Part shown: positions 1 through 64,000 of the stretch, one piece after another
Position numbering within the stretch: the first letter of the stretch is position 1
Layout of the letters: the number at the start of each line of letters is the position of its first letter
The notes under the pieces: generated by a model
Databases searched by the model: none
Told to the model about the DNA's origin: nothing
The model's input: only the letters and a program-made list of their open reading frames with translations
NCBI RefSeq assembly: GCF_030407495.1
Contig: NZ_JASDDG010000024.1
Span: 1-64,000, forward strand
DNA length: 64,000 nucleotides
From: Arthrobacter sp. APC 3897
GTDB taxonomy: Bacteria > Actinomycetota > Actinomycetes > Actinomycetales > Micrococcaceae
Direction: 5' to 3'
Position numbers and translations under genes: made by a program

Positions 1-140
1 CTTTCCATCCCCTCCCCCTGGGCTGCCCCGCCTGTCCCTTGGCCCCATCGAGTGTCCCGTTAGCGCGGCTTTCCGCGCGTCGTTCACACGTCGTCGGCAC
101 AGTCGATGGCTCAAAGCGGCAGCGTCTGTCCGGTCGAACG

Positions 141-1073
141 TTAGCCGCGCCAGCCGTTGTCGCGAAGAGCCCTGCGGATCGGATCCACAACGACTGCGGA
201 GCCGCGGCGCAGCTGCAGCCGGTTGACTTTTATTTGGCGCCATCCAGCCAGCGCGGTGAGGGCGTCGCGTTCGTTGTCCAGCGCCTGCTGCTCCGGTGTC
301 AGATGATGCAGGCCGTCGTACTCGACACAGACCCGATACTCACTGCTGCCCAAATCGGTCCACACAGGGCGGTGCGTCCGGGCCGGGTCTATTCGGCAGT
401 TCACGCTGAACTCCGGCAGGTGCTCGCGCATCATCATGAGCCTGAGACGGGTTTCCGGCGGAGAATCGACTCCGACGCGTGTCAGCTCCAGCGCTTCTTC
501 GAGCCGCCGCAGGTAACGAGTGCCGCGAAGAGAAGACGTATACGCGTGCAGCTCAGCGAGGGGGACTTTGGCGACGCGCGGATCACCGAAGTCCCGGCGG
601 TGCTCGCTGACCATCCAGTCCGCGGCCACAACCAAATCCTCGATACCCAGCTGTCCCGCCATGTCAACCCATGTACGGGCGATGCTGGTGACGGGTAAAC
701 CGCCAACCCGGACAACCTCCGTCGCCCGGAGGCTGCGCCGATGGCCGTGAATTCCGTTCCGGCGTATTGCGGCGCTTGCGGCGGGCCGGGTGAGGTGCAG
801 CATGTCCCCGCTCTGCAGCCAAGGAGGCAGCGGCATCCCGTGGAGCATCGCAGCAGTCTCATCGCTGGCCACAGCATCCGGGAGGAGAACAAGATGCGGG
901 TGCACCTGTTGAAGGAGAGTCTGCTCGACTCCGGCCGGAGCACGGACCCCGCGGCTCAGGGTTGTGAGGTCACGGGCCCGGGTTCTTCCGCGGGAAACCC
1001 CGCAGGCGTCGGATTCAGGCAGGGCAAAGGAGCGTCTGGTCAAAGCGGGAGGGAGACTTGAAGCGTTGCGCAT
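141..1073 (-). CDS. DUF559-type endonuclease-fold protein (AbiEi-like N-terminus)
   Basis: This 310-residue protein has the layout of the actinobacterial type IV toxin-antitoxin AbiEi / DUF559 group. An N-terminal part (HLVLLPDAVASDETAAMLHG, then GLPVTSIARTWVDMA) is followed by a C-terminal Vsr/PD-(D/E)XK-like region with SSEYRVCVEYDGLHHL and W-R-x-I-K-V-N. The VEYDG-H pattern is the usual DUF559 signature. The start at 1073 gives a sensible N-terminus; an in-frame upstream start at 1154 would only add low-complexity residues. No partner toxin gene lies next to it. The family is usually a stand-alone gene of unknown function, possibly a nuclease. The family assignment is from motif recognition only. 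Confidence 0.6.
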   Translation of the reverse strand: MRNASSLPPALTRRSFALPESDACGVSRGRTRARDLTTLSRGVRAPAGVEQTLLQQVHPHLVLLPDAVASDETAAMLHGMPLPPWLQSGDMLHLTRPAASAAIRRNGIHGHRRSLRATEVVRVGGLPVTSIARTWVDMAGQLGIEDLVVAADWMVSEHRRDFGDPRVAKVPLAELHAYTSSLRGTRYLRRLEEALELTRVGVDSPPETRLRLMMMREHLPEFSVNCRIDPARTHRPVWTDLGSSEYRVCVEYDGLHHLTPEQQALDNERDALTALAGWRQIKVNRLQLRRGSAVVVDPIRRALRDNGWRG

Positions 1074-1387
1074 GCATCGACGGTTGCACCGCTGAACCTG
1101 GTTGCACGCTGACAGGCCGGCCTGGTGGACTTCGTGCGGGCCGTCGCGCCTCATAGCGAACTGTGCAGGAACAATTGAGCAGGTGTGGGCAGCGATGCGT
1201 CCCTGCCCAGTGTCGACGTCGTGCTGATTCGAGCAGTCGAAAGCAGAGAAAGTGACGTTCCGAACGGCCTATTGCGGGGTGACCTGCACTCTCGGCGCAG
1301 TGGCGGGCGGGATACGGGCGAAAGCTCCACACCCGACGCACCTCACACACCGTGCGGAACACAAACCTGCCTCGTAGAATCATCGGC

Positions 1388-2062
1388 ATGACCCCGGGAA
1401 CCCTGCTGGCCGTGTGCCGCGTCCACGAGCTGCTGCCCACCACCGACTCCACCGGTGTAACGGCAATCGACAAGCGTCCCGCCGCCGGGCCCGTGAAAGT
1501 TCACGGCCTGGGTTTGACCGGGGACATCCAGGCCAGCCGTAAACACCACGGCGGGGAGTCCAAGGCCGTGTACGCCTATTCGCAGGACGACGCCGACTAC
1601 TGGGCAGGCGAACTGGGCAGAGACATTCCTCCGGGGCTCTTTGGTGAAAACCTGCGGCTCGCGGGCCTTCCGGTATCCGAGGCCGTCATCGGTGAACGGT
1701 GGCAGATCGGGGACCGGACCGTCCTGGAAGTGACCTGTCCGCGCACGCCCTGCCGGAATTTTGCCCAGCGGATGAAGCAGCCAGGCTGGGTGAAGCGGTT
1801 TACGGCGGCCGCCCGGACGGGAACCTACCTGAGTGTTGTCCGCAACGGGACCATCAGCGCGGGAGACCCGGTGACCGTTCTCCGGCGGCCGGAACACGGC
1901 GTGACTTCCGGCGACGTTTTCCGCGGGCTGAGTCCAACCCAGGCCGCACTGCTGACGGAGGCGGAGTCTGCCGGGGGACTGGTACTGTCCCCGGAAATCA
2001 GGAAAGTCCTGCACACCCTGAAAACGCGGCAGTCCCGGGAAACCGCGGTGTCCTTCACATAA
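1388..2062 (+). CDS. MOSC domain-containing protein
   Basis: A 224-residue protein of the YiiM-like MOSC family. Landmarks are the N-terminal KVHGLGLTGDIQASRKHHGG segment, YSQDDADYWAGELG, the FGENLR motif, and TCPRTPCRNFAQRM, which carries the conserved cysteines used for sulfur or molybdenum-ligand handling. MOSC proteins occur in molybdenum-cofactor enzymes such as mARC and in detoxification of N-hydroxylated compounds; this one is a stand-alone domain. ATG 1388 is preferred over 1352 because the family begins near MTPGTLLAVCRV. It is divergent from the DUF559 gene, with 314 bp between the starts in which I see no gene. The precise substrate cannot be read from sequence. Confidence 0.8.
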   Translation: MTPGTLLAVCRVHELLPTTDSTGVTAIDKRPAAGPVKVHGLGLTGDIQASRKHHGGESKAVYAYSQDDADYWAGELGRDIPPGLFGENLRLAGLPVSEAVIGERWQIGDRTVLEVTCPRTPCRNFAQRMKQPGWVKRFTAAARTGTYLSVVRNGTISAGDPVTVLRRPEHGVTSGDVFRGLSPTQAALLTEAESAGGLVLSPEIRKVLHTLKTRQSRETAVSFT

Positions 2063-2479
2063 ACCACAAACCCCGCCGCACACCTGCAGAGACACTGCAA
2101 AACCAGGGAAGCGGGCGCCCCGGGAAGCCGGAGGAAACTGCGGATGACGGGCCCGTGTGCCCAAGCTCACCGGCAACTGTGGACGGGCCGCCCCCGGTAT
2201 GCCGTACACTTGAAACATCCCCCACTCCGGTATTCCCTTATTTTCCTGCGGTTTCTGACCGTTTGGTACGTTGTGTTGGGGCCCGCATTCTCGAATGCGG
2301 GCAGATTCATCTTTTGGGAGCGCCGGCAAAGAAATCGTCACACCGGCCACGCCTCACAATCCAGTGAAATTGGCCTACAGCTGTGACGGAAAGTCCTGCC
2401 ATGGGATTGCAACAGCGCCGGACTTACGTCCTGCGGCCTATACCGGCCGCGCGGTCCCAATGAATGAGGATTAATTCTT
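2063..2479 (+). other. Long 5' region of the DEAD-box helicase gene with a perfect hairpin
   Basis: This 417-bp stretch contains no credible gene. It holds a perfect 10-bp inverted repeat, GCCCGCATTC / GAATGCGGGC, with a 2-nt loop at 2281-2302. An AT-richer patch (2231-2280, TTTGGTACGTTGTGTTG) lies just before it and could include a promoter. A purine-rich GAGGA Shine-Dalgarno at 2466-2470 lies before the TTG start. Long structured leaders are common for cold-induced RNA-helicase genes, but that role is inferred here. The hairpin could instead be a terminator of the MOSC transcript, although no T-tract follows it directly. Confidence 0.45.
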
Positions 2480-4384
2480 TTGCTTGACACTGTAGAAAAC
2501 ACTGACACCGCAGCAACCGCCGCTCCCGAAGCAGCTGAAGAGAAGCAGGTTCTCTTCACCGATCTCGGTCTTGATCCCCGCGTGCTGCAGGCCCTGGTTG
2601 ACGTCGGCTACGAAAAGCCGTCCCCCATCCAGGCAGCCACCATTCCCCTTCTGCTTGAAGGCCGCGACGTCGTCGGCCTGGCGCAGACCGGTACCGGCAA
2701 GACTGCCGCGTTTGCCGTTCCCGCCCTGTCCCTGATGGCCGGCCTGCCCGCCACCAAGGACACCCAGATCCTGGTGCTGGCGCCGACACGCGAACTGGCC
2801 CTGCAGTCCGCCGAGGCCTTCGCTTCCTACGCCAAGCACATGGACGGCTTTACCGTCCTGCCCGTCTACGGCGGCTCCGCTTACGGCCCCCAGCTGGCCG
2901 GCCTGCGCCGCGGCGCCCAGGTTGTTGTCGGTACCCCGGGACGCGTCATCGACCACATCTCCAAGGGTTCCCTGGACCTGTCCAACCTGCAGTACCTGGT
3001 GCTGGACGAGGCCGACGAAATGCTCCGCATGGGCTTCGCCGAAGATGTCGAGCAGATCCTGGCAACCACCCCCGCCGACAAGCAGGTGGCACTGTTCTCC
3101 GCCACCATGCCGGGCGCCATCCGCAAGATCGCCAAGAAGTACCTGAACAACCCGGCGGAAATCACGGTCAAGTCCAAGACCACCACCGGTGCGAACACCC
3201 GCCAGCGCTACGTGCAGGTCATGGGCCCGCACAAGCTGGACGCCATGACCCGCATCCTGGAGAGCGAAGACTACGACGGCGTTATCGCCTTCGTCCGCAC
3301 CAAGATGGCCACCGAGGACCTGGCTGACAAGCTCAAGGCCCGCGGCTACCAGGCTGCAGCAATCAACGGTGACATCCCGCAGCAGCAGCGCGAGCGCACC
3401 GTCGAGGCCCTGCGCAGCGGCAAGATCGACATCCTGGTTGCCACCGACGTCGCGGCCCGCGGCCTTGACGTCGAGCGCATCAGCCATGTCATCAACTACG
3501 ACATCCCGCACGACACGGAGTCCTACGTCCACCGCATCGGCCGTACGGGCCGCGCAGGACGCACCGGCGACGCGATCCTCTTCATGACCCCGCGTGAGAA
3601 GTACCTGCTGCGGGCCATCGAGAAGGCCACCCGCCAGCCCGTTGAGCACATGCAGCTTCCGAGCATCGACATCGTGAACAACAAGCGCCTGGCGAAGTTC
3701 TCCGAGCAGATCACCGAAACCCTGGCGTCCGAAGACGTCTCGGTGTTCCGCGACCTGGTCACCACCTACATCGCTGACCACGACGTCACCGCCGAAGAAG
3801 TTGCTGCTGCGCTGGCTGTCATGGCCCAGGGCGGCCGCCCGCTGCTGATGGAAGAAATTCCGCAGGCTCCGGCCCGCCAGCGCGAGCGCTCCGAAGGACG
3901 CAATGACGGCAACGGATCCCGCGGCCCGACACGCCCGCTGACCGAAGGCAATGCAACGTACCGCATCGCCGTCGGCCGCCGCCAGCGCGTCATGCCCGGC
4001 TCCATCGTTGGCGCCATTGCCAACGAAGGCGGCCTGTCTTCCGCCCAGATCGGCGGCATCGACATCCGCGCCGACCATACGCTTGTAGAGCTCCCGGCGG
4101 ACCTCAGCCAGGACCAGCTGCGCGCCCTGTCCCGCACCCGGATCGGCGGCGAGCTGATTCACCTCGAGCTGGACAACGGCCGCAAGCCGAACCGCGACCG
4201 TGAAAGCGGCGGCTTCAATGACCGCGGTGACCGCGGCGGCTACAAGAAGGATTTCAAGAAGCGCGACGGCGAGCGCAGCTTCGGTGACCGCAGCGGCAGC
4301 GACCGCGGCGGCTTCAAGAAGCGCGACGGCGACCGCGGCGGCTTCAAGCCGGCCGGTACCCGCGCACCGCGTTTCCGCGACTAA
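2480..4384 (+). CDS. deaD: DEAD-box ATP-dependent RNA helicase with C-terminal RNA-binding domain and GDRGG-rich tail
   Basis: A 634-residue CsdA/DeaD-like helicase that unwinds structured RNA, as in ribosome assembly or cold-shock mRNA turnover. Visible motifs are the Q motif (GYEKPSPIQAATIP, about 43-56), Walker A AQTGTGKT (about 68-75), PTREL, TPGR, DEAD (about 176), SAT, and motif VI HRIGRTGRAGR. A DbpA/CsdA-type RNA-binding domain (YRIAVGRRQRVMPGSIVGAI onward) follows at about 490-562. The last 70 residues are a charged tail with repeated RGGFKKRDGD-like units. The TTG start at 2480 is chosen because GAGGA sits 9 nt upstream and the Q-motif region begins soon after. A strong terminator follows the gene. 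Confidence 0.92.
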   Translation: MLDTVENTDTAATAAPEAAEEKQVLFTDLGLDPRVLQALVDVGYEKPSPIQAATIPLLLEGRDVVGLAQTGTGKTAAFAVPALSLMAGLPATKDTQILVLAPTRELALQSAEAFASYAKHMDGFTVLPVYGGSAYGPQLAGLRRGAQVVVGTPGRVIDHISKGSLDLSNLQYLVLDEADEMLRMGFAEDVEQILATTPADKQVALFSATMPGAIRKIAKKYLNNPAEITVKSKTTTGANTRQRYVQVMGPHKLDAMTRILESEDYDGVIAFVRTKMATEDLADKLKARGYQAAAINGDIPQQQRERTVEALRSGKIDILVATDVAARGLDVERISHVINYDIPHDTESYVHRIGRTGRAGRTGDAILFMTPREKYLLRAIEKATRQPVEHMQLPSIDIVNNKRLAKFSEQITETLASEDVSVFRDLVTTYIADHDVTAEEVAAALAVMAQGGRPLLMEEIPQAPARQRERSEGRNDGNGSRGPTRPLTEGNATYRIAVGRRQRVMPGSIVGAIANEGGLSSAQIGGIDIRADHTLVELPADLSQDQLRALSRTRIGGELIHLELDNGRKPNRDRESGGFNDRGDRGGYKKDFKKRDGERSFGDRSGSDRGGFKKRDGDRGGFKPAGTRAPRFRD

Positions 4385-4395
4385 GCAGCCATAGG

Positions 4396-4428
4396 AAAGG
4401 CACCCCCGAATCATCGGGGGTGCCTTTT
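4396..4428 (+). terminator. Rho-independent terminator of the helicase gene
   Basis: AAAGGCACCCCCGA pairs with TCGGGGGTGCCTTTT around a 4-nt loop, and the 3' arm runs into a T-tract. Because the 5' side is A-rich it could also work for the opposing kinase gene that ends at 4476. Confidence 0.9.
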
Positions 4429-4475
4429 CTGTGCGGGACGCCTTTTCAGCGGAGGGCGTTCCAAGCTCCGACGGG

Positions 4476-5849
4476 TCAGGCAGCCGGCATCCGCTGATTC
4501 GCCAGGCGCATTTCCAGGTCATTCATGACGATTGCGGCAAGGTCCTCCAGCGTCCGGACCTCATCGCCGGTGAATTCCCGCGGCTCCCGGTCCAGGACGC
4601 ACAGGGTGCCCAGGTTGTACCCGTCCCGGGTCTGCAGCGGCACGCCGGCGTAGAACTGCAGCCCAAAGTCGCCGGCCACCAGGGGGTTGACCAGCGTCCG
4701 CGGATCAACCCGGGCATCGGAGACAACCCACGCGTCGTCCTGCAGGATTGCCGAGGCGCACAGGCCCGGGTCCCGCCCGATCTGCCGGACGTCCGTTCCA
4801 TAATGGGATTTGAACCAGATCCGGTCCGTATCCACCACCGACACAATGGCCACGGGGACGGAAAACAGCCGGGCAGCCAGCGCGGTGATGCGGTCAAAAG
4901 TGCCGTCCGGGGGAGTGTCCAGCAGGTTGTAGCGGTGCACCGCTTCCATCCGTTCGGATTCATACGCGGGAATCAGCGGCGGATTCATCCGGTGGCGTGC
5001 GCGCGGAGCCACTGCGAGTTCAAACAGGGCCAGTGAAACCTCGTGGGCGGACGGCCTGCTGCGGGGCTCCAGAGCCGTCATGGCTGTCAGGAGCCTCCGG
5101 AACCCTGTCTCAAGGTCCTCGGGGATGGCAGGAGGCCGCAGAAGGCGTGCCACGGCACTTTCCAGGGCGGGTCCCGGATATGCGGGGACGCCGGTAAGGC
5201 ATTGCAGGAGGACCAGGCCCAGCGAATAGATGTCCGATTCGGTGCCCACTGCTTCGCCGCGGGCCTGCTCGGGGCTCATATACGCGGCGGTGCCCGTAAA
5301 TGTTCCGTGCTGCGGCTGGGGTTCCCGCGCAATCAGAGCCACACCGAAATCCGTGAGTTTCGCACGGATGCGGGCGTCGTCACCGCGGTAGTCAAAGAGC
5401 ATGATGTTGGCCGGTTTGACGTCCCGGTGCACCACGTGCGCACCGTGGATGTAATCCAGACCCAGTGCAAGGTCGTAGCCGAGCTGCGCCACCTTCCGCG
5501 GGCAGAGCGGACCGTCCTGGAGGCGGAGCCGCAGATCGGCACCCTGCACCAGTTCCATGACAAGGTACACCTGCTGGATTTCGGGGGTGTACAGGCGGGT
5601 TCCGGCGTCGAGCAGGGTAACCAGGCTGTGGTGGTTGAGCCGGGCCAGGATTTTCGCCTCGGCATCCGCCTGCTGCTGTTCGTGGGGTGTGGCGGCGGAG
5701 GTCCGTACCAGTTTGACGGCTACGTCGCGGCCCAAAAACTCATCCCTGGCGCGGTAAACAGTGCCCATGGAACCGGCACCGATTTGTTTCTCCAAACGGT
5801 AGCGGCCGCCCAGAAGGGCACCGTTCGGGTGCTGCGGCGAATCTGTCAC
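4476..5849 (-). CDS. Soluble serine/threonine protein kinase with C-terminal GAF domain
   Basis: A 457-residue PknB-type kinase joined to a GAF sensor domain. The kinase part (about 16-280) shows the glycine loop GAGSMG (24-29), VAVK with Lys46, the catalytic loop HRDVKPAN (141-148), DFG (167-169) and SPE (192-194) as the APE equivalent. From about 305 the protein resembles stand-alone GAF proteins (YNLLDTPPDGTFDRITALAA, IVSVVDTDRIWFKS, YAGVPLQT, GTLCVLDREPR). There is no transmembrane helix or PASTA domain, unlike PknB. An intracellular ligand or redox cue sensed by the GAF domain is a reasonable inference. It converges with the helicase gene and stands alone. Confidence 0.88.
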   Translation of the reverse strand: MTDSPQHPNGALLGGRYRLEKQIGAGSMGTVYRARDEFLGRDVAVKLVRTSAATPHEQQQADAEAKILARLNHHSLVTLLDAGTRLYTPEIQQVYLVMELVQGADLRLRLQDGPLCPRKVAQLGYDLALGLDYIHGAHVVHRDVKPANIMLFDYRGDDARIRAKLTDFGVALIAREPQPQHGTFTGTAAYMSPEQARGEAVGTESDIYSLGLVLLQCLTGVPAYPGPALESAVARLLRPPAIPEDLETGFRRLLTAMTALEPRSRPSAHEVSLALFELAVAPRARHRMNPPLIPAYESERMEAVHRYNLLDTPPDGTFDRITALAARLFSVPVAIVSVVDTDRIWFKSHYGTDVRQIGRDPGLCASAILQDDAWVVSDARVDPRTLVNPLVAGDFGLQFYAGVPLQTRDGYNLGTLCVLDREPREFTGDEVRTLEDLAAIVMNDLEMRLANQRMPAA

Positions 5850-6035
5850 CTATGCCTGCTTTCTCGAGTTCTAAGCATACTGATAAATGGGGGCACGCCC
5901 TGCTTTGCTGCACCGGTTCCGTGAGGGAAAGGGGCGGGATTCGCCTCCCTTCCGCAGTGGCCTGGATCACTTTATTCGGGCGGTTTTTGGCCGATTTCAT
6001 GTTCTCCAAAAGTGCTGGTAGAGTATTTACTCGTT

Positions 6036-6107
6036 GCCCCGATAGCTCAGTGGTAGAGCGCCATCTTGGTAAGATGGAGGTCCCGGGATCGATTCCCGGT
6101 CGGGGCT
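6036..6107 (+). tRNA. tRNA-Thr (anticodon GGT)
   Basis: A complete cloverleaf: acceptor arm GCCCCGA / TCGGGGC, D arm GCTC-AGTGGTA-GAGC, anticodon arm CCATC-TTGGTAA-GATGG with GGT in the loop, and T arm CCGGG-ATCGATT-CCCGG. CCA is not encoded. Confidence 0.95.
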
Positions 6108-6186
6108 CTGAATGAGAGGGTCCGTGTTGCTAAGGCTGTTTGTTATGCAGAGGCCAATTTAGGGACGCGGGCTTTCCTCATTTAGT

Positions 6187-6260
6187 GGCGGTGTAGCTCA
6201 GTTGGTTAGAGCGCACGACTCATAATCGTGAGGTCGGGAGATCGAGCCTCCCCACCGCTA
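6187..6260 (+). tRNA. tRNA-Met (anticodon CAT)
   Basis: The acceptor arm GGCGGTG pairs with CACCGCT (first pair G-U), followed by a D arm GCTC/GAGC, anticodon arm CACGA-CTCATAA-TCGTG and T arm GGGAG/CTCCC. It lacks the 1-72 mismatch and GGG/CCC anticodon pairs of initiator tRNA, so elongator Met is favoured. A lysidine-modified tRNA-Ile with a CAT anticodon cannot be fully excluded. It follows tRNA-Thr by 79 bp. Confidence 0.9.
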
Positions 6261-6265
6261 CAGAC

Positions 6266-6297
6266 AAAAACCCCCGGTTTTCCGGGGGTTTTTCTTT
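6266..6297 (+). terminator. Rho-independent terminator after the tRNA genes
   Basis: AAAAACCCCCGG pairs with CCGGGGGTTTTT around a TTTT loop, followed by more T residues. It closes the tRNA-Thr/tRNA-Met unit. Confidence 0.92.
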
Positions 6298-6503
6298 TTC
6301 CCGCAGTTCCCCGCCGGTCCCGCAGCATCGGTGTTGCGCCGGACCGGTGCGCCGTGCCCGGTGTGCAGAGCGCCCCGGGGAAGGATAATTCGTCCAAAAC
6401 GCCTGTCCGGGCCTTGTCTAAGCTGGGTGCACCGTCCGGCATGACCGGGAACACAGGGGAAAATCCCTGAAGACGGTCCGCCGGGGAACAGGGGAGCATA
6501 CGC

Positions 6504-7751
6504 ATGGTGAATTCAGCATCGCCGGAGGGACCCGGCGGATCAGCGGCGGGCAGCGCAGCGGAGGCCGCTGGCCAGCGGCCGCTTGACGGGATCCTTGTTG
6601 CGGATTTCTCCCGCGTGCTGGCAGGTCCGCTGTGCACCATGACGCTGGCGGACCTCGGCGCCCGGGTGGTGAAGGTGGAACGCCCGGGCGCCGGTGATGA
6701 CACCCGCAGCTGGGGGCCGCCCTGGTCCGAAACGGGCTCAACGTATTTTGAATCGGTGAACCGGAACAAGGAGTCCGTGTGCCTGGACCTCAGCAACCCG
6801 GACGACCTGCAGGCGGCGCGGGAACTGGCACTGCGTGCAGACGTTCTGGTGGAGAACTTCAAACCCGGGGGACTGGACAGGCTAGGCCTGGGCTACGCCG
6901 AGCTCAGCACTGCGAATCCGGGGCTGGTCTATGCCTCCATCTCCGGCTTCGGAACTGCCGGCGGGCGGGACCTTCCCGGATATGACTTCATCGTCCAGGC
7001 TCTTGGCGGACTGATGAGCATCACCGGGGAGGCCGACGGCGCCCCGTACAAGGCCGGCGTGGCCCTGGTGGACGTGCTGACGGCCAAGGACGCCGCCATT
7101 GCCGTGCTGGCCGCCCTTCAGGCCCGCCGCGCGACCGGGCACGGCAGCCACGTCCAGCTTAATCTGCTCTCCAGTCTGCAGGGAGCCCTGGCGAATCAGG
7201 GGCAGGCCTTCCTGGGGGCCGGAGTGGTCCCGGCCGGAATGGGCAACGCCCACCCGTCGATCGTCCCGTACCAGCTCCTTGAATGCGCTGACGGACCGCT
7301 TGCCGTCGCCTGCGGCAATGACGCCCAGTTCCGCCGCCTGGCCCGGGAGCTGGGAGCGCCGGACCTCGCAGCCGACGGGCGTTTTACTACAAACAGTGCC
7401 CGTGTGCAGCACCGGGAGGTACTGGTGCCGCTGCTGGAGGAGCTGCTGGCCGCGGCCCCTGCCGAGCGGTGGCAGGAACGGCTGACCGGAGCGGGCGTAC
7501 CCGCCGGCAGGGTGGCCGGCATCGATGACGGCATTGCCTACGCCGAGTCACTGGGACTGGAACCCACCATCGAGGTCCGGGACGCCTCCGGGGCAGTGAG
7601 CGGGCGGCAGATGCGGCACCCCGCTGTCTGGGAGCCGCCGCTGGCACCGCGCGTCCAGGCCCCGCCCCGGCTGGGCGAGCACACGGACAGCGTGCTCGCC
7701 TGGCTGCGCGCCGAAGAGACGGCGAAGCAGCCTTCCGATCATCTTTCGTAA
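6504..7751 (+). CDS. CaiB/BaiF (family III) CoA-transferase, probable succinyl-CoA:glutarate CoA-transferase
   Basis: A 415-residue family III CoA-transferase, which moves CoA between carboxylic acids through an aspartyl-CoA anhydride. Landmarks are the opening LDGILVADFSRVLAGPL, VVKVERPGAGDDTR, VENFKPG (116-122), SISGFG and the catalytic-aspartate segment VALVDVLTAKDA (Asp190). The N-terminus is slightly longer than usual. It lies beside a regulator, an aminotransferase and glutaryl-CoA dehydrogenase, so activating glutarate to glutaryl-CoA is the likely job, as for the mammalian SUGCT homologue. Its 3' end overlaps the convergent pucR-type gene by 13 bp. Family assignment is strong; the substrate is inferred from context. 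Confidence 0.85.
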   Translation: MVNSASPEGPGGSAAGSAAEAAGQRPLDGILVADFSRVLAGPLCTMTLADLGARVVKVERPGAGDDTRSWGPPWSETGSTYFESVNRNKESVCLDLSNPDDLQAARELALRADVLVENFKPGGLDRLGLGYAELSTANPGLVYASISGFGTAGGRDLPGYDFIVQALGGLMSITGEADGAPYKAGVALVDVLTAKDAAIAVLAALQARRATGHGSHVQLNLLSSLQGALANQGQAFLGAGVVPAGMGNAHPSIVPYQLLECADGPLAVACGNDAQFRRLARELGAPDLAADGRFTTNSARVQHREVLVPLLEELLAAAPAERWQERLTGAGVPAGRVAGIDDGIAYAESLGLEPTIEVRDASGAVSGRQMRHPAVWEPPLAPRVQAPPRLGEHTDSVLAWLRAEETAKQPSDHLS

Positions 7752-9238
7752 TGCCGCAGTTCCATCCACAGAGGTGCAAAGACATCGGGATCATCCAGGT
7801 CCGCATCGAGCAGCGAGGAAGCAAGGCTGATGCGGTGCCGCAGTGAGTTGCGGTGCACTCCCAAGCTGCGGGAGGCGTTCTCCCAGTGGCCGCGATGGCG
7901 CAGATACTCGGTCACCGTGCCCACCAGGTCCGACCGCGGGTGGCCCTGCAGAATCTTCACCCATTCACGCGCCCGGGTATTGCTGTCACTTCCGGTCCCC
8001 ACCAGCGATCCCGGCGGTGCCTGCCGCAGTGCCCGCCGCACGGCCGGCATCACCGACGCCGCTTCTCCCAGCGGCACCGGCTCGCTGAGGGCTCCGGCCA
8101 GGTGCGGATGCGCCGCGGTTGAACCGGCTGGTTCCGGTTCCCGCCCCGCAGCCGCCATATCGGAGTCCGGAAGTACCAGATACAGGGCCGATTCCTCCTC
8201 GTGGCGCAGCAGGCAGGTGGCCGAATAGTCCGGGAGAGGAGGCAGTCCGGCGTCGGGAACCAGGACGGAAGCGGCCCGAATCAGCGTTCCCTGGTTCTCG
8301 CCTCCCCGGACCGTAAGTCCCAGCACGCGCACCCGGCCGGGCAGCTCCTGCAGCCCCACGTCTTCAGCGAGGATGCGCGCCGCCTCAGTGTGTCCGTGGA
8401 GGACGAGCTTGGCCACGGCAGCTCCCAGCGTCGCTGAGGCGCCGGAGACCACCTCCCGCTGCCGTGCCTTGAGAGCGAGCAGCGTGCAGACGGTCAGGAT
8501 CACCTGGCGGTCCGCAGCCGTCAGTGTGCGTCCCGGGCCCACCGCGAGGAAGCCGTGGATGCGTCCGCTGGTGCCGATGGAATACTCCACAACGGCTTGC
8601 CCGTGGATTTCAAAAGTAGCCGCAGAGTGCGTTCCGGACCGGTTGAGCCGGAGGGTCTCGGCGCGCAGCGGGGGAATGTACCCTTCGGCGCTGGCCGGCC
8701 AAAAGGTTGACGGGCCTGAATCGGCGGGCAGATACGCGGCCCAGCCGCCCAGCGCCTGCGCCAGGCCGCGGACGACGGCGGTGGTGGCATCCGGGCGCAT
8801 CGCCGCCTGGGCGAGGGCCGTCTGGGTGCCCAGGCTGCCCATGAGGTCCGCCTGGCCGCTTCGGGCAGACAACCGCCAGTACGCCCGCGAGACGTTCTGG
8901 AACGGCACTCCGTCGGGAACAGTCAGCAGGTCGATGCCCGCTGCTGCGCAGACCTCGGCCACCATGACAGGCACCTCCTCCAGCCAGGGACCCAAACCCA
9001 GGCCAAGGGCCAAAATGCCCTTGTCCCGAAGCCGTGCCACATACTCGCCGGCAGCGGCATCGTTGCGAACCAGCGGCATGCCGGTGGTTAGCAGCAGTTC
9101 TCCTCCCTCCAGATACGGCGTTGGGTCCTCCAACTCGGACACATGGACGCCGGTAAGCTGCCGGTTCGGCTGTTGCCGTCCGGAGTGGAAGACGAGGTGG
9201 GGGCCCAGGGCATTGCTGAGTTCAGTGAGGGAGACCAT
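7739..9238 (-). CDS. PucR-family transcriptional regulator
   Basis: A 499-residue protein with the three PucR parts: an N-terminal purine-catabolism-regulator sensor domain (VHVSELEDPTPYLEGGELLLTTG), a central GGDEF-like/CdaR region, and a C-terminal helix-turn-helix (NASRSLGVHRNSLRHRI) near the last 50 residues. ATG 9238 is used; a TTG two codons upstream is possible. It is transcribed away from the aminotransferase gene, with only 80 bp between the starts, so it most likely controls the divergent glutarate operon and perhaps itself. The sensed ligand is probably a pathway intermediate, which is an inference. Confidence 0.88.
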   Translation of the reverse strand: MVSLTELSNALGPHLVFHSGRQQPNRQLTGVHVSELEDPTPYLEGGELLLTTGMPLVRNDAAAGEYVARLRDKGILALGLGLGPWLEEVPVMVAEVCAAAGIDLLTVPDGVPFQNVSRAYWRLSARSGQADLMGSLGTQTALAQAAMRPDATTAVVRGLAQALGGWAAYLPADSGPSTFWPASAEGYIPPLRAETLRLNRSGTHSAATFEIHGQAVVEYSIGTSGRIHGFLAVGPGRTLTAADRQVILTVCTLLALKARQREVVSGASATLGAAVAKLVLHGHTEAARILAEDVGLQELPGRVRVLGLTVRGGENQGTLIRAASVLVPDAGLPPLPDYSATCLLRHEEESALYLVLPDSDMAAAGREPEPAGSTAAHPHLAGALSEPVPLGEAASVMPAVRRALRQAPPGSLVGTGSDSNTRAREWVKILQGHPRSDLVGTVTEYLRHRGHWENASRSLGVHRNSLRHRISLASSLLDADLDDPDVFAPLWMELRHYER

Positions 9239-9318
9239 AGACAAATCATCCAGTACGACGGCCTAAATTGGCTCAAACGTTCAATGACGCACGTCGCATT
9301 GCTCCGTAGCGTGTGCGC

Positions 9319-10710
9319 ATGACCGAGATGACTTTTGACTCCGCAGCCGCACCCGTTCCCCAGTCCAGGCACTTGGCAACGGAGGTGCCGGGCCCACTTT
9401 CCCTGGCGCTGCACCAGGAACGCGAGGCCCACGTCAGCGCCGGGTTCGGCGTCACCTTGCCGGTGTTTATTGACCGGGCCGACGGCGGGATCCTCCAGGA
9501 TGTGGACGGCAACCGGTTCATCGACTTTGCCTCCGGAATTGCCGTGACCAGCGTGGGCGCCGCCAACCCGCGGGTCCGGCAGCGGGTGGCTGCGCAGCTG
9601 GAAAAGTTCACCCACACCTGTTTCATGGTTACCGAATATGACTCGTTCACCCAGGTATGCCGCTGGCTCAACGAACACACACCCGGCGATTTCGACAAGC
9701 GGACCGCCCTGTTCTCCACCGGGGCCGAGGCAGTGGAAAACGCCGTCAAGATAGCCCGCGCAGCAACCGGCCGGCCGAACGTGCTGGTTTTCGATGAGGC
9801 CTACCACGGGCGCAGCCTGCTGACCATGGCCATGACCGCCAAGGTCAACCCGTACCGGCTCAACTTCGGCCCGCTGCCCGGCGAGGTAATCCGGGCGTCC
9901 TCGGCCAACCCCCTGCGCCCCTCCGCGGGCTCCGGGGCCGGGGACGCGGCAGCTGCACTGGCCGCCGTCGAACAGACTCTGGCCGAAAGCGGTCCGGAAA
10001 CCTTCGCTGCCATGGTCATCGAGCCCATCCAGGGTGAGGGCGGGTTCATTGTTCCGGCACCCGGTTTCCTGGCCGGACTGCGAAAGATCGCCGAGCGGCA
10101 CGGAATCATCCTGGTCATGGACGAGATCCAGGCCGGCATGGGCCGCACCGGCACGCTGTATGCCAGCGAGTATGAAGGCGTGGCCGGTGACATCACCCTC
10201 AGCGCCAAGGCGCTGGCCGGGGGCCTGCCGCTGTCCGCCGTCACGGGACGGACAGACTTGATGAACGCCGTGCATACCGGCGGACTTGGCGGCACCTACG
10301 CCGGCAACCCGCTGGCCTGCGAAGCCGCCCTGGCAGTCTTTGAAGAATTCGAAGACGGAACCCTGCTGGCCAACGCCAGGTCCATTGAAGCTGCAGCCCG
10401 TGAACTGCTGGAACCGCTGGTGGAAGAGGTCGGCGCCGTCGCCCAGTTCCGCGGCCGGGGAGCCATGCTGGCCCTGGAGTTCGCCGATCCCGAAACCCTC
10501 GAACCGCGTCCGGATTTGGCCCGCAGCATCTCTGCGGCCTGCCACGCCGAGGGCGTCCTGACCCTGACGTGCGGTACCTACGGAAACGTCATCCGCCTCC
10601 TGCCGCCCCTGGTGATCAGCGGCGAGCTGCTGCGCGACGGGCTGGAGGTCCTCCGCACAGCCATCCTGCAGGGGGCTTCCTCCGCCGCACCCGCCGCCGG
10701 CATTTCCTGA
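9319..10710 (+). CDS. gabT: Class III aminotransferase (4-aminobutyrate / 5-aminovalerate transaminase)
   Basis: A 463-residue PLP enzyme of the GabT/DavT family. It shows GGILQDVDGNRFIDFASGIAV, the FSTGAEAVENAVKIAR cofactor-phosphate segment, YHGRS, MVIEPIQGEGGF, the PLP-ring aspartate in MDEIQAGMGRTG, and the Schiff-base lysine in SAKALAGGLPLSA (about residue 297). The following genes convert a C5 semialdehyde and glutaryl-CoA, so 5-aminovalerate to glutarate semialdehyde is the more likely in vivo reaction; GABA would also fit the fold. ATG 9319 is used; GTG 9313 is possible. It is the first gene of a four-gene operon. Confidence 0.88.
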   Translation: MTEMTFDSAAAPVPQSRHLATEVPGPLSLALHQEREAHVSAGFGVTLPVFIDRADGGILQDVDGNRFIDFASGIAVTSVGAANPRVRQRVAAQLEKFTHTCFMVTEYDSFTQVCRWLNEHTPGDFDKRTALFSTGAEAVENAVKIARAATGRPNVLVFDEAYHGRSLLTMAMTAKVNPYRLNFGPLPGEVIRASSANPLRPSAGSGAGDAAAALAAVEQTLAESGPETFAAMVIEPIQGEGGFIVPAPGFLAGLRKIAERHGIILVMDEIQAGMGRTGTLYASEYEGVAGDITLSAKALAGGLPLSAVTGRTDLMNAVHTGGLGGTYAGNPLACEAALAVFEEFEDGTLLANARSIEAAARELLEPLVEEVGAVAQFRGRGAMLALEFADPETLEPRPDLARSISAACHAEGVLTLTCGTYGNVIRLLPPLVISGELLRDGLEVLRTAILQGASSAAPAAGIS

Positions 10711-10778
10711 TTCACCCGGCCCGCTGGGACGGGCCGGTCCCGCAGCACAACCTTAACGCCCTACAGAGATGGAGCATC

Positions 10779-11975
<1,197 letters not shown>

Positions 11976-12028
11976 CCGCCCGCGAATCCCACTCTCAGCC
12001 TCACCGCCGTCCCACACCAGGAGCTCCC

Positions 12029-13516
12029 TTGACGCACTCTGCACCAGTCGCCGCACTGCGGCATTACATCAACGGAACATGGGAAGAAGGCACCGGTTCC
12101 GTCCTGTCCTCGGTGAACCCGGCCAGGCCCGGCGAAACAGTGGCACAGGGCCTGCAGGCCTCACCGGAACAGCTGGACCGTGCGGTGGCTGCGGCGTCGG
12201 CGGCGGCAGGTGCATGGGCCGGCACTCCGATGCATGAGCGCGGGGCAATCCTGCTCCGGGCCGCCGGCCTGCTGGAACGGGATCAGGAGCGCCTCGGCCT
12301 GGAACTGGCGCGGGAGGAAGGGAAAACCCGCGCCGAGGCCCAGGGCGAGGTGCTCCGGGCAGCACAGATCCTGCGGTACTACGGCAACGAAGGGGACCGT
12401 TCGGCCGGTGAGATTTTCTCCTCGCCCCGCCGTGGCGAGCGGATCCTGGTGGTCCGCAAGCCGCTGGGCGTGGTGGGTGTGGTGACACCCTTCAACTTCC
12501 CGATCGCCATTCCGGCATGGAAGATCGCCCCGGCGCTGGCGTACGGAAACACGGTGGTGTGGAAACCCGCCAGCACCGTACCGCTGCTGGCGCTGCGGCT
12601 CGCCGGTGCCTTGGCGGAAGCGGGGCTTCCTGCGGGTGTGCTGAACCTAATCATCGGACCGGGGAACCTGGGCAGCGCCCTGGTGGAACACCCGCGCCTG
12701 GACGGTCTGACCTTCACCGGGTCAACCGGCATCGGACGGCGCCTTGCCGCAGCGGGTGCCGCCCGCGGCGTTCCGGTACAGGCGGAGATGGGAGGCAAGA
12801 ACGCCGCCGTCGTGCTCCGGGATGCGGATCTGGACCTGGCCGCCGAGCAGGTCCTGCTGGGAGCGTTCCGTTCCACCGGCCAGAAATGTACCGCCACCTC
12901 ACGCCTGATAGTGGACGAAGCGGTGGCCGATGATTTCCTGGACCGGCTGCGTGCCCGTCTCGATGACTGGGTCACCGGTGACCCGGTTGACGACGGCGTT
13001 CACATGGGGCCGCTGGTCAACGCAGCGGCTGCGCAGAGCGTGAGCGCCGGAGTGGAAGCGGCCCTGGCCGAAGGTGCGGAACTGGCCTATCAGGGCAAAG
13101 CCCCGGGCCGTGCCGACCCGGACGGCGGGTTCTTCCTCCCGCCGACGGTGTTGGAGCTGCCGGGCGATCCGGCGGCCGGGGCAGTCAACACTGCATGGCG
13201 GGAGGAGTTCTTTGGCCCCGTGCTGAGCATGCGGCGCGCTGCCGGTGCCGGACAGGCATTTGAACTGGCCAACCAGAGCGAATTCGGGCTCAGCGCCGCC
13301 GTCTTCACCCAGGATGTCACCCGTGTGCTTGACGCCGTGGACCGCCTTGACGTGGGCATCCTGCACGTGAATTCGGAATCCGCCGGCGCCGATCCGCACG
13401 TTCCATTCGGCGGGGCACGGAAATCCGGGTACGGACCGAAGGAGCAGGGCGGTGCGGCGAAGGAATTCTTCAGCCACACCACCACCGTCTATCTGCGCGG
13501 GGGAAATCCGGGCTGA
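12029..13516 (+). CDS. NAD(P)-dependent aldehyde dehydrogenase, probable glutarate-semialdehyde dehydrogenase
   Basis: A 495-residue ALDH-superfamily enzyme. It has VGVVTPFNFPIAIPAWKIAPAL, WKPAS, TGSTGIGRR (cofactor loop), the general base Glu in QAEMGGKN, the nucleophile in STGQKCTATSR (Cys about 287) and EEFFGPVLS. The nearest relatives by motif are the succinate- and 2-oxoglutarate-semialdehyde dehydrogenases. Between gcdH and a permease, with gabT upstream, the natural substrate is probably glutarate semialdehyde. The TTG start at 12029 is set by CAGGAG about 8 nt upstream; no ATG fits. Confidence 0.85.
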   Translation: MTHSAPVAALRHYINGTWEEGTGSVLSSVNPARPGETVAQGLQASPEQLDRAVAAASAAAGAWAGTPMHERGAILLRAAGLLERDQERLGLELAREEGKTRAEAQGEVLRAAQILRYYGNEGDRSAGEIFSSPRRGERILVVRKPLGVVGVVTPFNFPIAIPAWKIAPALAYGNTVVWKPASTVPLLALRLAGALAEAGLPAGVLNLIIGPGNLGSALVEHPRLDGLTFTGSTGIGRRLAAAGAARGVPVQAEMGGKNAAVVLRDADLDLAAEQVLLGAFRSTGQKCTATSRLIVDEAVADDFLDRLRARLDDWVTGDPVDDGVHMGPLVNAAAAQSVSAGVEAALAEGAELAYQGKAPGRADPDGGFFLPPTVLELPGDPAAGAVNTAWREEFFGPVLSMRRAAGAGQAFELANQSEFGLSAAVFTQDVTRVLDAVDRLDVGILHVNSESAGADPHVPFGGARKSGYGPKEQGGAAKEFFSHTTTVYLRGGNPG

Positions 13517-13589
13517 CAGCACGGCGCCGGGCACCACATCACCACCTAACCGCAACACTCACACGAGGTCATCACAGATAGGTACATAA

Positions 13590-15038
13590 ATGGGCAGAAC
13601 AGAAGTGAAGTCCACCCGGGACGCAGAGCCGTCCCTCCTTAAGGTTCTCGGCAACTGGGATGTTCTCGCCCTGGGTTTCGGCGCCATGATCGGCTTCGGC
13701 TGGGTGGTCCTGACCGGTGACTGGATCACCTCGGCGGGCACCATGGGCGCGGTTCTGGCCATGGTCACCGGCGGCCTGATCATGGCAGTGGTTGGCCTGA
13801 CCTACGCCGAACTGGTGGCAGCCATGCCCAAGGCGGGCGGCGAGCACAACTACCTGCTGCGCGGAATGGGGCCGCGGTGGTCCTTCATCGGTTCCTGGGG
13901 GATAGCCGGCGGGTACATCACCATCGTGGCCTTCGAGGCGGTGGCACTGCCGCGGACCGCCACCTATCTGTTCCCCAACCTCAACGCGGTTCCGCTGTGG
14001 GAGATCGCGGGGGACCAGGTGCACCTGACCTGGGCCCTGGTGGGCGCGGTGGCCGCCGTCGTCATTACGGCAGTGAATATCCTGGGCGTCAGGCACGCCG
14101 GCGCGGCGCAGACCTTTGTGGTCCTGCTGCTGATCGTTGTGGGAATGATGCTGGTCTTTGGCTCCTTCACCGGCGGATCGACCGCCAACATGGAGCCCTT
14201 CTTCACCGGCGGGATGGGCGGCTTCTTCGCGGTTCTGGTGGTGGTTCCGTTCATGTTCGTGGGCTTCGACGTTATTCCGCAGTCCGCGGAGGAAACCCAC
14301 ATCCCCGCCCGGCAGATTGGCCGCATGGTGGTCATCGCCGTCGCCCTGGCCACTGTCTGGTACGTGGGCACCATCCTCACCACCTCCTCCGCCATGAACG
14401 CGCAGGAGCTCGCCGGCACCGATATTGCGACGGCGGACGCCATGGGCAAGCTGTTTGGCTCCGACATCATGGCCAAGATCCTCATCGCGGGCGGAATCGC
14501 GGGCATCCTGACCTCGTGGAACTCCCTGCTGCTGGGTGCTTCCAGGCTGATGTACTCCATGGCGCGGGCCGGAATGCTGCCCGCCTGGTTCGGCAAGCTG
14601 CACCCCCGGTACCGCACCCCGGTCAATGCGCTGCTGTTCATCGGGGTGTTGTCCGTCCTGGCGCCGTTCTTCGGGCAGAACATGCTCGGCTGGCTGGTTG
14701 ATTCAGGGTCACCGAGCATCGTTATTGCCTATGCGCTGGTTTCGCTGGTGTTCGTCCTCCTGCGCCGCCGCGAACCGAAGATGGACCGGCCGCTGCGCAT
14801 CGGCGGCAAGGGCAACGGCGGCCAGCTGATCGGCGTCGCCGCCGTGGTGCTGTGCCTGGGACTGCTCTCGCTGTACCTGCCCGGCATGCCGGCCGCACTG
14901 GGGTCTGTCCCATGGCTGCTCTTCGGCCTGTGGTGGACGCTGGGACTCTTCTTCCTGCTGCGCATTCCCCGCGGGATTACCCCCGGGGAACACGCTGAGG
15001 AAGATCTGCTGGCACGCCTGGCCGTGCGGCGCCGGTAA
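13590..15038 (+). CDS. APC-superfamily amino-acid permease
   Basis: A 482-residue integral membrane protein with about 12 hydrophobic helices. The first half has VLALGFGAMIGFGWVVLTGDWI, the unwound TM1 motif of the APC fold. YAELVAAMPKAGGEHNYLLR and SWNSLLLGASRLMYSMARAGMLP are typical of the amino acid/polyamine/organocation family. As the last gene of the gabT-gcdH-ALDH operon it probably imports the pathway's amino-acid substrate, such as 5-aminovalerate or a relative. Specificity is inferred. Confidence 0.85.
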   Translation: MGRTEVKSTRDAEPSLLKVLGNWDVLALGFGAMIGFGWVVLTGDWITSAGTMGAVLAMVTGGLIMAVVGLTYAELVAAMPKAGGEHNYLLRGMGPRWSFIGSWGIAGGYITIVAFEAVALPRTATYLFPNLNAVPLWEIAGDQVHLTWALVGAVAAVVITAVNILGVRHAGAAQTFVVLLLIVVGMMLVFGSFTGGSTANMEPFFTGGMGGFFAVLVVVPFMFVGFDVIPQSAEETHIPARQIGRMVVIAVALATVWYVGTILTTSSAMNAQELAGTDIATADAMGKLFGSDIMAKILIAGGIAGILTSWNSLLLGASRLMYSMARAGMLPAWFGKLHPRYRTPVNALLFIGVLSVLAPFFGQNMLGWLVDSGSPSIVIAYALVSLVFVLLRRREPKMDRPLRIGGKGNGGQLIGVAAVVLCLGLLSLYLPGMPAALGSVPWLLFGLWWTLGLFFLLRIPRGITPGEHAEEDLLARLAVRRR

Positions 15039-15084
15039 GCCAACGGCGCCGGTACGCCGATAGGATCCTCGGCTCAGCTGCCCG

Positions 15085-16341
15085 TCAGGCCCAGGCCACC
15101 ACCAGGCGGGCAGCTTGTTCCGGAACCATGAGGTCGATGCCGGTGAGTTCGGCGAAGCGCCGGAGCCGGTTCATCAGGGTATTCCGGTGGCAGAACAACC
15201 GGTCGGCGGACCGGGCAATGCTGCCGGTGGCCAGGTACGCCAGGGCCGCCTCCTGCAGCCGTTCGCGTTCAACGGGACCGCACCGCTTCAGGGCGGCTTC
15301 GACGTCCGGAATCATCGGCACGCCGGTCTCCTCGAGCTGGTGCTTGGCCAGCCTGGCCCAGGCGCTGCGCATGGTCAGCGCGCCGGCGTCTCCTTCATCC
15401 CCGAGCGCAGCCAGTGCCCTGGCTGTCTGCGCCGCTATCCTCAGTCCTGCAAGACCGTGCACCTGTTCCACGAGGCCGCAGGGGATGCCGCGCACCTGTT
15501 CAGTTGCCTCACGGGCGGGGCACCCTGACCGTTCATCCGATACCCAAAAGGCAACCAGGCCGTCAGGCAGGGGATGGGTAAACAGGTCACATCCGCGCCG
15601 CGACGCCGCGGCCACGGCCAGGTGCAGGGACGCACTGTTGGCAGCGCCGGCGGCTGCCACGTTCAAGATGGCGTCCGCTGGGACCCCCAGCTTCCCGGCG
15701 ATCCGGTCCAGCATCTCCGGCGGGGCGCTCACCGGGCCAAACAGTGCCGCCACGAAACCCTGCCGCACGGACGTTGCCTCCTGGGCCATGCGCTGGCGTT
15801 CATGGATGTAGGCGGTCTGCGCCTGTGACGCGTAGGAGTCGACCACTTCCCAGACCGTCTCGGCACGCTGAACCAGCAGTTCGGCATCGGTGGCATCGGC
15901 CAGACACATCAGGTCACCCCACAGGATGGTGAAGTCCAGGCGGATGGCGGTCATCAGGGACTCCACCGGGATTCCGGCCCGTGCCCGGGAGACACCCACG
16001 TCCAAGGCGATGTGACTGCGCTGCGCCTGCAGCTGCGCGGAATCTTCCCGGGGGCGCAGGCTCTCGATCAGTGCCCCGAAGGATGCGGTGGCGGTGCGCC
16101 GGATTTCGCTGGCCGGCAGGGCGCCGTCGTGGTAGTCATTCAGCTGCAGCACCCGCTCCAGGAAGAGATTGGTCAGCCGCTCCACGCTCAGGCAATCCAG
16201 CAGTGCGTTCCAGCGCCTTGCTGAGCTGTCCGTGTTAATTCCATGTTTCGGAGTAATTGCCACTGTATTTGATGCCCCGATTCTTGTGCTTTTGCACATT
16301 TTAGCTCCGGAAATCCACTGAATTTGTTGCGGCCGTTCCAT
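15085..16341 (-). CDS. PucR/CdaR-like helix-turn-helix regulator
   Basis: A roughly 418-residue regulator whose C-terminus ends in a PucR-type HTH (YLATGSIARSADRLFCHRNTLMNRLRR). The N-terminal half (LTNLFLERVLQLNDYHDGALP...GALIESLRP...GVSRARAGIPVESLMTAIRLDF) resembles the RsbRD/helical sensor region of CdaR-like proteins. ATG 16341 follows AGGAGAGGAA; an internal ATG at 16299 also has GGAG upstream, so the exact start is uncertain. It is divergent from the MHS transporter gene (82 bp between starts) and probably controls that operon. It also faces the permease gene at its 3' side. Confidence 0.8.
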   Translation of the reverse strand: MERPQQIQWISGAKMCKSTRIGASNTVAITPKHGINTDSSARRWNALLDCLSVERLTNLFLERVLQLNDYHDGALPASEIRRTATASFGALIESLRPREDSAQLQAQRSHIALDVGVSRARAGIPVESLMTAIRLDFTILWGDLMCLADATDAELLVQRAETVWEVVDSYASQAQTAYIHERQRMAQEATSVRQGFVAALFGPVSAPPEMLDRIAGKLGVPADAILNVAAAGAANSASLHLAVAAASRRGCDLFTHPLPDGLVAFWVSDERSGCPAREATEQVRGIPCGLVEQVHGLAGLRIAAQTARALAALGDEGDAGALTMRSAWARLAKHQLEETGVPMIPDVEAALKRCGPVERERLQEAALAYLATGSIARSADRLFCHRNTLMNRLRRFAELTGIDLMVPEQAARLVVAWA

Positions 16342-16423
16342 TTCCTCTCCTGACATGCTGGTGCTTCGTTCCCGTTGAGGGATCTATTTCACGGCCCGGA
16401 CACCATCCGCTGCGGAGGCAGGC

Positions 16424-17746
16424 ATGACACAACCACTGAACCTCGAGGCCGGGGCAACCCGTACTCTCACCGACAAAGAGGCCATGAAGGTTTCTGTCGG
16501 AGCCCTGATCGGCACCGCCATGGAGTGGTACGACTTCTTCCTGTTCAGCGCCGCTGCGGCGCTCATCTTCAACGTCCAGTACTTCTCCAATGAAAATGCC
16601 ACGGCGGCGGCTCTGGCCTCGTTCGCGACTTTCGGCGTTGGGCTGCTGGCACGGCCGCTGGGCGGAATGTTCTTCGGCGCCATGGGGGACCGGATCGGCC
16701 GGCGCAAAACGCTCATGATCACCATCGTGGGAATCGGAATCATTACGGGCCTGATCGGTGCGCTGCCCACCTACGCGGCCATCGGCATCGCCGCCCCGGT
16801 GCTCCTGGTGCTCCTGCGCGTGGCCCAGGGCCTGTTCGTGGGCGGGGAATGGTCCGGAGCCATGACCATCGTGGTGGAGAACGCACCGCTGGAGCGCCGT
16901 GCCCGGTACGCCGCGTTCCCGCAGATTGGTTCACCCATCGGAACCATCCTGTCCTCGGGCGGATTCTTCCTGATGACACTGCTGTTCTCACAGGAAAACT
17001 TTGACAGCTTCGGCTGGCGCATTCCCTTCCTCGCCGCCATTCCGATGCTCCTTGTTGCCGTGTACATCCGCAGCCGGCTGGAGGAATCTCCCGTGTTTGC
17101 GGAACTGCTTGAACACGGGCAGGTGGAAAAGACCCCCATCCGCACCACCCTGAAGGACTCCTGGAAGCAGATCATCGTCGGCATGGCCGCTGCATTGCTC
17201 GGCGTCGGCGGCTTCTACCTGGTGACCGCCTTCGTGGTCTACTACGGCGTGTCCATCCTGGGCTACTCCTCCCAGCTGATGCTGCTGGGCGGCATGGTGG
17301 CCGCGGCGGTGGAAATCCCCGTGCTCATCCTGGGCGGCCGGCTCGGCGAGCGCTTCGGCTCCAGCCGTGTGATCCTCTACGGCGGCCTCGGATCCGCCGT
17401 CGCAGCCGTGCCCTCGTTCCTGCTCATCACCTCCGGCACACCGGTGCTGGTGATCCTGGGCATGACACTGGCCGTGGCCACACTGTCCCTCCCGTACGCT
17501 GCAAACGGCACCATCCTGACCGGGCTCTTCCCCGCCCGCACCCGGTACACGGGTGTCGGGTTCGCGCAGAACACCGCCGGCATGGTGTCGGGCTTTATTC
17601 CGCTGCTGGCCACCGGCATGGTGGCGGCTGCGTCCGATCACTGGTGGCCGGCTGCGGCGCTGCTGGTGGTGCTGAGCCTGTTCACTGCGGCCGCCGGAAC
17701 CATCGCCCCGCGCATGAGCGTGGACCTTCCCGGCTTCAAGCACTAG
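16424..17746 (+). CDS. MFS transporter, metabolite:H+ symporter (MHS) family
   Basis: A 440-residue, 12-helix transporter. The opening GTAMEWYDFFLFSAAAALIF is the MHS-family hallmark (GxxxEWYDF), followed by ARPLGGMFFGAMGDRIGRRKTL, the MFS motif A. Members include ProP, KgtP and shikimate/citrate importers, so a small organic acid or zwitterion is the likely cargo. It leads an operon with a ThDP enzyme, an amidohydrolase and an M20 hydrolase, whose shared substrate it probably imports. Confidence 0.88.
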   Translation: MTQPLNLEAGATRTLTDKEAMKVSVGALIGTAMEWYDFFLFSAAAALIFNVQYFSNENATAAALASFATFGVGLLARPLGGMFFGAMGDRIGRRKTLMITIVGIGIITGLIGALPTYAAIGIAAPVLLVLLRVAQGLFVGGEWSGAMTIVVENAPLERRARYAAFPQIGSPIGTILSSGGFFLMTLLFSQENFDSFGWRIPFLAAIPMLLVAVYIRSRLEESPVFAELLEHGQVEKTPIRTTLKDSWKQIIVGMAAALLGVGGFYLVTAFVVYYGVSILGYSSQLMLLGGMVAAAVEIPVLILGGRLGERFGSSRVILYGGLGSAVAAVPSFLLITSGTPVLVILGMTLAVATLSLPYAANGTILTGLFPARTRYTGVGFAQNTAGMVSGFIPLLATGMVAAASDHWWPAAALLVVLSLFTAAAGTIAPRMSVDLPGFKH

Positions 17747-17768
17747 GTCAATCAGAAAAGAGTTTCTT

Positions 17769-19460
17769 ATGGCACAGCGCTCAGCGGGCCATCTCATTGT
17801 CCGCCAGCTTGAAGAGCACGGCGTAAAGCGGATCTACACCGTCCCCGGTGAAAGCTTCCTGGACGTCCTGGACGGGCTCCATGATTCAGCCATCCGGACG
17901 GTGGTCTGCCGGCAGGAGGGCGGAGCCGGTTATATGGCGCTCGCGGAGTCCCGGCTCACCGGCACACCCGGCGTGGCAATGGTGACCCGCGGGCCGGGAG
18001 CGGCCAACGCCATGATCGCGGTCCACACCGCCTGGCAGGACGCCACTGCGCTGGTCCTCTTTGTCGGACTGATTCCGCACGCGGACCGCGGCCGTGGCGC
18101 CTTCCAGGAGTTCAGCCTGGAAGGCTGGTTCTCCACCACGGCCAAAAAAGTGATGGTGCTCGACGACGAACGCCGGGCAGCGGAAACTGTCGCCGAAGCC
18201 ATGCACCTGGCCGCCTCCGGACGGCCCGGGCCGGTGGTGATCGGCCTGCCCGAGGACGTACTTGTGCGTCCCGCCGGACAAGGGACCGTCCCGCCCCGCA
18301 GAACCGCCGCCGCGCAGCCCGGCGCAGCGGACCTTGACGAGCTGACAAACCGGCTGTCTCATGCGGAGCGCCCGCTGCTGATCGTTGGCGGAGATGGCTG
18401 GACGGCCGGCGACGGCGGGCGGTTGGCAGCTTGGGCCGTCTCGGCACGGGTTCCGGTGGCTGCGGATTTCCGGTCCTACGACGCCGTGCCGCACACTTCT
18501 GCGGCCTGGGCCGGGTGGCTGGGATACGGACGGGCGGACACCCTGGCGGCCCGGCTGGACCAGGCGGATTTGCTGGTCTTTGTTGGCTGCGCGCGCACCG
18601 ACGTCCTCAGCGACGGCTACACGCGCGGGACGGGAACACCAACCGTCCTGGTATTGCCCGATCCCGATGCAGCAGGCCACGACGGACGCATCGACCTGCA
18701 CCTGACCGTGGCCCCCGCGGCTTTCACCCGGTCCCTGCCGGACCCCCTGGCGGCCCGCGGAAATCGGGACTGTTCGTGGATGGAAGGACTCGCCGCTGAT
18801 CAGCGGCGTTACGCCGTTCCGCGGCCGGACGGAGGCTCCGGCGTCGACCTGGCGGTGGCCTTTGGCCTTCTGGAAGCGCGGCTGCCGGAGAACCGGATCC
18901 TGACATACGGAGCCGGGAACGCCACCATCTGGGGTGCCCGCTACCTCAGTCACCACGGTGCGGGATCCCTGGTGGGACCGCGCAACGGGGCCATGGGACT
19001 GGCCGTGCCTGCCGCGGTGGCTGCATCGCTGATCCACCCCGAACGCCCGGTGGTTGCGGTTTGCGGTGACGGTGACTTCTTCATGAACGCCCAGGAACTG
19101 GCCGTCGCCGCAGCACAGGGCGCAGCTGTGCTGGTGATTGTGGTGGATAACGGCGGCTACGGCACGATCGTGGCACATCAGCGCCAAAAGTACCCGGACC
19201 GGCCCTCCGGCACAGCGCTTGCCAACCCGGACTTTGCGGGCTGGATCCGCAGCTTCGGCGGACATGGGGAACGGGTCGAGGACACCGCTGCGTTCGGGCC
19301 GGCACTGGACCGGGCCCTGGACAGCGGGCGCCTGGCGCTGCTGCATGTGCTGACAGATCCGGACACCATGGCTCCTGCCACGGCAAACACCCTCACACGA
19401 GACACCGCCTCAGTCCCCGGCCGCAGCGCGGAGCCGGCGGCGCTGGAAGGAATCCGATGA
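17769..19460 (+). CDS. Thiamine-diphosphate-dependent enzyme (acetolactate synthase / benzoylformate decarboxylase superfamily)
   Basis: A 563-residue protein with the three-domain ThDP layout. The pyrimidine-binding domain has the activating glutamate in YTVPGESFLDVL (Glu28). A central domain follows (about 190-330), then a pyrophosphate domain with GDGDFFMNAQELAVAAAQG and VVDNGGYGTI, the GDG-x(about 25)-N metal motif. Length and motifs suit ALS-like lyases or decarboxylases, not an assigned enzyme. Regulatory-subunit and branched-chain genes are absent, so biosynthetic acetolactate synthase is unlikely. It ends within a 4-nt ATGA overlap with the amidohydrolase gene, which implies a catabolic role in one pathway. 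Confidence 0.85.
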   Translation: MAQRSAGHLIVRQLEEHGVKRIYTVPGESFLDVLDGLHDSAIRTVVCRQEGGAGYMALAESRLTGTPGVAMVTRGPGAANAMIAVHTAWQDATALVLFVGLIPHADRGRGAFQEFSLEGWFSTTAKKVMVLDDERRAAETVAEAMHLAASGRPGPVVIGLPEDVLVRPAGQGTVPPRRTAAAQPGAADLDELTNRLSHAERPLLIVGGDGWTAGDGGRLAAWAVSARVPVAADFRSYDAVPHTSAAWAGWLGYGRADTLAARLDQADLLVFVGCARTDVLSDGYTRGTGTPTVLVLPDPDAAGHDGRIDLHLTVAPAAFTRSLPDPLAARGNRDCSWMEGLAADQRRYAVPRPDGGSGVDLAVAFGLLEARLPENRILTYGAGNATIWGARYLSHHGAGSLVGPRNGAMGLAVPAAVAASLIHPERPVVAVCGDGDFFMNAQELAVAAAQGAAVLVIVVDNGGYGTIVAHQRQKYPDRPSGTALANPDFAGWIRSFGGHGERVEDTAAFGPALDRALDSGRLALLHVLTDPDTMAPATANTLTRDTASVPGRSAEPAALEGIR

Positions 19461-21157
19461 AACTTGACCTCATCCTGCACGGCGGAACCATCATCACTTT
19501 GGAGCAGGAGCGGCCCGCTGCCCGTTCAGTGGGGGTCCTCAACGGCCGGATTGCCGGCTTTGACGAGGAGCTGGAGGGATGCACCGCCGAACGGAGCGTC
19601 GACCTGGACGGTGCCGCCGTGGTGCCCGGTTTCATCGATGCACACTGCCACACCACTTGGTGGGGTCTGGGGCTGGACGCCATCGATCTGGAGCAGGCCC
19701 GCGGCCTCGATGAGCTGTACGCACTGCTGGAGAACGAAGTGCAGCGGCTGGCGGACACGCCCGGTGCCTGGATCAACGGTACGGGTTTCAATCACAAGCA
19801 TCACGGCGGAGCCTATCCCGACATTGACCGGCTGGACCGGATCACCGGCGACCGGCCGCTGTATCTGCGCCATGTCTCCGGGCACCTGTCCATTACCAAC
19901 ACCGCCACGCTGCAGCTGGCGGGCGTCTTTGAACCGGGGTTCGCGGATCCCACCGGCGGCGCCGTCCGCCGAGCGGAGGACGGATCACCCAACGGAATCG
20001 TGGAGGAAGCAGCCCAGCAGCTGCTGCAGGGGCTGCTGCTGCCCTATCCGGTAACACAGATCGTCAAAGCCCTGGACGCAGCCACCGCCCGCTACGCCGC
20101 CGTCGGCATCACCAGTTTCACCGAAGCCGGCGTGGGCGGCGGCTGGATTGGCCACAGTCCGGTGGAAGTTGCGGCGTATCAGCAGGCTGCCGCCGCGGGA
20201 CGTTTGCATGCCAGGGCTCAGCTGATGCCGGCACTGGATTCGCTGCAGCCCCTGCAGGCCAATGAAACCGACATGCATGGCACCGGAGCCGGCCGCGGGC
20301 TGGACCTGGGAATGGTGGCCGGGTTTGGTGATGAGCGGTTATCCCTGGGGCCGGTCAAGGTCTTCATGGACGGCTCGCTGCTGGGCGCGACGGCGGCGGT
20401 CACCGAAGACTACTGCGGGCATCCGCACAACACCGGGTACCTGCTCGATGATCCCGATGTCTACCGCGAACGCGTCGACGCCGCCTACCGGGCCGGCTGG
20501 CCCATCGCCCTGCACGCGATCGGGGACGCAGCAATCGACCTGGCGACCGAAATCATTGTTGCGTGCCAGGAACGCTACGGCCGCAACGCCCTGCCCAACC
20601 GGATTGAACACTTTGGCATCGCCCGCCCTGACCAGCTGGCCGCCGTCGCCGCCGCGGGCATTGCCGTTACCCCGCAGGCAGCGTTCATTGGTCCCCTCGG
20701 GGACCAGTTCGCTGCCATGGTGGGGCCGGAGCGCGAGGACTGGCTGTACCGGGGGCGGTCTCTGGTTGACGCGGGAATCCTGGTGGCGGGCAGTTCGGAC
20801 CTGCCGGTTGCGGACAACAACGTCCTGCGTGCCCTGCAGTCCTCCGTGGACCGGAAAACCGAGAAGGGAAAAATCCTGGGCGGTGCCGGCGAAGGCCTGA
20901 CTCCCGAGGAAGCGCTGCGCACCTATACCGACTGGGCGGCCCGGGCCACCGGCACGGACGCGGACAAAGGCACCCTGCGCCGTGGAAAGCTCGCTGACTT
21001 TGCGGTGCTGTCGGGTTCACCGCTGGATGCGCCGGACATTTCAGCCCTTCAAGTCCTCGCCACGCTTGTGGGCGGCGAATTCACATACAACAGGCTTGCC
21101 GCCGGAGCAACACCGGCCATCGAACCGGCGGCCCAGACAACAGGAGCTATCCAATGA
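19457..21157 (+). CDS. Metal-dependent amidohydrolase, YtcJ-like
   Basis: A 566-residue amidohydrolase-superfamily enzyme. The metal-binding H-x-H is in FIDAHCHTTWWG (His63, His65). Further blocks are the lysine segment LGPVKVFMDGSLLGA, a third histidine in ALHAIGDAAID, and an aspartate in AGSSDLPVAD. A C-terminal beta-sandwich segment (GTLRRGKLADFAVLSGSPLD) completes the fold. YtcJ-like members hydrolyse amides, cyclic ureas or related bonds, but most are uncharacterised. It is coupled to both neighbours by 4-nt overlaps, so it acts with the ThDP enzyme and the M20 hydrolase. The substrate is unknown. Confidence 0.87.
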   Translation: MKLDLILHGGTIITLEQERPAARSVGVLNGRIAGFDEELEGCTAERSVDLDGAAVVPGFIDAHCHTTWWGLGLDAIDLEQARGLDELYALLENEVQRLADTPGAWINGTGFNHKHHGGAYPDIDRLDRITGDRPLYLRHVSGHLSITNTATLQLAGVFEPGFADPTGGAVRRAEDGSPNGIVEEAAQQLLQGLLLPYPVTQIVKALDAATARYAAVGITSFTEAGVGGGWIGHSPVEVAAYQQAAAAGRLHARAQLMPALDSLQPLQANETDMHGTGAGRGLDLGMVAGFGDERLSLGPVKVFMDGSLLGATAAVTEDYCGHPHNTGYLLDDPDVYRERVDAAYRAGWPIALHAIGDAAIDLATEIIVACQERYGRNALPNRIEHFGIARPDQLAAVAAAGIAVTPQAAFIGPLGDQFAAMVGPEREDWLYRGRSLVDAGILVAGSSDLPVADNNVLRALQSSVDRKTEKGKILGGAGEGLTPEEALRTYTDWAARATGTDADKGTLRRGKLADFAVLSGSPLDAPDISALQVLATLVGGEFTYNRLAAGATPAIEPAAQTTGAIQ

Positions 21158-22437
21158 CCACCACCGCACCCCAGTCCCCGTCCCTGCTCGGCGGCGGCGC
21201 CGAAGCCTTCCTCGCGGATTTCCGCTCCATGAGTACCTTCGGAGCCACAGCCGGGGGAGGAGTGGACCGGCAGGCGGGCACCCCCGCGGACGGTCAAACC
21301 AGGAACTGGTTCCGCGGCCTGGCCGAAGGCCACGGGTTCGACGTGCGCTATGACGAAGTGGGCAACCAGTTTGCCCTGCTGGAACTGGTTCCCGGGGCGC
21401 CGTACATTGCGGTGGGTTCACATCTGGATTCCCAGCCTCTGGGCGGCAGGTACGACGGCGCTTACGGTGTCCTCGCCGGGGCGCATGCGGCCATCCGGCT
21501 GCAGCAGCAGCTGGCCGCCGGCGGTGACGAGCCGCTGTTCAACATAGCGGTGGTGAACTGGTTCAACGAGGAAGGCTGCCGGTTCAAACCCTCCATGATG
21601 GGCAGCGCGGTGTTCACGGGCAAGCTTCCGGCGGAGCGGGTCCTGGCGACCACCGATCCCCGGGGCACGTCGGTTCGGGAAGCACTGGAAAGCATTGGCA
21701 CCATCGGGGACTTCTCGCTGGACCTGGCCGCGTATCTGGAAATTCACATTGAGCAGGGGCGCTCGCTGGAAGATGCCGGCCTGACCATCGGCCTCGTCGA
21801 ATCCACCTGGGGCGCCAACAAATACGAGTTCACGGTCCACGGCGAGCAGGCCCATACGGGTGCCACCGTCATTGCCGACCGGCATGATGCCCTGCTGGGG
21901 GCCAGCGCCCTGGTGGTGGCCGCCCGGGAGATCGCTGACGGGTTCAGCACCGATGAGCACGCCGTCATAACGTCCTGCGGTGAATTCACCGTCTATCCAA
22001 ACTCTCCCGTGGTGGTGGCCAGCCGGGTTCAGCTGCTGGTGGATGTGCGCAGTACCGACGCCGATGTGCTGGCCGCAGCCGATGCTGAACTGCACCGCCG
22101 CATCGCCGCCATTGAAGAGTTCGCCTCAGTACGCATCGAACAGGGAGCCCAGCATGTTTGGGCCGCCAAGGCCTACGACGAGGCCGGCATGGCGCTCGCT
22201 GCCGACTGTGCCCGGTCGCTGGGCCTTCCGTACGGAACAGTCCGCACGCTGGCCGGGCACGATTCCACCAACCTGAAGGATTTGGTGCCCACCATCATGC
22301 TCTTCGTCCCCAGCGTTGAAGGGATTTCCCACAATGAAAAGGAGCTGACCAGCGACGCAGACATGCTGGCCGGAGTGGACCTGTTGACGGAGCTGCTGGG
22401 GCGCGTGGCGGCGGGGGGATTCGTGAGCGGGAAGTAG
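21154..22437 (+). CDS. M20-family Zn hydrolase (allantoate amidohydrolase / N-carbamoyl-L-amino acid hydrolase type)
   Basis: A 427-residue binuclear zinc hydrolase. Metal-ligand blocks are VGSHLDSQPLGGRYDGAYGV (His90, Asp101), FNEEGCRF (Glu139/140), LEIHIEQG and SHNEKELT (the C-terminal His). HGEQAHTGAT is the dimerisation-domain motif of this subfamily, which removes carbamoyl or ureido groups from allantoate, ureidoglycolate, beta-ureidopropionate or N-carbamoyl amino acids. As the last gene of the MHS-ThDP-amidohydrolase operon it probably handles a carbamoylated or amidated intermediate released by the upstream amidohydrolase. A terminator follows. Confidence 0.88.
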   Translation: MTTTAPQSPSLLGGGAEAFLADFRSMSTFGATAGGGVDRQAGTPADGQTRNWFRGLAEGHGFDVRYDEVGNQFALLELVPGAPYIAVGSHLDSQPLGGRYDGAYGVLAGAHAAIRLQQQLAAGGDEPLFNIAVVNWFNEEGCRFKPSMMGSAVFTGKLPAERVLATTDPRGTSVREALESIGTIGDFSLDLAAYLEIHIEQGRSLEDAGLTIGLVESTWGANKYEFTVHGEQAHTGATVIADRHDALLGASALVVAAREIADGFSTDEHAVITSCGEFTVYPNSPVVVASRVQLLVDVRSTDADVLAAADAELHRRIAAIEEFASVRIEQGAQHVWAAKAYDEAGMALAADCARSLGLPYGTVRTLAGHDSTNLKDLVPTIMLFVPSVEGISHNEKELTSDADMLAGVDLLTELLGRVAAGGFVSGK

Positions 22438-22464
22438 GCCGGACGCGGCCCGGTGCTGCAGGGC

Positions 22465-22505
22465 AAGCCCTCCCGAAATTCTAGGGATTCCGGGAGGGCT
22501 TTCTA
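22465..22505 (+). terminator. Rho-independent terminator after the M20 hydrolase gene
   Basis: AAGCCCTCCCG (22465-22475) pairs with CGGGAGGGCTT (22491-22501) and is followed by TCTATATTT. It closes the 16.4-22.4 kb operon and marks the left edge of the catabolic island. Confidence 0.85.
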
Positions 22506-22589
22506 TATTTACTTGGTGTTGCCTGATCCCCTTGGACTGCGGGCTGGACGACTTTTGGTTGGGCCCATTGGGGATGCTGCAGGCGTTAT

Positions 22590-22640
22590 TTGACTGTGTT
22601 GCCATCCCGCCCTATATTGAACCGAAGTAGGTTTGGTTTA
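22590..22640 (+). promoter_or_regulatory. Promoter for the MDR/crotonase operon with a possible operator
   Basis: TTGACT (22590-22595), a 17-nt spacer and TATATT (22613-22618) make a good housekeeping-sigma promoter. Directly downstream, AACCGAAGTAGGTT forms an AACC/GGTT inverted repeat. Its place just after the -10 box matches the operators at other island promoters, though its sequence agreement is weaker. The leader to the ATG at 22832 is about 200 nt and shows no gene. Confidence 0.6.
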
Positions 22641-22831
22641 TGTGGGCACCAATTGTGCAGCCTCGTCCAGATGGTGAAACGTCCGCTGAGACGAAAGGTC
22701 AAAATCCCCATAGCGGCACTGCATTTCGGTGGCACTTTAGGAGATGTCCAATACGCATCTCCCGGCACCAAGTCAGCGAACGTTGATTACTCAGAGAGGT
22801 CAATCATGGCTGTGACAACGAGGGGCCGCTG

Positions 22832-23878
22832 ATGCGTGCGGTGCAGCTTTTGGAATGGGGTGGCTTACCGCATCTGCGTGATGTCCCTGAACCCAAGCCT
22901 GTGGGCGAGCAGTTACTGATCAGAGTTCAGGCTGCGGGTTTGTGTCTGTCCGATTTGCACGTCATGGATGCACCCGGTGACACCTTCAGTTATCCGCTGC
23001 CGCTCACCCTCGGACACGAAGTGGCTGGGACCGTCATTGCCGCAGGCCCCGACGCCGATACCTCCTGGATGGGGCGGTCCGCTGTCGTGCACGGCATTTG
23101 GGCCTGCCGGGAATGCCGAAACTGCCGCCGCGGGAGAGGAAACTACTGTCTTGAGTTGCGGCCGCGGGTGGATGGACTTCTGCCTGTCATTGGCAATGGA
23201 CTGGGCCGGCCCGGCGGACTTGCGGAGCAGATGCTGGTTCCGTCTTCGGAGGTGCTGGTGGACATTAAGTCGCTGACCGCGGTGCAGGCTGCGCCGCTGG
23301 CCGATGCGGGCCTCACCGCCTACCATGCAATCAATTCCCACCGCAGCCTTATCGATGGGAATACTGTCGCCGTCGTCATCGGTGTCGGTGGGTTGGGGCA
23401 TTTGGCCATACAAATCCTGAAGTACATGCAGGTGAAAGAAATCGTAGCCGTAGACAACCGGACGACAGCCTTGGAGCTGGCCCGGCGTCTCGGGGCCACC
23501 AGTGCCCACTCCTCAATGGAGGACGCGGCGTCGGCAATAGCCGGGTTGGGTGCAGCCGATATCGTCTTCGATTTCGCGGGCGCACCGTCAACTGTCGGGG
23601 CCGCTGCCGAGGCACTGGCTCCCGGTGGACGGGTGGTGGTGGTAGGCAGCGGCGGTGGCCGAGTCACCGTGGGCAAAGACCTTGGGTTGGCCAGTGGGTG
23701 GCAGGTCAGTGCGCCGTTCTGGGGCACCCGGGCTGAGCTTGAAGCGGTCGTGGACCTGGCCGTCGCCGGCGTTCTGCATGCTGAATCCACGAGCTATCCG
23801 CTGGAGAGTGCGCCGGAGGTGTACCGGCAGCTGCGGGCAGGCGAGATTGACGGCCGCGCTGTCATCGTCCCCGGCTGA
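22832..23878 (+). CDS. Zinc-dependent MDR alcohol dehydrogenase
   Basis: A 348-residue medium-chain dehydrogenase. Catalytic zinc ligands lie in GLCLSD (Cys) and LGHEVAG (His-Glu). The structural-zinc cysteines are CRECRNCRRGRGNYC, and the NAD-binding motif is VIGVGGLGHLA. The first gene of the island, it is followed after 51 bp by a crotonase-fold gene. It likely oxidises a primary or secondary alcohol of the island's substrate or an intermediate; the specific alcohol cannot be read. The start follows GAGGGG about 7 nt upstream. Confidence 0.88.
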   Translation: MRAVQLLEWGGLPHLRDVPEPKPVGEQLLIRVQAAGLCLSDLHVMDAPGDTFSYPLPLTLGHEVAGTVIAAGPDADTSWMGRSAVVHGIWACRECRNCRRGRGNYCLELRPRVDGLLPVIGNGLGRPGGLAEQMLVPSSEVLVDIKSLTAVQAAPLADAGLTAYHAINSHRSLIDGNTVAVVIGVGGLGHLAIQILKYMQVKEIVAVDNRTTALELARRLGATSAHSSMEDAASAIAGLGAADIVFDFAGAPSTVGAAAEALAPGGRVVVVGSGGGRVTVGKDLGLASGWQVSAPFWGTRAELEAVVDLAVAGVLHAESTSYPLESAPEVYRQLRAGEIDGRAVIVPG

Positions 23879-23929
23879 TCACCACGGGGGCGGCCGCACG
23901 GAACGCCACTACAAGACCGAAGGAGCACA

Positions 23930-24709
23930 ATGAACTTTGACAGCGTAAAAACGAACAGAGACGGTGCCATCATGTGGCTGACGCTGAACCGGCCGACCGA
24001 GGCAAATGCCCTCAGCCTCCCGCTGGCCGCGGAATTTGCTGCCGCCTTGGCCTTAGCAGAGGCAGATTCGGGCTGTCATGTCGTCATTCTCCAAGGGGCG
24101 GGCAAATTCTTCTGTGCTGGAGGTGACGTCGCAGGGATGGCCGATGCTGAAGACAAGAGCGGATACCTGAAGGAGCTTGCGGGGGCAATGCATGAGGTGA
24201 TCCTGGCGATGCTCCGGTCCCGCCTGATAATAGTTGCGGCAGTCCACGGTCCTGCCGCCGGAGCAGGGCTCGGCTTGGTGCTCGCCGCCGACTTCGTCCT
24301 GGCGACCCCCGATGCCACGTTCAGGAGCGCGTACGCCGGAGTTGGGCTGACACCTGATTGTGGTGTCTCGTATCTGCTCCCGCAAGCGATTGGTCCGGGG
24401 CGTGCAGCCCAGATGTGTTTGGGTGGCCATGTGGTCACAGCCCGGGACGGCGCCGATTGGGGATTGGTCGGCGAGCTGATTCGGACGTCTGAATTGGGGA
24501 CGAGGGGCCGGGAGCTGGGGGAGCGCATGGCGGCCGGGGCGACGCAGACCCTGGGGCCCACCAAGCGGCTGTTAACTGAGGAGCGGCTTTCGACCTTCTC
24601 GGATCATCTGGACAAAGAACTCAGCACGATCTCGACGTTGGGATCCAATCCGGACACCGTGCAGCGGATCGATGCTTTCGCCCGCGGCCGTGTCAAGAGC
24701 CGGCTTTAG
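23930..24709 (+). CDS. Enoyl-CoA hydratase/isomerase family protein, PaaG-like
   Basis: A 259-residue crotonase-fold enzyme. The CoA oxyanion-hole segments FFCAGGDVAGM (61-70) and GPAAGAGLGL (107-116) are present. The first hydratase glutamate is missing (GAGLGL instead of GGxxEL), and the second position lies in FRSAYAGVGLTPDCG, where Asp143 matches the PxD of PaaG and enoyl-CoA isomerases. It is therefore more likely an isomerase or ring-oxepin-type enzyme than a simple hydratase. AAGGAG precedes the ATG. It is co-transcribed with the MDR gene and ends before a strong hairpin shared with the convergent MaoC gene. Confidence 0.85.
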   Translation: MNFDSVKTNRDGAIMWLTLNRPTEANALSLPLAAEFAAALALAEADSGCHVVILQGAGKFFCAGGDVAGMADAEDKSGYLKELAGAMHEVILAMLRSRLIIVAAVHGPAAGAGLGLVLAADFVLATPDATFRSAYAGVGLTPDCGVSYLLPQAIGPGRAAQMCLGGHVVTARDGADWGLVGELIRTSELGTRGRELGERMAAGATQTLGPTKRLLTEERLSTFSDHLDKELSTISTLGSNPDTVQRIDAFARGRVKSRL

Positions 24710-24719
24710 GCCGGGCCGG

Positions 24720-24764
24720 CATGCTGGTGCGGGTGATGTCGTTGACGTCACCCGCACCAGCATG
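24720..24764. terminator. 17-bp perfect inverted repeat between convergent genes
   Basis: CATGCTGGTGCGGGTGA (24720-24736) pairs perfectly with TCACCCGCACCAGCATG (24748-24764) around an 11-nt loop. It lies between the stops of the crotonase gene (24709) and the MaoC gene (24775) and probably ends transcription from both sides, although neither flank has a T-tract. Confidence 0.65.
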
Positions 24765-24774
24765 CACAGGGATT

Positions 24775-25248
24775 TCAGGGTACGGGCTGGCGGCTGCCGG
24801 CCACCACGCGCATCAGGAACTCAGCCACACAGGCGGGCCTGGTGGAGTCCTCGGCGGTAATGGACACCGTCAACGTTATCTGCAGGGCATCGCCCATCGG
24901 CTCGCACGCGCCAATGACAGCAGTACCCCGGACTCTGGATCCGGCAGCCACCGGGGCAGGGAAACGCACCTTGTTCATGCCGTAATTAATGGCGCTGTGC
25001 AAATTCTCCATCTGGAAGATTTCCATAACGATGGGGGAGACCAGGGACAGAGTTAGGTAGCCGTGTGCGACAGTTGTGCCGAAGGGCCCGGTTGCAGCCC
25101 GTTCGGGATCCGTGTGAATCCATTGTTCATCTTCCGAAAGCCTGCCGAAATCATTGATCCGCTGCTGGTCCAAGGTGAACCAGCGGCTGGGGCCGACCTC
25201 CTGGCCAAGGGCGGCCTTGATTTCCTCCACCGAAGCAAAGACGGTCAT
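24775..25248 (-). CDS. MaoC-like (R)-specific enoyl-CoA hydratase
   Basis: A 157-residue hotdog-fold hydratase. The hydratase-2 catalytic block is visible as INDFGRLSEDEQWIHTDPERA ... GPFGTTVAHGYLTLSL, with the Asp/His pair that adds water to trans-2-enoyl-CoA. It overlaps the upstream SDR gene by 4 nt (ATGA), so the two are co-translated; hydration then oxidation of the 3-hydroxyacyl-CoA would be a natural pair. It lies on the minus strand, divergent from the acyl-CoA dehydrogenase gene at 26099. Confidence 0.88.
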   Translation of the reverse strand: MTVFASVEEIKAALGQEVGPSRWFTLDQQRINDFGRLSEDEQWIHTDPERAATGPFGTTVAHGYLTLSLVSPIVMEIFQMENLHSAINYGMNKVRFPAPVAAGSRVRGTAVIGACEPMGDALQITLTVSITAEDSTRPACVAEFLMRVVAGSRQPVP

Positions 25249-26003
25249 TTGGCACCTCCGGTCACGTACAGAACCTGTCCGGTGACGTAGCCTGCTTCTT
25301 CCGCAGCGAAGAACGCGGCGGCATGGGCGATGTCTGCCGGCACCCCGCCCCGGCGCACCGGAGCCGCGGCCGCTGCAGCTTCGCGCATCTGCTCGATGGT
25401 GATGCCCATTCGCTCGGCCGTGGCCTTGGTCATGTCTGTCTCGATGAATCCCGGCGCAATTGCATTTGCCGTGATGCCAAACGGGCCCAGTTCGATAGCC
25501 AGGGTCCGGGTCAGCCCCTGGAGTCCGGCCTTGGCTGCCGAGTAATTGGCCTGGCCGCGGTTGCCGAGCGCCGATGACGATGACATCGAGATGATTCGAC
25601 CATAACCGTTTTTGACCATGTGCTTCTGGGCGAGCTGGCTGGCGATGAAAGCGCCCTGCAAATGGACAGCCATGACGGTGGTCCAGTCATCATCGGACAT
25701 TTTGAACAGCAGATTGTCCCGCAGGACGCCTGCGTTATTGATGAGGATGTCCAGGCTTCCGAACTCTTCGACCACCCGACCGAACGCTTCCTGCATCTGG
25801 GCACGGTCGGTAACGTCCGCTCCCAGTCCAATGGCCTCTCCGCCTGCCTGCTCAATACCCTTGGCAGTGAGCTCTGCGGAGTCCTTGTTGAGATCGAGGA
25901 CGGCTATGCGGGCTCCGCCCGCAGCGAGGTGGCCGGCGACGGCGGCGCCGATTCCCTGTGCGCCTCCGGTGACGACGGCCACTCTGTTTGAAACTCCGGG
26001 CAT
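25245..26003 (-). CDS. Short-chain dehydrogenase/reductase (FabG-like)
   Basis: A 252-residue classical SDR: TGGAQGIGAAVAGHLA (cofactor glycines), VLDLNKDS, NNAG, the catalytic Ser/Tyr/Lys in MSSSSALGNRGQANYSAAKAG, and a C-terminal GYVTGQVLYVTGG. ATG 26003 is chosen because AAGGAG lies 7 nt upstream; longer in-frame starts have no such site. With the coupled MaoC hydratase it probably forms a 3-hydroxyacyl-CoA module. The TetR-type operator at 26078-26094 lies between this gene and the divergent dehydrogenase gene. Confidence 0.88.
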   Translation of the reverse strand: MPGVSNRVAVVTGGAQGIGAAVAGHLAAGGARIAVLDLNKDSAELTAKGIEQAGGEAIGLGADVTDRAQMQEAFGRVVEEFGSLDILINNAGVLRDNLLFKMSDDDWTTVMAVHLQGAFIASQLAQKHMVKNGYGRIISMSSSSALGNRGQANYSAAKAGLQGLTRTLAIELGPFGITANAIAPGFIETDMTKATAERMGITIEQMREAAAAAAPVRRGGVPADIAHAAAFFAAEEAGYVTGQVLYVTGGAK

Positions 26004-26077
26004 GATTTTGCTCCTTGCGTTCATCGTGAGAATTCTGGGCTGTGGTTCCAAGGGAAAGATCTGTGGACAGATAAACC

Positions 26078-26094
26078 AAACTGAACTAACTTCA
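26078..26094. promoter_or_regulatory. Probable TetR-type operator in a divergent promoter region
   Basis: AAACTGAACTAACTTCA matches 15 of 17 bases of the operator upstream of both crotonase copies. It contains a TGAACT-A-ACTTCA inverted repeat with one mismatch. It lies in the 95 bp between the SDR start (26003) and the acyl-CoA dehydrogenase start (26099), so it could control both. Confidence 0.6.
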
Positions 26095-26098
26095 AGTT

Positions 26099-27289
26099 AT
26101 GCTATCTAACCAGATCTTGGACCACAATGTTGATTTTCGTGAAGGACTCCGGGAAGCGGAGCTTGTTCCCACGGATGAACAGGCAGAGCTGCGCACTGTG
26201 GTGCGTGACTATCTTGAGTCCCGCGGTGAGGCCGAGCTTCGGCGAATGCTTGGATCGAATCCGGGTACCGATCGGAGGGCCTGGAAAGCGATGGCTGAGG
26301 AGCAGGGCCTGCCTGCCCTTGCGATCAGCGAATCCGACGGCGGGATGGGCTACGGTTTTGCCGAGCTGGTTGTCGCAATAGAGGAATGCGGCCGGCGCCT
26401 GGCCTTTCCTTCATTACTGACAACGGCGGTGCTCGGTGCTGAACTACTCTTTGCCCTGCCGCCGGGGGTGCATCGGGCCGAGTGGCTTGCCGCCATTGCG
26501 GCCGGGGAACTCCTGATGGCGGTCACGGGGCCCGGAGTGCCAGCAGCTGGGGTGTCCAACGTTTCCGCGCGGGCTTCCGGGGGCGGGTGGCTGCTCGAGG
26601 GAACGGCTGAATTCGTATTGGATGGGGCGGCTGCTGATGTTGTTTTGGTTCTGTGCGGAGACAGCGGTCCCGGGGCCGCGTTGTTCGCCTGCAAGACGGA
26701 CGCCGTCGGACTGCTCAGGTCACCGCTGCAGACACTTGACCTGACCAGGGCACAGGCACGGTATGAGTTCCAGGGGGCTGAAGCGGCGTTGCTCGCTGAA
26801 GGTGATGCTGCCGCCGCGGCATGGCGCCGCATGCTGGCCCTGGGCAAGGTGGCTGTCGCATCCGAGCAGCTCGGAGTGGCTGGCTTTGCGCTGGATACAG
26901 CGGTGGAATATGCCAAATCGCGGCAGCAGTTCGGGCGGCCGATCGGATCCTTTCAGGCAATCAAGCACAAATGCGCTGATCTGTTGGTTGAGCTTGAATC
27001 AGCCCGTTCGGCAGTGGCCTTTGCTGTCTGGGCGGCACAGAGCGGCCACACCTCGCTGCCCCTGGCGGCTGCGCTGGCCAAATCCGCGGCATCGGACGCC
27101 TGCACCAGAGTAACCGCGGAGTCGATCCAGATCCACGGCGGCATTGGCTTCGCCTGGGAGAACCCTGCCCATCTGTACTTCCGCCGGGCCAAGAGCATGG
27201 AAGTGCTTTTCGGTGACGGCCAAGCGCAGCGTGCCGACATTGGGCAACTGCTGGGGCTCGCCGCGTCTGCCGGCGGTTCGACTCGTTGA
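26099..27289 (+). CDS. Acyl-CoA dehydrogenase (FadE type, non-canonical active site)
   Basis: A 396-residue ACAD-fold protein. FAD and substrate segments include LVPTDEQAELRTVVRDYL, the mid domain, YAKSRQQFGRPIGSFQAIKH and IQIHGGIGFAWENPAHLYFR. Where medium-chain ACADs carry the YEGT glutamate it reads LFGDGQ, so the classical base is absent. This is common in one subunit of the actinobacterial heteromeric FadE dehydrogenases, so pairing with the ACAD at 30734 is plausible. The ATG lies only 5 nt downstream of the operator and lacks a clear Shine-Dalgarno; a TTG at 26117 is an alternative start. Confidence 0.85.
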   Translation: MLSNQILDHNVDFREGLREAELVPTDEQAELRTVVRDYLESRGEAELRRMLGSNPGTDRRAWKAMAEEQGLPALAISESDGGMGYGFAELVVAIEECGRRLAFPSLLTTAVLGAELLFALPPGVHRAEWLAAIAAGELLMAVTGPGVPAAGVSNVSARASGGGWLLEGTAEFVLDGAAADVVLVLCGDSGPGAALFACKTDAVGLLRSPLQTLDLTRAQARYEFQGAEAALLAEGDAAAAAWRRMLALGKVAVASEQLGVAGFALDTAVEYAKSRQQFGRPIGSFQAIKHKCADLLVELESARSAVAFAVWAAQSGHTSLPLAAALAKSAASDACTRVTAESIQIHGGIGFAWENPAHLYFRRAKSMEVLFGDGQAQRADIGQLLGLAASAGGSTR

Positions 27290-27394
27290 TTGGTGGTTTG
27301 GCTGATCAGACAAAGTAGTGGTTCTGTTTGAACGCGGCTAAAAGCACGGACTATCCCAACGCAAAAATAAAAGAAGCAGGAGCACGGACGGACG

Positions 27395-28186
27395 ATGACG
27401 ACCGACAGGGATTTTGAGGGACAAGTGGCAGTAGTGACCGGCGCCGGCTCAGGGATCGGTGCTGCAACCGCGCGCCTCCTTGTTGAGAGGGGAGCTGCCG
27501 CCGTGTATCTGTGCGACATCAATGCGGCCGCGGCAGTGGAGGTGGCTGGTTCGATCGAGGGTGGAACGGGAATCGGTTTGGATGTGGGCAACCCTGATGA
27601 GGTGGATGCCGCGTTCAAGCGTGTACTCGCGGAGAAGGGGCGAATCGACGTCGTCGTCCACGCAGCCGGCGTAGATGATCCGCAGAGTAAGCAGAAGATC
27701 TATGAGGCAGCCGAACGCAAGGAGCCGGTCGACATCTTGTCTCAGTTGAGTAATGAGGCCTGGCGGCGGATCATCTCCGTGAACTTGGACGGAACATTCT
27801 TTGTGCTGCGTGCTGCCGTGCGTGCAATGAAGCCGCAGGGGGCCGGCAGCATCGTGACGATCGGATCTTCGGCGGCCTTCGACACACTGACCGGATATCC
27901 CCACTACGCAGCCTCCAAAGCGGGGGTCCACGCGCTGAGCCAAGCTGCCGCCAAGGAAGTTGCTCCCTTTGGGATCCGCATCAACACGGTGGCGCCGGGG
28001 CCCGTGGACACCGGGATGGCTTCTCGCACTCCTGTCGCCCTGCGCGAAGCCATGTCGGACACCGGTGCACGCGGCTTCGCCACGGCCCGGGAGCTGGCGG
28101 ACAACATCCTCTACTTAGCATCACCTGGAGCAGCAAACATCATCGGTGCAGTCCTGCTCAGCAATGGCGGCAGGTTCACTGTCTGA
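27395..28186 (+). CDS. Short-chain dehydrogenase/reductase
   Basis: A 263-residue classical SDR with TGAGSGIGAATARLL, CDIN after strand 2 (NAD preference), HAAG in place of NNAG, Ser/Tyr/Lys in IGSSAAFDTLTGYPHYAASKAG, and VAPGPVDTGM. It has a longer loop than usual around 95-115 (DPQSKQKIYEAAERKEPVD), likely near the substrate pocket. It follows the ACAD gene on the same strand after 105 bp and precedes the crotonase promoter. Substrate unknown; a hydroxyacyl-CoA or cyclic alcohol is likely from context. Confidence 0.87.
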   Translation: MTTDRDFEGQVAVVTGAGSGIGAATARLLVERGAAAVYLCDINAAAAVEVAGSIEGGTGIGLDVGNPDEVDAAFKRVLAEKGRIDVVVHAAGVDDPQSKQKIYEAAERKEPVDILSQLSNEAWRRIISVNLDGTFFVLRAAVRAMKPQGAGSIVTIGSSAAFDTLTGYPHYAASKAGVHALSQAAAKEVAPFGIRINTVAPGPVDTGMASRTPVALREAMSDTGARGFATARELADNILYLASPGAANIIGAVLLSNGGRFTV

Positions 28187-28318
28187 GGCCCGCTTTCTTT
28201 ACACGCTCACCACAGGCGCCCATCGCTTCGCGAGGGGCGCTTGTTCATTAACGCCCATGCACGGGCGGCGGCTGGGAGTCCCCGCGTTCCCTCCGGCGGC
28301 TCAACCCTGAACCAGCTC

Positions 28319-28377
28319 TTGACAAGCTGCAATGCGGACCTAGACTGGGGTAACCAAAACAAACTGAAGTCACTTCA
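28319..28377 (+). promoter_or_regulatory. Promoter and operator of crotonase copy A
   Basis: TTGACA (28319-28324), a 16-nt spacer and TAGACT (28341-28346) form a strong promoter. Downstream, AAACTGAAGTCACTTCA (28361-28377) contains the perfect inverted repeat TGAAGT-C-ACTTCA, suited to a dimeric TetR repressor acting just after the transcription start. Confidence 0.75.
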
Positions 28378-29239
28378 TTTTGGGAGTTGCTTCACCGACG
28401 GATGGAAGTGCCATGGCTGTGGAAGACGAGATCCAGTTTGAGCGTGACGGGCACGTGGCCCGGGTGTGGCTGAATCGACCGCATAAGCGCAATGCCGTGA
28501 CGGTTGAGGTGCTGGACCGTCTGGATGAGATTATTACCGAGATTGATGCTGACCCGGAGCTGCGGGTGCTGGTGCTGCGGGGGCGTGAAGGCACGTTCTG
28601 CTCGGGCTTTGACCTCGATGCCCTGCAGGCGGATTTCGTGGGTCAGTCCCTGGCCATCGAGGTTGCGGTGAAGTCCGCGAAGGTCTGTGACCGGCTGTAT
28701 TCGATGAAGACTCCGTCGGTGGCGGTGTTGGAGGGGTATGTGACCGCCGGTGGGTTCGAGTTGATGATTTCCTGTGACTTTGCCATTGCCGATGACGAGG
28801 CGAAGATCGGTGATTTCCATATCCGCCGCGGACTCTACGGGGGCGCGGGCCCGATTTACCGGGTGCCGCGGATGATCGGTATCCGCAAGACCAAGGAGCT
28901 GATGCTGACGGGCAAGCTGCTTTCCGGTGTGGAGGCAGCGCAGTGGGACCTGATTAATCTCTCCGCTCCGGCGCATGAGCTGGATAAGCGGGTGGATGAG
29001 TTCATTGCGGATCTGACGGATAAGAGCCCGTTGACGATGTGGATCACCAAGATGACGGTGGATCGGTCCCTGGATGCGGACACGCAGTCGTTGATGGTTA
29101 TGGAGCATCTGGCCGTGGGTGTGGTGCTGCAGTCCAATGATGCTGCCGAGGGCGTTTCCGCGTTCCTGGAAAAGCGTGAGCCGGTCTGGACAGGCAACTA
29201 ACATGACAGCGGCTCCGGAGAAGAACCGGACGGACGGGG
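28348..29239 (+). repeat. 892-bp perfect direct repeat, copy A
   Basis: This segment is identical, as far as I can read, to 43462-44353 (offset 15,114 bp). Similarity extends upstream to 28334 with one mismatch at 28347. It starts just past the promoter -10 box, spans the operator and the whole crotonase gene, and ends 37 nt into the next coding region. No inverted ends or transposase mark it as an insertion sequence. Confidence 0.95.
28413..29201 (+). CDS. Enoyl-CoA hydratase family protein, copy A
   Basis: A 262-residue crotonase-fold protein, identical to the gene at 43527. Oxyanion-hole segments are GTFCSGFDLDAL (60-71) and VTAGGFELMIS (110-120). Of the two hydratase glutamates, the first is present (Glu116 in GGFEL) but the second position is His136 in GDFHIRRG. 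A standard syn-hydration is thus uncertain; hydrolase, isomerase, lyase or atypical hydratase activity is possible. ATG 28413 follows GGAAG and is preferred to a start at 28380. Its stop is 1 nt before the DUF35 start, so it heads an operon that continues at least to 34220. Confidence 0.87.
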   Translation: MAVEDEIQFERDGHVARVWLNRPHKRNAVTVEVLDRLDEIITEIDADPELRVLVLRGREGTFCSGFDLDALQADFVGQSLAIEVAVKSAKVCDRLYSMKTPSVAVLEGYVTAGGFELMISCDFAIADDEAKIGDFHIRRGLYGGAGPIYRVPRMIGIRKTKELMLTGKLLSGVEAAQWDLINLSAPAHELDKRVDEFIADLTDKSPLTMWITKMTVDRSLDADTQSLMVMEHLAVGVVLQSNDAAEGVSAFLEKREPVWTGN

Positions 29240-29589
29240 CGGTGCTGCCGGCGTTGAGATGCCCAGCCTGCACTCTTGTGATCTATCCGCGCACTGCATC
29301 GATCTGTCCACGCTGCAGCATGAAAGAGCTGGAGACATACGGCGCCGCAGCGGACGGCCGGATCTGGACCTACACCGTCCAGCGGTTCCCTCCGAAGTCG
29401 CCGCCCTATTCCCCCGCCGGGGAGTTCGCCCCCTTCGTCGTCGCCTATGTGGAGACCGGGGACGGGATTCGGATCGAGGGAATCCTCTCCGGTGTAGACG
29501 CTGCCAATGTGCATATCGGCATGGAGGTGAGTCTGGAGTCCTGCACGGACGTCCCTCGCTACGTGCCGGCCCGGGGCGGGACGTCATGA
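29203..29589 (+). CDS. DUF35 OB-fold protein with rubredoxin-like zinc ribbon
   Basis: A 128-residue protein. Four cysteines (LRCPACTL and SICPRCSM) form a zinc ribbon, followed by an OB-fold with WTYTVQRFPPKSP and FAPFVVAYVE. DUF35 proteins are obligate partners of thiolase-fold enzymes such as the steroid side-chain aldolase Ltp2-ChsH2. The following thiolase-fold gene overlaps by 4 nt (ATGA), which supports a complex. Its first 12 codons lie inside the 892-bp repeat and recur at the start of the OYE-like gene at 44317. Confidence 0.87.
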   Translation: MTAAPEKNRTDGAVLPALRCPACTLVIYPRTASICPRCSMKELETYGAAADGRIWTYTVQRFPPKSPPYSPAGEFAPFVVAYVETGDGIRIEGILSGVDAANVHIGMEVSLESCTDVPRYVPARGGTS

Positions 29590-30731
29590 CCGGCGTCGAC
29601 ATTATTGGGGTGGGGTTGTCCCGTTTCGGCCGCCAGCCGGGTGTCAGCGGCCGCGCGATGGCGGTGGATTCCATCGTGGCGGCCCTGGCAGATGCCGGCC
29701 TGGAGTGGAAGGACGTTCAGGCCGCCTACGGGGGCAGCGACTCCTCCGGCCTTGCGGACACGCTTGTCTCCGACTTGGGTATGACGGGGATCCCGTTCAC
29801 CAATGTAAAGAACGGCTGTGCCACAGGGGGCAGTGCCCTCGTCGCCGGATACAACGCTATTCGTGCCGGATCGGCAGATACTGTGCTCGTTGTTGGCTTC
29901 GATAAGCATCCGCGCGGCTCGTTCGATCCGATGCCGATGGACTGGGGACTGCCCGAGGAGATCGGACATGCCGGGCTCATGGTGACTACCCAGTTCTTCG
30001 CCGCCAAGATCCAGCGCTACATGTACGACCACGGAATCAGTACCGGAACTCTAGGCCTGGTGCCGGAAAAGTCGTCCTACAACGGCAGCCTGAACCCCAA
30101 CGCCTGGCGCCGGGATCGCCTCACCCCGGCACAGGTGCTCTCCTCCGCGATGGTCTCGGATCCGCTGACGCAGTACATGTTTTGTTCCCCCGGAGAGGGC
30201 GCTGCCGCCGTGGTTCTCTCGCGGAGGGGAAGAAGCCAAGCACAGGGGGTCATCCCCGTCCATGTGGCGGGGGCGGTCTCCAGCAGCCGCACCTATGGAA
30301 CCTTTGAAGTCTTCAGCCCTTGGCTGCCTCCGGGGGACCTCTCCAGCGTGTCCACCCGGACGGCCGGCAAAGCATTCGAGATGGCTGGAATCGGCCCCGG
30401 GGATGTGCAGGTCGCACAGCTGCAGGACACGGACAGCGGGGCAGAAATCATGCACATGGCCGAATGCGGGTTCTGCGAGGACGGTGATCAGGAAAAGCTG
30501 CTGGCCGAACGCCACACCTGGATAAACGGCAAGCTCCCGGTCAATACGGACGGGGGGTGCCTGGCCAATGGAGAGCCCATCGGCGCGTCGGGGCTGCGGC
30601 AGATCCACGAGATAGTCACACAGTTGCGCGGCCGAGGAGGAGCCAGACAGGTTCCAGGCAACCCGCGGGTTGGCTTCACCCACGTCTACGGCGCACCCGG
30701 GGTTAGCGCCTGCACAGTATTGGAGGCATAG
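29586..30731 (+). CDS. Thiolase-fold lipid-transfer protein, Ltp2-like retro-aldolase candidate
   Basis: A 381-residue thiolase-superfamily protein. The nucleophile-type cysteine is in NVKNGCATGGSAL (Cys78), but the thiolase GHP histidine motif is replaced by GEP in GGCLANGEPIGASGLRQIHE (about 330), and the C-terminus has THVYGAPGVSAC. This combination suits the SCPx/Ltp group that cleaves beta-hydroxyacyl-CoA esters of branched or ring-bearing chains by retro-aldol reaction with a DUF35 partner. The coupled DUF35 gene lies directly upstream. A true thiolase is encoded separately at 35879. The activity is inferred. Confidence 0.82.
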   Translation: MTGVDIIGVGLSRFGRQPGVSGRAMAVDSIVAALADAGLEWKDVQAAYGGSDSSGLADTLVSDLGMTGIPFTNVKNGCATGGSALVAGYNAIRAGSADTVLVVGFDKHPRGSFDPMPMDWGLPEEIGHAGLMVTTQFFAAKIQRYMYDHGISTGTLGLVPEKSSYNGSLNPNAWRRDRLTPAQVLSSAMVSDPLTQYMFCSPGEGAAAVVLSRRGRSQAQGVIPVHVAGAVSSSRTYGTFEVFSPWLPPGDLSSVSTRTAGKAFEMAGIGPGDVQVAQLQDTDSGAEIMHMAECGFCEDGDQEKLLAERHTWINGKLPVNTDGGCLANGEPIGASGLRQIHEIVTQLRGRGGARQVPGNPRVGFTHVYGAPGVSACTVLEA

Positions 30732-30733
30732 TC

Positions 30734-31954
30734 ATGAGTGAGGACACCCTCATCAAGGAAGTAACCGGTACAGCCGCATTCCGGCAGGAAGCCAGACGGT
30801 GGCTGGACCAAGTAGCAGAACCGGTTGATGCCGATCGGGGCTGGGGCACCGGAGATGACTCCGTGGCGGTTTTTGAGAACTGGACCGTCGAGGAGGAACG
30901 CCAGCGCGTGGGAGCGATGCGTGCCTGGGAAAAACAGCGGTTCGATGCCGGCTGGGGGGCCCTGAGCTGGTCCGCCGAATACGGTGGACGGGGTCTGCCC
31001 AAGCACTATGAGCAAATATTCGCCGAAGAGACTGCCGGCTACGATGTTCCGAAACCCAACGAACTCATTGCCGTTACCCAGCAACTCATTGCACCAACCA
31101 TTGCGCGCTGGGGCACTGAGGAACAGAAACAGAAGTTTCTTCGTGCCCTGCTGCGGACGGATCTGCTGGCCTGCCAGCTGTTCTCCGAGCCCGAGGCTGG
31201 CTCTGACCTTGCTGGTGTTCGCACCCAGGCGGTGCGGGACGGGGACGAATGGGTCCTGACCGGGCAAAAAGTCTGGACATCCGGTGCCCTTGTAGCCGAG
31301 TACGGCGAGGCTATTTGCCGCACTGATCCAACAGCTGCCAAACATGCCGGCCTTACGGCGTTTATGGTCCCGCTGGACGCACCGGGAGTCACCATCCGTC
31401 CCATCCGGCAAATGAGCGGCGGCGCCACCTTCAATGAGGTGTTCCTGGACGGAGTCCGTATCCCGGATTCGGCACGTCTGGGTCCGGAAGGCGGAGGGTG
31501 GCGGGTTGCTCTGACTACATTGGCCGCTGAACGTCTGGATTCCGGCGGTCTGGGATCGGGAACCATTGACAAAGTCCTTGCATTGATAAAACACCTGGGA
31601 CGCGATCTCGACGCGCTTGAAATTGACCAGGTGGCAGACCTGTATGTTCGCTCGATGTCCGGCCGCCTCACCGGGCTGCGGGTGCGGGCACAGATGGCAG
31701 CCGGTGCCGATCCGGGGGCAGAAGCCTCTGTGGGAAAGCTGTACGCAACGGAAACCATGCGCAGGACATCGGAAGTGGTCGCCCATTTGTTGGGCCCCCG
31801 CATTGCCTCCGACACAGGAGAATGGGGAATGTTCAGCTGGTCCGAACACCTGCTGGGTGCTCCCGGGTACCGCATTGCCGGCGGCAGCGACGAAATACAG
31901 CGCAATATCATTGGCGAGCGCGTCCTTGGCCTGCCCAAGGAGCCGACGCAGTGA
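30734..31954 (+). CDS. Acyl-CoA dehydrogenase (FadE type)
   Basis: A 406-residue ACAD. Typical blocks are WGALSWSAEYGGRGL, GTEEQKQKFLRALL, CQLFSEPEAGSDLAG, GQKVWTSGALVAEYG and the C-terminal GSDEIQRNIIGERVLGLPKE. The TLAAERLDSGG segment carries a glutamate that may be the base, as in FadE enzymes lacking the YEGT glutamate. It lies 2 nt after the thiolase-fold gene and overlaps the kinase gene by 4 nt. It may pair with the active-site-deficient ACAD at 26099. Confidence 0.88.
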   Translation: MSEDTLIKEVTGTAAFRQEARRWLDQVAEPVDADRGWGTGDDSVAVFENWTVEEERQRVGAMRAWEKQRFDAGWGALSWSAEYGGRGLPKHYEQIFAEETAGYDVPKPNELIAVTQQLIAPTIARWGTEEQKQKFLRALLRTDLLACQLFSEPEAGSDLAGVRTQAVRDGDEWVLTGQKVWTSGALVAEYGEAICRTDPTAAKHAGLTAFMVPLDAPGVTIRPIRQMSGGATFNEVFLDGVRIPDSARLGPEGGGWRVALTTLAAERLDSGGLGSGTIDKVLALIKHLGRDLDALEIDQVADLYVRSMSGRLTGLRVRAQMAAGADPGAEASVGKLYATETMRRTSEVVAHLLGPRIASDTGEWGMFSWSEHLLGAPGYRIAGGSDEIQRNIIGERVLGLPKEPTQ

Positions 31955-33003
31955 GCGGAGACAACTTCCTGCAGCAGCGGGTTACGGCCCGCCTCTCCGA
32001 GCTTGATCCGGGCATCACGGCAGCTGAGCTGCATGTGCTGCCCGGCGGGCACTCCGGTCTCACGTACCGCATCGATTTCCTTGACTCCGCTGCAGTGGTG
32101 AAGGCTGTTCCTCCCGGCAGGGCTGCCATCGGACGGCACGACATGTTGCGCCAAGCCAGGATCCTTTCAGCCTTGCAGGGTACCGACGTCCCTGTCCCAT
32201 CGGTCATTGCGGTGGACGACACGGAGCCCGCGTGGTTCGCAATGTCCTGGGCGCGGGGCGAGGCCGTGGAACCGGTGTTGGACGGAATCCCCCTGCCTGA
32301 CTCTTTGGTCCGGTCGCGCGCGCGGACCGCCGTGGACATCCTCGCCCGGCTGCACCGCGTCCCCGTCGGAGAACTGGGAGCCCCCGATGCCCCGCCTGTG
32401 TCGCTGACAGACGAACTGGATAAATGGACCAAGGTGCTGCGGGCAGGAGTAGCTGAGTATGTCGAGCCGGGCTTCCGCCTGGCCGAGCTGCTCCGAGCAT
32501 CAGAGCCGGCACCCGTTTCCTCAACTCTCGTCCATGGGGACTACCGGTTGGGCAATCTGCTCTTTGAGGATGAGGATGCGACTGCCCTTGTTGACTGGGA
32601 AATTTGGTCCGTCGGGGATCCGCGTGTTGACGTGGGTTACTTCGCAGTTTTCGCCAATCACCACAACTTCCCCGCGCTTGGTTCCCCTGTGGAGGCCTTC
32701 CCGTCCGAGGAAGAGCTGATCAGGCTCTATGAAGAGAAAACCCGCGCCCCGATGGCGGCACCGAACTGGTTCCGCGCACTGGGCCGGTTCCGGATGGCCG
32801 CCATCATGTCCCACAATCTGCATCGGCACCGCAAGGGCGGGCACATCGACCCGGACCAGGAACTGCTGCCTCCAACCATCGCAGCTCTGATCAGCAACGG
32901 CACCACGCTGATGACGGATACCGAGGTCCGCCCCGTCCATAACCGTAACGAAGCGGACCACACCAATGAACGCAGCATGGCTGCGGTGAAAGGACGCCGG
33001 TAA
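31951..33003 (+). CDS. APH-type phosphotransferase (ACAD10 / LvaA-like kinase), probable 4-hydroxyacyl-CoA kinase
   Basis: A 350-residue aminoglycoside-phosphotransferase-fold kinase. The catalytic loop is HGDYRLGNLLF (195-205, Asp197 and Asn202), the metal-binding motif is VDWEIWSVGDPRVDVGYF (about 214-231), and Lys51 in AVVKAV fits the ATP lysine. The GTG start is set by a GTGA overlap with the upstream ACAD. It overlaps the ACAD10/11-type gene by 1 nt. The same kinase and dehydrogenase are fused or adjacent in mammalian ACAD10/11 and in the levulinate pathway of Pseudomonas putida (LvaA, LvaC), where the kinase phosphorylates a 4-hydroxyacyl-CoA. That reaction is inferred here. Confidence 0.82.
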   Translation: MSGDNFLQQRVTARLSELDPGITAAELHVLPGGHSGLTYRIDFLDSAAVVKAVPPGRAAIGRHDMLRQARILSALQGTDVPVPSVIAVDDTEPAWFAMSWARGEAVEPVLDGIPLPDSLVRSRARTAVDILARLHRVPVGELGAPDAPPVSLTDELDKWTKVLRAGVAEYVEPGFRLAELLRASEPAPVSSTLVHGDYRLGNLLFEDEDATALVDWEIWSVGDPRVDVGYFAVFANHHNFPALGSPVEAFPSEEELIRLYEEKTRAPMAAPNWFRALGRFRMAAIMSHNLHRHRKGGHIDPDQELLPPTIAALISNGTTLMTDTEVRPVHNRNEADHTNERSMAAVKGRR

Positions 33004-34220
33004 TGGATTTCGGCTACTCAGAACGCTCGCTCCTGCTCCAGAAGGAATTGACAACCTTCATGGAAGAGCACGTCATACCCAACGAGGCCCTTTACGAGGA
33101 ACAGATTCGGTCCGCACAGAATCCGCACGCGCAACCGCCGATCATGGAGGAACTCAAAGCCCTGGCCCGGGAACGGGGATTGTGGAACCTGTTCATGACG
33201 CACGGAAACTGGGGTGCTGGCCTGACAAATTCGGAATACGCGCCCTTGGCGGAAATTGTGGGTCGCTCCATCATTGGTCCGGAAACGATTAATTGTTCAG
33301 CGCCGGACACCGGCAACATGGAACTGCTGGCCATGTACGGCACTCCGGAGCAGCAGGAGCAATATCTTAAGCCGTTGCTGGCGGGCACCATTCGGTCTTG
33401 TTTCGCTATGACGGAGCCGCACGTAGCGAGCTCGGACGCACGCAATATCTCCTCCAGCATCTTGCAGGACGGGGACTCCTACGTCATCAACGGGCACAAA
33501 TGGTTCACCTCCGGAGTCCTCGATCCCGACTGCAGGTTCATCATTTTCATGGGTGTTTCCGATCATGAGGCTAAGACTTACCGACAGCAAAGCATGATCC
33601 TCATCCCCAGGGATGCCCCGGGAGTGACCGTGGTTCGGGACTTGACCACGTTCGGCTACACCGACCGGCTGGGTCATGGCGAGGTCAGGTTCGAGAACGT
33701 CAGGGTGCCGGCATCGGCCATGCTCGGAGGTGCCGGCGACGGATTTGCCTTGGCACAGGGCCGTTTGGGTCCGGGCAGAATGCACTATGCCATGCGGGCC
33801 ATCGGCTTCGCAGAGCGGGCCTTTGGCCTGCTGTGCCAGCGGGCTCGGAGCCGGGAAGCCTTCGGCGGCCCACTGGCGCAGCAGGGGGTGGTGCAGGAGT
33901 GGATTGCCCGCAGCCGCATTGAGATCGAACAGGCACGGCTGCTTGTGCTCAAATCCGCCTGGCTCATGGATACCGTCGGCAACGCGGCGGCCCGAACCGA
34001 AGTGGCGGCCATCAAAGTTTCAGCTCTTCAGGTGGCGCAGCAGGTGTTGGACCGCGCAATCCAAGTCCACGGCGCAGCAGGTGTCAGCGAAGATACCCCC
34101 TTGGCCAGGATGTATGCCCTGACAAGGGCGTTGCGGATTGCGGACGGCCCCGACGAGGTGCACCTGCGAACCATAGCCAAACAGGAGTTGAACCGGGTTG
34201 AGTCAATCAACTTTCAGTAG
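33003..34220 (+). CDS. ACAD10/11-type acyl-CoA dehydrogenase homologue
   Basis: A 405-residue ACAD whose C-terminal IADGPDEVHLRTIAKQEL (about 379-396) is the hallmark of the ACAD10/11 branch, in place of the YEGT motif. Other blocks are CFAMTEPHVASSDARN, INGHKWFTSGVLDP and RENVRVP-type FENVRVP. In the known pathways this branch acts on the 4-phosphoacyl-CoA made by the coupled kinase, eliminating phosphate to give an enoyl-CoA that enters beta-oxidation. It overlaps that kinase gene by 1 nt, which strongly suggests joint action. Confidence 0.87.
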   Translation: MDFGYSERSLLLQKELTTFMEEHVIPNEALYEEQIRSAQNPHAQPPIMEELKALARERGLWNLFMTHGNWGAGLTNSEYAPLAEIVGRSIIGPETINCSAPDTGNMELLAMYGTPEQQEQYLKPLLAGTIRSCFAMTEPHVASSDARNISSSILQDGDSYVINGHKWFTSGVLDPDCRFIIFMGVSDHEAKTYRQQSMILIPRDAPGVTVVRDLTTFGYTDRLGHGEVRFENVRVPASAMLGGAGDGFALAQGRLGPGRMHYAMRAIGFAERAFGLLCQRARSREAFGGPLAQQGVVQEWIARSRIEIEQARLLVLKSAWLMDTVGNAAARTEVAAIKVSALQVAQQVLDRAIQVHGAAGVSEDTPLARMYALTRALRIADGPDEVHLRTIAKQELNRVESINFQ

Positions 34221-34274
34221 CCCAGACACTCCAGTCACGCCATCAGCTTCCAAACCAAAGAGAAAGAGTGCGAC

Positions 34275-35051
34275 ATGACGTCACAGGACCTGCAGGGCAA
34301 GGTAGCTCTGATCACCGGGGGGTCGCGGGGAATCGGCCGCGAGATTGCGGCCTGCTTTCTGCGGGCCGGGGCCTCCGTGGTCATCGCCTCGCGCAAGCCC
34401 GAAGGCATTACTGCTGCTGCCAGTGAGCTGGCTGAGGAAACCGGTTCAGATCGGATTGCCGGCGTGGTTGCCCACGTTGCGGATGAGGAGCAGGCCCGCG
34501 CAGCCGTGGCAACCGCAGTCGAGCGCTTTGGCAGCTTGGACATCTTAGTAAACAACGCAGCTACCAACCCCCACATGGGACCCCTGACGGAGCTGACGGA
34601 GAGCAAAGCGGCCAAGACCACGCAGGTCAACCAGTACGCACCCATCCTGTGGACGAAGCTGGCCAGCGAAGCTTGGATGGCCGAACACGGCGGAGCGGTG
34701 CTGAACATTGCCTCTGTTGGCGGACTGCTCGTCGACCCCAATATTGGTTACTACAACGCGACCAAGGCCGCCTTGATCCATCTGACCCGGCAGCTGGCCT
34801 ATGAGGTGGGGCCGAACATTCGGGTCAATGTGGTGTGCCCCGGGTTGATAAAGACTGAGTTGGCGCGGGCCGTGTGGGAGGACCGCGAAGACATCCTGTC
34901 CAAGGGACTGCCCATGCGACGTCTTGGCACCACGGACGACATCGCCCAAGCCGCAAAGTTTCTGTGCTCGGACCGGGCATCGTGGATTACCGGCCAATCC
35001 CTGGTAATCGACGGCGGGGCACTGTCCATGCCGGTGGGAGTCAACGCATGA
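34275..35051 (+). CDS. Short-chain dehydrogenase/reductase
   Basis: A 258-residue SDR: TGGSRGIGREIAACFL, ASRKPEG (NADP-leaning arginine/lysine after strand 2), NNAA, Ser/Tyr/Lys in NIASVGGLLVDPNIGYYNATKAA, and ITGQSLVIDGG. GAAAGAG precedes the ATG. It is coupled by a 4-nt overlap to a second SDR. In the levulinate pathway an SDR (LvaD) accompanies the kinase and dehydrogenase; one of these two may play the equivalent part here. Confidence 0.88.
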   Translation: MTSQDLQGKVALITGGSRGIGREIAACFLRAGASVVIASRKPEGITAAASELAEETGSDRIAGVVAHVADEEQARAAVATAVERFGSLDILVNNAATNPHMGPLTELTESKAAKTTQVNQYAPILWTKLASEAWMAEHGGAVLNIASVGGLLVDPNIGYYNATKAALIHLTRQLAYEVGPNIRVNVVCPGLIKTELARAVWEDREDILSKGLPMRRLGTTDDIAQAAKFLCSDRASWITGQSLVIDGGALSMPVGVNA

Positions 35052-35827
35052 GTGCCGGGGCCATCCAAGGCATAGAGCTGCCCACCTTCAGGCTGGACGG
35101 GCGAACTGCTTTGGTCACCGGCGCATCGGGTGGTCTGGGGCAGAGGTTTTCCCAAGTGTTGGCCAAGGCCGGCGCCACCGTCTACGCCGCGGGAAGGCGG
35201 ACGGACAGGCTGGAAGCTCTGGCGGCAACGACACCCGGCGTTGTGCCGATCACCTGTGACCTGTCCTCCGGCGAGGACCGTGCGCGGTTGATCGAAACGG
35301 CTAGTAGGGAGTCAGGCAGAATCGACGTCCTTGTCAACAATGCAGGGGTGCCGGGCGAGCTGCATGTTGAGGATGAAAGCACGGATGTTGTGGAGAAGGT
35401 TCTGCAGATCAATGTGCTTTCCGCGTTCGACCTGGCCAAACGGGCGGGTGAACTTCAGGGGACGACGGACATGGCCATCATCAACATTTCTTCTGTCCTT
35501 GGGCTGGTTTCCACCGCACCACTGGGCGGGGCAGGCTACGCCGCATCAAAGGGAGCCCTGATCGCGCTGACACGGGAGCTGGCGGGCCAATGGGGCCATC
35601 GGGGCATCCGTGTCAATGCGCTGGCGCCGGGCTGGTTCCACACAGAAATGACCGAGGAACTTTTTGGCGACCCCGCGGGTGCCAAATGGGTCAACCGCAA
35701 CACCATGTTGTCGCGCGGAGGATCCCCGGAAGAACTGGACGGAGCGCTGCTGTTTTTGGCCTCACGGGCCTCCAGCTACATGACCGGTCAGGTTCTCGTG
35801 GTCGACGGCGGCTGGAGCGCCCGCTGA
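35048..35827 (+). CDS. Short-chain dehydrogenase/reductase
   Basis: A 259-residue SDR with TGASGGLGQRFSQVLA, AAGRRTDR (NADP-type arginines), NNAG, Ser/Tyr/Lys in NISSVLGLVSTAPLGGAGYAASKGA, LAPGWFHTEM and MTGQVLVVDGGW. It starts at ATG 35048 inside the upstream SDR stop (ATGA) and is followed after 51 bp by the thiolase gene. A second, distinct SDR translated from the same message suggests two successive or opposing oxidoreduction steps. Confidence 0.88.
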   Translation: MSAGAIQGIELPTFRLDGRTALVTGASGGLGQRFSQVLAKAGATVYAAGRRTDRLEALAATTPGVVPITCDLSSGEDRARLIETASRESGRIDVLVNNAGVPGELHVEDESTDVVEKVLQINVLSAFDLAKRAGELQGTTDMAIINISSVLGLVSTAPLGGAGYAASKGALIALTRELAGQWGHRGIRVNALAPGWFHTEMTEELFGDPAGAKWVNRNTMLSRGGSPEELDGALLFLASRASSYMTGQVLVVDGGWSAR

Positions 35828-35878
35828 CACCGCCAGGCTTATCCCACCCCAGATGTTCACAAACAGGAGGAATTCCAC

Positions 35879-37027
35879 ATGAGCGATGCATATATCGTAG
35901 GAGCAGTTCGTACCCCGGTGGGAAAGAACCGCGGTAACTTCAGCGCTGTCCACCCCGTTGACCTGGGCGCCCATGTGCTGCGCGCCCTCATGGAACGCAC
36001 CGGCGTGGAACCTGGAAGCGTGGATGACGTCATTTTCGGCTGCGTTTCACCGGTCGGCGCGCAGGCTTTCAATATTGCACGCAATTCATGGCTTAGCGCG
36101 GGTCTGCCCGAATCCGTTCCCGGAACCACCATTGACAGGCAATGCGGATCCTCGCAGCAGGCCATCCATTTCGCAGCCCAAGCTGTGCAGTCCGGTTCCC
36201 AGGATCTGGTGGTGGCCGGCGGCGTGGAGGTGATGAGCAGGGTCCCGATCGGTTCGACGGCCACCCTTGGGATGCAGGCCGGGATGGGCAATCCGCTTGG
36301 ATCGGACGGGTGGCTGGAACGCTTCGGGGATCAGCAGATGGACCAATTCCGCGGAGCCGAACTCATCGCTGAGCAGTGGGACATCAGTCGTGAAGAGATG
36401 GAGTCGTTTGCCCTCTCGAGCCACGAACGCGCGGCGGCGGCAATCACTGCCGGGCACTTTGATCTGGAAATCGCGCCATACGGAGACGTGACCACTGACC
36501 AGGGGCCGCGTCCGGGAGGAACTCCGGAGAAGCTCGCCGGTCTGGACCCGCTTGCCGCGGGCGGCCGGCTGACAGCAGCCCTGGCCAGCCAGATTTCGGA
36601 CGGAGCTGCGGTTCTGCTCATTGCATCCGAACGTGCAGTGAAGGAGTACGGGCTCACTCCGCTGGCCCGCATCCACACCATGGCCGTAGTTGGTTCCGAT
36701 CCGGTGCTGATGCTGACCGGCCCTATCCCCGCGACTGCCGCGGCACTCAAAAAATCCGGGTTGGACCTGGGGGACATCGACCACATCGAAATCAACGAGG
36801 CCTTCGCCTCGGTGGTGCTTGCCTGGCAGCGGGAGACCGGAGCCGACATGACCCGGGTCAACCCACTTGGCGGTGCCCTGGCCCTGGGGCATCCTTTGGG
36901 GGCAACGGGAGCGCGGCTGATGACGACCATGGTGCACGAACTGCACCGCACCGGCGGCCGCTACGGGCTCCAACTAATGTGTGAAGGCGGGGGCATGGCC
37001 AACGCCACGATTATCGAGCGCATTTAG
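35879..37027 (+). CDS. Acetyl-CoA C-acyltransferase (thiolase)
   Basis: A 382-residue genuine thiolase that cleaves 3-ketoacyl-CoA. It has the full catalytic set: nucleophilic Cys89 in TIDRQCGSSQQA, His in ALGHPLGATG (about 338), and the second cysteine in MCEGGGMANATIIE (near 367), plus INEAFASV. Preceded by AGGAGG. It ends the SDR-SDR-thiolase segment and would perform the final chain-shortening step. The contrast with the Ltp2-like gene at 29586 shows that two kinds of C-C cleavage are encoded. Confidence 0.92.
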   Translation: MSDAYIVGAVRTPVGKNRGNFSAVHPVDLGAHVLRALMERTGVEPGSVDDVIFGCVSPVGAQAFNIARNSWLSAGLPESVPGTTIDRQCGSSQQAIHFAAQAVQSGSQDLVVAGGVEVMSRVPIGSTATLGMQAGMGNPLGSDGWLERFGDQQMDQFRGAELIAEQWDISREEMESFALSSHERAAAAITAGHFDLEIAPYGDVTTDQGPRPGGTPEKLAGLDPLAAGGRLTAALASQISDGAAVLLIASERAVKEYGLTPLARIHTMAVVGSDPVLMLTGPIPATAAALKKSGLDLGDIDHIEINEAFASVVLAWQRETGADMTRVNPLGGALALGHPLGATGARLMTTMVHELHRTGGRYGLQLMCEGGGMANATIIERI

Positions 37028-37030
37028 CCC

Positions 37031-37085
37031 TTGTGGAGGGTGGCACACGACACTAGGCTCAAGCTATGTCGAAGTGAATTCACTT
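37031..37085 (+). promoter_or_regulatory. Promoter and palindromic operator before the EthD/ligase operon
   Basis: TTGTGG (37031-37036), a 17-nt spacer and TAGGCT (37054-37059) form a promoter. Downstream lies the perfect 14-bp palindrome AAGTGAATTCACTT (37072-37085) at the same relative place as the other island operators. About 200 nt of leader to ATG 37294 has no gene. Confidence 0.65.
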
Positions 37086-37293
37086 GAGTCTTAGGGGAGC
37101 GATGAAGATTCGCCCGCTCTCCGGCCGCTCGAAGAACTATGAAGCGGCCATAAGGGGAAGTACCTCCGGGGCAACGGTGCGCCGGGGGAAGGTGCCAAGG
37201 GCTTATTGGTGGTGAGATGAAGCGGGAAGACGGTTCGCATGACAGTACAGCCTCCCAGCAGCGTCCCACTATCAGAGCGGGAATGAGAGCGAC

Positions 37294-37638
37294 ATGTACA
37301 ACCTAGTAATTGTCTCCAGCAAACCGCCCGAATGGACCCATGAAGAGTTTATCGAGTGGTGGCGGGGACCGCATGCCCAGGCGACTCTGAAGATCCCCGG
37401 TCTTCGGTCATGGCGGCAGATTGAAATCGACCGTGCCTTCGACAAGAGGTCCCAGGACTGGGACGGGGTTTCCATGCTGAGCTTTGACAGTTCTGAAGCG
37501 GCTGACGCTGCCTTCGCAAGCCAGGAATGGAAGGACGCTGTTGCGCAGGTGGGCGATATGCGCGGCCGCCGGTTGGCGTTCCTGGGGGAGGAAATTGTCC
37601 GGACCCCCGAAGACGCCGCCGGAAAGGCAGGGTTATGA
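37294..37638 (+). CDS. EthD-family protein
   Basis: A 114-residue ferredoxin-like alpha/beta-barrel dimer of the EthD type (VIVSSKPPEWTHEEFIEWWRGPHAQATLKIPGL start, LSFDSSEAADAAFAS later). EthD proteins accompany ether-degrading P450 systems or act as small decarboxylases, dehydratases or stability factors in catabolic operons. No P450 is present here. It is coupled by ATGA to the acyl-CoA ligase gene, so it may handle the ligase's substrate or product. Function cannot be fixed from sequence. Confidence 0.75.
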   Translation: MYNLVIVSSKPPEWTHEEFIEWWRGPHAQATLKIPGLRSWRQIEIDRAFDKRSQDWDGVSMLSFDSSEAADAAFASQEWKDAVAQVGDMRGRRLAFLGEEIVRTPEDAAGKAGL

Positions 37639-39134
37639 AGGAAGTAACAAGCCGTTTTGTGGAAGAAGCCGCACACCGTCGATGGGTGGCGGCCATTGAC
37701 GACGCCGGTACCTGGCATTCGGATGAGGTCCTGGACGTCGCCACGGCTCTGGCCGAAGCGGTAAACAGCTTTGGCATCCGGCGGCCCACTTTGCTCGTCC
37801 AGTCCGAAAACTCCCATCGCATGGTGGTGCTGGCGCTTGCCGCAGGTCTCATCGATGCAGCACTGGCGTTGGCTAGTCCACACTTGACAGCGGCGGACGT
37901 TGCCGAGGTAATGGGCGACGTCCGCCCGGACCTGATCCTCGGTGACCCGCAGCAACTGGGGCGCTGGGGAATCGGGGCTGAAGCCGGCAAACCGGTGTTG
38001 GAGCATTGGGTTGTGCAGGAGAACCACGGACCGCGATTCAGCGGTTCCGCGGTTGACCGCTGGAACGGAGGGGTGCTGCTGGGAATGACCTCCGGCTCGA
38101 CAGGCCGGTCCAAAGCCGTGGTGCACCGGGAAGCAGCTCTGCAGTACGCGGTGCGTCAGGAAATTGCCGCTGCCGGCCTCCAGCCGGGCGATGCCATTGG
38201 TGGCATTGTGCCGCTTTCCGCCGCTCCGGCGTTCACGTTCGGAATCTACGCCAGTTTGGAACTGCGGTCAGCCGTGCTGCTGTCGGCGAAGTGGGAACCG
38301 GCGGCGGCGCTGCGGCAGCTGGCTGATCACCAGGCACGATGGCTCATGTGCGTACCGACACAGGTCCTGCAGCTGGCCGCCGCGGCCGCTGCGGCCGGCG
38401 CCGCCTCGCCGCTGTCCGCGATGAAGGCGATTACCGTCGGCGGAGGCCCCATGGACATCGCTACGCTTCAAGAAACGGAGCTGGCACTGGGCGCTCCGGT
38501 ACTGCGCGTGTTCGGCATGGCCGAATGCTTGGGCCACACCAGCCCGGCCCTTGATGATCCTCCGGAGATCCGGCTGGGCCGGGACGGGAGGCCCTTTCCC
38601 GGAACCGAGATGCGTGTCCTTGGACTGGATGGGGGAGAGGCTGCCGTGGGGGAACCCGGGCGAGCACAGGTCCGTGGACCTTCGCTGTTCCTGGGCTACG
38701 CGCGGTCCGGCAGCGTGGTTCCGCTGGACCTGACCGAGGACGGCTTTTTTGAGACCGGTGATCTGGTGGCCTTTGCGCCGGACGGGACGATCAAGGTGGC
38801 CGGCCGCATCAAGGAAGTCATCATCCGCGGCGGACGCAATATCTCCATTGCGGAGGTTGAATCCGCCCTTCACCGCATCGACAGCATTGCCGGAGCGTGC
38901 GTGGTGCCCGTCCCTGATCCCGTCCTGGGAGAGCGGGTCGTCGCATTGGTGGTCCCCACCGGAGGACTCCCCACTGTGGAGGACGTGTGCCGTGAGCTCG
39001 AAGGGCAGGGATTGTCGAAAACCAAATGGCCCGAGTTCATTGTGGAAGTCGCAGAGCTGCCTCAGACACATGTGGGCAAGGTATCGAGAATACGAGCGCG
39101 GGAAATCGCAGTGGAACGGCTTCGGCCGGAGTGA
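37635..39134 (+). CDS. AMP-forming acyl-CoA synthetase/ligase
   Basis: A 499-residue ANL-superfamily adenylating enzyme that activates a carboxylic acid with ATP and CoA. Motifs are the P-loop-like MTSGSTGRSKAV (about 152-163), VFGMAECLGHT (A5), FFETGDL (A7), GRIKEVIIRGGRNIS (A8 hinge) and the C-terminal catalytic lysine in THVGKVSR (about 482). It probably makes the CoA ester with which the island's pathway begins. It overlaps EthD by 4 nt and is followed by two NTF2-like genes. Confidence 0.9.
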   Translation: MKEVTSRFVEEAAHRRWVAAIDDAGTWHSDEVLDVATALAEAVNSFGIRRPTLLVQSENSHRMVVLALAAGLIDAALALASPHLTAADVAEVMGDVRPDLILGDPQQLGRWGIGAEAGKPVLEHWVVQENHGPRFSGSAVDRWNGGVLLGMTSGSTGRSKAVVHREAALQYAVRQEIAAAGLQPGDAIGGIVPLSAAPAFTFGIYASLELRSAVLLSAKWEPAAALRQLADHQARWLMCVPTQVLQLAAAAAAAGAASPLSAMKAITVGGGPMDIATLQETELALGAPVLRVFGMAECLGHTSPALDDPPEIRLGRDGRPFPGTEMRVLGLDGGEAAVGEPGRAQVRGPSLFLGYARSGSVVPLDLTEDGFFETGDLVAFAPDGTIKVAGRIKEVIIRGGRNISIAEVESALHRIDSIAGACVVPVPDPVLGERVVALVVPTGGLPTVEDVCRELEGQGLSKTKWPEFIVEVAELPQTHVGKVSRIRAREIAVERLRPE

Positions 39135-39147
39135 AGGGATGAGGGTC

Positions 39148-39552
39148 ATGGCGGAATCAACGCGGGAAGTTACCCGCGAATCGGCAATCGATAAGTACTA
39201 CGCGCTGCTGGACGGACCGCATCCCATCAATGCGCTCGGTGTCACGGACGGAAGTATTCGTTTCCTTCTGGACACACCTGCGGCCACCGTGCACGGAGAA
39301 GGCAGGGACGACCTGGCCGCGTACATCACCGGCCGGAAGACAGAAGGCCTGGCTCGAACGCACCATGTGCTGCGCCGGTCCCGCGACAATGACTTGGAGT
39401 TCCTGTTAGGAGAAGTCCGCGAAGGGGGCCGCCCGATGGGATCATTCCTGGCGGTTGTCCGGGAGACAGGCGACGGAAAGCTAGACAGGTACGTCTGCCA
39501 TTTTCAAACCAACCTTACCGACACAGCTGACAGTGTGGAGATGAACCCATGA
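39148..39552 (+). CDS. NTF2/SnoaL-like protein
   Basis: A 134-residue small alpha+beta protein resembling the SnoaL/ketosteroid-isomerase fold (IDKYYALLDGPHPINALGVTD opening, THHVLRRSRDNDLEFLLGEV strand pair). It is weakly similar to the next gene (shared THHVL and GEVR), suggesting a tandem duplication. ATG 39148 has GAAGGG at good spacing; ATG 39139 is too close to it. SnoaL-like proteins can be isomerases, hydratases or cyclases. The catalytic role is unknown. Confidence 0.6.
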   Translation: MAESTREVTRESAIDKYYALLDGPHPINALGVTDGSIRFLLDTPAATVHGEGRDDLAAYITGRKTEGLARTHHVLRRSRDNDLEFLLGEVREGGRPMGSFLAVVRETGDGKLDRYVCHFQTNLTDTADSVEMNP

Positions 39553-39920
39553 ACGCACCCTTTTTGGTCCAGTGGTTTTCACATATGGATTCCGACGAGC
39601 CTGAGCGTGTCCTCGAACTGGTCGGCTCCGATTTCCAGCTGTCCGTACTCTTCTCGGGCGGTACCGATAGTCCGGCGACAGATTTCTCCGGAGATCGGCA
39701 GGCGCTGGTGGGATATCTTGAACAGCGGCTGAAGAACACCCGGACCCACCATGTTTTGAACGCCGTTACTTCCGGCGGCGACGAAATGGTGATCGGCGAG
39801 GTGCGCCAGCAGGGTGAATTCGAGGCTTCCTTCAGTGCCGTGGCACGGCTTGACTCTGAGGGCAAGGCGAGCCGGTTGCTGATGGGACGCACGCCGGGCG
39901 TCCGCTTCGAGACCCCGTAG
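39549..39920 (+). CDS. NTF2/SnoaL-like protein, paralogue of the preceding gene
   Basis: A 123-residue protein with the same apparent fold (FLVQWFSHMDSDEPERVLELVG, THHVLNAVTSGGDEMVIGEVRQQ). It overlaps the previous gene by 4 nt and the MBL gene by 1 nt (TAGTG), so the set is translated together. The pair might form a heterodimer. No catalytic residue could be assigned. Confidence 0.6.
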   Translation: MNAPFLVQWFSHMDSDEPERVLELVGSDFQLSVLFSGGTDSPATDFSGDRQALVGYLEQRLKNTRTHHVLNAVTSGGDEMVIGEVRQQGEFEASFSAVARLDSEGKASRLLMGRTPGVRFETP

Positions 39921-41014
39921 TGGGGCACTCCGGGCAGCGTCCCGTCGTCCAGGACAAGTACAGCTGGGAGGAGCCCGGTGCGCACGAGGTTGCGGATGGC
40001 GTGTACCGCATTCCTCTGCCTATGCCCCAGGATGGTCTGCGGGCGGTCAGCGTCTACGCGCTGGTGGATGCCGGTCAGCTGGTTCTCATCGACGGCGGGT
40101 GGGCCGTCGGCAATTCAGTCGGCGTTCTGGAAGCTTCACTGCGGGAGATCGGCTTCGGCCTTGCCGACATCTCCCAAGTTTTGGTGACCCACTCACACCG
40201 CGACCATTACACCCAGGCGGTCGCACTGCGCAGACTGACCGGAGCTCACGTCCGGCTGGGGCTCGGTGAACAGGCATCGTTGTGTCTTACCCGACAACAT
40301 CTCACGCATTTTCCCGCTGGACTGATGGACCGGCTGGTCCGCCACGGAGCCGGTGCCGTGGTTGAACAGCTGCGCAAGGGCCCGCAACAACCGCCGCTGG
40401 ATGCCGGCGACTGGGCGGATCCCGATTCGTGGTTGTCGGACGGCCTCGTCATCGAGCTGTCGGAGCGTTCGCTGACGGCTGTCAGCACTCCGGGCCACAC
40501 ACGCGGCCACATGATCTTTTATGATCCTGAGGCGAAGCTGATGTTCTCCGGCGACCACATCCTGCCGCACATTACGCCTTCGATCGGGTTCGAACCTGAT
40601 CCCGCAGCCTCGCCTCTTGGTGATTACATGTCCTCGCTGGAGGCAATGTTTCGGCTGGAGGACTGCGCCTTGATGCCGGCACACGGAGCATCCGGCGGAA
40701 GTTCCCATGCCAGAGCGCGGGCCTTGTTGGATCATCACGATGTCCGGCTCGCCCAGACCCTGGCCGCCGTCAAGGATGGTGCCTGCACGGGGATGGAAGC
40801 AGCAGCAGCACTGCCATGGACCTCAAGGCAGCATTCCTTCGCCTCCCTGGATCCGTTCAACCAGATGATTGCGGTCAACGAAACCATCGCACATCTGGAC
40901 GTTCTGGCGGCGCGGAAGCAGCTGACTTCTCAGGCCGGTTCGGCAGCAATTCACTACTCCCTGAACACTGAACATGAACCACTGAACTACAGACAGGCTG
41001 GTATCAACACATGA
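39920..41014 (+). CDS. Metallo-beta-lactamase-fold hydrolase
   Basis: A 364-residue MBL-superfamily protein. Metal ligands appear in VTHSHRDHYTQA (H-x-H-x-D-H, about 90-100), TPGHTRGH, FSGDHILPHITPS and PAHG. A C-terminal extension of about 110 residues (RARALLDHHDVRLAQTLAAV) suits the LACTB2/RNase Z-like winged-helix tail. Thioesterase, lactonase or esterase activity would fit the pathway, for instance opening a lactone or releasing CoA. The GTG start overlaps the upstream stop. Confidence 0.82.
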   Translation: MGHSGQRPVVQDKYSWEEPGAHEVADGVYRIPLPMPQDGLRAVSVYALVDAGQLVLIDGGWAVGNSVGVLEASLREIGFGLADISQVLVTHSHRDHYTQAVALRRLTGAHVRLGLGEQASLCLTRQHLTHFPAGLMDRLVRHGAGAVVEQLRKGPQQPPLDAGDWADPDSWLSDGLVIELSERSLTAVSTPGHTRGHMIFYDPEAKLMFSGDHILPHITPSIGFEPDPAASPLGDYMSSLEAMFRLEDCALMPAHGASGGSSHARARALLDHHDVRLAQTLAAVKDGACTGMEAAAALPWTSRQHSFASLDPFNQMIAVNETIAHLDVLAARKQLTSQAGSAAIHYSLNTEHEPLNYRQAGINT

Positions 41015-42342
41015 ACACTCAGGATTTTGACGTACTCGTACTCGGGGCCGGCATGGCCGGCCTGTCCGCGGCAACGGAAGCAGCCAATGCCGGCGCCAGG
41101 GTTGCCGTCCTCGAGCGTGCGCCCATGATTGGCGGTTCCGCCGCTGTCTCCGGCGGTTATGTATGGGCCCCTGCCACCGAGGAAGACCTTCGGCAGGAGG
41201 ACCGGGGTGAATACCAGATCCACGGCGCGAAGGTCGTCGCCGGATACAGCGAAGCCCATGCATGGCTCAGCGGGTTTACTGCGCCGTTGACTCCCGAAAG
41301 GCCCGCCCTCGCCGGACGTGGCCGTAAATATGATCTCCCGCTGGCATTTAGTCGTATGAGCCAGATCATTCAGCGCGCGGGCGGCATGGTTTTCCCCGCT
41401 GTCGAGGTATCGGACATCGTCCGCGACAGTGACGGAGGGTTCCTGGTGCGTGGCACAACCGACGCCGGCAGCGCCGCCTGGCGGAGCCGTACGGTGATTG
41501 TGGCGACCGGCGGGCGGCAGGCCGATCCCAACGCCCGGGCAGAGCTCTCCGGTGGTGCCGGCATGGCTTTGCGCGGAAACGCATACTCGGCCGGAGGTGG
41601 AATGAACCTGGCCGTATCGCTGGGCGGGATGCTGAATCTGGAAAACAAGGGTTTCTACGGGCACCTTTTCGCAGCCGGAGTGACTCCCGTTTCGCCTGTG
41701 GACTTCATTGCTTTTGCCCTGTATCAAAGCGAACAGGGTATTCTGCTTGATCCGGAAGGAACCCGGTTTGCCGACGAGACGCGCGGGGACCACAACAATG
41801 CGACCTCCCTTGCCGCCCATGGCGGTCGAGGGCTGCTGATGTGGTCCGAGGCGGTCCAGGCAGAGGCCGCGGCGCAACCATTCGTGGCGGGCAGCCCCCA
41901 AATGGATCGCTGGCAGATCAGTAAAGACCGCGGCGGCCGCGTTGGCGTGGGCTCATCTCTGGCGGAGGTCGCGGAGGCGGCGGCCGAATGGGGTTACTCG
42001 ATCAGCCCTGATCTGGCCTCTGATCCTGTGGTCAGTGAGCGTTTGGGAGGCGGGACCATTTATTTTGCAGAAGTCGTTCCAGCCATTACCTACACCTTCG
42101 GCGGTGTCAGGGCAGACGCCCGCGGCGAGGTCCTGAATTCCGCGGGGGAAGTCCTAGGGGGCGTCTACGTGGCAGGAGCCGATATGTCGGACATTTACCA
42201 TAAGGGCTACGGAGGCGGTTTGTGCGCTGCAGTGGTGACGGGCAGGGAGGCCGGACGAAATGCCTCCGAACAGGCCTTGGGCACGGTGCCTGCAGGGTCG
42301 GCGCCGCCACTGGCGGCCAGCCCTGAGTATGGGATGATTTAG
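41011..42342 (+). CDS. FAD-binding dehydrogenase/reductase, KstD / fumarate-reductase family
   Basis: A 443-residue flavoprotein: dinucleotide motif LVLGAGMAGLSAA (10-22), ERAPMIGGSAAVSGGYVWAP (the SGG-x-W-x-P pattern of 3-ketosteroid delta1-dehydrogenase and related enzymes), VIVATGG and a C-terminal GGVRADARGEVL...GVYVAGADMS. Likely role: introducing or reducing a C=C bond next to a carbonyl. It is coupled by ATGA to the MBL gene and ends the EthD-ligase operon. The family is clear; steroid specificity is not claimed. Confidence 0.82.
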   Translation: MNTQDFDVLVLGAGMAGLSAATEAANAGARVAVLERAPMIGGSAAVSGGYVWAPATEEDLRQEDRGEYQIHGAKVVAGYSEAHAWLSGFTAPLTPERPALAGRGRKYDLPLAFSRMSQIIQRAGGMVFPAVEVSDIVRDSDGGFLVRGTTDAGSAAWRSRTVIVATGGRQADPNARAELSGGAGMALRGNAYSAGGGMNLAVSLGGMLNLENKGFYGHLFAAGVTPVSPVDFIAFALYQSEQGILLDPEGTRFADETRGDHNNATSLAAHGGRGLLMWSEAVQAEAAAQPFVAGSPQMDRWQISKDRGGRVGVGSSLAEVAEAAAEWGYSISPDLASDPVVSERLGGGTIYFAEVVPAITYTFGGVRADARGEVLNSAGEVLGGVYVAGADMSDIYHKGYGGGLCAAVVTGREAGRNASEQALGTVPAGSAPPLAASPEYGMI

Positions 42343-42348
42343 CTTTCA

Positions 42349-42362
42349 AACTGAGTCCAGTT
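42349..42362. promoter_or_regulatory. Probable operator upstream of the TetR gene
   Basis: AACTGAGTCCAGTT is an inverted repeat (AACTG/CAGTT, 4-nt spacer) and shares the AAACTGA core of the other island operators. It lies between the flavoprotein stop (42342) and the TetR start (42385), consistent with autoregulation. Confidence 0.5.
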
Positions 42363-42384
42363 AGGGACAACGAAGGGTATTGCC

Positions 42385-43059
42385 ATGGGAGAAAACGGTG
42401 CGACGGCTTTGGACCCTATTGTGGCGGGAGTTCCCCTCAGCGACCTGGCCGCAGTCAACGAAGTTGCACCGGGGCCGCGTTCAAAGCGCAGCGCGATCCT
42501 GGACACCGCGGTCACCAAGTTCGGAGCGGACGGGTTCGAGGCCACCAAATGGTCCACTATCGCGGACGAGGTCGGGATCGGCCAAACGGCGCTGTACCAC
42601 TACTTCGAATCCAAGGCGCATTGCCTGTTGACGATCATCCGGTTGGAGTTGGCGCAGTCCTACCAACGTTTCTGCAGGTCATCCCAGATCGGATCGACGA
42701 CGGGGGAGGAAATCGAGGCGGTCTTGGAGAGTGTCTTTGACGTGTCCACAAAAGCCATCATCCAGACACGCATCGTGATGGCCAACAGCGATGTGCTGGC
42801 GGCCCCGCGGAACTCCGCACGGGAGGAAACCGAACGTGTGGCATGCCTCGAGCTGACCCGGGAAATCGAAAACGCTTGGGTCCAGCTTTTTCGCAGACAT
42901 TATGAACAGACGGGATCCGAACACGATCCGGTGCTGGTGGCACGTGCCGTGTTGGGTCTGTTCAACAGTGTTTGGCGCTGGTATCGGCCCGACGGGCCCC
43001 TGAGCCTGGCGAAGGTCAGCGCGTTCTACCGGGAATCCGCTCGGCGGATTATCGATTAG
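42385..43059 (+). CDS. TetR/AcrR-family transcriptional regulator
   Basis: A 224-residue regulator. The N-terminal HTH (about 34-80) reads ILDTAVTKFGADGFEATKW...IADEVGIGQTALYHYFESK, the standard TetR DNA-binding domain, after a 30-residue extension. The C-terminal ligand domain includes a KstR/FadR-like FNSVWRWYRPDGPLS segment. As the only regulator in the island it is the best candidate for binding the AAACTGAAGT-type inverted repeats. The inducer is probably an acyl-CoA intermediate, which is an inference. Confidence 0.88.
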   Translation: MGENGATALDPIVAGVPLSDLAAVNEVAPGPRSKRSAILDTAVTKFGADGFEATKWSTIADEVGIGQTALYHYFESKAHCLLTIIRLELAQSYQRFCRSSQIGSTTGEEIEAVLESVFDVSTKAIIQTRIVMANSDVLAAPRNSAREETERVACLELTREIENAWVQLFRRHYEQTGSEHDPVLVARAVLGLFNSVWRWYRPDGPLSLAKVSAFYRESARRIID

Positions 43060-43432
43060 TACTGACAACAACTTGAATGTTGCCCGGGAACGATAATGCA
43101 GGCTGGCGACGCCCGGGAGCGGACGATGCCGGCCACCGCATGTTCGGGAGCCTGCGAGGGCAATAGGCCCGGCACAGGGTTGCGTCCGGGTCGTCTCCTG
43201 ATGGACCGAATCCGGTTCCCGCCCTCCTGCCCTGTGCCCTGGCCCGCCTGGCCCGCCGGGACCGCTGGTGCCCCGGGCCTCCGCATCCACGCTCCGGGGG
43301 GGCGTTGTCCATTCCCAGAGACACGGCCCCTTTTTAGGGGCGGCTCATCCTTCGGCAGAACCAAATTCGTCGGCAAAGGTGAGCTGTGGCTTCCCCTGTC
43401 TTCGCTCCTTGCCGTGCGCTCGCATCCAGGCC
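43060..43432 (+). other. Intergenic region after the TetR gene
   Basis: No gene with convincing protein features was seen here. There is a short GCCCC-TTTTTA-GGGGC hairpin near 43323-43341 that may act as a terminator for the TetR transcript. The region ends at the promoter of crotonase copy B. Confidence 0.4.
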
Positions 43433-43491
43433 TTGACACAACACAGCGCGGACCTAGACTTGGGTAACCAAAACAAACTGAAGTCACTTCA
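43433..43491 (+). promoter_or_regulatory. Promoter and operator of crotonase copy B
   Basis: TTGACA (43433-43438), a 16-nt spacer and TAGACT (43455-43460) are followed by the operator AAACTGAAGTCACTTCA (43475-43491). The -35 and -10 hexamers and spacer length equal those of copy A, but the spacer sequence and everything upstream differ, so the duplication boundary lies within the promoter. Confidence 0.75.
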
Positions 43492-44353
43492 TTTTGGGAG
43501 TTGCTTCACCGACGGATGGAAGTGCCATGGCTGTGGAAGACGAGATCCAGTTTGAGCGTGACGGGCACGTGGCCCGGGTGTGGCTGAATCGACCGCATAA
43601 GCGCAATGCCGTGACGGTTGAGGTGCTGGACCGTCTGGATGAGATTATTACCGAGATTGATGCTGACCCGGAGCTGCGGGTGCTGGTGCTGCGGGGGCGT
43701 GAAGGCACGTTCTGCTCGGGCTTTGACCTCGATGCCCTGCAGGCGGATTTCGTGGGTCAGTCCCTGGCCATCGAGGTTGCGGTGAAGTCCGCGAAGGTCT
43801 GTGACCGGCTGTATTCGATGAAGACTCCGTCGGTGGCGGTGTTGGAGGGGTATGTGACCGCCGGTGGGTTCGAGTTGATGATTTCCTGTGACTTTGCCAT
43901 TGCCGATGACGAGGCGAAGATCGGTGATTTCCATATCCGCCGCGGACTCTACGGGGGCGCGGGCCCGATTTACCGGGTGCCGCGGATGATCGGTATCCGC
44001 AAGACCAAGGAGCTGATGCTGACGGGCAAGCTGCTTTCCGGTGTGGAGGCAGCGCAGTGGGACCTGATTAATCTCTCCGCTCCGGCGCATGAGCTGGATA
44101 AGCGGGTGGATGAGTTCATTGCGGATCTGACGGATAAGAGCCCGTTGACGATGTGGATCACCAAGATGACGGTGGATCGGTCCCTGGATGCGGACACGCA
44201 GTCGTTGATGGTTATGGAGCATCTGGCCGTGGGTGTGGTGCTGCAGTCCAATGATGCTGCCGAGGGCGTTTCCGCGTTCCTGGAAAAGCGTGAGCCGGTC
44301 TGGACAGGCAACTAACATGACAGCGGCTCCGGAGAAGAACCGGACGGACGGGG
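43462..44353 (+). repeat. 892-bp perfect direct repeat, copy B
   Basis: Identical to 28348-29239. It ends 37 nt into the OYE-like coding region, so the first 12 residues of that protein are those of the DUF35 protein in copy A. Sequence diverges completely after 44353. Confidence 0.95.
43527..44315 (+). CDS. Enoyl-CoA hydratase family protein, copy B
   Basis: Encodes the same 262 residues as the gene at 28413, with Glu116 present and His136 in place of the second hydratase glutamate. Here it leads an operon with an OYE-like flavoprotein instead of DUF35/Ltp genes, separated by 1 nt. Identity at synonymous positions means the duplication is recent or kept uniform by gene conversion. The second copy puts the same enzyme under the same operator in another transcription unit. 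Confidence 0.87.
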   Translation: MAVEDEIQFERDGHVARVWLNRPHKRNAVTVEVLDRLDEIITEIDADPELRVLVLRGREGTFCSGFDLDALQADFVGQSLAIEVAVKSAKVCDRLYSMKTPSVAVLEGYVTAGGFELMISCDFAIADDEAKIGDFHIRRGLYGGAGPIYRVPRMIGIRKTKELMLTGKLLSGVEAAQWDLINLSAPAHELDKRVDEFIADLTDKSPLTMWITKMTVDRSLDADTQSLMVMEHLAVGVVLQSNDAAEGVSAFLEKREPVWTGN

Positions 44354-46308
44354 ACAGTGCACCCAAGGCTGGCGACCCGGTTCGGATTCGCGGACTTATC
44401 CTCCGAAACCGCCTGACAGCCACAGCTCACGGGCTCGCCGCCGTTAGGGACGGCGAGCCGCTGGAGGGGGATGCCGAGTACTGGGCTCGTCTCTCACGCG
44501 GCGGAGCCTCCATGCTGGTTGCCGGGGCGACTCAGGTGGCCAAGGAATCGCTGTTGCGCCAGCGGTACCTGACGGAGGCCTTTCGCCGCGAGACTCTCCC
44601 CGGCCTGCGCCGCAGGGCTGTGGCCATGAAATCCGGGGGGGCAGTTGCAGCCCTGCAGTTGGGCCATCTCGGACGGGAGACCCTGGGCGCCAACACGAGC
44701 TACGCTTTTGTCTCGCCCAGCGCTGTCAAGTCCCCCCGGGAGCAGACGCCTGTACGGGTTCTTCGGACAGAGGAAATTTCAGATCTGGTCAATGCCTTCA
44801 AAGTATCCGCACGCAATGCGTATGAAGCAGGGTTCGACGTTGTCGAACTTCACGGAGCCCATGGCTACCTCATTGCCAACTTCCTGAATCGTTTGGTCAA
44901 CACGCGCAGTGACCGTTTCGGGGGAGGCGCCGGGCAGCGCATTCTGTTCGTGCAGCAAATCATTGAAGCTATTCGCGGCGTCTCCGGGGACGCTCCTTTG
45001 GGACTGCGTGTGTCAGTTGAGGGTGGTTCGGAAAGCGGGCTGGCCATGGATGACCTGTGCGAGCTGCTGCAGGTGCTGCAGGACCGGGCTCCGGTGGACT
45101 ACATCAACCTCAGTTACGGGGTGCGGGGGCACTATGTGCCGGACATGGCGACGGAGGTTCCCCGGTTAGTTCCAGACAGTGGCAGCTTGCGTTCGGTACT
45201 TGACGTACCACTCATTGTTTCCTCTGCATTCCGCAATTCGGCTTCCATTGACCAAGCACTGTCCTCCAGGTCAGCGGACCTGATCGGTATGGCCCGTGCC
45301 CATATCGCTGATCCGGATTTTGTGGCCAAGATGCTCGGCGGACGTGAATCCGAAATCAGGCCCTGCGTGGCCTGCAACGAGGACTGCCGCGCCTTCGATC
45401 CGACGGCCCTGTGCACCGTGAATCCAGCTTTGGCGCCGCAGGGTGAAACCCTCCGGCCGGCCTCGCCCATTGTCCTCAGGCTTGGACCCACCCGCGTTTC
45501 TCCGCGGCTGGCGGTGGTCGGAGCCGGCCCGGCTGGGCTGGAATGCGCCATCACTGCCGCTGCTGGAGGAGCCGAGGTGGTCCTTTTCGAGGGGGCCGAC
45601 CGTATCGGCGGCCAGTTGCTCACTGCGGCGGCAGGACCGAACCGTTCCGGTTGGTTGAACCTGCTGGAGTTTTACGAGAGTTCGCTGTTGCGCGGCAGGG
45701 TCAACGTCAAACTCGGGGTCCGCGCAGACTCTGCGTCGCTGGAAGGGTTTACCGACGTCGTGCTGGCCCTCGGCGCCCGGGAAGAGGTCGGACCTGTGCC
45801 TGAAGGCGGCACTGTTTGCACCTCCTCCCAGTGGCTGCACGGGAAGCACGGGAGCGGCCGTATTGGGAACATAGTCATTGTCGACGATGGTTTTGGGTGG
45901 TGGACGCTGGTCAGTTCCATCGAGGCGGCCATAGCCAGAGGAGCCGAGCGGATCAGTGTCGTGACCCCGGCGGCAGGGTTCGCCGGGGGCATTCCTGCCG
46001 AGTCAAGGATGCAGTTCCAGGCACGGCTGCAAGGGGTTCCTCTGCATATAATCCCGTTCACTGAGCTTGAGGGTGCTCCTGCTGGCGCGGCCGTCGTCCG
46101 CCACATTTACTCGGGGGAGTCCACCCGCCTCAATGCCAACATTGTGGTAACCGTGGGGTTGCGGGTGCCGCAAACCTTGGCCGTTGCCGGGAGGGATTCA
46201 TCGGTGCGGATAGTCGGCGACGCAGTGATTCCCCGGCGCGTCAGCCATGCGGTCAGCGAGGGCCGCAGGGCAGGACTTGACGTCCTCGCCGCAGCAAAAA
46301 CTCCCTGA
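44317..46308 (+). CDS. OYE / 2,4-dienoyl-CoA reductase-like FMN-FeS-FAD oxidoreductase with acquired N-terminus
   Basis: A 663-residue protein of the FadH (2,4-dienoyl-CoA reductase)/2-enoate reductase family. Order: an OYE-type TIM barrel (IRGLILRNRLTATAHGL, ELHGAHGYLIANFLNRLVN), a 4Fe-4S cysteine cluster CVACNEDC...C (about 350-369), then a FAD/NAD domain (VVGAGPAGLECAIT, about 402). It would reduce an enone, dienoyl-CoA or enoate double bond. The first 12 residues MTAAPEKNRTDG are copied from the DUF35 gene by the 892-bp repeat; the barrel proper begins about 10 residues later. ATG 44317 is 1 nt after the crotonase stop. Confidence 0.85.
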   Translation: MTAAPEKNRTDGDSAPKAGDPVRIRGLILRNRLTATAHGLAAVRDGEPLEGDAEYWARLSRGGASMLVAGATQVAKESLLRQRYLTEAFRRETLPGLRRRAVAMKSGGAVAALQLGHLGRETLGANTSYAFVSPSAVKSPREQTPVRVLRTEEISDLVNAFKVSARNAYEAGFDVVELHGAHGYLIANFLNRLVNTRSDRFGGGAGQRILFVQQIIEAIRGVSGDAPLGLRVSVEGGSESGLAMDDLCELLQVLQDRAPVDYINLSYGVRGHYVPDMATEVPRLVPDSGSLRSVLDVPLIVSSAFRNSASIDQALSSRSADLIGMARAHIADPDFVAKMLGGRESEIRPCVACNEDCRAFDPTALCTVNPALAPQGETLRPASPIVLRLGPTRVSPRLAVVGAGPAGLECAITAAAGGAEVVLFEGADRIGGQLLTAAAGPNRSGWLNLLEFYESSLLRGRVNVKLGVRADSASLEGFTDVVLALGAREEVGPVPEGGTVCTSSQWLHGKHGSGRIGNIVIVDDGFGWWTLVSSIEAAIARGAERISVVTPAAGFAGGIPAESRMQFQARLQGVPLHIIPFTELEGAPAGAAVVRHIYSGESTRLNANIVVTVGLRVPQTLAVAGRDSSVRIVGDAVIPRRVSHAVSEGRRAGLDVLAAAKTP

Positions 46309-46461
46309 TTTGCGCGTTCGGAGGCAAAGGGTTGCCGTCGTCGCACTGGATCCTGGAAGGCTCGGCATGACGGATGTCAGGCCGGGCCGGATACCGGATT
46401 TCTGCCGTTATGCGCGCGTCTGGGCGCGGCGGAGATGGCCGATTCACATCATGAAAGGTGA

Positions 46462-46507
46462 TTGACATTACACATTTCGACAACTAGCTTTCTAACTGAC
46501 ATCAGTT
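46462..46507 (+). promoter_or_regulatory. Promoter and operator of the ABC-transporter operon
   Basis: TTGACA (46462-46467), a 17-nt spacer and TAGCTT (46485-46490) form a strong promoter. AACTGACATCAGTT (46494-46507), an AACTGA/TCAGTT inverted repeat, starts 3 nt after the -10 box. The 344-bp gap from 46309 to 46652 otherwise shows no gene. Confidence 0.7.
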
Positions 46508-46652
46508 CAGTTTCAGTAAGGTTTTCGGTCGTTGAATGGTGTCGGAATGGTCGATTCGGGAAGTGCTGGAAGGCAACCCGACACAAGGTTTCACCCGTTC
46601 AATCAACAACGGAGAACCTCATTAGAGGTTCCGAGGGAAAGCTCGTGCACAA

Positions 46653-47690
46653 ATGAGATCACTCACGAAAGTGGTTGCAACTCTCGCGATCGCCGCGTCA
46701 ACGTTCTGCCTGGCGGCTTGCGGGGGGAGTGCGGCGTCGTCCGGTCCGGTGGAGGGAACCTGGGACGACGTCGTGAAGGCAGCGAACGAAGAGGGCAAGG
46801 TGATGCTCTACTCGACGCAGAAGCCGGCCAATCTGGAGGCGCTGAAGGCGGCTTTCCATGCCGAATACCCCGAGATCACCATGGAGATCGTTCGCGGAAC
46901 CGATGCTGAAATCACTCCCCGGATCGAGACCGAGAAGAAGACCGGCAAGGGTGTCGCTGACGTTCATATGCTCACGGACGCCCCCTGGATCGAGAACGCG
47001 GCAGCTTCAGGTGCCTATTCGGCCGATTTGCTCGGCCCTGAACTGGATTCGCCGGCTTATGTGCCCGATAAGAGCGTCATAAAGGACCGCTTTTGCCTCG
47101 TGAGTGCAGCGGTGTTTGGGCTGGGATGGAACACGGATGCGGTACCTGGCGGCTTGAATACTCCACAAGACCTTCTGGACCCCGCGTTCAAGGGCAAAAT
47201 CGGCATTGTAAACCCGACCGGAATTGCCTCCTATGTGGATCTTTACCGCTACTACGCCAAAACCTACGGCGAGGATTACTGGGAGCAACTGGCCGCTCTG
47301 GAACCTCGCATCTATCCGAGCGCGTTGGGGGTGGCTCAGGCACTGACCTCCGGTGAGGTCGTCGTGACTCCCTCAGTGCAGCCATTGGTTACCGAAGTCG
47401 AGGCCGGTGCACCGGTCGACTGGAAACTGCAGGACAGTTTTTGGGGTACCCCTTGGTACGCCCATGTCGTAGCCATCGCTCCGCATCCGAACGCAGCGCA
47501 GGTCCTGGCGGACTTCATGGTGACCACCGAGGGACAAACGGCCCTCAATTCAGGTTATGCAGCTGCCCTTCCCGATATCCCCGAAGCCGTGGCGGTAGCT
47601 CAGGACATTGCCTCCCCCGACGCCGCGAACCTGACCCCGGAAAAGGTTGAACAGTATTCCGAGGAGTGGCAGAAGCTCTTCCAGCGCTGA
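46653..47690 (+). CDS. ABC-transporter substrate-binding lipoprotein (Fe3+/putrescine-type family)
   Basis: A 345-residue extracellular binding protein with a lipoprotein signal peptide: a charged start, a hydrophobic stretch and lipobox LAAC (20-23, lipidated Cys23). The mature part (EEGKVMLYSTQKPANLEALKAAFHAEYP, GLGWNTDAVPGGLNTPQDLLDPAFKGKIGI) is typical of the ferric/putrescine/phosphonate-type family. Iron uptake is not implied: it is encoded with catabolic SDR genes and an island operator, so an organic acid is the more likely ligand. It supplies the importer at 48524-51411. Confidence 0.85.
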   Translation: MRSLTKVVATLAIAASTFCLAACGGSAASSGPVEGTWDDVVKAANEEGKVMLYSTQKPANLEALKAAFHAEYPEITMEIVRGTDAEITPRIETEKKTGKGVADVHMLTDAPWIENAAASGAYSADLLGPELDSPAYVPDKSVIKDRFCLVSAAVFGLGWNTDAVPGGLNTPQDLLDPAFKGKIGIVNPTGIASYVDLYRYYAKTYGEDYWEQLAALEPRIYPSALGVAQALTSGEVVVTPSVQPLVTEVEAGAPVDWKLQDSFWGTPWYAHVVAIAPHPNAAQVLADFMVTTEGQTALNSGYAAALPDIPEAVAVAQDIASPDAANLTPEKVEQYSEEWQKLFQR

Positions 47691-47739
47691 CCCTCGAGAT
47701 GGAAATCCGACCCCCAGAATTTCGGAAGAGAGCGACAGC

Positions 47740-48522
47740 ATGAATGAAGCGGCAAAGAAGTTCAGCGGAACCACGGTATTGGTTACGGGTGCATCGAAGG
47801 GAATCGGTGGTGCCTGCGCAAGGTTGTTTGCGCAGCACGGCGCAACAGTGTGGCTGACTGACATAGACGATGCGGCCGGCACAGAACTCTCCTGCGTCCT
47901 CGGGCCGAACACCTATTTTCGGCATCTTGACGTGACGGCAGAATCCGAGTGGGAGTCCTTGCTGCTGGAGATCAACGAGACTGGCCAACAGATCGACGTC
48001 CTTGTGAACAGCGCCGGCGCTGCCATCAAGGCGCCATTGCTTGAAACCTCCCTGGATCAGTTTCGAGCGATGCTGGAGCTGAACCTAGTTGGGACCTTCC
48101 TGGGAACCAAGTCTGTCGCAGGACAGATGCGGGCCGGCGGTTCGATCATCAATCTCGCATCGTTGCGGGGTGTGCTGGCGACCGCAGAACTCGGAGCCTA
48201 CGGTGCATCAAAGTTCGGAGTTCGGGCGCTGACGAAGGTTGCCGCGCTTGAATTGGCTGACCGCGGAATCCGCGTTAATGCCGTTTGCCCGGGAAGTATT
48301 GACACCCAGATCTCCGCTTCGCCGGGCTTTGCTGACGATGACGTCGAGGCTTATATCCAAACCATCCCCATGCAGCGCCGGGGCACGCCCGAGGAAGTGG
48401 CGAAAGTCATTCTCTTCCTGGCAGGAGAGGACAGCGGCTATGTCACAGGGACCGACATCCTCGTGGACGGCGGCACCGCCGCCGGCGCCCGTACTCCGAA
48501 AAAATCAACCCAGAAGGTATGA
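47740..48522 (+). CDS. Short-chain dehydrogenase/reductase
   Basis: A 260-residue SDR inserted between ABC genes: TGASKGIGGACARLF, TDIDDA (NAD-type aspartate), NSAG, Ser/Tyr/Lys in NLASLRGVLATAELGAYGASKFG, VCPGSIDTQ and VTGTDILVDGG. ATG 47740 follows GAAGAGAG. The ATPase gene starts 1 nt after its stop, so it is part of the transporter operon and probably acts on the imported compound at once. Confidence 0.88.
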   Translation: MNEAAKKFSGTTVLVTGASKGIGGACARLFAQHGATVWLTDIDDAAGTELSCVLGPNTYFRHLDVTAESEWESLLLEINETGQQIDVLVNSAGAAIKAPLLETSLDQFRAMLELNLVGTFLGTKSVAGQMRAGGSIINLASLRGVLATAELGAYGASKFGVRALTKVAALELADRGIRVNAVCPGSIDTQISASPGFADDDVEAYIQTIPMQRRGTPEEVAKVILFLAGEDSGYVTGTDILVDGGTAAGARTPKKSTQKV

Positions 48523-48523
48523 G

Positions 48524-49687
48524 ATGACCTCCAAATTCAGAGTTTCCGGTCTCACGAAATCCTATGGATCGAACATCGTCGTCGACCAGCTCGACCTGGA
48601 AATTGAAGAGGGTGAATTCCTGGTTCTGCTGGGACCCAGCGGTTGCGGCAAGACGACGACGCTGCGCTGCCTGGCCGGTCTGGAGACCCCGCAGGACGGC
48701 ACCATAACGTTTAAGGACCGGATGGTCTTTGACGGACAAAGCCACCTGAACGTGCCGGCGCACAAACGGAACATTGGCATGGTCTTTCAGTCGTATGCGC
48801 TGTGGCCGCATATGACGGTGCGGAAAAACATCGGGTATCCACTCAAAGTCCGGAATATGAAACAGGACATCGACAGCGGTGCAATTGAAGCAGCAGCCGA
48901 GATGGTGGACTGCGGTAAGCTGCTCGACCGTTATCCTTCCCAACTTAGCGGCGGCCAGCAGCAGCGTGTAGCCGTTGCCCGCGGGCTGGTGTCCCGTCCG
49001 GATCTGGTCCTCTTCGACGAACCGCTCAGCAACCTTGATGCCCGGCTGCGTGACCAGGTGCGGTCACAAATTCATCAGTTGCACCAGAAACTTGGCTTCA
49101 CTGCCGTTTTTGTCACTCATGACCAGTCCGAGGCCTTCGCTCTCGGAGACCGCCTCGCAATCATGAAGTCCGGAAAGATCGAGCAATACGATGCTCCGGA
49201 GCATGTATTCGAGAATCCGGTGTCTGAATACGTTGCGGCATTCATCGGGATGGGTAACCGGCTCGAGCTGCGGAACGGTCACGACGGCTGGATGACATCG
49301 GCAAGCGATCCGATTGATTTGAAGCGGGCCGCCGTTCGTGGACTGGCAGATGAGGGCGCCACTGCAGTGGCCCGTTTCCGCCCGGATGACCTGACGCTGC
49401 ACCGGTCCATGAATGAGGTCCCAGCTGGAAACGTTTCGCTTCACGCCGAATTGGTGACGTATGAGTACGGCGGCAGGCATTTTGACGTCACCGTGAAAAC
49501 CGGCACCGAGGAATTGACGCTGCGCGCGAATGCTTATGAACACAGCGCAGCCCTTCGCGCGAGCAAACCAGGTGAACCGATGGTCGTGAGCTTTTCCCCG
49601 TCGGCGTTGCGGGTATTCGCTGCCAACACGGGGGACGCTGCCGCGGCAAGGCAGCTCACAGCAGTGCCTGCCGAGGCGGCAGCCTGA
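48524..49687 (+). CDS. ABC-transporter ATP-binding protein
   Basis: A 387-residue ATPase: Walker [11 protein letters not shown] (36-45), Q-loop FQSYALWPH, signature LSGGQQQR (about 141-148), Walker B LVLFDEP (about 162-168), D-loop and H-loop [10 protein letters not shown]-terminal TOBE domain (about 245-375) matches the FbpC/PotA/UgpC type. ATG 48524 is 1 nt after the SDR stop; the stop overlaps the permease start by 1 nt (TGATG). Confidence 0.92.
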
Positions 49688-51411
49688 TGGCAATCCTGTC
49701 CACGGAACGGCCGTCGACGGCGTCGACGACACCGGCGCACCGGCACAAGGGGATCCCTGTACATTGGCGGGCACGGATTTGGTATGGGGCTCTGTTGGTC
49801 GTTCTTGCCTACTTGGTCCTGTTGCCGATGGTCCGGTTGCAGCTGCTGGCTTTCGAGAACGATGCCCAGGGTTACCGTACCCAGTACGGCCGCTATGACA
49901 TCGCCCAGACAATCGGAACAACGGTCGCCTTTGCGCTTGGATCATTGGTTATCGCAATGGTGCTGGGCACACTGCTGGCGTTTGCGGCGAGCAGGCTGCC
50001 AGCCAAGGCGGGTTTTTTGCGCGTTATCCCTATTCTGCCGATCGTGATGCCCTCGGTGGCCAATATCGTCGGCTGGGCGTTCCTGCTCTCGCCGGGGCCA
50101 GGTTACCTTAACGTCCTGCTGCGAATGCTCCCGTGGTGGAACGGATCCGACACCGGACCCATCGATGTCTATACCTTGCCGTGGATCATCATCCTGACTG
50201 GATTCGGCTTGACGTCGTTCGTCTACTTGTTCGTCAACTCCGGGATGGAAAGTATCAGCTCAGAACATCTTGAAGCTGCCCAGGTTAGTGGATCATCAAG
50301 CCTCGGCGTGTTCTTCAGGGTGCTGCTGCCATTGCTTCGGCCGTCCCTGATCTACGGCGGCGGCATCGCGTTCCTCCTGGGACTCGGGCAGTTCACTGGC
50401 CCGCTGCTGCTCGGACAAAACAGCGGTGTGAAGGTACTGACAACCGAAATGTACCGACGGGTCTCGGAATCACCGTCCGATTTCGCGGCAGCGGCAGCGG
50501 CCGGCTCGCCGCTGGTCATCTTCGGCATTGCCTTGGTTTTGATCCAGAAGGCGATGCTCGGTGATCAGACCCGGTTTGTCACGCACGGCGGCAAGGCTTT
50601 TGCGCCCCCGACAGGCAAAGGTACATGGGCCACAATTACCATCTCATTGTTCGCGTTGGTTTCATTGGTGATCCCCATGGTGGGCCTCATCATCGTTTCG
50701 CTGACGCCGTATTGGTCTGGATCACTCTCCTGGAGCCTCCTCACCCTGGACAACTTTCGCGTGCTGTTTGCCACGGATGCGATCGTCGAATCCGTGGTGA
50801 CCAGCGTCCTGACATCCCTGGGAGCGGTGGCCATCTGCGTACCCATCGGATATCTGATGGCCAATCTGCTCGTCCGCGGGCGGCGGTTTAGGATCCTTGC
50901 AATGATCGCCGACCTGATCACGGCCCTGCCGCTGTCCGTCCCGGCGGTTATCTTTGGTGTCGGGTTCCTGCTGACCTACACAGAACCGCCGTTCATCCTG
51001 TATGGCACCCGCACAGTCATCGTCCTGGTCTACATCGTGCTGATGCTGCCTTTCGCAACACGGATGCAGATGACCTCGATGCTTGCACTGGGCAACACCT
51101 ATACGGAGGCCTCGGCAACCAGCGGAGCGTCCCCGTTCGTGACGAACATCAGGATCATGCTCCCACTGATGCGCCCGACTATTCTGAGCGCCGTCGCACT
51201 GATGTTCATCCTGCTGACACACGAGTTCGCCGCATCACTGCTGGTGCGTTCCTCGACCACCCAGGTGATGGGCACATTGCTGTACGACATGTGGCAGAAC
51301 GGCACCTATCCGCTGGTGGCCGCAATGGCACTGCTGATGACAGCTGTGACAACGGCAGGCGTTGGCGTTGCCATGTTGATCGGCGGCCGCAACGTGCTCA
51401 GCAAACTGTGA
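49687..51411 (+). CDS. ABC-transporter permease, fused two-module (FbpB-like)
   Basis: A 574-residue membrane protein with two BPD-transporter permease halves (about 65-290 and 345-565), each ending in an EAA-like cytoplasmic loop (EHLEAAQVSGSSSLGVFFRVLLP; TYTEASATSGASPFVTNIRIMLP). The single fused permease with about 12 helices is the FbpB/ThiP arrangement and pairs with the binding protein and ATPase upstream. It completes the importer; the substrate is probably the island's growth compound. Confidence 0.9.
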   Translation: MAILSTERPSTASTTPAHRHKGIPVHWRARIWYGALLVVLAYLVLLPMVRLQLLAFENDAQGYRTQYGRYDIAQTIGTTVAFALGSLVIAMVLGTLLAFAASRLPAKAGFLRVIPILPIVMPSVANIVGWAFLLSPGPGYLNVLLRMLPWWNGSDTGPIDVYTLPWIIILTGFGLTSFVYLFVNSGMESISSEHLEAAQVSGSSSLGVFFRVLLPLLRPSLIYGGGIAFLLGLGQFTGPLLLGQNSGVKVLTTEMYRRVSESPSDFAAAAAAGSPLVIFGIALVLIQKAMLGDQTRFVTHGGKAFAPPTGKGTWATITISLFALVSLVIPMVGLIIVSLTPYWSGSLSWSLLTLDNFRVLFATDAIVESVVTSVLTSLGAVAICVPIGYLMANLLVRGRRFRILAMIADLITALPLSVPAVIFGVGFLLTYTEPPFILYGTRTVIVLVYIVLMLPFATRMQMTSMLALGNTYTEASATSGASPFVTNIRIMLPLMRPTILSAVALMFILLTHEFAASLLVRSSTTQVMGTLLYDMWQNGTYPLVAAMALLMTAVTTAGVGVAMLIGGRNVLSKL

Positions 51412-51431
51412 CGATCGAAAGGCCGGCTGGG

Positions 51432-52199
51432 ATGGTTCGCGGAGCAGATTTGAGGTTGCAGGACAAAGTTGTCCTCGTGACCGGGGCGACCGGAGGAATC
51501 GGCGTTGAAATCGTACGCCGGCTGGCTTCCGAAGGCGCCTCACTGGTCGTCACCGATCTCGATGCCGCAGCGTGCGAGGACCTGATATCCGGACTGGACG
51601 AGCCGGCACGGCATCATGCGGCCGGCCTGGACATTGCCTCCGAGCGGCAGTGGATTGAGACTGTCGCTGTTATCGACCGAAAGCTCTCGCGACTGGACGC
51701 GGTGATCAACAACGGTGCGATAGGAAGCATAGGAACGGTCGTCGACGAAAACCTGGAACGGTACAACAGGGTCATTGAGGTCAGCCAGACCGGTACTTGG
51801 CTCGGGATGAAGCACGGCGGGGCCCTGATCGAGCAGACCGGCGGCGGCGCGATTGTCAACATCTGCTCGATCTTGGGAACGGTTGGTGGGATGGGGAACA
51901 GCTTTGCCTACGCAGCAGCAAAGGGTGCCGTACGCACGATGACGAAAAATGCTGCTCTGTACTGGGCGAAGAAGGGCGTTCGGGTGAATTCGGTTCATCC
52001 AGGGTTCATAGAAACACAACAGCTGCTCGAACGCTACGAAGGCACGGACCGGCACACGTCAATGGTGGCAAACACACCGATGGGTCGGCTCGGCCGGGCT
52101 GCCGACGTCGCGGCGGCCGTTGCATTCCTGGCAGGTGACGACGCGACCTTCATCACGGGAAGCGAGCTGAATGTCGACGGCGGGTGGACCGCCGCCTGA
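51432..52199 (+). CDS. Short-chain dehydrogenase/reductase
   Basis: A 255-residue SDR: TGATGGIGVEIVRRLA, TDLDAA (NAD-type aspartate), NNGA, Ser/Tyr/Lys in NICSILGTVGGMGNSFAYAAAKG, VHPGFIETQ and ITGSELNVDGGW. ATG 51432 has GAAAGG upstream; a GTG at 51408 overlapping the permease stop is possible. It closes the transporter operon and the island. The boundary with core genes lies between 52200 and 52316. Confidence 0.88.
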   Translation: MVRGADLRLQDKVVLVTGATGGIGVEIVRRLASEGASLVVTDLDAAACEDLISGLDEPARHHAAGLDIASERQWIETVAVIDRKLSRLDAVINNGAIGSIGTVVDENLERYNRVIEVSQTGTWLGMKHGGALIEQTGGGAIVNICSILGTVGGMGNSFAYAAAKGAVRTMTKNAALYWAKKGVRVNSVHPGFIETQQLLERYEGTDRHTSMVANTPMGRLGRAADVAAAVAFLAGDDATFITGSELNVDGGWTAA

Positions 52200-52315
52200 A
52201 AAATATTGTCAGCTTGCTTATTGTTGCCGGTTTTTTCTAGGGTGGAGGCAACGGAATCTTTCGATTCCAGGCGGCATGCAGCCGCCCCTCAGAAGTTCTG
52301 CGAAACGGAGGCAAC

Positions 52316-52882
52316 ATGTCCGAACATGATATTTCCGGCAAGAAGGTCGCTTTTCTCCTTACCGACGGTGTGGAACAGATTGAGCTCACCAGCCCCTGGG
52401 AGGCCGTGAAGGCCGCAGGCGGCGTCCCCACTCTCGTCTCGCCGTCCAGCGGCACGGTCCAGGGTTTTGACGGTGTGGAAAAGGGCGAAACGTTCACCGT
52501 TGACCTGCCCGTGGCAGATGCCAGCGCGGATGATTTCGATGCCCTGGTTCTCCCCGGCGGCGTCGTCAACGCCGATTTCCTGCGCGTGGACAAGGACGCG
52601 CAGGCTTTCACCCGCGCCTTCTTCGAAGCGCACAAGCCGGTGGCATCCATCTGCCACGGACCGTGGCTGCTGATCGAGGCCGGCGTAGTGAAGGGCCGGG
52701 ACCTGACCTCGTACCACACGCTGGCCACGGACCTGATGAACGCCGGCGCCAACTGGAGTGACGAGGAAGTGGTGGTGGACCAGGGCCTGGTCACCAGCCG
52801 CAACCCGGACGACCTGCCGGCTTTCAATGACAAGCTGTTGGAGGAAATCGCCGAGGGCGAGCATGAGGGCCAGCACGCCTAA
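52316..52882 (+). CDS. DJ-1/PfpI family protein
   Basis: A 188-residue PfpI/YhbO-type protein: the nucleophile elbow SICHGPWLL (Cys113-His114), the conserved Glu20 in DGVEQIELTSP, and VLPGGVVNADFLR. Such proteins act in protein or glyoxal-damage protection, with glyoxalase- or deglycase-like activity reported for the family. It has its own upstream promoter-like region and a strong terminator, and looks like core stress-response DNA, not part of the island. Confidence 0.9.
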   Translation: MSEHDISGKKVAFLLTDGVEQIELTSPWEAVKAAGGVPTLVSPSSGTVQGFDGVEKGETFTVDLPVADASADDFDALVLPGGVVNADFLRVDKDAQAFTRAFFEAHKPVASICHGPWLLIEAGVVKGRDLTSYHTLATDLMNAGANWSDEEVVVDQGLVTSRNPDDLPAFNDKLLEEIAEGEHEGQHA

Positions 52883-52898
52883 CGGCGAAGGGATAATA

Positions 52899-52935
52899 GG
52901 GCGGGAAAGCGCGGAAGCGTTTTCCCGCCCTTTTT
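52899..52935 (+). terminator. Rho-independent terminator after the DJ-1/PfpI gene
   Basis: GGGCGGGAAAGCGC pairs with GCGTTTTCCCGCCC (one G-T pair) around GGAA and is followed by TTTTT. Confidence 0.9.
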
Positions 52936-52970
52936 CCGCCCCGAGCCTGCTGCTGCCCCTGGAGATACAC

Positions 52971-53900
52971 GTGAGAACTGACACCGGCCGTTATTTGAGT
53001 GCCGGAGTTTCATGGGACGACGCCGGTCCCTGCCTTGCGCTGCGCTCTCCCGCAGGCGAGACCCGGCAGATGCGGCTCGACGCCGGCACGGTCCTGTCCT
53101 ACCGGGTCCTTCCCGGCGAAGACGGAGCGCTGCGGCATTGCCTGGGATCGGTGAAGGTGCAGGACCGGTACACCCGTACCGCCGAACCCTGCCCGGGCCA
53201 CTGCGCAGCCGAGCGCGGCTACCAGTGCGGGTCCTGCTTCGCCCGCGATGACTGGCGGCTGGTGCACAACGTTCACCGCTCAGGCATCGCGCCGCCGGGA
53301 CTCAAGCTGTACCTGGAGCAGCCGCACTGGCTGTACGTTGCCACCTTTGCGGACGGCAGCACCAAAGTGGGCACCGCCGCCGACGGACGCAAACACCTGC
53401 GCCTCGTTGAACAGGGCGCGGTTGCCGCGCGCTATGTTGCCCGGGCGGACAACGGCCGGGTGGTCCGCGTCCTGGAAGACCTGGTCACCAATGAAGCGGG
53501 GCTGGTGCAGGCGGTGCGCTCGGGCGTCAAGGCCGCTGCGTTGGCGCAGCCGCTGGAAGCAGGCGTCCTGGACCGGACCAACTCCGTGCATGCGGCGGCA
53601 GCCCGGGATCTGCTGGCCGGGACGGACATCCCAGGATTCACCGTGACGGCCGAAACCTTTCACCGCCCGGATCAGGCCGAAACGGTCCTGGGCGCCGCCG
53701 GAGCCATTGCCTATCCGCTGGATCCGGGCAGCGGCGAGCACGCCATGGTCATTCAGGCCATGGTGGGCGCAGCGGCGCTGGTGGCGGTGGAAGGCACGGA
53801 TACCCCGTTCCTCGCCGATCTGGCCCGGCTGAAGGGCCGCCGCCTCCACCTCGGTTCCTACCAAACCAGGCTTCCCGCCCTGCAGACAGCGCTCTTCTAG
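52971..53900 (+). CDS. DUF2797 family protein with zinc-ribbon cysteines
   Basis: A 309-residue protein matching the DUF2797 layout: an N-terminal beta-rich part, a cysteine cluster PCPGHCAAERGYQCGSCF (likely zinc), then HNVHRSGIAPPGLKLYLEQPHWLYVATFADGSTKVGTA, which recalls GIY-YIG-like strands. Function is unknown. The GTG start follows GGAG in CTGGAGATACAC. It is followed after 69 bp by a small membrane-protein gene. Confidence 0.75.
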   Translation: MRTDTGRYLSAGVSWDDAGPCLALRSPAGETRQMRLDAGTVLSYRVLPGEDGALRHCLGSVKVQDRYTRTAEPCPGHCAAERGYQCGSCFARDDWRLVHNVHRSGIAPPGLKLYLEQPHWLYVATFADGSTKVGTAADGRKHLRLVEQGAVAARYVARADNGRVVRVLEDLVTNEAGLVQAVRSGVKAAALAQPLEAGVLDRTNSVHAAAARDLLAGTDIPGFTVTAETFHRPDQAETVLGAAGAIAYPLDPGSGEHAMVIQAMVGAAALVAVEGTDTPFLADLARLKGRRLHLGSYQTRLPALQTALF

Positions 53901-53969
53901 GGCCGGAGCCGATGCCCGGCTCCGGGCACCGTTTCGCGGCCGGAGGCGCCCCGCCTGTATTCTGGGGGC

Positions 53970-54200
53970 ATGCTAAACACCCCGTGGGAAACCGGTTCCG
54001 CCCTGTACCGAAAGCTGGTGGTATCCGCCCTGGTGGTTTCCGGAGCCGGCGTGCTGATGGTCGTTTTCGGCGCCATCGGAGATTCTCCGCTGCTGATGTA
54101 CATTGCCGCACCCGTAATTGTGGCGGGCATGTGCCTGCACCTGAGCGGTATGGTGGTTCGAGCCCGGGACGCCCGTCGCCGGATGAAGGGAACCAAATGA
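53970..54200 (+). CDS. Small hypothetical membrane protein
   Basis: A 76-residue protein with two hydrophobic segments (about 15-37 and 40-62) and a basic C-terminus (RARDARRRMKGTK), predicting a two-helix membrane hairpin with the tail inside. It overlaps the HadA-like gene by 4 nt (ATGA), which supports real translation. No function is recognised. Confidence 0.65.
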   Translation: MLNTPWETGSALYRKLVVSALVVSGAGVLMVVFGAIGDSPLLMYIAAPVIVAGMCLHLSGMVVRARDARRRMKGTK

Positions 54201-54646
54201 GCATCAATCCCGAACTGCAGGGGCGCAGCTATCCCGCGAGCGAGCCCTACCAGGTAGGCCGTGAAAAGATCCGCGAGTTCGCCCGTGCGGTCAAGGCAAC
54301 CCACGCCGCCCACTATGACGTCGCCGAAGCCGGGCGCCTGGGTTACGCCGACCTGATGGCTCCGCCCACCTTCGCCGTCATCGTGGCCCAGCGCGCCGAC
54401 GCGCAGCTGATCGCCGACCCGGAGGCCGGCATCGATTTCACCCGCGTGGTGCACGCCGACCAGCGCTTCACCCACCACCGGCCCATCGTCGCCGGTGATG
54501 AGCTGATTGCAGAACTTCATGTGGATTCCGTCCGGGCCATGGGCGACGGCGCCCTCCTCACCACCCGCTCGGAAATCTCCACCACCGAGGGCGAAAAGGT
54601 CGCCACCGCCGTGTCATCCATCCTCGTCCGCGGAGAAGGGCAGTAA
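54197..54646 (+). CDS. MaoC-like dehydratase, HadA type (FAS1_DH N-terminal family)
   Basis: A 149-residue hotdog protein of the HadA/UPF0336 type: SINPELQGRSYPASEPYQVGREKIREFA opening, APPTFAVI, and VVHADQRFTHHRPIVAGDEL. It lacks its own catalytic Asp/His set, as HadA subunits do, and should pair with the next gene product to dehydrate 3-hydroxyacyl thioesters. It lies in the conserved actinobacterial context just upstream of murB. Confidence 0.85.
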   Translation: MSINPELQGRSYPASEPYQVGREKIREFARAVKATHAAHYDVAEAGRLGYADLMAPPTFAVIVAQRADAQLIADPEAGIDFTRVVHADQRFTHHRPIVAGDELIAELHVDSVRAMGDGALLTTRSEISTTEGEKVATAVSSILVRGEGQ

Positions 54647-54651
54647 ACGCC

Positions 54652-55083
54652 GTGTCCATTGCATTGAGTGAACTCGCCACCGGACAGGACATCGGCTCGT
54701 CGACGCTGGAAATTTCCCGTGCCGACCTGGTCCGCTACGCCGGAGCCTCCGGAGACTTCAACCCCATCCACTGGAACGAACGGTTTGCGCGCAGTGTGGA
54801 CCTGCCCGGAGTCATTGCCCACGGCATGTTCACCATGGGCGCGGCCGTGCAGCTGGTGACGGACTGGATCGGCGATCCCGGTGCCGTCATCGACTACCAG
54901 ACGCGCTTCACCCGCCCGGTACCGGTCGAGGACATTGACGGGAAAGCAGGCGCCGTCGTGGAAGTCACCGGAGTCATTGGAGCCCTGGACGCAGACAATT
55001 CCACCGCACGCGTGGACCTCACCGTCACCTTCAACGGCCAGAAGGTGCTGGTCAAGGCGCAGGCGGTTGTACGGATCTGGTGA
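54652..55083 (+). CDS. MaoC-like dehydratase, HadB type
   Basis: A 143-residue hotdog hydratase/dehydratase with the catalytic segment YAGASGDFNPIHWNERFARS...GVIAHGMFTMG (Asp and His pair). It is the active subunit expected to complex with the HadA-like protein upstream. The GTG start lies 5 nt after the previous stop, and its stop overlaps the murB GTG by 4 nt (GTGA), so the three are translated together. Confidence 0.88.
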   Translation: MSIALSELATGQDIGSSTLEISRADLVRYAGASGDFNPIHWNERFARSVDLPGVIAHGMFTMGAAVQLVTDWIGDPGAVIDYQTRFTRPVPVEDIDGKAGAVVEVTGVIGALDADNSTARVDLTVTFNGQKVLVKAQAVVRIW

Positions 55084-56162
55084 GCGCGCTGACCTCTTTA
55101 CCCCTGGCTTCCCTGACCACCTCACGCGTGGGCGGGCCAGCCCGCCGCTACCTCAACGCCGAAACCGAGGACGAGCTCATCGGAGCGGTCCGTGCCGCCG
55201 ATGAGGCGAAGGAACCGCTGCTGATTGTGGGCGGCGGTTCCAACCTGCTGATCTCCGACGCGGGGTTCGACGGCGCAGTGGTCCACGTTGCCACCCGCGG
55301 CTTGGAATTCACCGAAGATAAAAACACGGTCACCGTCCGGGCCCAGGCCGGGCACCCGTGGGATGAGCTGGTGGGTGAAACCCTGCGCCGGGGCTGCTCC
55401 GGGCTCGAGGCACTCTCCGGCATTCCCGGGCTGGCCGGTGCGACGCCGGTGCAGAACGTCGGTGCCTACGGTGCGGATGTTTCGCACAGCATTACCGGCG
55501 TCCGGGCCTGGGACCGGGAAACGCGCAGCATTGTGCAGTTCACCAACGGCGAGCTGCAGTTCGGCTACCGGGACTCGGTGCTCAAGCGCACCACGGTGAA
55601 CGGCTCACCGCGTTACGTGGTCCTGACCGTGGACTTCGGCCTGACCCGCGGCATGGAGAGCGCACCCGTGCGCTACGCCGAGCTCGCCCGGGCGCTGGGC
55701 ATAGAGGCGGGGGAGCGGGCCGCTGCCGAAGACGTCCGCCGCGAGGTGCTGCGGCTGCGCGCAGGCAAGGGCATGGTCCTCGATCCGGAGGATCCCGACA
55801 CATGGAGCACAGGGTCCTTTTTCACGAATCCCGTGGTTTCCGAGGAGGAAGCAGCGCATCTGCCGCCCGAGGCTCCCCGCTACCCGGTGGCAGAGCCCGG
55901 CATGGTCAAGCTCAGCGCCGCCTGGCTCATTGACCGTTCCGGGTTCCCCAAAGGCTTCGGCCTGCCGGAGACCGGTCAGGGAGCTGAGCTGGCCGGTGGC
56001 CGGGCTTCGCTCTCCACCAAGCACACCCTGGCGGTAACCAACCGCGGCAACGCCACGGCCGAGGACCTGCTGGCTGTGGCGCGGGCAGTGGCAGACGGCG
56101 TGTACGAAGCCTTTGGCCTTCGCCTGCACCCGGAGCCGCTGCTCATCAACTGCTCGCTGTAG
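55080..56162 (+). CDS. murB: UDP-N-acetylmuramate dehydrogenase
   Basis: A 360-residue FAD enzyme that reduces UDP-GlcNAc-enolpyruvate to UDP-MurNAc in peptidoglycan synthesis. Visible are the FAD/PP-binding LLIVGGGSNLLISDAGFDG, GIPGLAGATPVQNVGAYG, the catalytic serine region in TGSFFTNPVV and the C-terminal glutamate segment HPEPLLINCS. Length fits the type I MurB family. Its stop touches the stop of the convergent hypothetical gene. Confidence 0.95.
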   Translation: MSALTSLPLASLTTSRVGGPARRYLNAETEDELIGAVRAADEAKEPLLIVGGGSNLLISDAGFDGAVVHVATRGLEFTEDKNTVTVRAQAGHPWDELVGETLRRGCSGLEALSGIPGLAGATPVQNVGAYGADVSHSITGVRAWDRETRSIVQFTNGELQFGYRDSVLKRTTVNGSPRYVVLTVDFGLTRGMESAPVRYAELARALGIEAGERAAAEDVRREVLRLRAGKGMVLDPEDPDTWSTGSFFTNPVVSEEEAAHLPPEAPRYPVAEPGMVKLSAAWLIDRSGFPKGFGLPETGQGAELAGGRASLSTKHTLAVTNRGNATAEDLLAVARAVADGVYEAFGLRLHPEPLLINCSL

Positions 56163-56597
56163 TCAGGCTGCCCCGCCGCGGTTCCGGCGCATGATCTCGG
56201 CGGCGGCCAGGACTTCGCGCACCTGTCCGCTGTGCCAGGACCGGTCCACCAGCGCCCGGCTGCACAGCCACTGCACCAGGCGGGACGTCAGGCTCACCTG
56301 GGTCCGCCGGTCCTGCAGCCCGGGCAGCAGCCACTTCGGGGCCAGGAAACCGTGCAGTGTATAGAGCAGGTCCTCGGCGTCGAAGATCCGCGCAAAGGCG
56401 TTCTCCGCGAGGAAGTCCCGTTCCAGGTCCAGCAGGGCGGCACGGTCCGGCGTCAGGAACATCCAGCCGTCCGTTTCCAGGTACAGCCGCAGCTGTGCAA
56501 GGACCCTGGCATACCGCGCTGCCGTGGCTGTCTGTTTGCCCTCGGCGCTGAGGGTGAAGAAGGTGCGGAGGATCTCTTCCACGCTGAACTTGTCCAT
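56163..56597 (-). CDS. Hypothetical protein
   Basis: A 144-residue, mostly helical soluble protein (MDKFSVEEILRTFFTLSAEG, TAARYARVLAQLRLYLETDG, LLPGLQDRRTQVSLTSRLVQWL). The helical ARYARVLAQLRLYLETDG part recalls the SAM-like core-binding domain of integrases, but no catalytic integrase domain is present and the likeness may be chance. ATG 56597 has a strong GGGAGGG upstream. It lies between convergent murB and co-directional asd. Confidence 0.6.
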   Translation of the reverse strand: MDKFSVEEILRTFFTLSAEGKQTATAARYARVLAQLRLYLETDGWMFLTPDRAALLDLERDFLAENAFARIFDAEDLLYTLHGFLAPKWLLPGLQDRRTQVSLTSRLVQWLCSRALVDRSWHSGQVREVLAAAEIMRRNRGGAA

Positions 56598-56709
56598 AAG
56601 CGCACCCTCCCACCTGCCACCGACACTGCGCAGCACACGCAAAAGCGGACCCGTCCCGGGGGGAACGGATCCGCTGGGCGGAGCCGGGTGCTGACCGGCC
56701 CTTCAGGGC

Positions 56710-57849
56710 TTAGAGGTTGCCGGTAGCAATCCGGAGCATGCGGCGCAGCGGCTCCGCTGCACCCCACAGCAGTTGGTCGCCGATGGTGAAGGCGCTGATG
56801 TACTGCGGACCCATCTCCAGTTTGCGAATCCGGCCCACCGGAATGTCCAGGGTGCCGCTGACGGCTACGGGGGTCAGCTCCGCCATGGAGGCTTCCTTGG
56901 TGTTGGGAACCACCTTGGACCACTCGTTGTCAGTGTCGATGATCCGCTCAATTTCCGCTACCGAAAGATCTTCGGTGAGCTTGAGCGTCAGCGCCTGCGA
57001 ATGTGAGCGCATGGCACCGATGCGCACGCAGAGCCCGTCAAACGGGATCCGCCCGGCAGCCTCCCGGCCCAGGATCTTATTGGTTTCGGCACCGGCCTTC
57101 CACTCTTCCTTGGACTGTCCGTTGCCCAGATCTGCGTCGATCCAGGGGATCACCGAACCCGCCAGCGGTACGCCGAACTGCGAGGAATCCATGGCCGGGT
57201 TCTTTTGCTGGGCCAGCACCGCGCGGTCAATGTCCAGGATGGCGGAGGCCGGGTCTGCCAGCTGGTCCGCAACCACGGAGTTCAGCGAGCCGAACTGGTT
57301 GAGCAGTTCGCGCATGTGCCGGGCTCCGCCGCCGGAGGCAGCTTGGTACGTCATGGAGGTGCCCCACTCCACGAGGCCGTTGCGGAACAACCCGCCCAGC
57401 CCCATGAGCATGCAGGACACGGTGCAGTTGCCGCCCACGAAGTTCCGGATCCCGTGGGCCAGTCCGGCATCGATCACGTCCCGGTTTACCGGGTCCAGGA
57501 CGATGATGGAGTCCTGCTCCATCCGCAGCGTGGACGCGGCGTCGATCCACAGGCCGTTCCAGCCGGCGTCGCGCAGTTTGGGATAGACCTCTGAGGTGTA
57601 ATCACCGCCCTGGGCCGTGACAATAATCGGCAGCTTCGCCAGCGTCTCGACGTCGTAGGCGTTCTGGAGCTCTCCTGCACCCGATGCGAAGGACGGCGCG
57701 GCGCCCCCGGCATTGGAAGTGGAGAAGAACACGGGGTTGATCAGGTCAAAGTCGCCTTCGTCCTGCATGCGCTGCATCAGGACGGAACCGACCATGCCCC
57801 GCCAGCCGACGAAGCCAGCGGTGGGTACAGGGGTAGCTGCGAAAGTCAT
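56710..57849 (-). CDS. asd: Aspartate-semialdehyde dehydrogenase
   Basis: A 379-residue enzyme reducing aspartyl phosphate to aspartate semialdehyde, for lysine, methionine and threonine synthesis. It shows the cofactor start [14 protein letters not shown], the nucleophile in [13 protein letters not shown] (Cys142) and the catalytic histidine in [12 protein letters not shown]. It follows the longer, Gram-negative-like Asd subfamily (GWRGMVG), which also occurs in some actinobacteria. It lies 9 nt downstream of folA. Confidence 0.93.
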
Positions 57850-57858
57850 GGTCCCAGT

Positions 57859-58545
57859 TTAGGGCAGGGGCGCGCTGCCGTGGTGATTGGTGACGCCGCT
57901 GTCCGTATCCCGGACCCGGGTCCAGAGGGCTATCCGATAGGAGGTGCCGTTGCTGCCCGTGTTCCAGCCGTCGGCGGGGCTCACCGCAGTGAACCCCCAG
58001 TCCGTGCCCAGATGCGGCGCGTAGGTGTCGCCCGCGGTGTCCGTATCAATCACGGTGACCACGGCCGCATCGGCCAGGGGCTCGGCGGCCGCATACAGCT
58101 GGGCACCGCCCACAATCCAGATTTGTTCGCTGCCGCCGGGACTGTGCCGGGCGGTGTCCAGCGCCTGCTCCAGCGTGGGAACGACGACGGCGCCGGCCGG
58201 CGATATCTCGTCCGCCAGTGCTTCACTGGAGCTCACCACAATATTGGTGCGGCCGGGCAGCGGCCGGTACGCGGCGGGAAAGGACTCCCAGGTACGCCGG
58301 CCCATGATGACCGGGTGCCCGGCGGTGGTGTTCTTAAAATGTGCCAGGTCCTCGGGCAGATGCCACGGCATGCCTCCGTCCCGGCCGATGACCCCGTCCA
58401 CGGTTTGAGCCCAGATCATGCCCACCAGCGGCTGCGGCAGACCGTCCGGGTAGGCGGCTGACAGAGCCGCCTTCAGATCCATGCCGTCAGGAAAGACCTC
58501 TCCTGCACTGGTGGCGAAATAACGAACGCCGGCGGAATCATTCAA
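57859..58545 (-). CDS. folA: Dihydrofolate reductase with N-terminal extension
   Basis: A 228-residue protein. The DHFR core begins near residue 41 (VGMIWAQTVDGVIGRDGGMPWHLPEDLAHF, with the substrate-binding acidic residue) and continues with VIMGRRTWESFP, NIVVSSS and IWIVGGAQLY. The first 40 residues are an extension (YFATSAGEVFPDGMDLKAAL) seen in some actinobacteria; a shorter start at an internal Met is possible. It lies 11 nt after thyA, the usual pairing that regenerates tetrahydrofolate. Confidence 0.92.
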   Translation of the reverse strand: MNDSAGVRYFATSAGEVFPDGMDLKAALSAAYPDGLPQPLVGMIWAQTVDGVIGRDGGMPWHLPEDLAHFKNTTAGHPVIMGRRTWESFPAAYRPLPGRTNIVVSSSEALADEISPAGAVVVPTLEQALDTARHSPGGSEQIWIVGGAQLYAAAEPLADAAVVTVIDTDTAGDTYAPHLGTDWGFTAVSPADGWNTGSNGTSYRIALWTRVRDTDSGVTNHHGSAPLP

Positions 58546-58556
58546 GGGAAAGCCTC

Positions 58557-59360
58557 TCAGACTGCAATCGGAGCTTTGATGCCGGGATGGTGGCGGTAGT
58601 CCAGGACCTCAAAATCCTCCAGGACGTAATCGAAGATTGAGTCCGGCTTCCGGGCCAGGCGCAGCTGCGGGTACGGGAACGGCTCGCGGCTGATTTGTTC
58701 GCGGACCTGGTCCACATGGTTGTCATAAATATGGACGTCACCGCCGGTCCAGACGAACTCTCCCGGCTCCAGGCCGGTCTGCTGCGCCACCATGAGGGTC
58801 AGCAGTGCGTAGGAGGCAATGTTGAAGGGGACTCCGAGGAAGAGGTCCGCCGAGCGCTGGTACAGCTGGCAGGACAGTTTCCCGTCCGCCACGTAGAACT
58901 GGAACATCGCGTGGCACGGCGGCAGCGCCATGTTGTCCACTTCCGCGGGATTCCAGGCCGTGACGATATGCCGGCGGGAATCCGGGTTGGTGCGGATGCT
59001 TTCCACCACCTTGGCGATCTGGTCTATCTGTCCGCCGTCGGGGGCCGGCCAGGAGCGCCACTGGACGCCGTAGACCGGACCGAGCTCGCCGTCGTCGTCC
59101 GCCCATTCATTCCAGATGCTCACGCCGCGCTCCTGCAGCCAGCGAACGTTGGAATCACCGCGCAGGAACCAGAGCAGTTCCAGGGCCACCGATTTGAAGT
59201 GCACCCGCTTGGTGGTGATCAGCGGAAAGGATTCGCTCAGGTCGAAGCGCATCTGGCGGCCGAAGACACTGCGGGTGCCGGTGCCGGTACGGTCGGACTT
59301 CTGCGTTCCGTTGGCCATGACGTCGCGGAGCAGGTCTTCATACGGGGTAGGAATAGTCAC
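58557..59360 (-). CDS. thyA: Thymidylate synthase
   Basis: A 267-residue ThyA making dTMP from dUMP with methylene-tetrahydrofolate. The catalytic cysteine is in [13 protein letters not shown] (Cys149), and [20 protein letters not shown] (phosphate arginines), [20 protein letters not shown] and [12 protein letters not shown] are all present. Full length, and it leads thyA-folA-asd. Confidence 0.96.
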
Positions 59361-59411
59361 CGCACCAGTCTAGTTGCTTCCTGCTCCGCACAAAGGGGAC
59401 ACAGGACGTGC

Positions 59412-59942
59412 CTACACGGAGAGCTCGGCCACCAAACGGCGGTAGCGGCGCAGGGCCAAAATCCCGGCCCCGCCCATAGCAGCCAGGAATCCCAGCGTGG
59501 GCACGGCAAACAGCAGGACTGATCCGTCAGGCGGAAGGAACCAGCCGCGCAGGCTGATCCATGCCATCAGCAGGGACAGCTCCACAACGGTCAGGGCCAG
59601 GAAATACAACGTGGCATCCATGCCTGCCTGCTGGTGCACCTGCTCATCCACGCCCGCCGGCGCAGGATTAGTGAGCGGAAGGCGACGGCAAACCAGAGCT
59701 GTCAGGTACAGGAATACGATCAGCCCGGCTGACAGCAGCGGGCCGAAGAACACGCTCCCGAAGGACTTGTCTTCATAGCCGTCAGCAGTGCCGGTGCCGT
59801 CCCAATGCACCGGCACGCGCTCCGGCAGCGTCGGCCAGACCATGGCTCCCACCGCAGCCGCCAGCACCGTCACGAGGCAGGCGGCAACATACCAGCCGCC
59901 GTGAACGCCGGGAACGGCCGCGGTGCGGTTGACCGTGTTCAG
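59412..59942 (-). CDS. DUF1648 domain membrane protein, possible CTG start
   Basis: A 176-residue (CTG 59942) or 153-residue (GTG 59873) membrane protein. The DUF1648 signature LPERVPVHWDGTGTADGYEDKSFGSVFFGPLLSAGL follows the first helix, with three more helices after it. Only the longer reading includes the whole first helix (WYVAACLVTVLAAAVGAMVW); its only start is a CTG that overlaps the ferritin stop as CTGA, and GGAG lies just upstream. DUF1648 occurs in SdpI-like proteins, but the function here is unknown. Confidence 0.7.
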   Translation of the reverse strand: MNTVNRTAAVPGVHGGWYVAACLVTVLAAAVGAMVWPTLPERVPVHWDGTGTADGYEDKSFGSVFFGPLLSAGLIVFLYLTALVCRRLPLTNPAPAGVDEQVHQQAGMDATLYFLALTVVELSLLMAWISLRGWFLPPDGSVLLFAVPTLGFLAAMGGAGILALRRYRRLVAELSV

Positions 59943-60466
59943 AGGGCTCCGCCGGCAGCCTCGGGAGCGCCGGCGTCGCTTCCGCCGCCGTCGCCAACCT
60001 GCTCCCTGGCCATGAAGTTCTCCAGATCGAAGAGATTCCCGGCGCGCCTGGCCACTGTGAGGAGGGTGGACATGGAGGCGACTTCCTCCACCTGTTCCTT
60101 GAGGAACCAGAGCATGAACTGCTCGCCCAGGGCATCACCCTCCGCCCGTGCGGCGGCGAAGAGCGCCTCAATCTGGCGGGTGACCTGCCGCTCCTGCTCC
60201 AGTGCCAGCTCAATTGGCTCCACCACCGTGGTGAAGTCGTTGCGCACCGCGCCGACGCCGGGGATCCGTACGGGCATGTCCCGGTCCAGCATGTACTGCA
60301 CCAGCATCATGGCATGGTTGCGTTCCTCCACCGACTGGGCATAGAAGTGGCGGGCCAGCTGCGGAAGGTCTTCACCGTCGAAAAACACGGCCATGGCAAC
60401 ATACTGCTGCGAGGCATTGAATTCGTTACCGATTTGGGCTTCGAGGAGTTCAGTGAAAGTCGTCAT
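59939..60466 (-). CDS. Ferritin (BfrB-like)
   Basis: A 175-residue ferritin-like diiron protein that stores iron. Ferroxidase-centre residues fit Glu in NEFNASQQYV, SVEERNHAM (E-x-x-H) and FLKEQVEEVASMSTLL. Length and helix order match bacterial ferritins, with a short Gly/Ala-rich C-terminal tail. An IdeR/DtxR-like iron box lies directly upstream at 60503-60521, suggesting iron-dependent control like that of bfrB in mycobacteria. Confidence 0.92.
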   Translation of the reverse strand: MTTFTELLEAQIGNEFNASQQYVAMAVFFDGEDLPQLARHFYAQSVEERNHAMMLVQYMLDRDMPVRIPGVGAVRNDFTTVVEPIELALEQERQVTRQIEALFAAARAEGDALGEQFMLWFLKEQVEEVASMSTLLTVARRAGNLFDLENFMAREQVGDGGGSDAGAPEAAGGAL

Positions 60467-60502
60467 TGCCCCACCTTAGGGCGGGGGCCGGGCTCGCAAA
60501 AG

Positions 60503-60521
60503 GACGGTTAGCCTTAGCTAT
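60503..60521 (-). promoter_or_regulatory. IdeR/DtxR-like iron box upstream of ferritin
   Basis: Read on the minus strand, ATAGCTAAGGCTAACCGTC matches the 19-bp iron-box consensus TTAGGTTAGGCTAACCTAA at about 14 positions, including the whole AGGCTAACC core. It sits about 37 nt before the ferritin ATG. Confidence 0.6.
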
Positions 60522-60547
60522 CCGGCGCGGCCCGGCGGTGAAAACAC

Positions 60548-61525
60548 CTAGTCGTCGAAGGCCCGGAACCGCTCCAGCGACAGGATGCGCCCCTCCTCGG
60601 CGGCGGAGACCTGGCAGATAATCGCCTCGCCCGGCGCCAGGAAAGGATCCTTATCGGGCAAACCAATGGACAGCCCGGCCGGCATATGGCGTGCCAGAAC
60701 CTCGAATGTCAGCGGCAAAACCGGCCGGTGCGTGCACAGGGCAACAGGTTTGGCCTTGTCGAACAAGGCTTCCACCGCGTTGCGGGCCTTGCCCGGCTTT
60801 CGCTTGGCGCTGTGCTCCGTGATGGCATCAACGGTTTTGAACTTCACGGCGCGCGACTTTACGTAGGGACGCACAGTCTGCACGCAGCGGACCCAGGGAC
60901 TGGAGACCACCCGGACCGGCATCCATGCGGCCAGCAGCCGCGAGACGGCCTGTGCCTGGCGCAGCCCGGTGGCCGCCAGCGGACGGTCTCCTTCAGCCCT
61001 GGTCCAGGATGACCGGGGCTTGGCCTTGGCGTGGCGCACCACGATCAGCGGCCACGTCCGGAGCCGGCCTTCGGCATGGGCCTCCACCAGGGCGCGCAGC
61101 GGCTGCCGGTCGGATGGATTGCTGAGCTCGGCATGGGCCTGCGCCGGTGAACACCAGCGGACGCCGTCCACTTCCTTGCCGTCCGGCTCGGGTTTTCCCT
61201 CCTCGATGCGGGCAGCCCAGTAGTGGACAATCTTCATGCCGGATGCCACCGGGTAGACCGTGGCAGGCAGCGGAATGCCGAGCCGGATCCGTACCCCGGC
61301 TTCCTCCTGCACTTCGCGCACTGCGCACTCTGGGGTTGTCTCGCCGGCGTCCAGTTTCCCCTTGGGCCAGGACCAGTCCTTATACCGGGGCCGGTGGATC
61401 ATGAGGACTTCAAGTTCGCCGTTCCGGGTGCGCCAGCAGATGGCGCCCGCAGCCACCACCTTGATGTCTGCGGGCACGGACTCGCCGGGACCGGCTTCCG
61501 GGCCGGGTGCGGCGGACATGGCCAT
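60548..61525 (-). CDS. mutT1: MutT1-type Nudix hydrolase with C-terminal histidine phosphatase domain
   Basis: A 325-residue two-domain protein. The Nudix box G-x5-E-x7-R-E-x2-E-E-x-G is in GKLDAGETTPECAVREVQEE (about 57-77). From about 160 a histidine-phosphatase domain has LIVVRHAKA in place of the RHG motif and CTHRP later. This fusion is the mycobacterial MutT1 arrangement, which cleans 8-oxo-(d)GTP or diadenosine polyphosphates. ATG 61525 overlaps the ppk stop by 1 nt (TGATG), so the two are coupled; polyphosphate and nucleotide metabolism may be linked. Confidence 0.88.
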   Translation of the reverse strand: MAMSAAPGPEAGPGESVPADIKVVAAGAICWRTRNGELEVLMIHRPRYKDWSWPKGKLDAGETTPECAVREVQEEAGVRIRLGIPLPATVYPVASGMKIVHYWAARIEEGKPEPDGKEVDGVRWCSPAQAHAELSNPSDRQPLRALVEAHAEGRLRTWPLIVVRHAKAKPRSSWTRAEGDRPLAATGLRQAQAVSRLLAAWMPVRVVSSPWVRCVQTVRPYVKSRAVKFKTVDAITEHSAKRKPGKARNAVEALFDKAKPVALCTHRPVLPLTFEVLARHMPAGLSIGLPDKDPFLAPGEAIICQVSAAEEGRILSLERFRAFDD

Positions 61526-63750
61526 CAACGGCGGACAGCGGCGCGCTGCCGGGACCGGGAAGCGAGCAGCCAGGACTGCACGTCCAGCAGCGGCTCCCCT
61601 TCTTCATTCATGTGGTGCCGGGTCCAGATGCCGTCCTTCTCCAGATGCCAGCTTGCCGTGGACGGGTCCATGTAGCGGTCCATCAGCGCAATGAGGTCCG
61701 CGATGTCCTCCCGGGAGGCCAGCTGCACCAGGGCCTCCACCCGGCGGTCCAGGTTGCGGTGCATCATGTCCGCCGAACCAATGAACACCACCGGATCTCC
61801 GGCATTGGCGAAGGCAAACACCCGTGAGTGCTCCAGGAACCGCCCCAGGATGGACCGGACAGTGATGTTCTCGCTCAGCCCCGGAACGCCGGGGCGCACC
61901 GAGCAGATGCCGCGCACAATCACGTCCACCCGGACACCGGCCTGGGAGGCGCGGTACAACGAGTCGATGATGGCTTCGTCCACCATCGAGTTGACCTTGA
62001 TGATCACCCGGGCAGCCAGGCCGGCCTTCTTGTTGACGATCTCCCGTTCAATCCGGTCAATCAGCCCGGACCGCACTGACCGCGGAGCCACCAGCAGGCG
62101 CTTGAACGTGGACTTCGGGGCATACCCGGAAAGCTGGTTGAACAGCTTCGTCAGGTCTTCCCCCACCTGTTCGTTGGAGGTGAGCAGGCCCAGATCTTCG
62201 TAGTAGCGGGCGGTCCGCGGGTGGTAGTTGCCGGTACCGATGTGGCAGTAGCGCCGCAGCCCGTCCACTTCCTGGCGGACCACGAGCGACAACTTGCAGT
62301 GCGTCTTCAGCCCCACGATGCCGTAGACCACGTGCACGCCGGCCTGCTCCAGCTTCCGGGCCCAGGAAATGTTGGCCTGTTCGTCGAACCGTGCCTTGAT
62401 TTCCACCAGGGCCAGGACCTGCTTGCCGGACTCTGCGGCATCAATCAGTGCATCCACAATGGGGGAATCCCCGGACGTGCGGTACAGCGTCTGCTTGATG
62501 GCCTGGACCCGGGGGTCGGCGGCGGCCTGCTCCAGGAAGGCCTGAACGGAGGTGGAGAATGAGTCATAGGGGTGGTGCAGCAGGATGTCGCGGCGGCGCA
62601 TCGCAGCAAACACATCCGCCGGCTTGGAGGTTTCGGACTCCTTCAGGTGCAGGGACGTATGCGGCACCTGCTTGGGGTAGTGCAGGTCCGTGCGGTCGAT
62701 GCGGCTGATGCCGGCCAGCCCGCGCAGGTCCAGCGGTGCGGGCAGCGCGTACACCTCGTCTTCTTCCACACCGAGTTCGCGCACCAGCAGCTCGCGGATG
62801 CTGGGATTGATGTCGGTGGTGACCTCCAGCCGGACGGGCGGGCCGAACCGGCGCCGCAGGAGTTCCTTTTCCAGCGCCTGCAGCAGGTTCTCGGCGTCGT
62901 CCTCCTCCACCTCCAGATCCTCGTTGCGGGTAACCCGGAAGGCGTGGTGTTCCATCACATCCATACCGGGGAACAGCTGGTCCAGGTGCTCGGCAATGAC
63001 GTCTTCCAGCGGAATGAAGCGGGCCACGCGGCCGGCAACGTTTCCGGCCCTCGGGCCGTCCACGGAGATCAGGCGGGGCAGCTGGTCGGGAACCTTGACG
63101 CGCGCGAAGAACTCCTTGCCGCTGACGGGGTTGCGCACCACCACGGCAAGATTGAGTGAAAGGCCGGAGATGTAGGGGAAGGGGTGCGCCGGATCCACCG
63201 CCAGCGGAGTGAGGATTGGAAAAACCTTGGACGCGAACTGGCGGTGCAGATAGGCCTTGGCCGCGTCATCGAGCTCGTTCCAGCCCACAAGATGGATTTG
63301 TTCCTCGGCCAGGGCGGGCCGGATCTGGCGGGCAAAGACCTCGGCGTGGCGCTGCTGCAGCCGGTAGCCGGCCTCCACGATATGTTCCAGCTGTTCGATG
63401 GGGCTCAGGCCGGCAGCCGAAGGCACCGCCAGCCCGGTGGCAATCCGGCGCTTGAGCCCGGCAACCCGCACCATGAAGAACTCGTCCAGGTTGGACGCGA
63501 AGATGGACAGGAAGTTGACGCGCTCCAGCAGGTACAGGTCCGGGTCTTCAGCCAGCTCAAGAACCCGTGCGTTGAAGTGGAGCCAGCTGATTTCCCGGTC
63601 CAGGAAACGCTCCGGGCTGATATCCCCTTCCGGGACCAGCGCCGGGCCAAAGTCCGGAATATCAATCCTGTCCTCTGTGGCCCGGGGCGCCGACATGGAC
63701 TCAGCCGATCCGAAAGTGGAGTGCGGCTCGGCGGCGGTATCGGATCCCAT
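61525..63750 (-). CDS. ppk: Polyphosphate kinase
   Basis: A 741-residue PPK1 that reversibly polymerises the terminal phosphate of ATP into polyphosphate. It begins with the N-domain [21 protein letters not shown], followed by the head domain, [19 protein letters not shown], and the phosphorylated-histidine region [22 protein letters not shown] with PLD-like repeats. Length fits PPK1, with a short disordered N-terminal extension. It lies downstream of mshD on the same strand, with 92 bp between, and is coupled to mutT1. Confidence 0.95.
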
Positions 63751-63842
63751 GGTTTCTCCCTGCAGTATGGCGGCGGTCAGGCGGTGCCGCCCGGAGGACC
63801 GGGCGGCAGGGCCGTCAATTCAACATTACAAGCTGTTCCGGC

Positions 63843-64000
63843 TCAACCGGCCGCGTACATCACATCCGCGTCCCAGCGGACAAAACCCAGCCGCTGGTAC
63901 AGCGCCATGGCCGGAGCGTTGTCCGCATCCACGTACAGCATGATTGCCTGCAGGCCGCTGTCCCGGAGGTGCCGGATGCCGGCAATGGTCAGGGTGCGTC
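63843..64000 (-). CDS. mshD: Mycothiol synthase, 3' end only
   Basis: The last 52 residues of a GNAT acetyltransferase, cut by the window edge. They include [20 protein letters not shown] and [19 protein letters not shown], then DADVMYAAG. The LYV-x-A-D-N and LYxxLGF...DVMY patterns are those of MshD, which acetylates the final mycothiol precursor. The neighbouring ppk-mutT1 order agrees. The catalytic core lies outside the window. Confidence 0.85.

Follow-up and report, generated by a model that had tools for sequence, protein, structure and literature searches.

A genomic island in Arthrobacter sp. APC 3897 that may encode a TetR-repressed pathway for a branched or alicyclic acid

The window analysed here, the first 64,000 nucleotides of contig NZ_JASDDG010000024.1 from Arthrobacter sp. 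APC 3897, holds a catabolic block of about 30 kb between ordinary genes. This block had been proposed from the sequence alone, and comparison with relatives bore it out. The closest relative (G001) is without the block; its homology to the window ends at 22458 and picks up at 52208, and 1.42 kb of other DNA fills the gap in G001. The right edge is 52208 also in a second relative (G003), and the GC content is 0.617 in the island as compared to 0.662 and 0.658 in the flanks. No direct repeat of at least 10 bp linked the island ends when 400 bases at each were compared.

The island has 29 genes, spanning 22832-52199 (Pfam, NCBIfam and reading frames); the sequence-only reading counted about 27. 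They encode an MDR, three crotonases, a MaoC, six SDRs, three acyl-CoA dehydrogenases, an OB/DUF35 protein, LTP2, an APH kinase, a thiolase, an EthD, a CoA ligase, two NTF2-like proteins, an MBL protein, flavoproteins of fumarate-reductase/KstD type and OYE type, a TetR and an ABC importer made up of binding protein, ATPase and fused permease. The earlier proposal of a single CoA-thioester catabolic unit is supported, the ligase gene starts at 37635 as stated there, and, also in agreement, no ring-opening oxygenase is found among the Pfam and NCBIfam hits of the island. The island and those of its genes that are not listed further below are:

22459..52207, no strand: genomic island, edges by comparison with G001 and G003
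22832..23878, +: MDR, zinc-type alcohol dehydrogenase (Pfam ADH_N/ADH_zinc_N; 62% to the Rhodococcus island copy)
23930..24709, +: ECH1, crotonase family (Pfam ECH_1)
24775..25248, -: MaoC-like hydratase, weak assignment (NCBIfam, MaoC part of PaaZ only, E 7e-9)
25245..26024, -: SDR1, FabG-like (Pfam, NCBIfam)
27395..28186, +: SDR2 (Pfam; 77% to the Rhodococcus copy)
34275..35051, +: SDR3 (Pfam, NCBIfam)
35048..35827, +: SDR4 (Pfam, NCBIfam)
35879..37027, +: thiolase (NF005865, above cut-off)
37294..37638, +: EthD-family protein (Pfam, NCBIfam)
37635..39134, +: acyl-CoA ligase, LIG (Pfam)
39139..39552, +: NTF2a, putative NTF2-like (homologues in related loci)
39549..39920, +: NTF2b, NTF2/SnoaL fold (predicted structure)
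39920..41014, +: MBL-fold hydrolase (Pfam)
41011..42342, +: FADox, fumarate-reductase/KstD-type flavoprotein (Pfam)
44317..46308, +: OYE-type flavoprotein (Pfam; shares its first 12 codons with the OB gene)
46653..47690, +: ABC importer solute-binding protein (Pfam)
47740..48522, +: SDR5 (Pfam, NCBIfam)
48524..49687, +: ABC importer ATPase (Pfam)
49687..51411, +: ABC importer fused permease (Pfam)
51429..52199, +: SDR6 (Pfam, NCBIfam)

The best-scoring match of the ligase among 58 other genomes (28 of the same genus, 8 of the same family and 22 of the same order) has 36% identity and covers only part of the protein, and a scan of the genome contigs with FADox found no relative. NTF2a has no family hit, and the neighbour annotation of its Rhodococcus homologue reads NTF2 family. 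NTF2b matches nothing in Pfam or NCBIfam; its predicted structure (pLDDT 92.8) matches SnoaL/ketosteroid-isomerase folds.

Within the island, a crotonase gene stands next to those of an OB-fold protein and a thiolase-like enzyme. An exact direct repeat of 892 bp, which the earlier reading had not reported, contains two of the three crotonase genes:

28348..29239, +: repeat copy 1, holding an operator, ECH2 and 37 bases from the start of the OB gene
43462..44353, +: repeat copy 2, identical to 28348-29239
28413..29201, +: ECH2a, crotonase (Pfam; His136 replaces the first catalytic Glu)
43527..44315, +: ECH2b, second identical crotonase copy, inside repeat copy 2
29203..29589, +: OB-fold/DUF35 partner protein (Pfam OB_ChsH2_C)
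29586..30731, +: LTP2, thiolase-like with altered active site (Cys78, Gln280, Thr282, Glu330)

Crotonase hydratases use two catalytic glutamates, and in ECH2, with positions read from alignment to a dehydratase, the second (162) is kept and the first is His136 in 81 of 81 sequences. This substitution suggests that ECH2 may be an isomerase instead of a hydratase. In LTP2 the Cys at the nucleophile position (Cys78) is conserved in all 79 sequences. The steroid aldolases Ltp2 and Sal carry their catalytic Tyr within a YDHF/YDCY motif, as described in a section of PMC12329534, and LTP2 has Gln280 at that position (79/79). The His/Cys of the thiolase HDCF motif and the His of GHP are likewise replaced, by Gln280, Thr282 and Glu330 (79/79). 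We rejected both labels, "Ltp2 aldolase" and "thiolase", on these residues. Among solved sequences LTP2 is nearer SCP2-thiolase and BbsB than steroid Ltp2, and its structure prediction was poor (pLDDT 67.1). The pairing with an adjacent DUF35 protein claimed by the earlier reading stands, but its retro-aldol cleavage is weakened by the Gln280, and since LTP2 has neither the complete thiolase nor the known aldolase residues this cleavage is something we only infer.

The first two of the acyl-CoA dehydrogenases are:

26099..27289, +: ACAD1, candidate small subunit (best PDB match 6wy8_A, Tcur3481)
30734..31954, +: ACAD2, candidate large subunit (best PDB match 6wy9_A, Tcur3483)

ACAD1 is narrowly nearest to Tcur3481 (E 6.8e-34), with rat SCAD barely worse (2.6e-32). 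ACAD2 is nearest to 6wy9_A/6wy8_B, with Tcur3483 at 5.9e-47, followed by 4x28_A (2.3e-40) and then 3e-31. ACAD1/ACAD2 are candidates for two chains of one heteromeric dehydrogenase, more clearly so for ACAD2. Tcur3481/Tcur3483 have a steroid role, and this resemblance could be read as catabolism of a steroid or bile-acid side chain or ring fragment, as could the ChsH2-C-like OB protein, the weak match of FADox to ketosteroid dehydrogenase and the top NCBIfam match of the TetR, KstR (41.7 bits, where the cut-off is 280). Against such a function, which we consider unlikely, the island hits include no IpdAB, KshA/B, HsaC or similar families, LTP2 is without the Ltp2/Sal Tyr, and its nearest solved sequences are those given above. 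A KstR2-type regulon is not indicated either, as there is no ipdAB-type CoA transferase family among the Pfam hits of the island.

Downstream of ACAD2 are a kinase and the third dehydrogenase:

31951..33003, +: APH-fold kinase, ACAD11/LvaA-like (Pfam, sequence match, residue alignment)
33003..34220, +: ACAD3, ACAD11/LvaC-like phospho-elimination enzyme (sequence match, residue alignment)

ACAD3 matches ACAD11 with E about 1e-121, and the next ACAD class with about 1e-37, which supports the phosphorylation/elimination chemistry suggested earlier. The ACAD11 residues with assigned roles in the relevant part of PMC12440821 are R626, R637, H634 (HCMR motif), D753 and kinase D220/N225. The equivalents of D753, R626 and R637 were each found in 86 of 86 ACAD3 sequences, and kinase D220 and N225 in 51 of 51 APH sequences. 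The HCMR His is Tyr262 in the ACAD3 of the window, and over the whole set of 86 this position is occupied by Tyr 76 times and by His 10 times. By sequence match and residues, APH/ACAD3 is a putative phosphorylation-elimination pair of the ACAD11/LvaAC type in which one motif residue differs. Such a pair would fit an island mainly devoted to degrading gamma-hydroxy or keto acids and lactones, levulinate-like, with the rest as accessory beta-oxidation. Levulinate use takes far fewer genes, however, and in sphingomonad plasmids the OB/LTP2/ACAD2 triad is found without APH/ACAD3, suggesting C-C cleavage as an independent core function. We regard a levulinate-like main purpose as quite unlikely.

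The regulator and its predicted binding sites are:

42385..43059, +: TetR regulator (Pfam, NCBIfam)
26079..26097, no strand: operator, SDR1/ACAD1 intergenic (matrix score 18.9)
28362..28380, no strand: operator upstream of ECH2a (29.1), directly after TTGACA-17-TAGACT
37072..37090, no strand: operator upstream of the EthD-ligase operon (23.3)
43476..43494, no strand: operator upstream of ECH2b, same sequence as at 28362
46494..46512, no strand: operator upstream of the importer operon (24.2)

The palindromic operator, AACTGA-N6-TTCAGTT, lies upstream of ECH2 with at least 11 of 13 positions matching in 75 of 80 related loci, compared with 0 of 80 shuffled upstream sequences. A matrix trained on relatives only was applied to the window and gave five sites scoring 18.9-29.1, all at island promoters; the next site scored 9.0 and the maximum in five shuffled windows was 12.3. 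Two of the five lie within the identical repeat, leaving four independent sites. In the relatives the matrix found 395 sites in 80 loci, a count that takes in training sites and 5-bp-shifted overlaps, against 4 with the reversed matrix. The promoter of TetR itself scored only 4.7, unsupported as an operator site, and with the matrix run over the window the MDR-ECH1 promoter had no supported operator. With all five top sites at island promoters, a single TetR regulon probably covers most of the island, and its co-induction is predicted from the operators.

In the Arthrobacter genome as a whole, the final pattern with up to one mismatch occurs only inside the island, and with up to two mismatches it is near chance (40 rows vs. 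24 in the control). In other genomes it exceeded the control in most cases, not so in Tomitella (G445, 9 vs. 27). A first operator guess, TGAAGTNACTTCA, had been replaced after showing no enrichment (5 per strand genome-wide vs. 8 in the control), and a site on contig C52 (matrix 14.6) was set aside, this being a short contig with no ORF above 155 aa. Importer genes adjoin operators in the relatives (LivH 22/24, MFS 12/13, SBP 10/15); family members of GMC (0/6), ALDH (0/6) and OYE (0/8) there have none at their own start. Unlinked regulon genes were also sought in relatives, with weak leads only.

The sequence-only reading had seen a mix of steps matching no recognised pathway. Instead, this is a recurrent actinobacterial cluster with its own operator: ECH2, LTP2, ACAD2, APH, ACAD3 and SDR4 co-occur in 75 of 83 related loci, tallied by locus, and 80 loci span 19 genera, with hosts including Streptomyces, Nocardia and Rhodococcus. 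In the searches made of open-access PMC papers, judged from listings, we recognised no description of the cluster and no characterised one equal to it. The island itself is mosaic, the ABC genes being 80-81% to Rhodococcus and the core closer to Streptomyces, and this, together with the MDR-ECH1 promoter, could speak for a patchwork of unrelated catabolic genes without a single pathway. The recurrence of both the core (75/83) and the operator (75/80) across loci led us to reject this explanation, which is highly improbable.

Some relatives have in addition an isobutyryl-CoA mutase, IcmF (1924 bits, cut-off 1500). Of six Streptomyces loci, five have it next to an operator, which suggests a branched skeleton, and in Nocardioides it is placed after EthD-MBL. 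Its substrate-residue motif check gave no match, and IcmF was absent from a search, run without a positive control, of the Arthrobacter genome itself. Concerning the earlier proposal of a branched or cyclic acid, terpenoid- or steroid-fragment-like, a terpenoid or alicyclic substrate is favoured; the mutase in these relatives and the lack of an IpdAB-type CoA transferase family among the Pfam hits of the island make the steroid fragment less likely.

Taken together, we give a probability of about 0.5 to the island being a horizontally acquired, TetR-repressed regulon for catabolism of a branched or alicyclic (terpenoid- or naphthenic-like) acid. Sequence comparison directly shows the island edges, a core that recurs across other actinobacteria and the shared operator at the promoters; from the same sequences we infer the steps from import to beta-oxidation. 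A branched or alicyclic carboxylic acid would be imported and CoA-activated by LIG, the CoA-ester desaturated by ACAD1/ACAD2 and processed by the crotonase ECH2, and the OB/LTP2 complex would then cut its chain, setting free a short acyl-CoA. SDRs could reduce a gamma-keto group of an intermediate, after which APH would carry out the phosphorylation and ACAD3 the elimination, enabling crotonase, SDR and thiolase to complete beta-oxidation. FADox, OYE, MBL and the NTF2 proteins may handle the ring or leftover oxygen functions, and the TetR ligand is likely the CoA-ester or the free acid.

A rival reading has abscisic acid, or an apocarotenoid acid close to it, as the substrate. After CoA activation, the 3-methyl-2-enoyl chain would be hydrated and a C-C bond cleaved to yield dehydrovomifoliol and acetyl-CoA, and the ring hydroxy-acid (rhodococcal acid) would lead to an enedione for OYE and SDR enzymes. 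In Rhodococcus sp. P1Y abscisic acid is converted to dehydrovomifoliol and then to a ring-acetic acid with loss of acetate at each step, and passages of the same two reports describe the degradation genes as unknown (PMC7996341, PMC9599779). This chemistry matches LIG, ECH2, LTP2, OYE and FADox. R. qingshengii is named as an abscisic acid degrader (PMC12509608) and strain J1-2 has the cluster on a plasmid, but the candidate link is at species level and J1-2 is a sludge isolate. The large number of Streptomyces that carry the cluster points to a more common substrate, and we find abscisic acid as such very unlikely. Tentatively, and with low confidence, we can imagine a so far undescribed pathway, widespread in actinobacteria, for an alicyclic (terpenoid) acid of plant or soil origin, perhaps abscisic acid. 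It would combine OB/LTP2 as a new catalytic type of thiolase-fold C-C lyase with the phosphorylation-elimination pair, all governed by one TetR through a conserved operator, the island being a transfer into a Micrococcaceae-like host. The cluster is common among soil actinobacteria, and the operator offers a handle for reporter screening of compound libraries for the inducer. Such work would also bear on whether a thiolase-fold enzyme cuts C-C bonds without known thiolase or aldolase residues, and on how bacteria degrade branched acids with a ring, abscisic acid among them.

Parts of the island resemble known systems. As in LvaAC and ACAD10-ACAD11, which couple a 4-hydroxyacyl-CoA kinase to phospho-elimination, the catalytic Asp, both Arg and the kinase Asp/Asn are kept; here the two functions are separate genes and, unlike LvaAC, they sit in a large cluster rather than a levulinate operon, with the HCMR His mostly Tyr. 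The closest solved sequences to LTP2, SCP2-thiolases and BbsAB (benzoylsuccinyl-CoA thiolase), share the Cys at the nucleophile position, and BbsA is, like OB, a DUF35-type partner, whereas in LTP2 Gln280 and Glu330 replace the histidines of HDxx and GHP. Modules for steroid side chains (ChsE-type ACAD, ChsH-DUF35, Ltp2/Sal) likewise have a heteromeric-type ACAD pair and an OB/DUF35 beside a thiolase-fold enzyme, but in the island the adjacent enzyme is a crotonase instead of a MaoC-type hydratase, YDHF/YDCY is changed to QDTD/E, and no steroid ring genes are seen. For ibuprofen ipfDE, part of PMC9195938 assigns CoA-ester C-C cleavage to a thiolase-type pair; compared by description, the substrate there is aromatic and a dioxygenase is involved. 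The plasmid clusters of Rhodococcus sp. BH4, R. qingshengii J1-2 and Streptomyces sp. NBC_01450 differ from the island in gene order and accessory genes, and have the same gene set and operator.

The island (22459-52207) is a real, transferred catabolic unit of a recurrent, as yet uncharacterised type. It lies on contig C17 of a genome of 60 contigs and 3.79 Mb, and its GC content is 0.617, compared with 0.662 and 0.658 in the flanks. In the near relative G001 (98% identity in the M20 peptidase, 97% in the DJ-1 protein) homology with the window ends at 22458 and restarts at 52208, and the empty site holds 1.42 kb between these edges, encoding a P-loop ATPase that is ParA-like by eye. An 84% identical counterpart of this segment occupies the same site in a second relative, G003, where the left homology ends at 6261, the end of tRNA-Met (6187-6261), and resumes at 52208; a second variable block (6262-22458) thus separates the tRNA-Met from the island and is partly present in G001. 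This gene for the ParA-like ATPase at the relatives' empty site (L163 4017-5438, L164 4146-5641) is absent from the window. No direct repeat of at least 10 bp joins the island ends, and neither integrase nor transposase families were found among the island proteins scanned.

The sequence-only reading had proposed a catabolic island of about 27 genes, and its list of protein families was borne out by Pfam and NCBIfam; 29 genes were counted as reading frames within 22832-52199. Almost no island protein passed an NCBIfam equivalog cut-off, one that did being the thiolase (NF005865, 631 vs 591 bits). NTF2b has no family hit, and its predicted model (pLDDT 92.8) matches SnoaL and ketosteroid-isomerase structures.

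The best match of the ligase in a search of 58 relatives was 36% identical. Of 394 genomes drawn from the class, 72, its own among them, had a match to the thiolase-like LTP2 with an E-value no higher than 1e-110; the other 71 were all labelled as same class, none as same order. Named genomes were scanned with an ECH2 (crotonase) alignment and the best 80 of 302 relatives, spanning 19 genera, were kept; with three plasmid loci this gave 83 loci, in which presence was counted per locus at an identity of at least 45%. ECH2 was present in 83 (by selection), SDR4 in 81, the acyl-CoA dehydrogenase ACAD2 and the APH-fold kinase (APH) in 80 each, LTP2 in 79, and ACAD3 and TetR in 77 each; six core proteins occurred together in 75/83 loci. 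Genes more than 10 kb away (ligase, MBL) are under-counted, as the loci were cut. Rhodococcus sp. BH4 and Streptomyces sp. NBC_01450 each have the whole gene set on a plasmid record. On sphingomonad plasmids (L130, L131, L133) OB (the OB-fold/DUF35 partner), LTP2 and ACAD2 are followed by genes for an acoABC-like TPP-dependent dehydrogenase complex; here the shared core continues in another way. Another type of cluster, in which the genes are reordered and ACAD3 is less closely related (38-40%), occurs in Pseudonocardia-like genera (L071, L072, L076, L078). A midpoint-rooted tree of four joined core proteins, from the 65 sequences holding all four, placed the window on the Streptomyces-type side (43-tip node, support 1.0), whereas the island ABC genes share 80-81% identity with those of Rhodococcus; the island is thus a mosaic.

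The window promoters share a palindrome, AACTGA-N6-TTCAGTT. Allowing up to 3 mismatches, and with both strands of each palindrome counted, the window has 18 matches, vs a mean of 5.1 over 100 shuffles, none of which reached 18. In the rest of the genome the pattern occurs near chance frequency. Within 400 bases upstream of ECH2 at least 11 of 13 positions were found in 75/80 loci and at least 10 in 78/80, while shuffled upstreams (one per locus) reached a maximum of 10, once. A matrix trained on 75 sites upstream of relatives' ECH2, with the window left out, identified five sites, all intergenic.

Predicted operators in the window (position, matrix score, location)
43476, 29.1, before ECH2b-OYE
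28362, 29.1 (identical repeat of 43476), before ECH2a-to-thiolase
46494, 24.2, before SBP-to-SDR6
37072, 23.3, before EthD-to-FADox
26079, 18.9, at SDR1/ACAD1

The next best site scored 9.0, and the maximum in five shuffled windows was 12.3. TTGACA-17-TAGACT lies directly upstream of the ECH2 operator sites and TTGACA-17-TAGCTT precedes the importer operator. The TetR gene's own promoter scored only 4.7 and is not claimed as an operator site; nor is one claimed for MDR-ECH1, which has none among the matrix sites listed for the window. Across the 80 related loci 395 sites scored >14, training sites and overlapping registers included, vs 4 with the reversed matrix. In Rhodococcus clusters (L157 3020-4366, L017, L135) DUF1254/DUF1214 proteins adjoin operators. 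Judged from sequence, the catabolic unit is probably co-regulated.

The two identical ECH2 copies lie in an 892-bp repeat that carries the operator and ECH2 as well as the beginning of OB, and as a result the first 12 codons of the flavoprotein gene OYE (44317-44352) are those of OB, giving a chimeric N-terminus. Since the ECH2-OB junction is single in related loci, the ECH2 copy before OYE would be the derived one, by duplication or gene conversion.

Importer types with the operator vary by host (Liv-type, MFS, SBP-type), which suggests that the substrate is an acid taken up as such. The isobutyryl-CoA mutase IcmF occurs in 6/82 loci, with an operator near its start in 5/6, although this region can also serve a divergent gene; in Nocardioides it lies behind an operator, downstream of and co-directional with EthD and MBL. 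Also in Nocardioides, a weaker operator site (score 15.2) lies between genes for a P450 and an aldehyde dehydrogenase. Together with IcmF and the importers, this leads us to favour a branched, possibly gem-dimethyl acid. Reportedly there is a precedent in Arthrobacter degrading cyclohexane-acetic acid via a hydroxyacyl-CoA lyase. Abscisic acid would be compatible with the inferred steps, which fit its degradation as outlined in extracts of PMC7996341 and PMC9599779, but this analysis gave no direct link between it and the cluster.

ACAD3 matches ACAD11 at ~1e-121, with ordinary acyl-CoA dehydrogenases near 1e-37, and APH matches the kinase part of ACAD11. For the key residues named in an excerpt of PMC12440821, ACAD3 resembles ACAD11 in retaining the two Arg residues and the Asp (86/86 each) and differs in that the HCMR His is Tyr in 76/86; APH retains the kinase Asp and Asn in 51/51. 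Of the heteromeric chains Tcur3481 and Tcur3483, ACAD2 is clearly closest to the latter and ACAD1 to its partner, in the case of ACAD1 with rat SCAD only narrowly behind. Of the two catalytic Glu residues, ECH2 retains the second, the first being replaced by His (81/81), so that it may be a hydratase, a dehydratase or an isomerase. LTP2 retains the Cys at the nucleophile position, but unlike thiolases it has Gln, Thr and Glu for His, Cys and His in 79/79, as do five sphingomonad or R. opacus relatives. These altered but invariant residues mark OB/LTP2/ACAD2 as a distinct, conserved unit, and the Gln stands where Ltp2 and Sal, according to an excerpt of PMC12329534, have Tyr.
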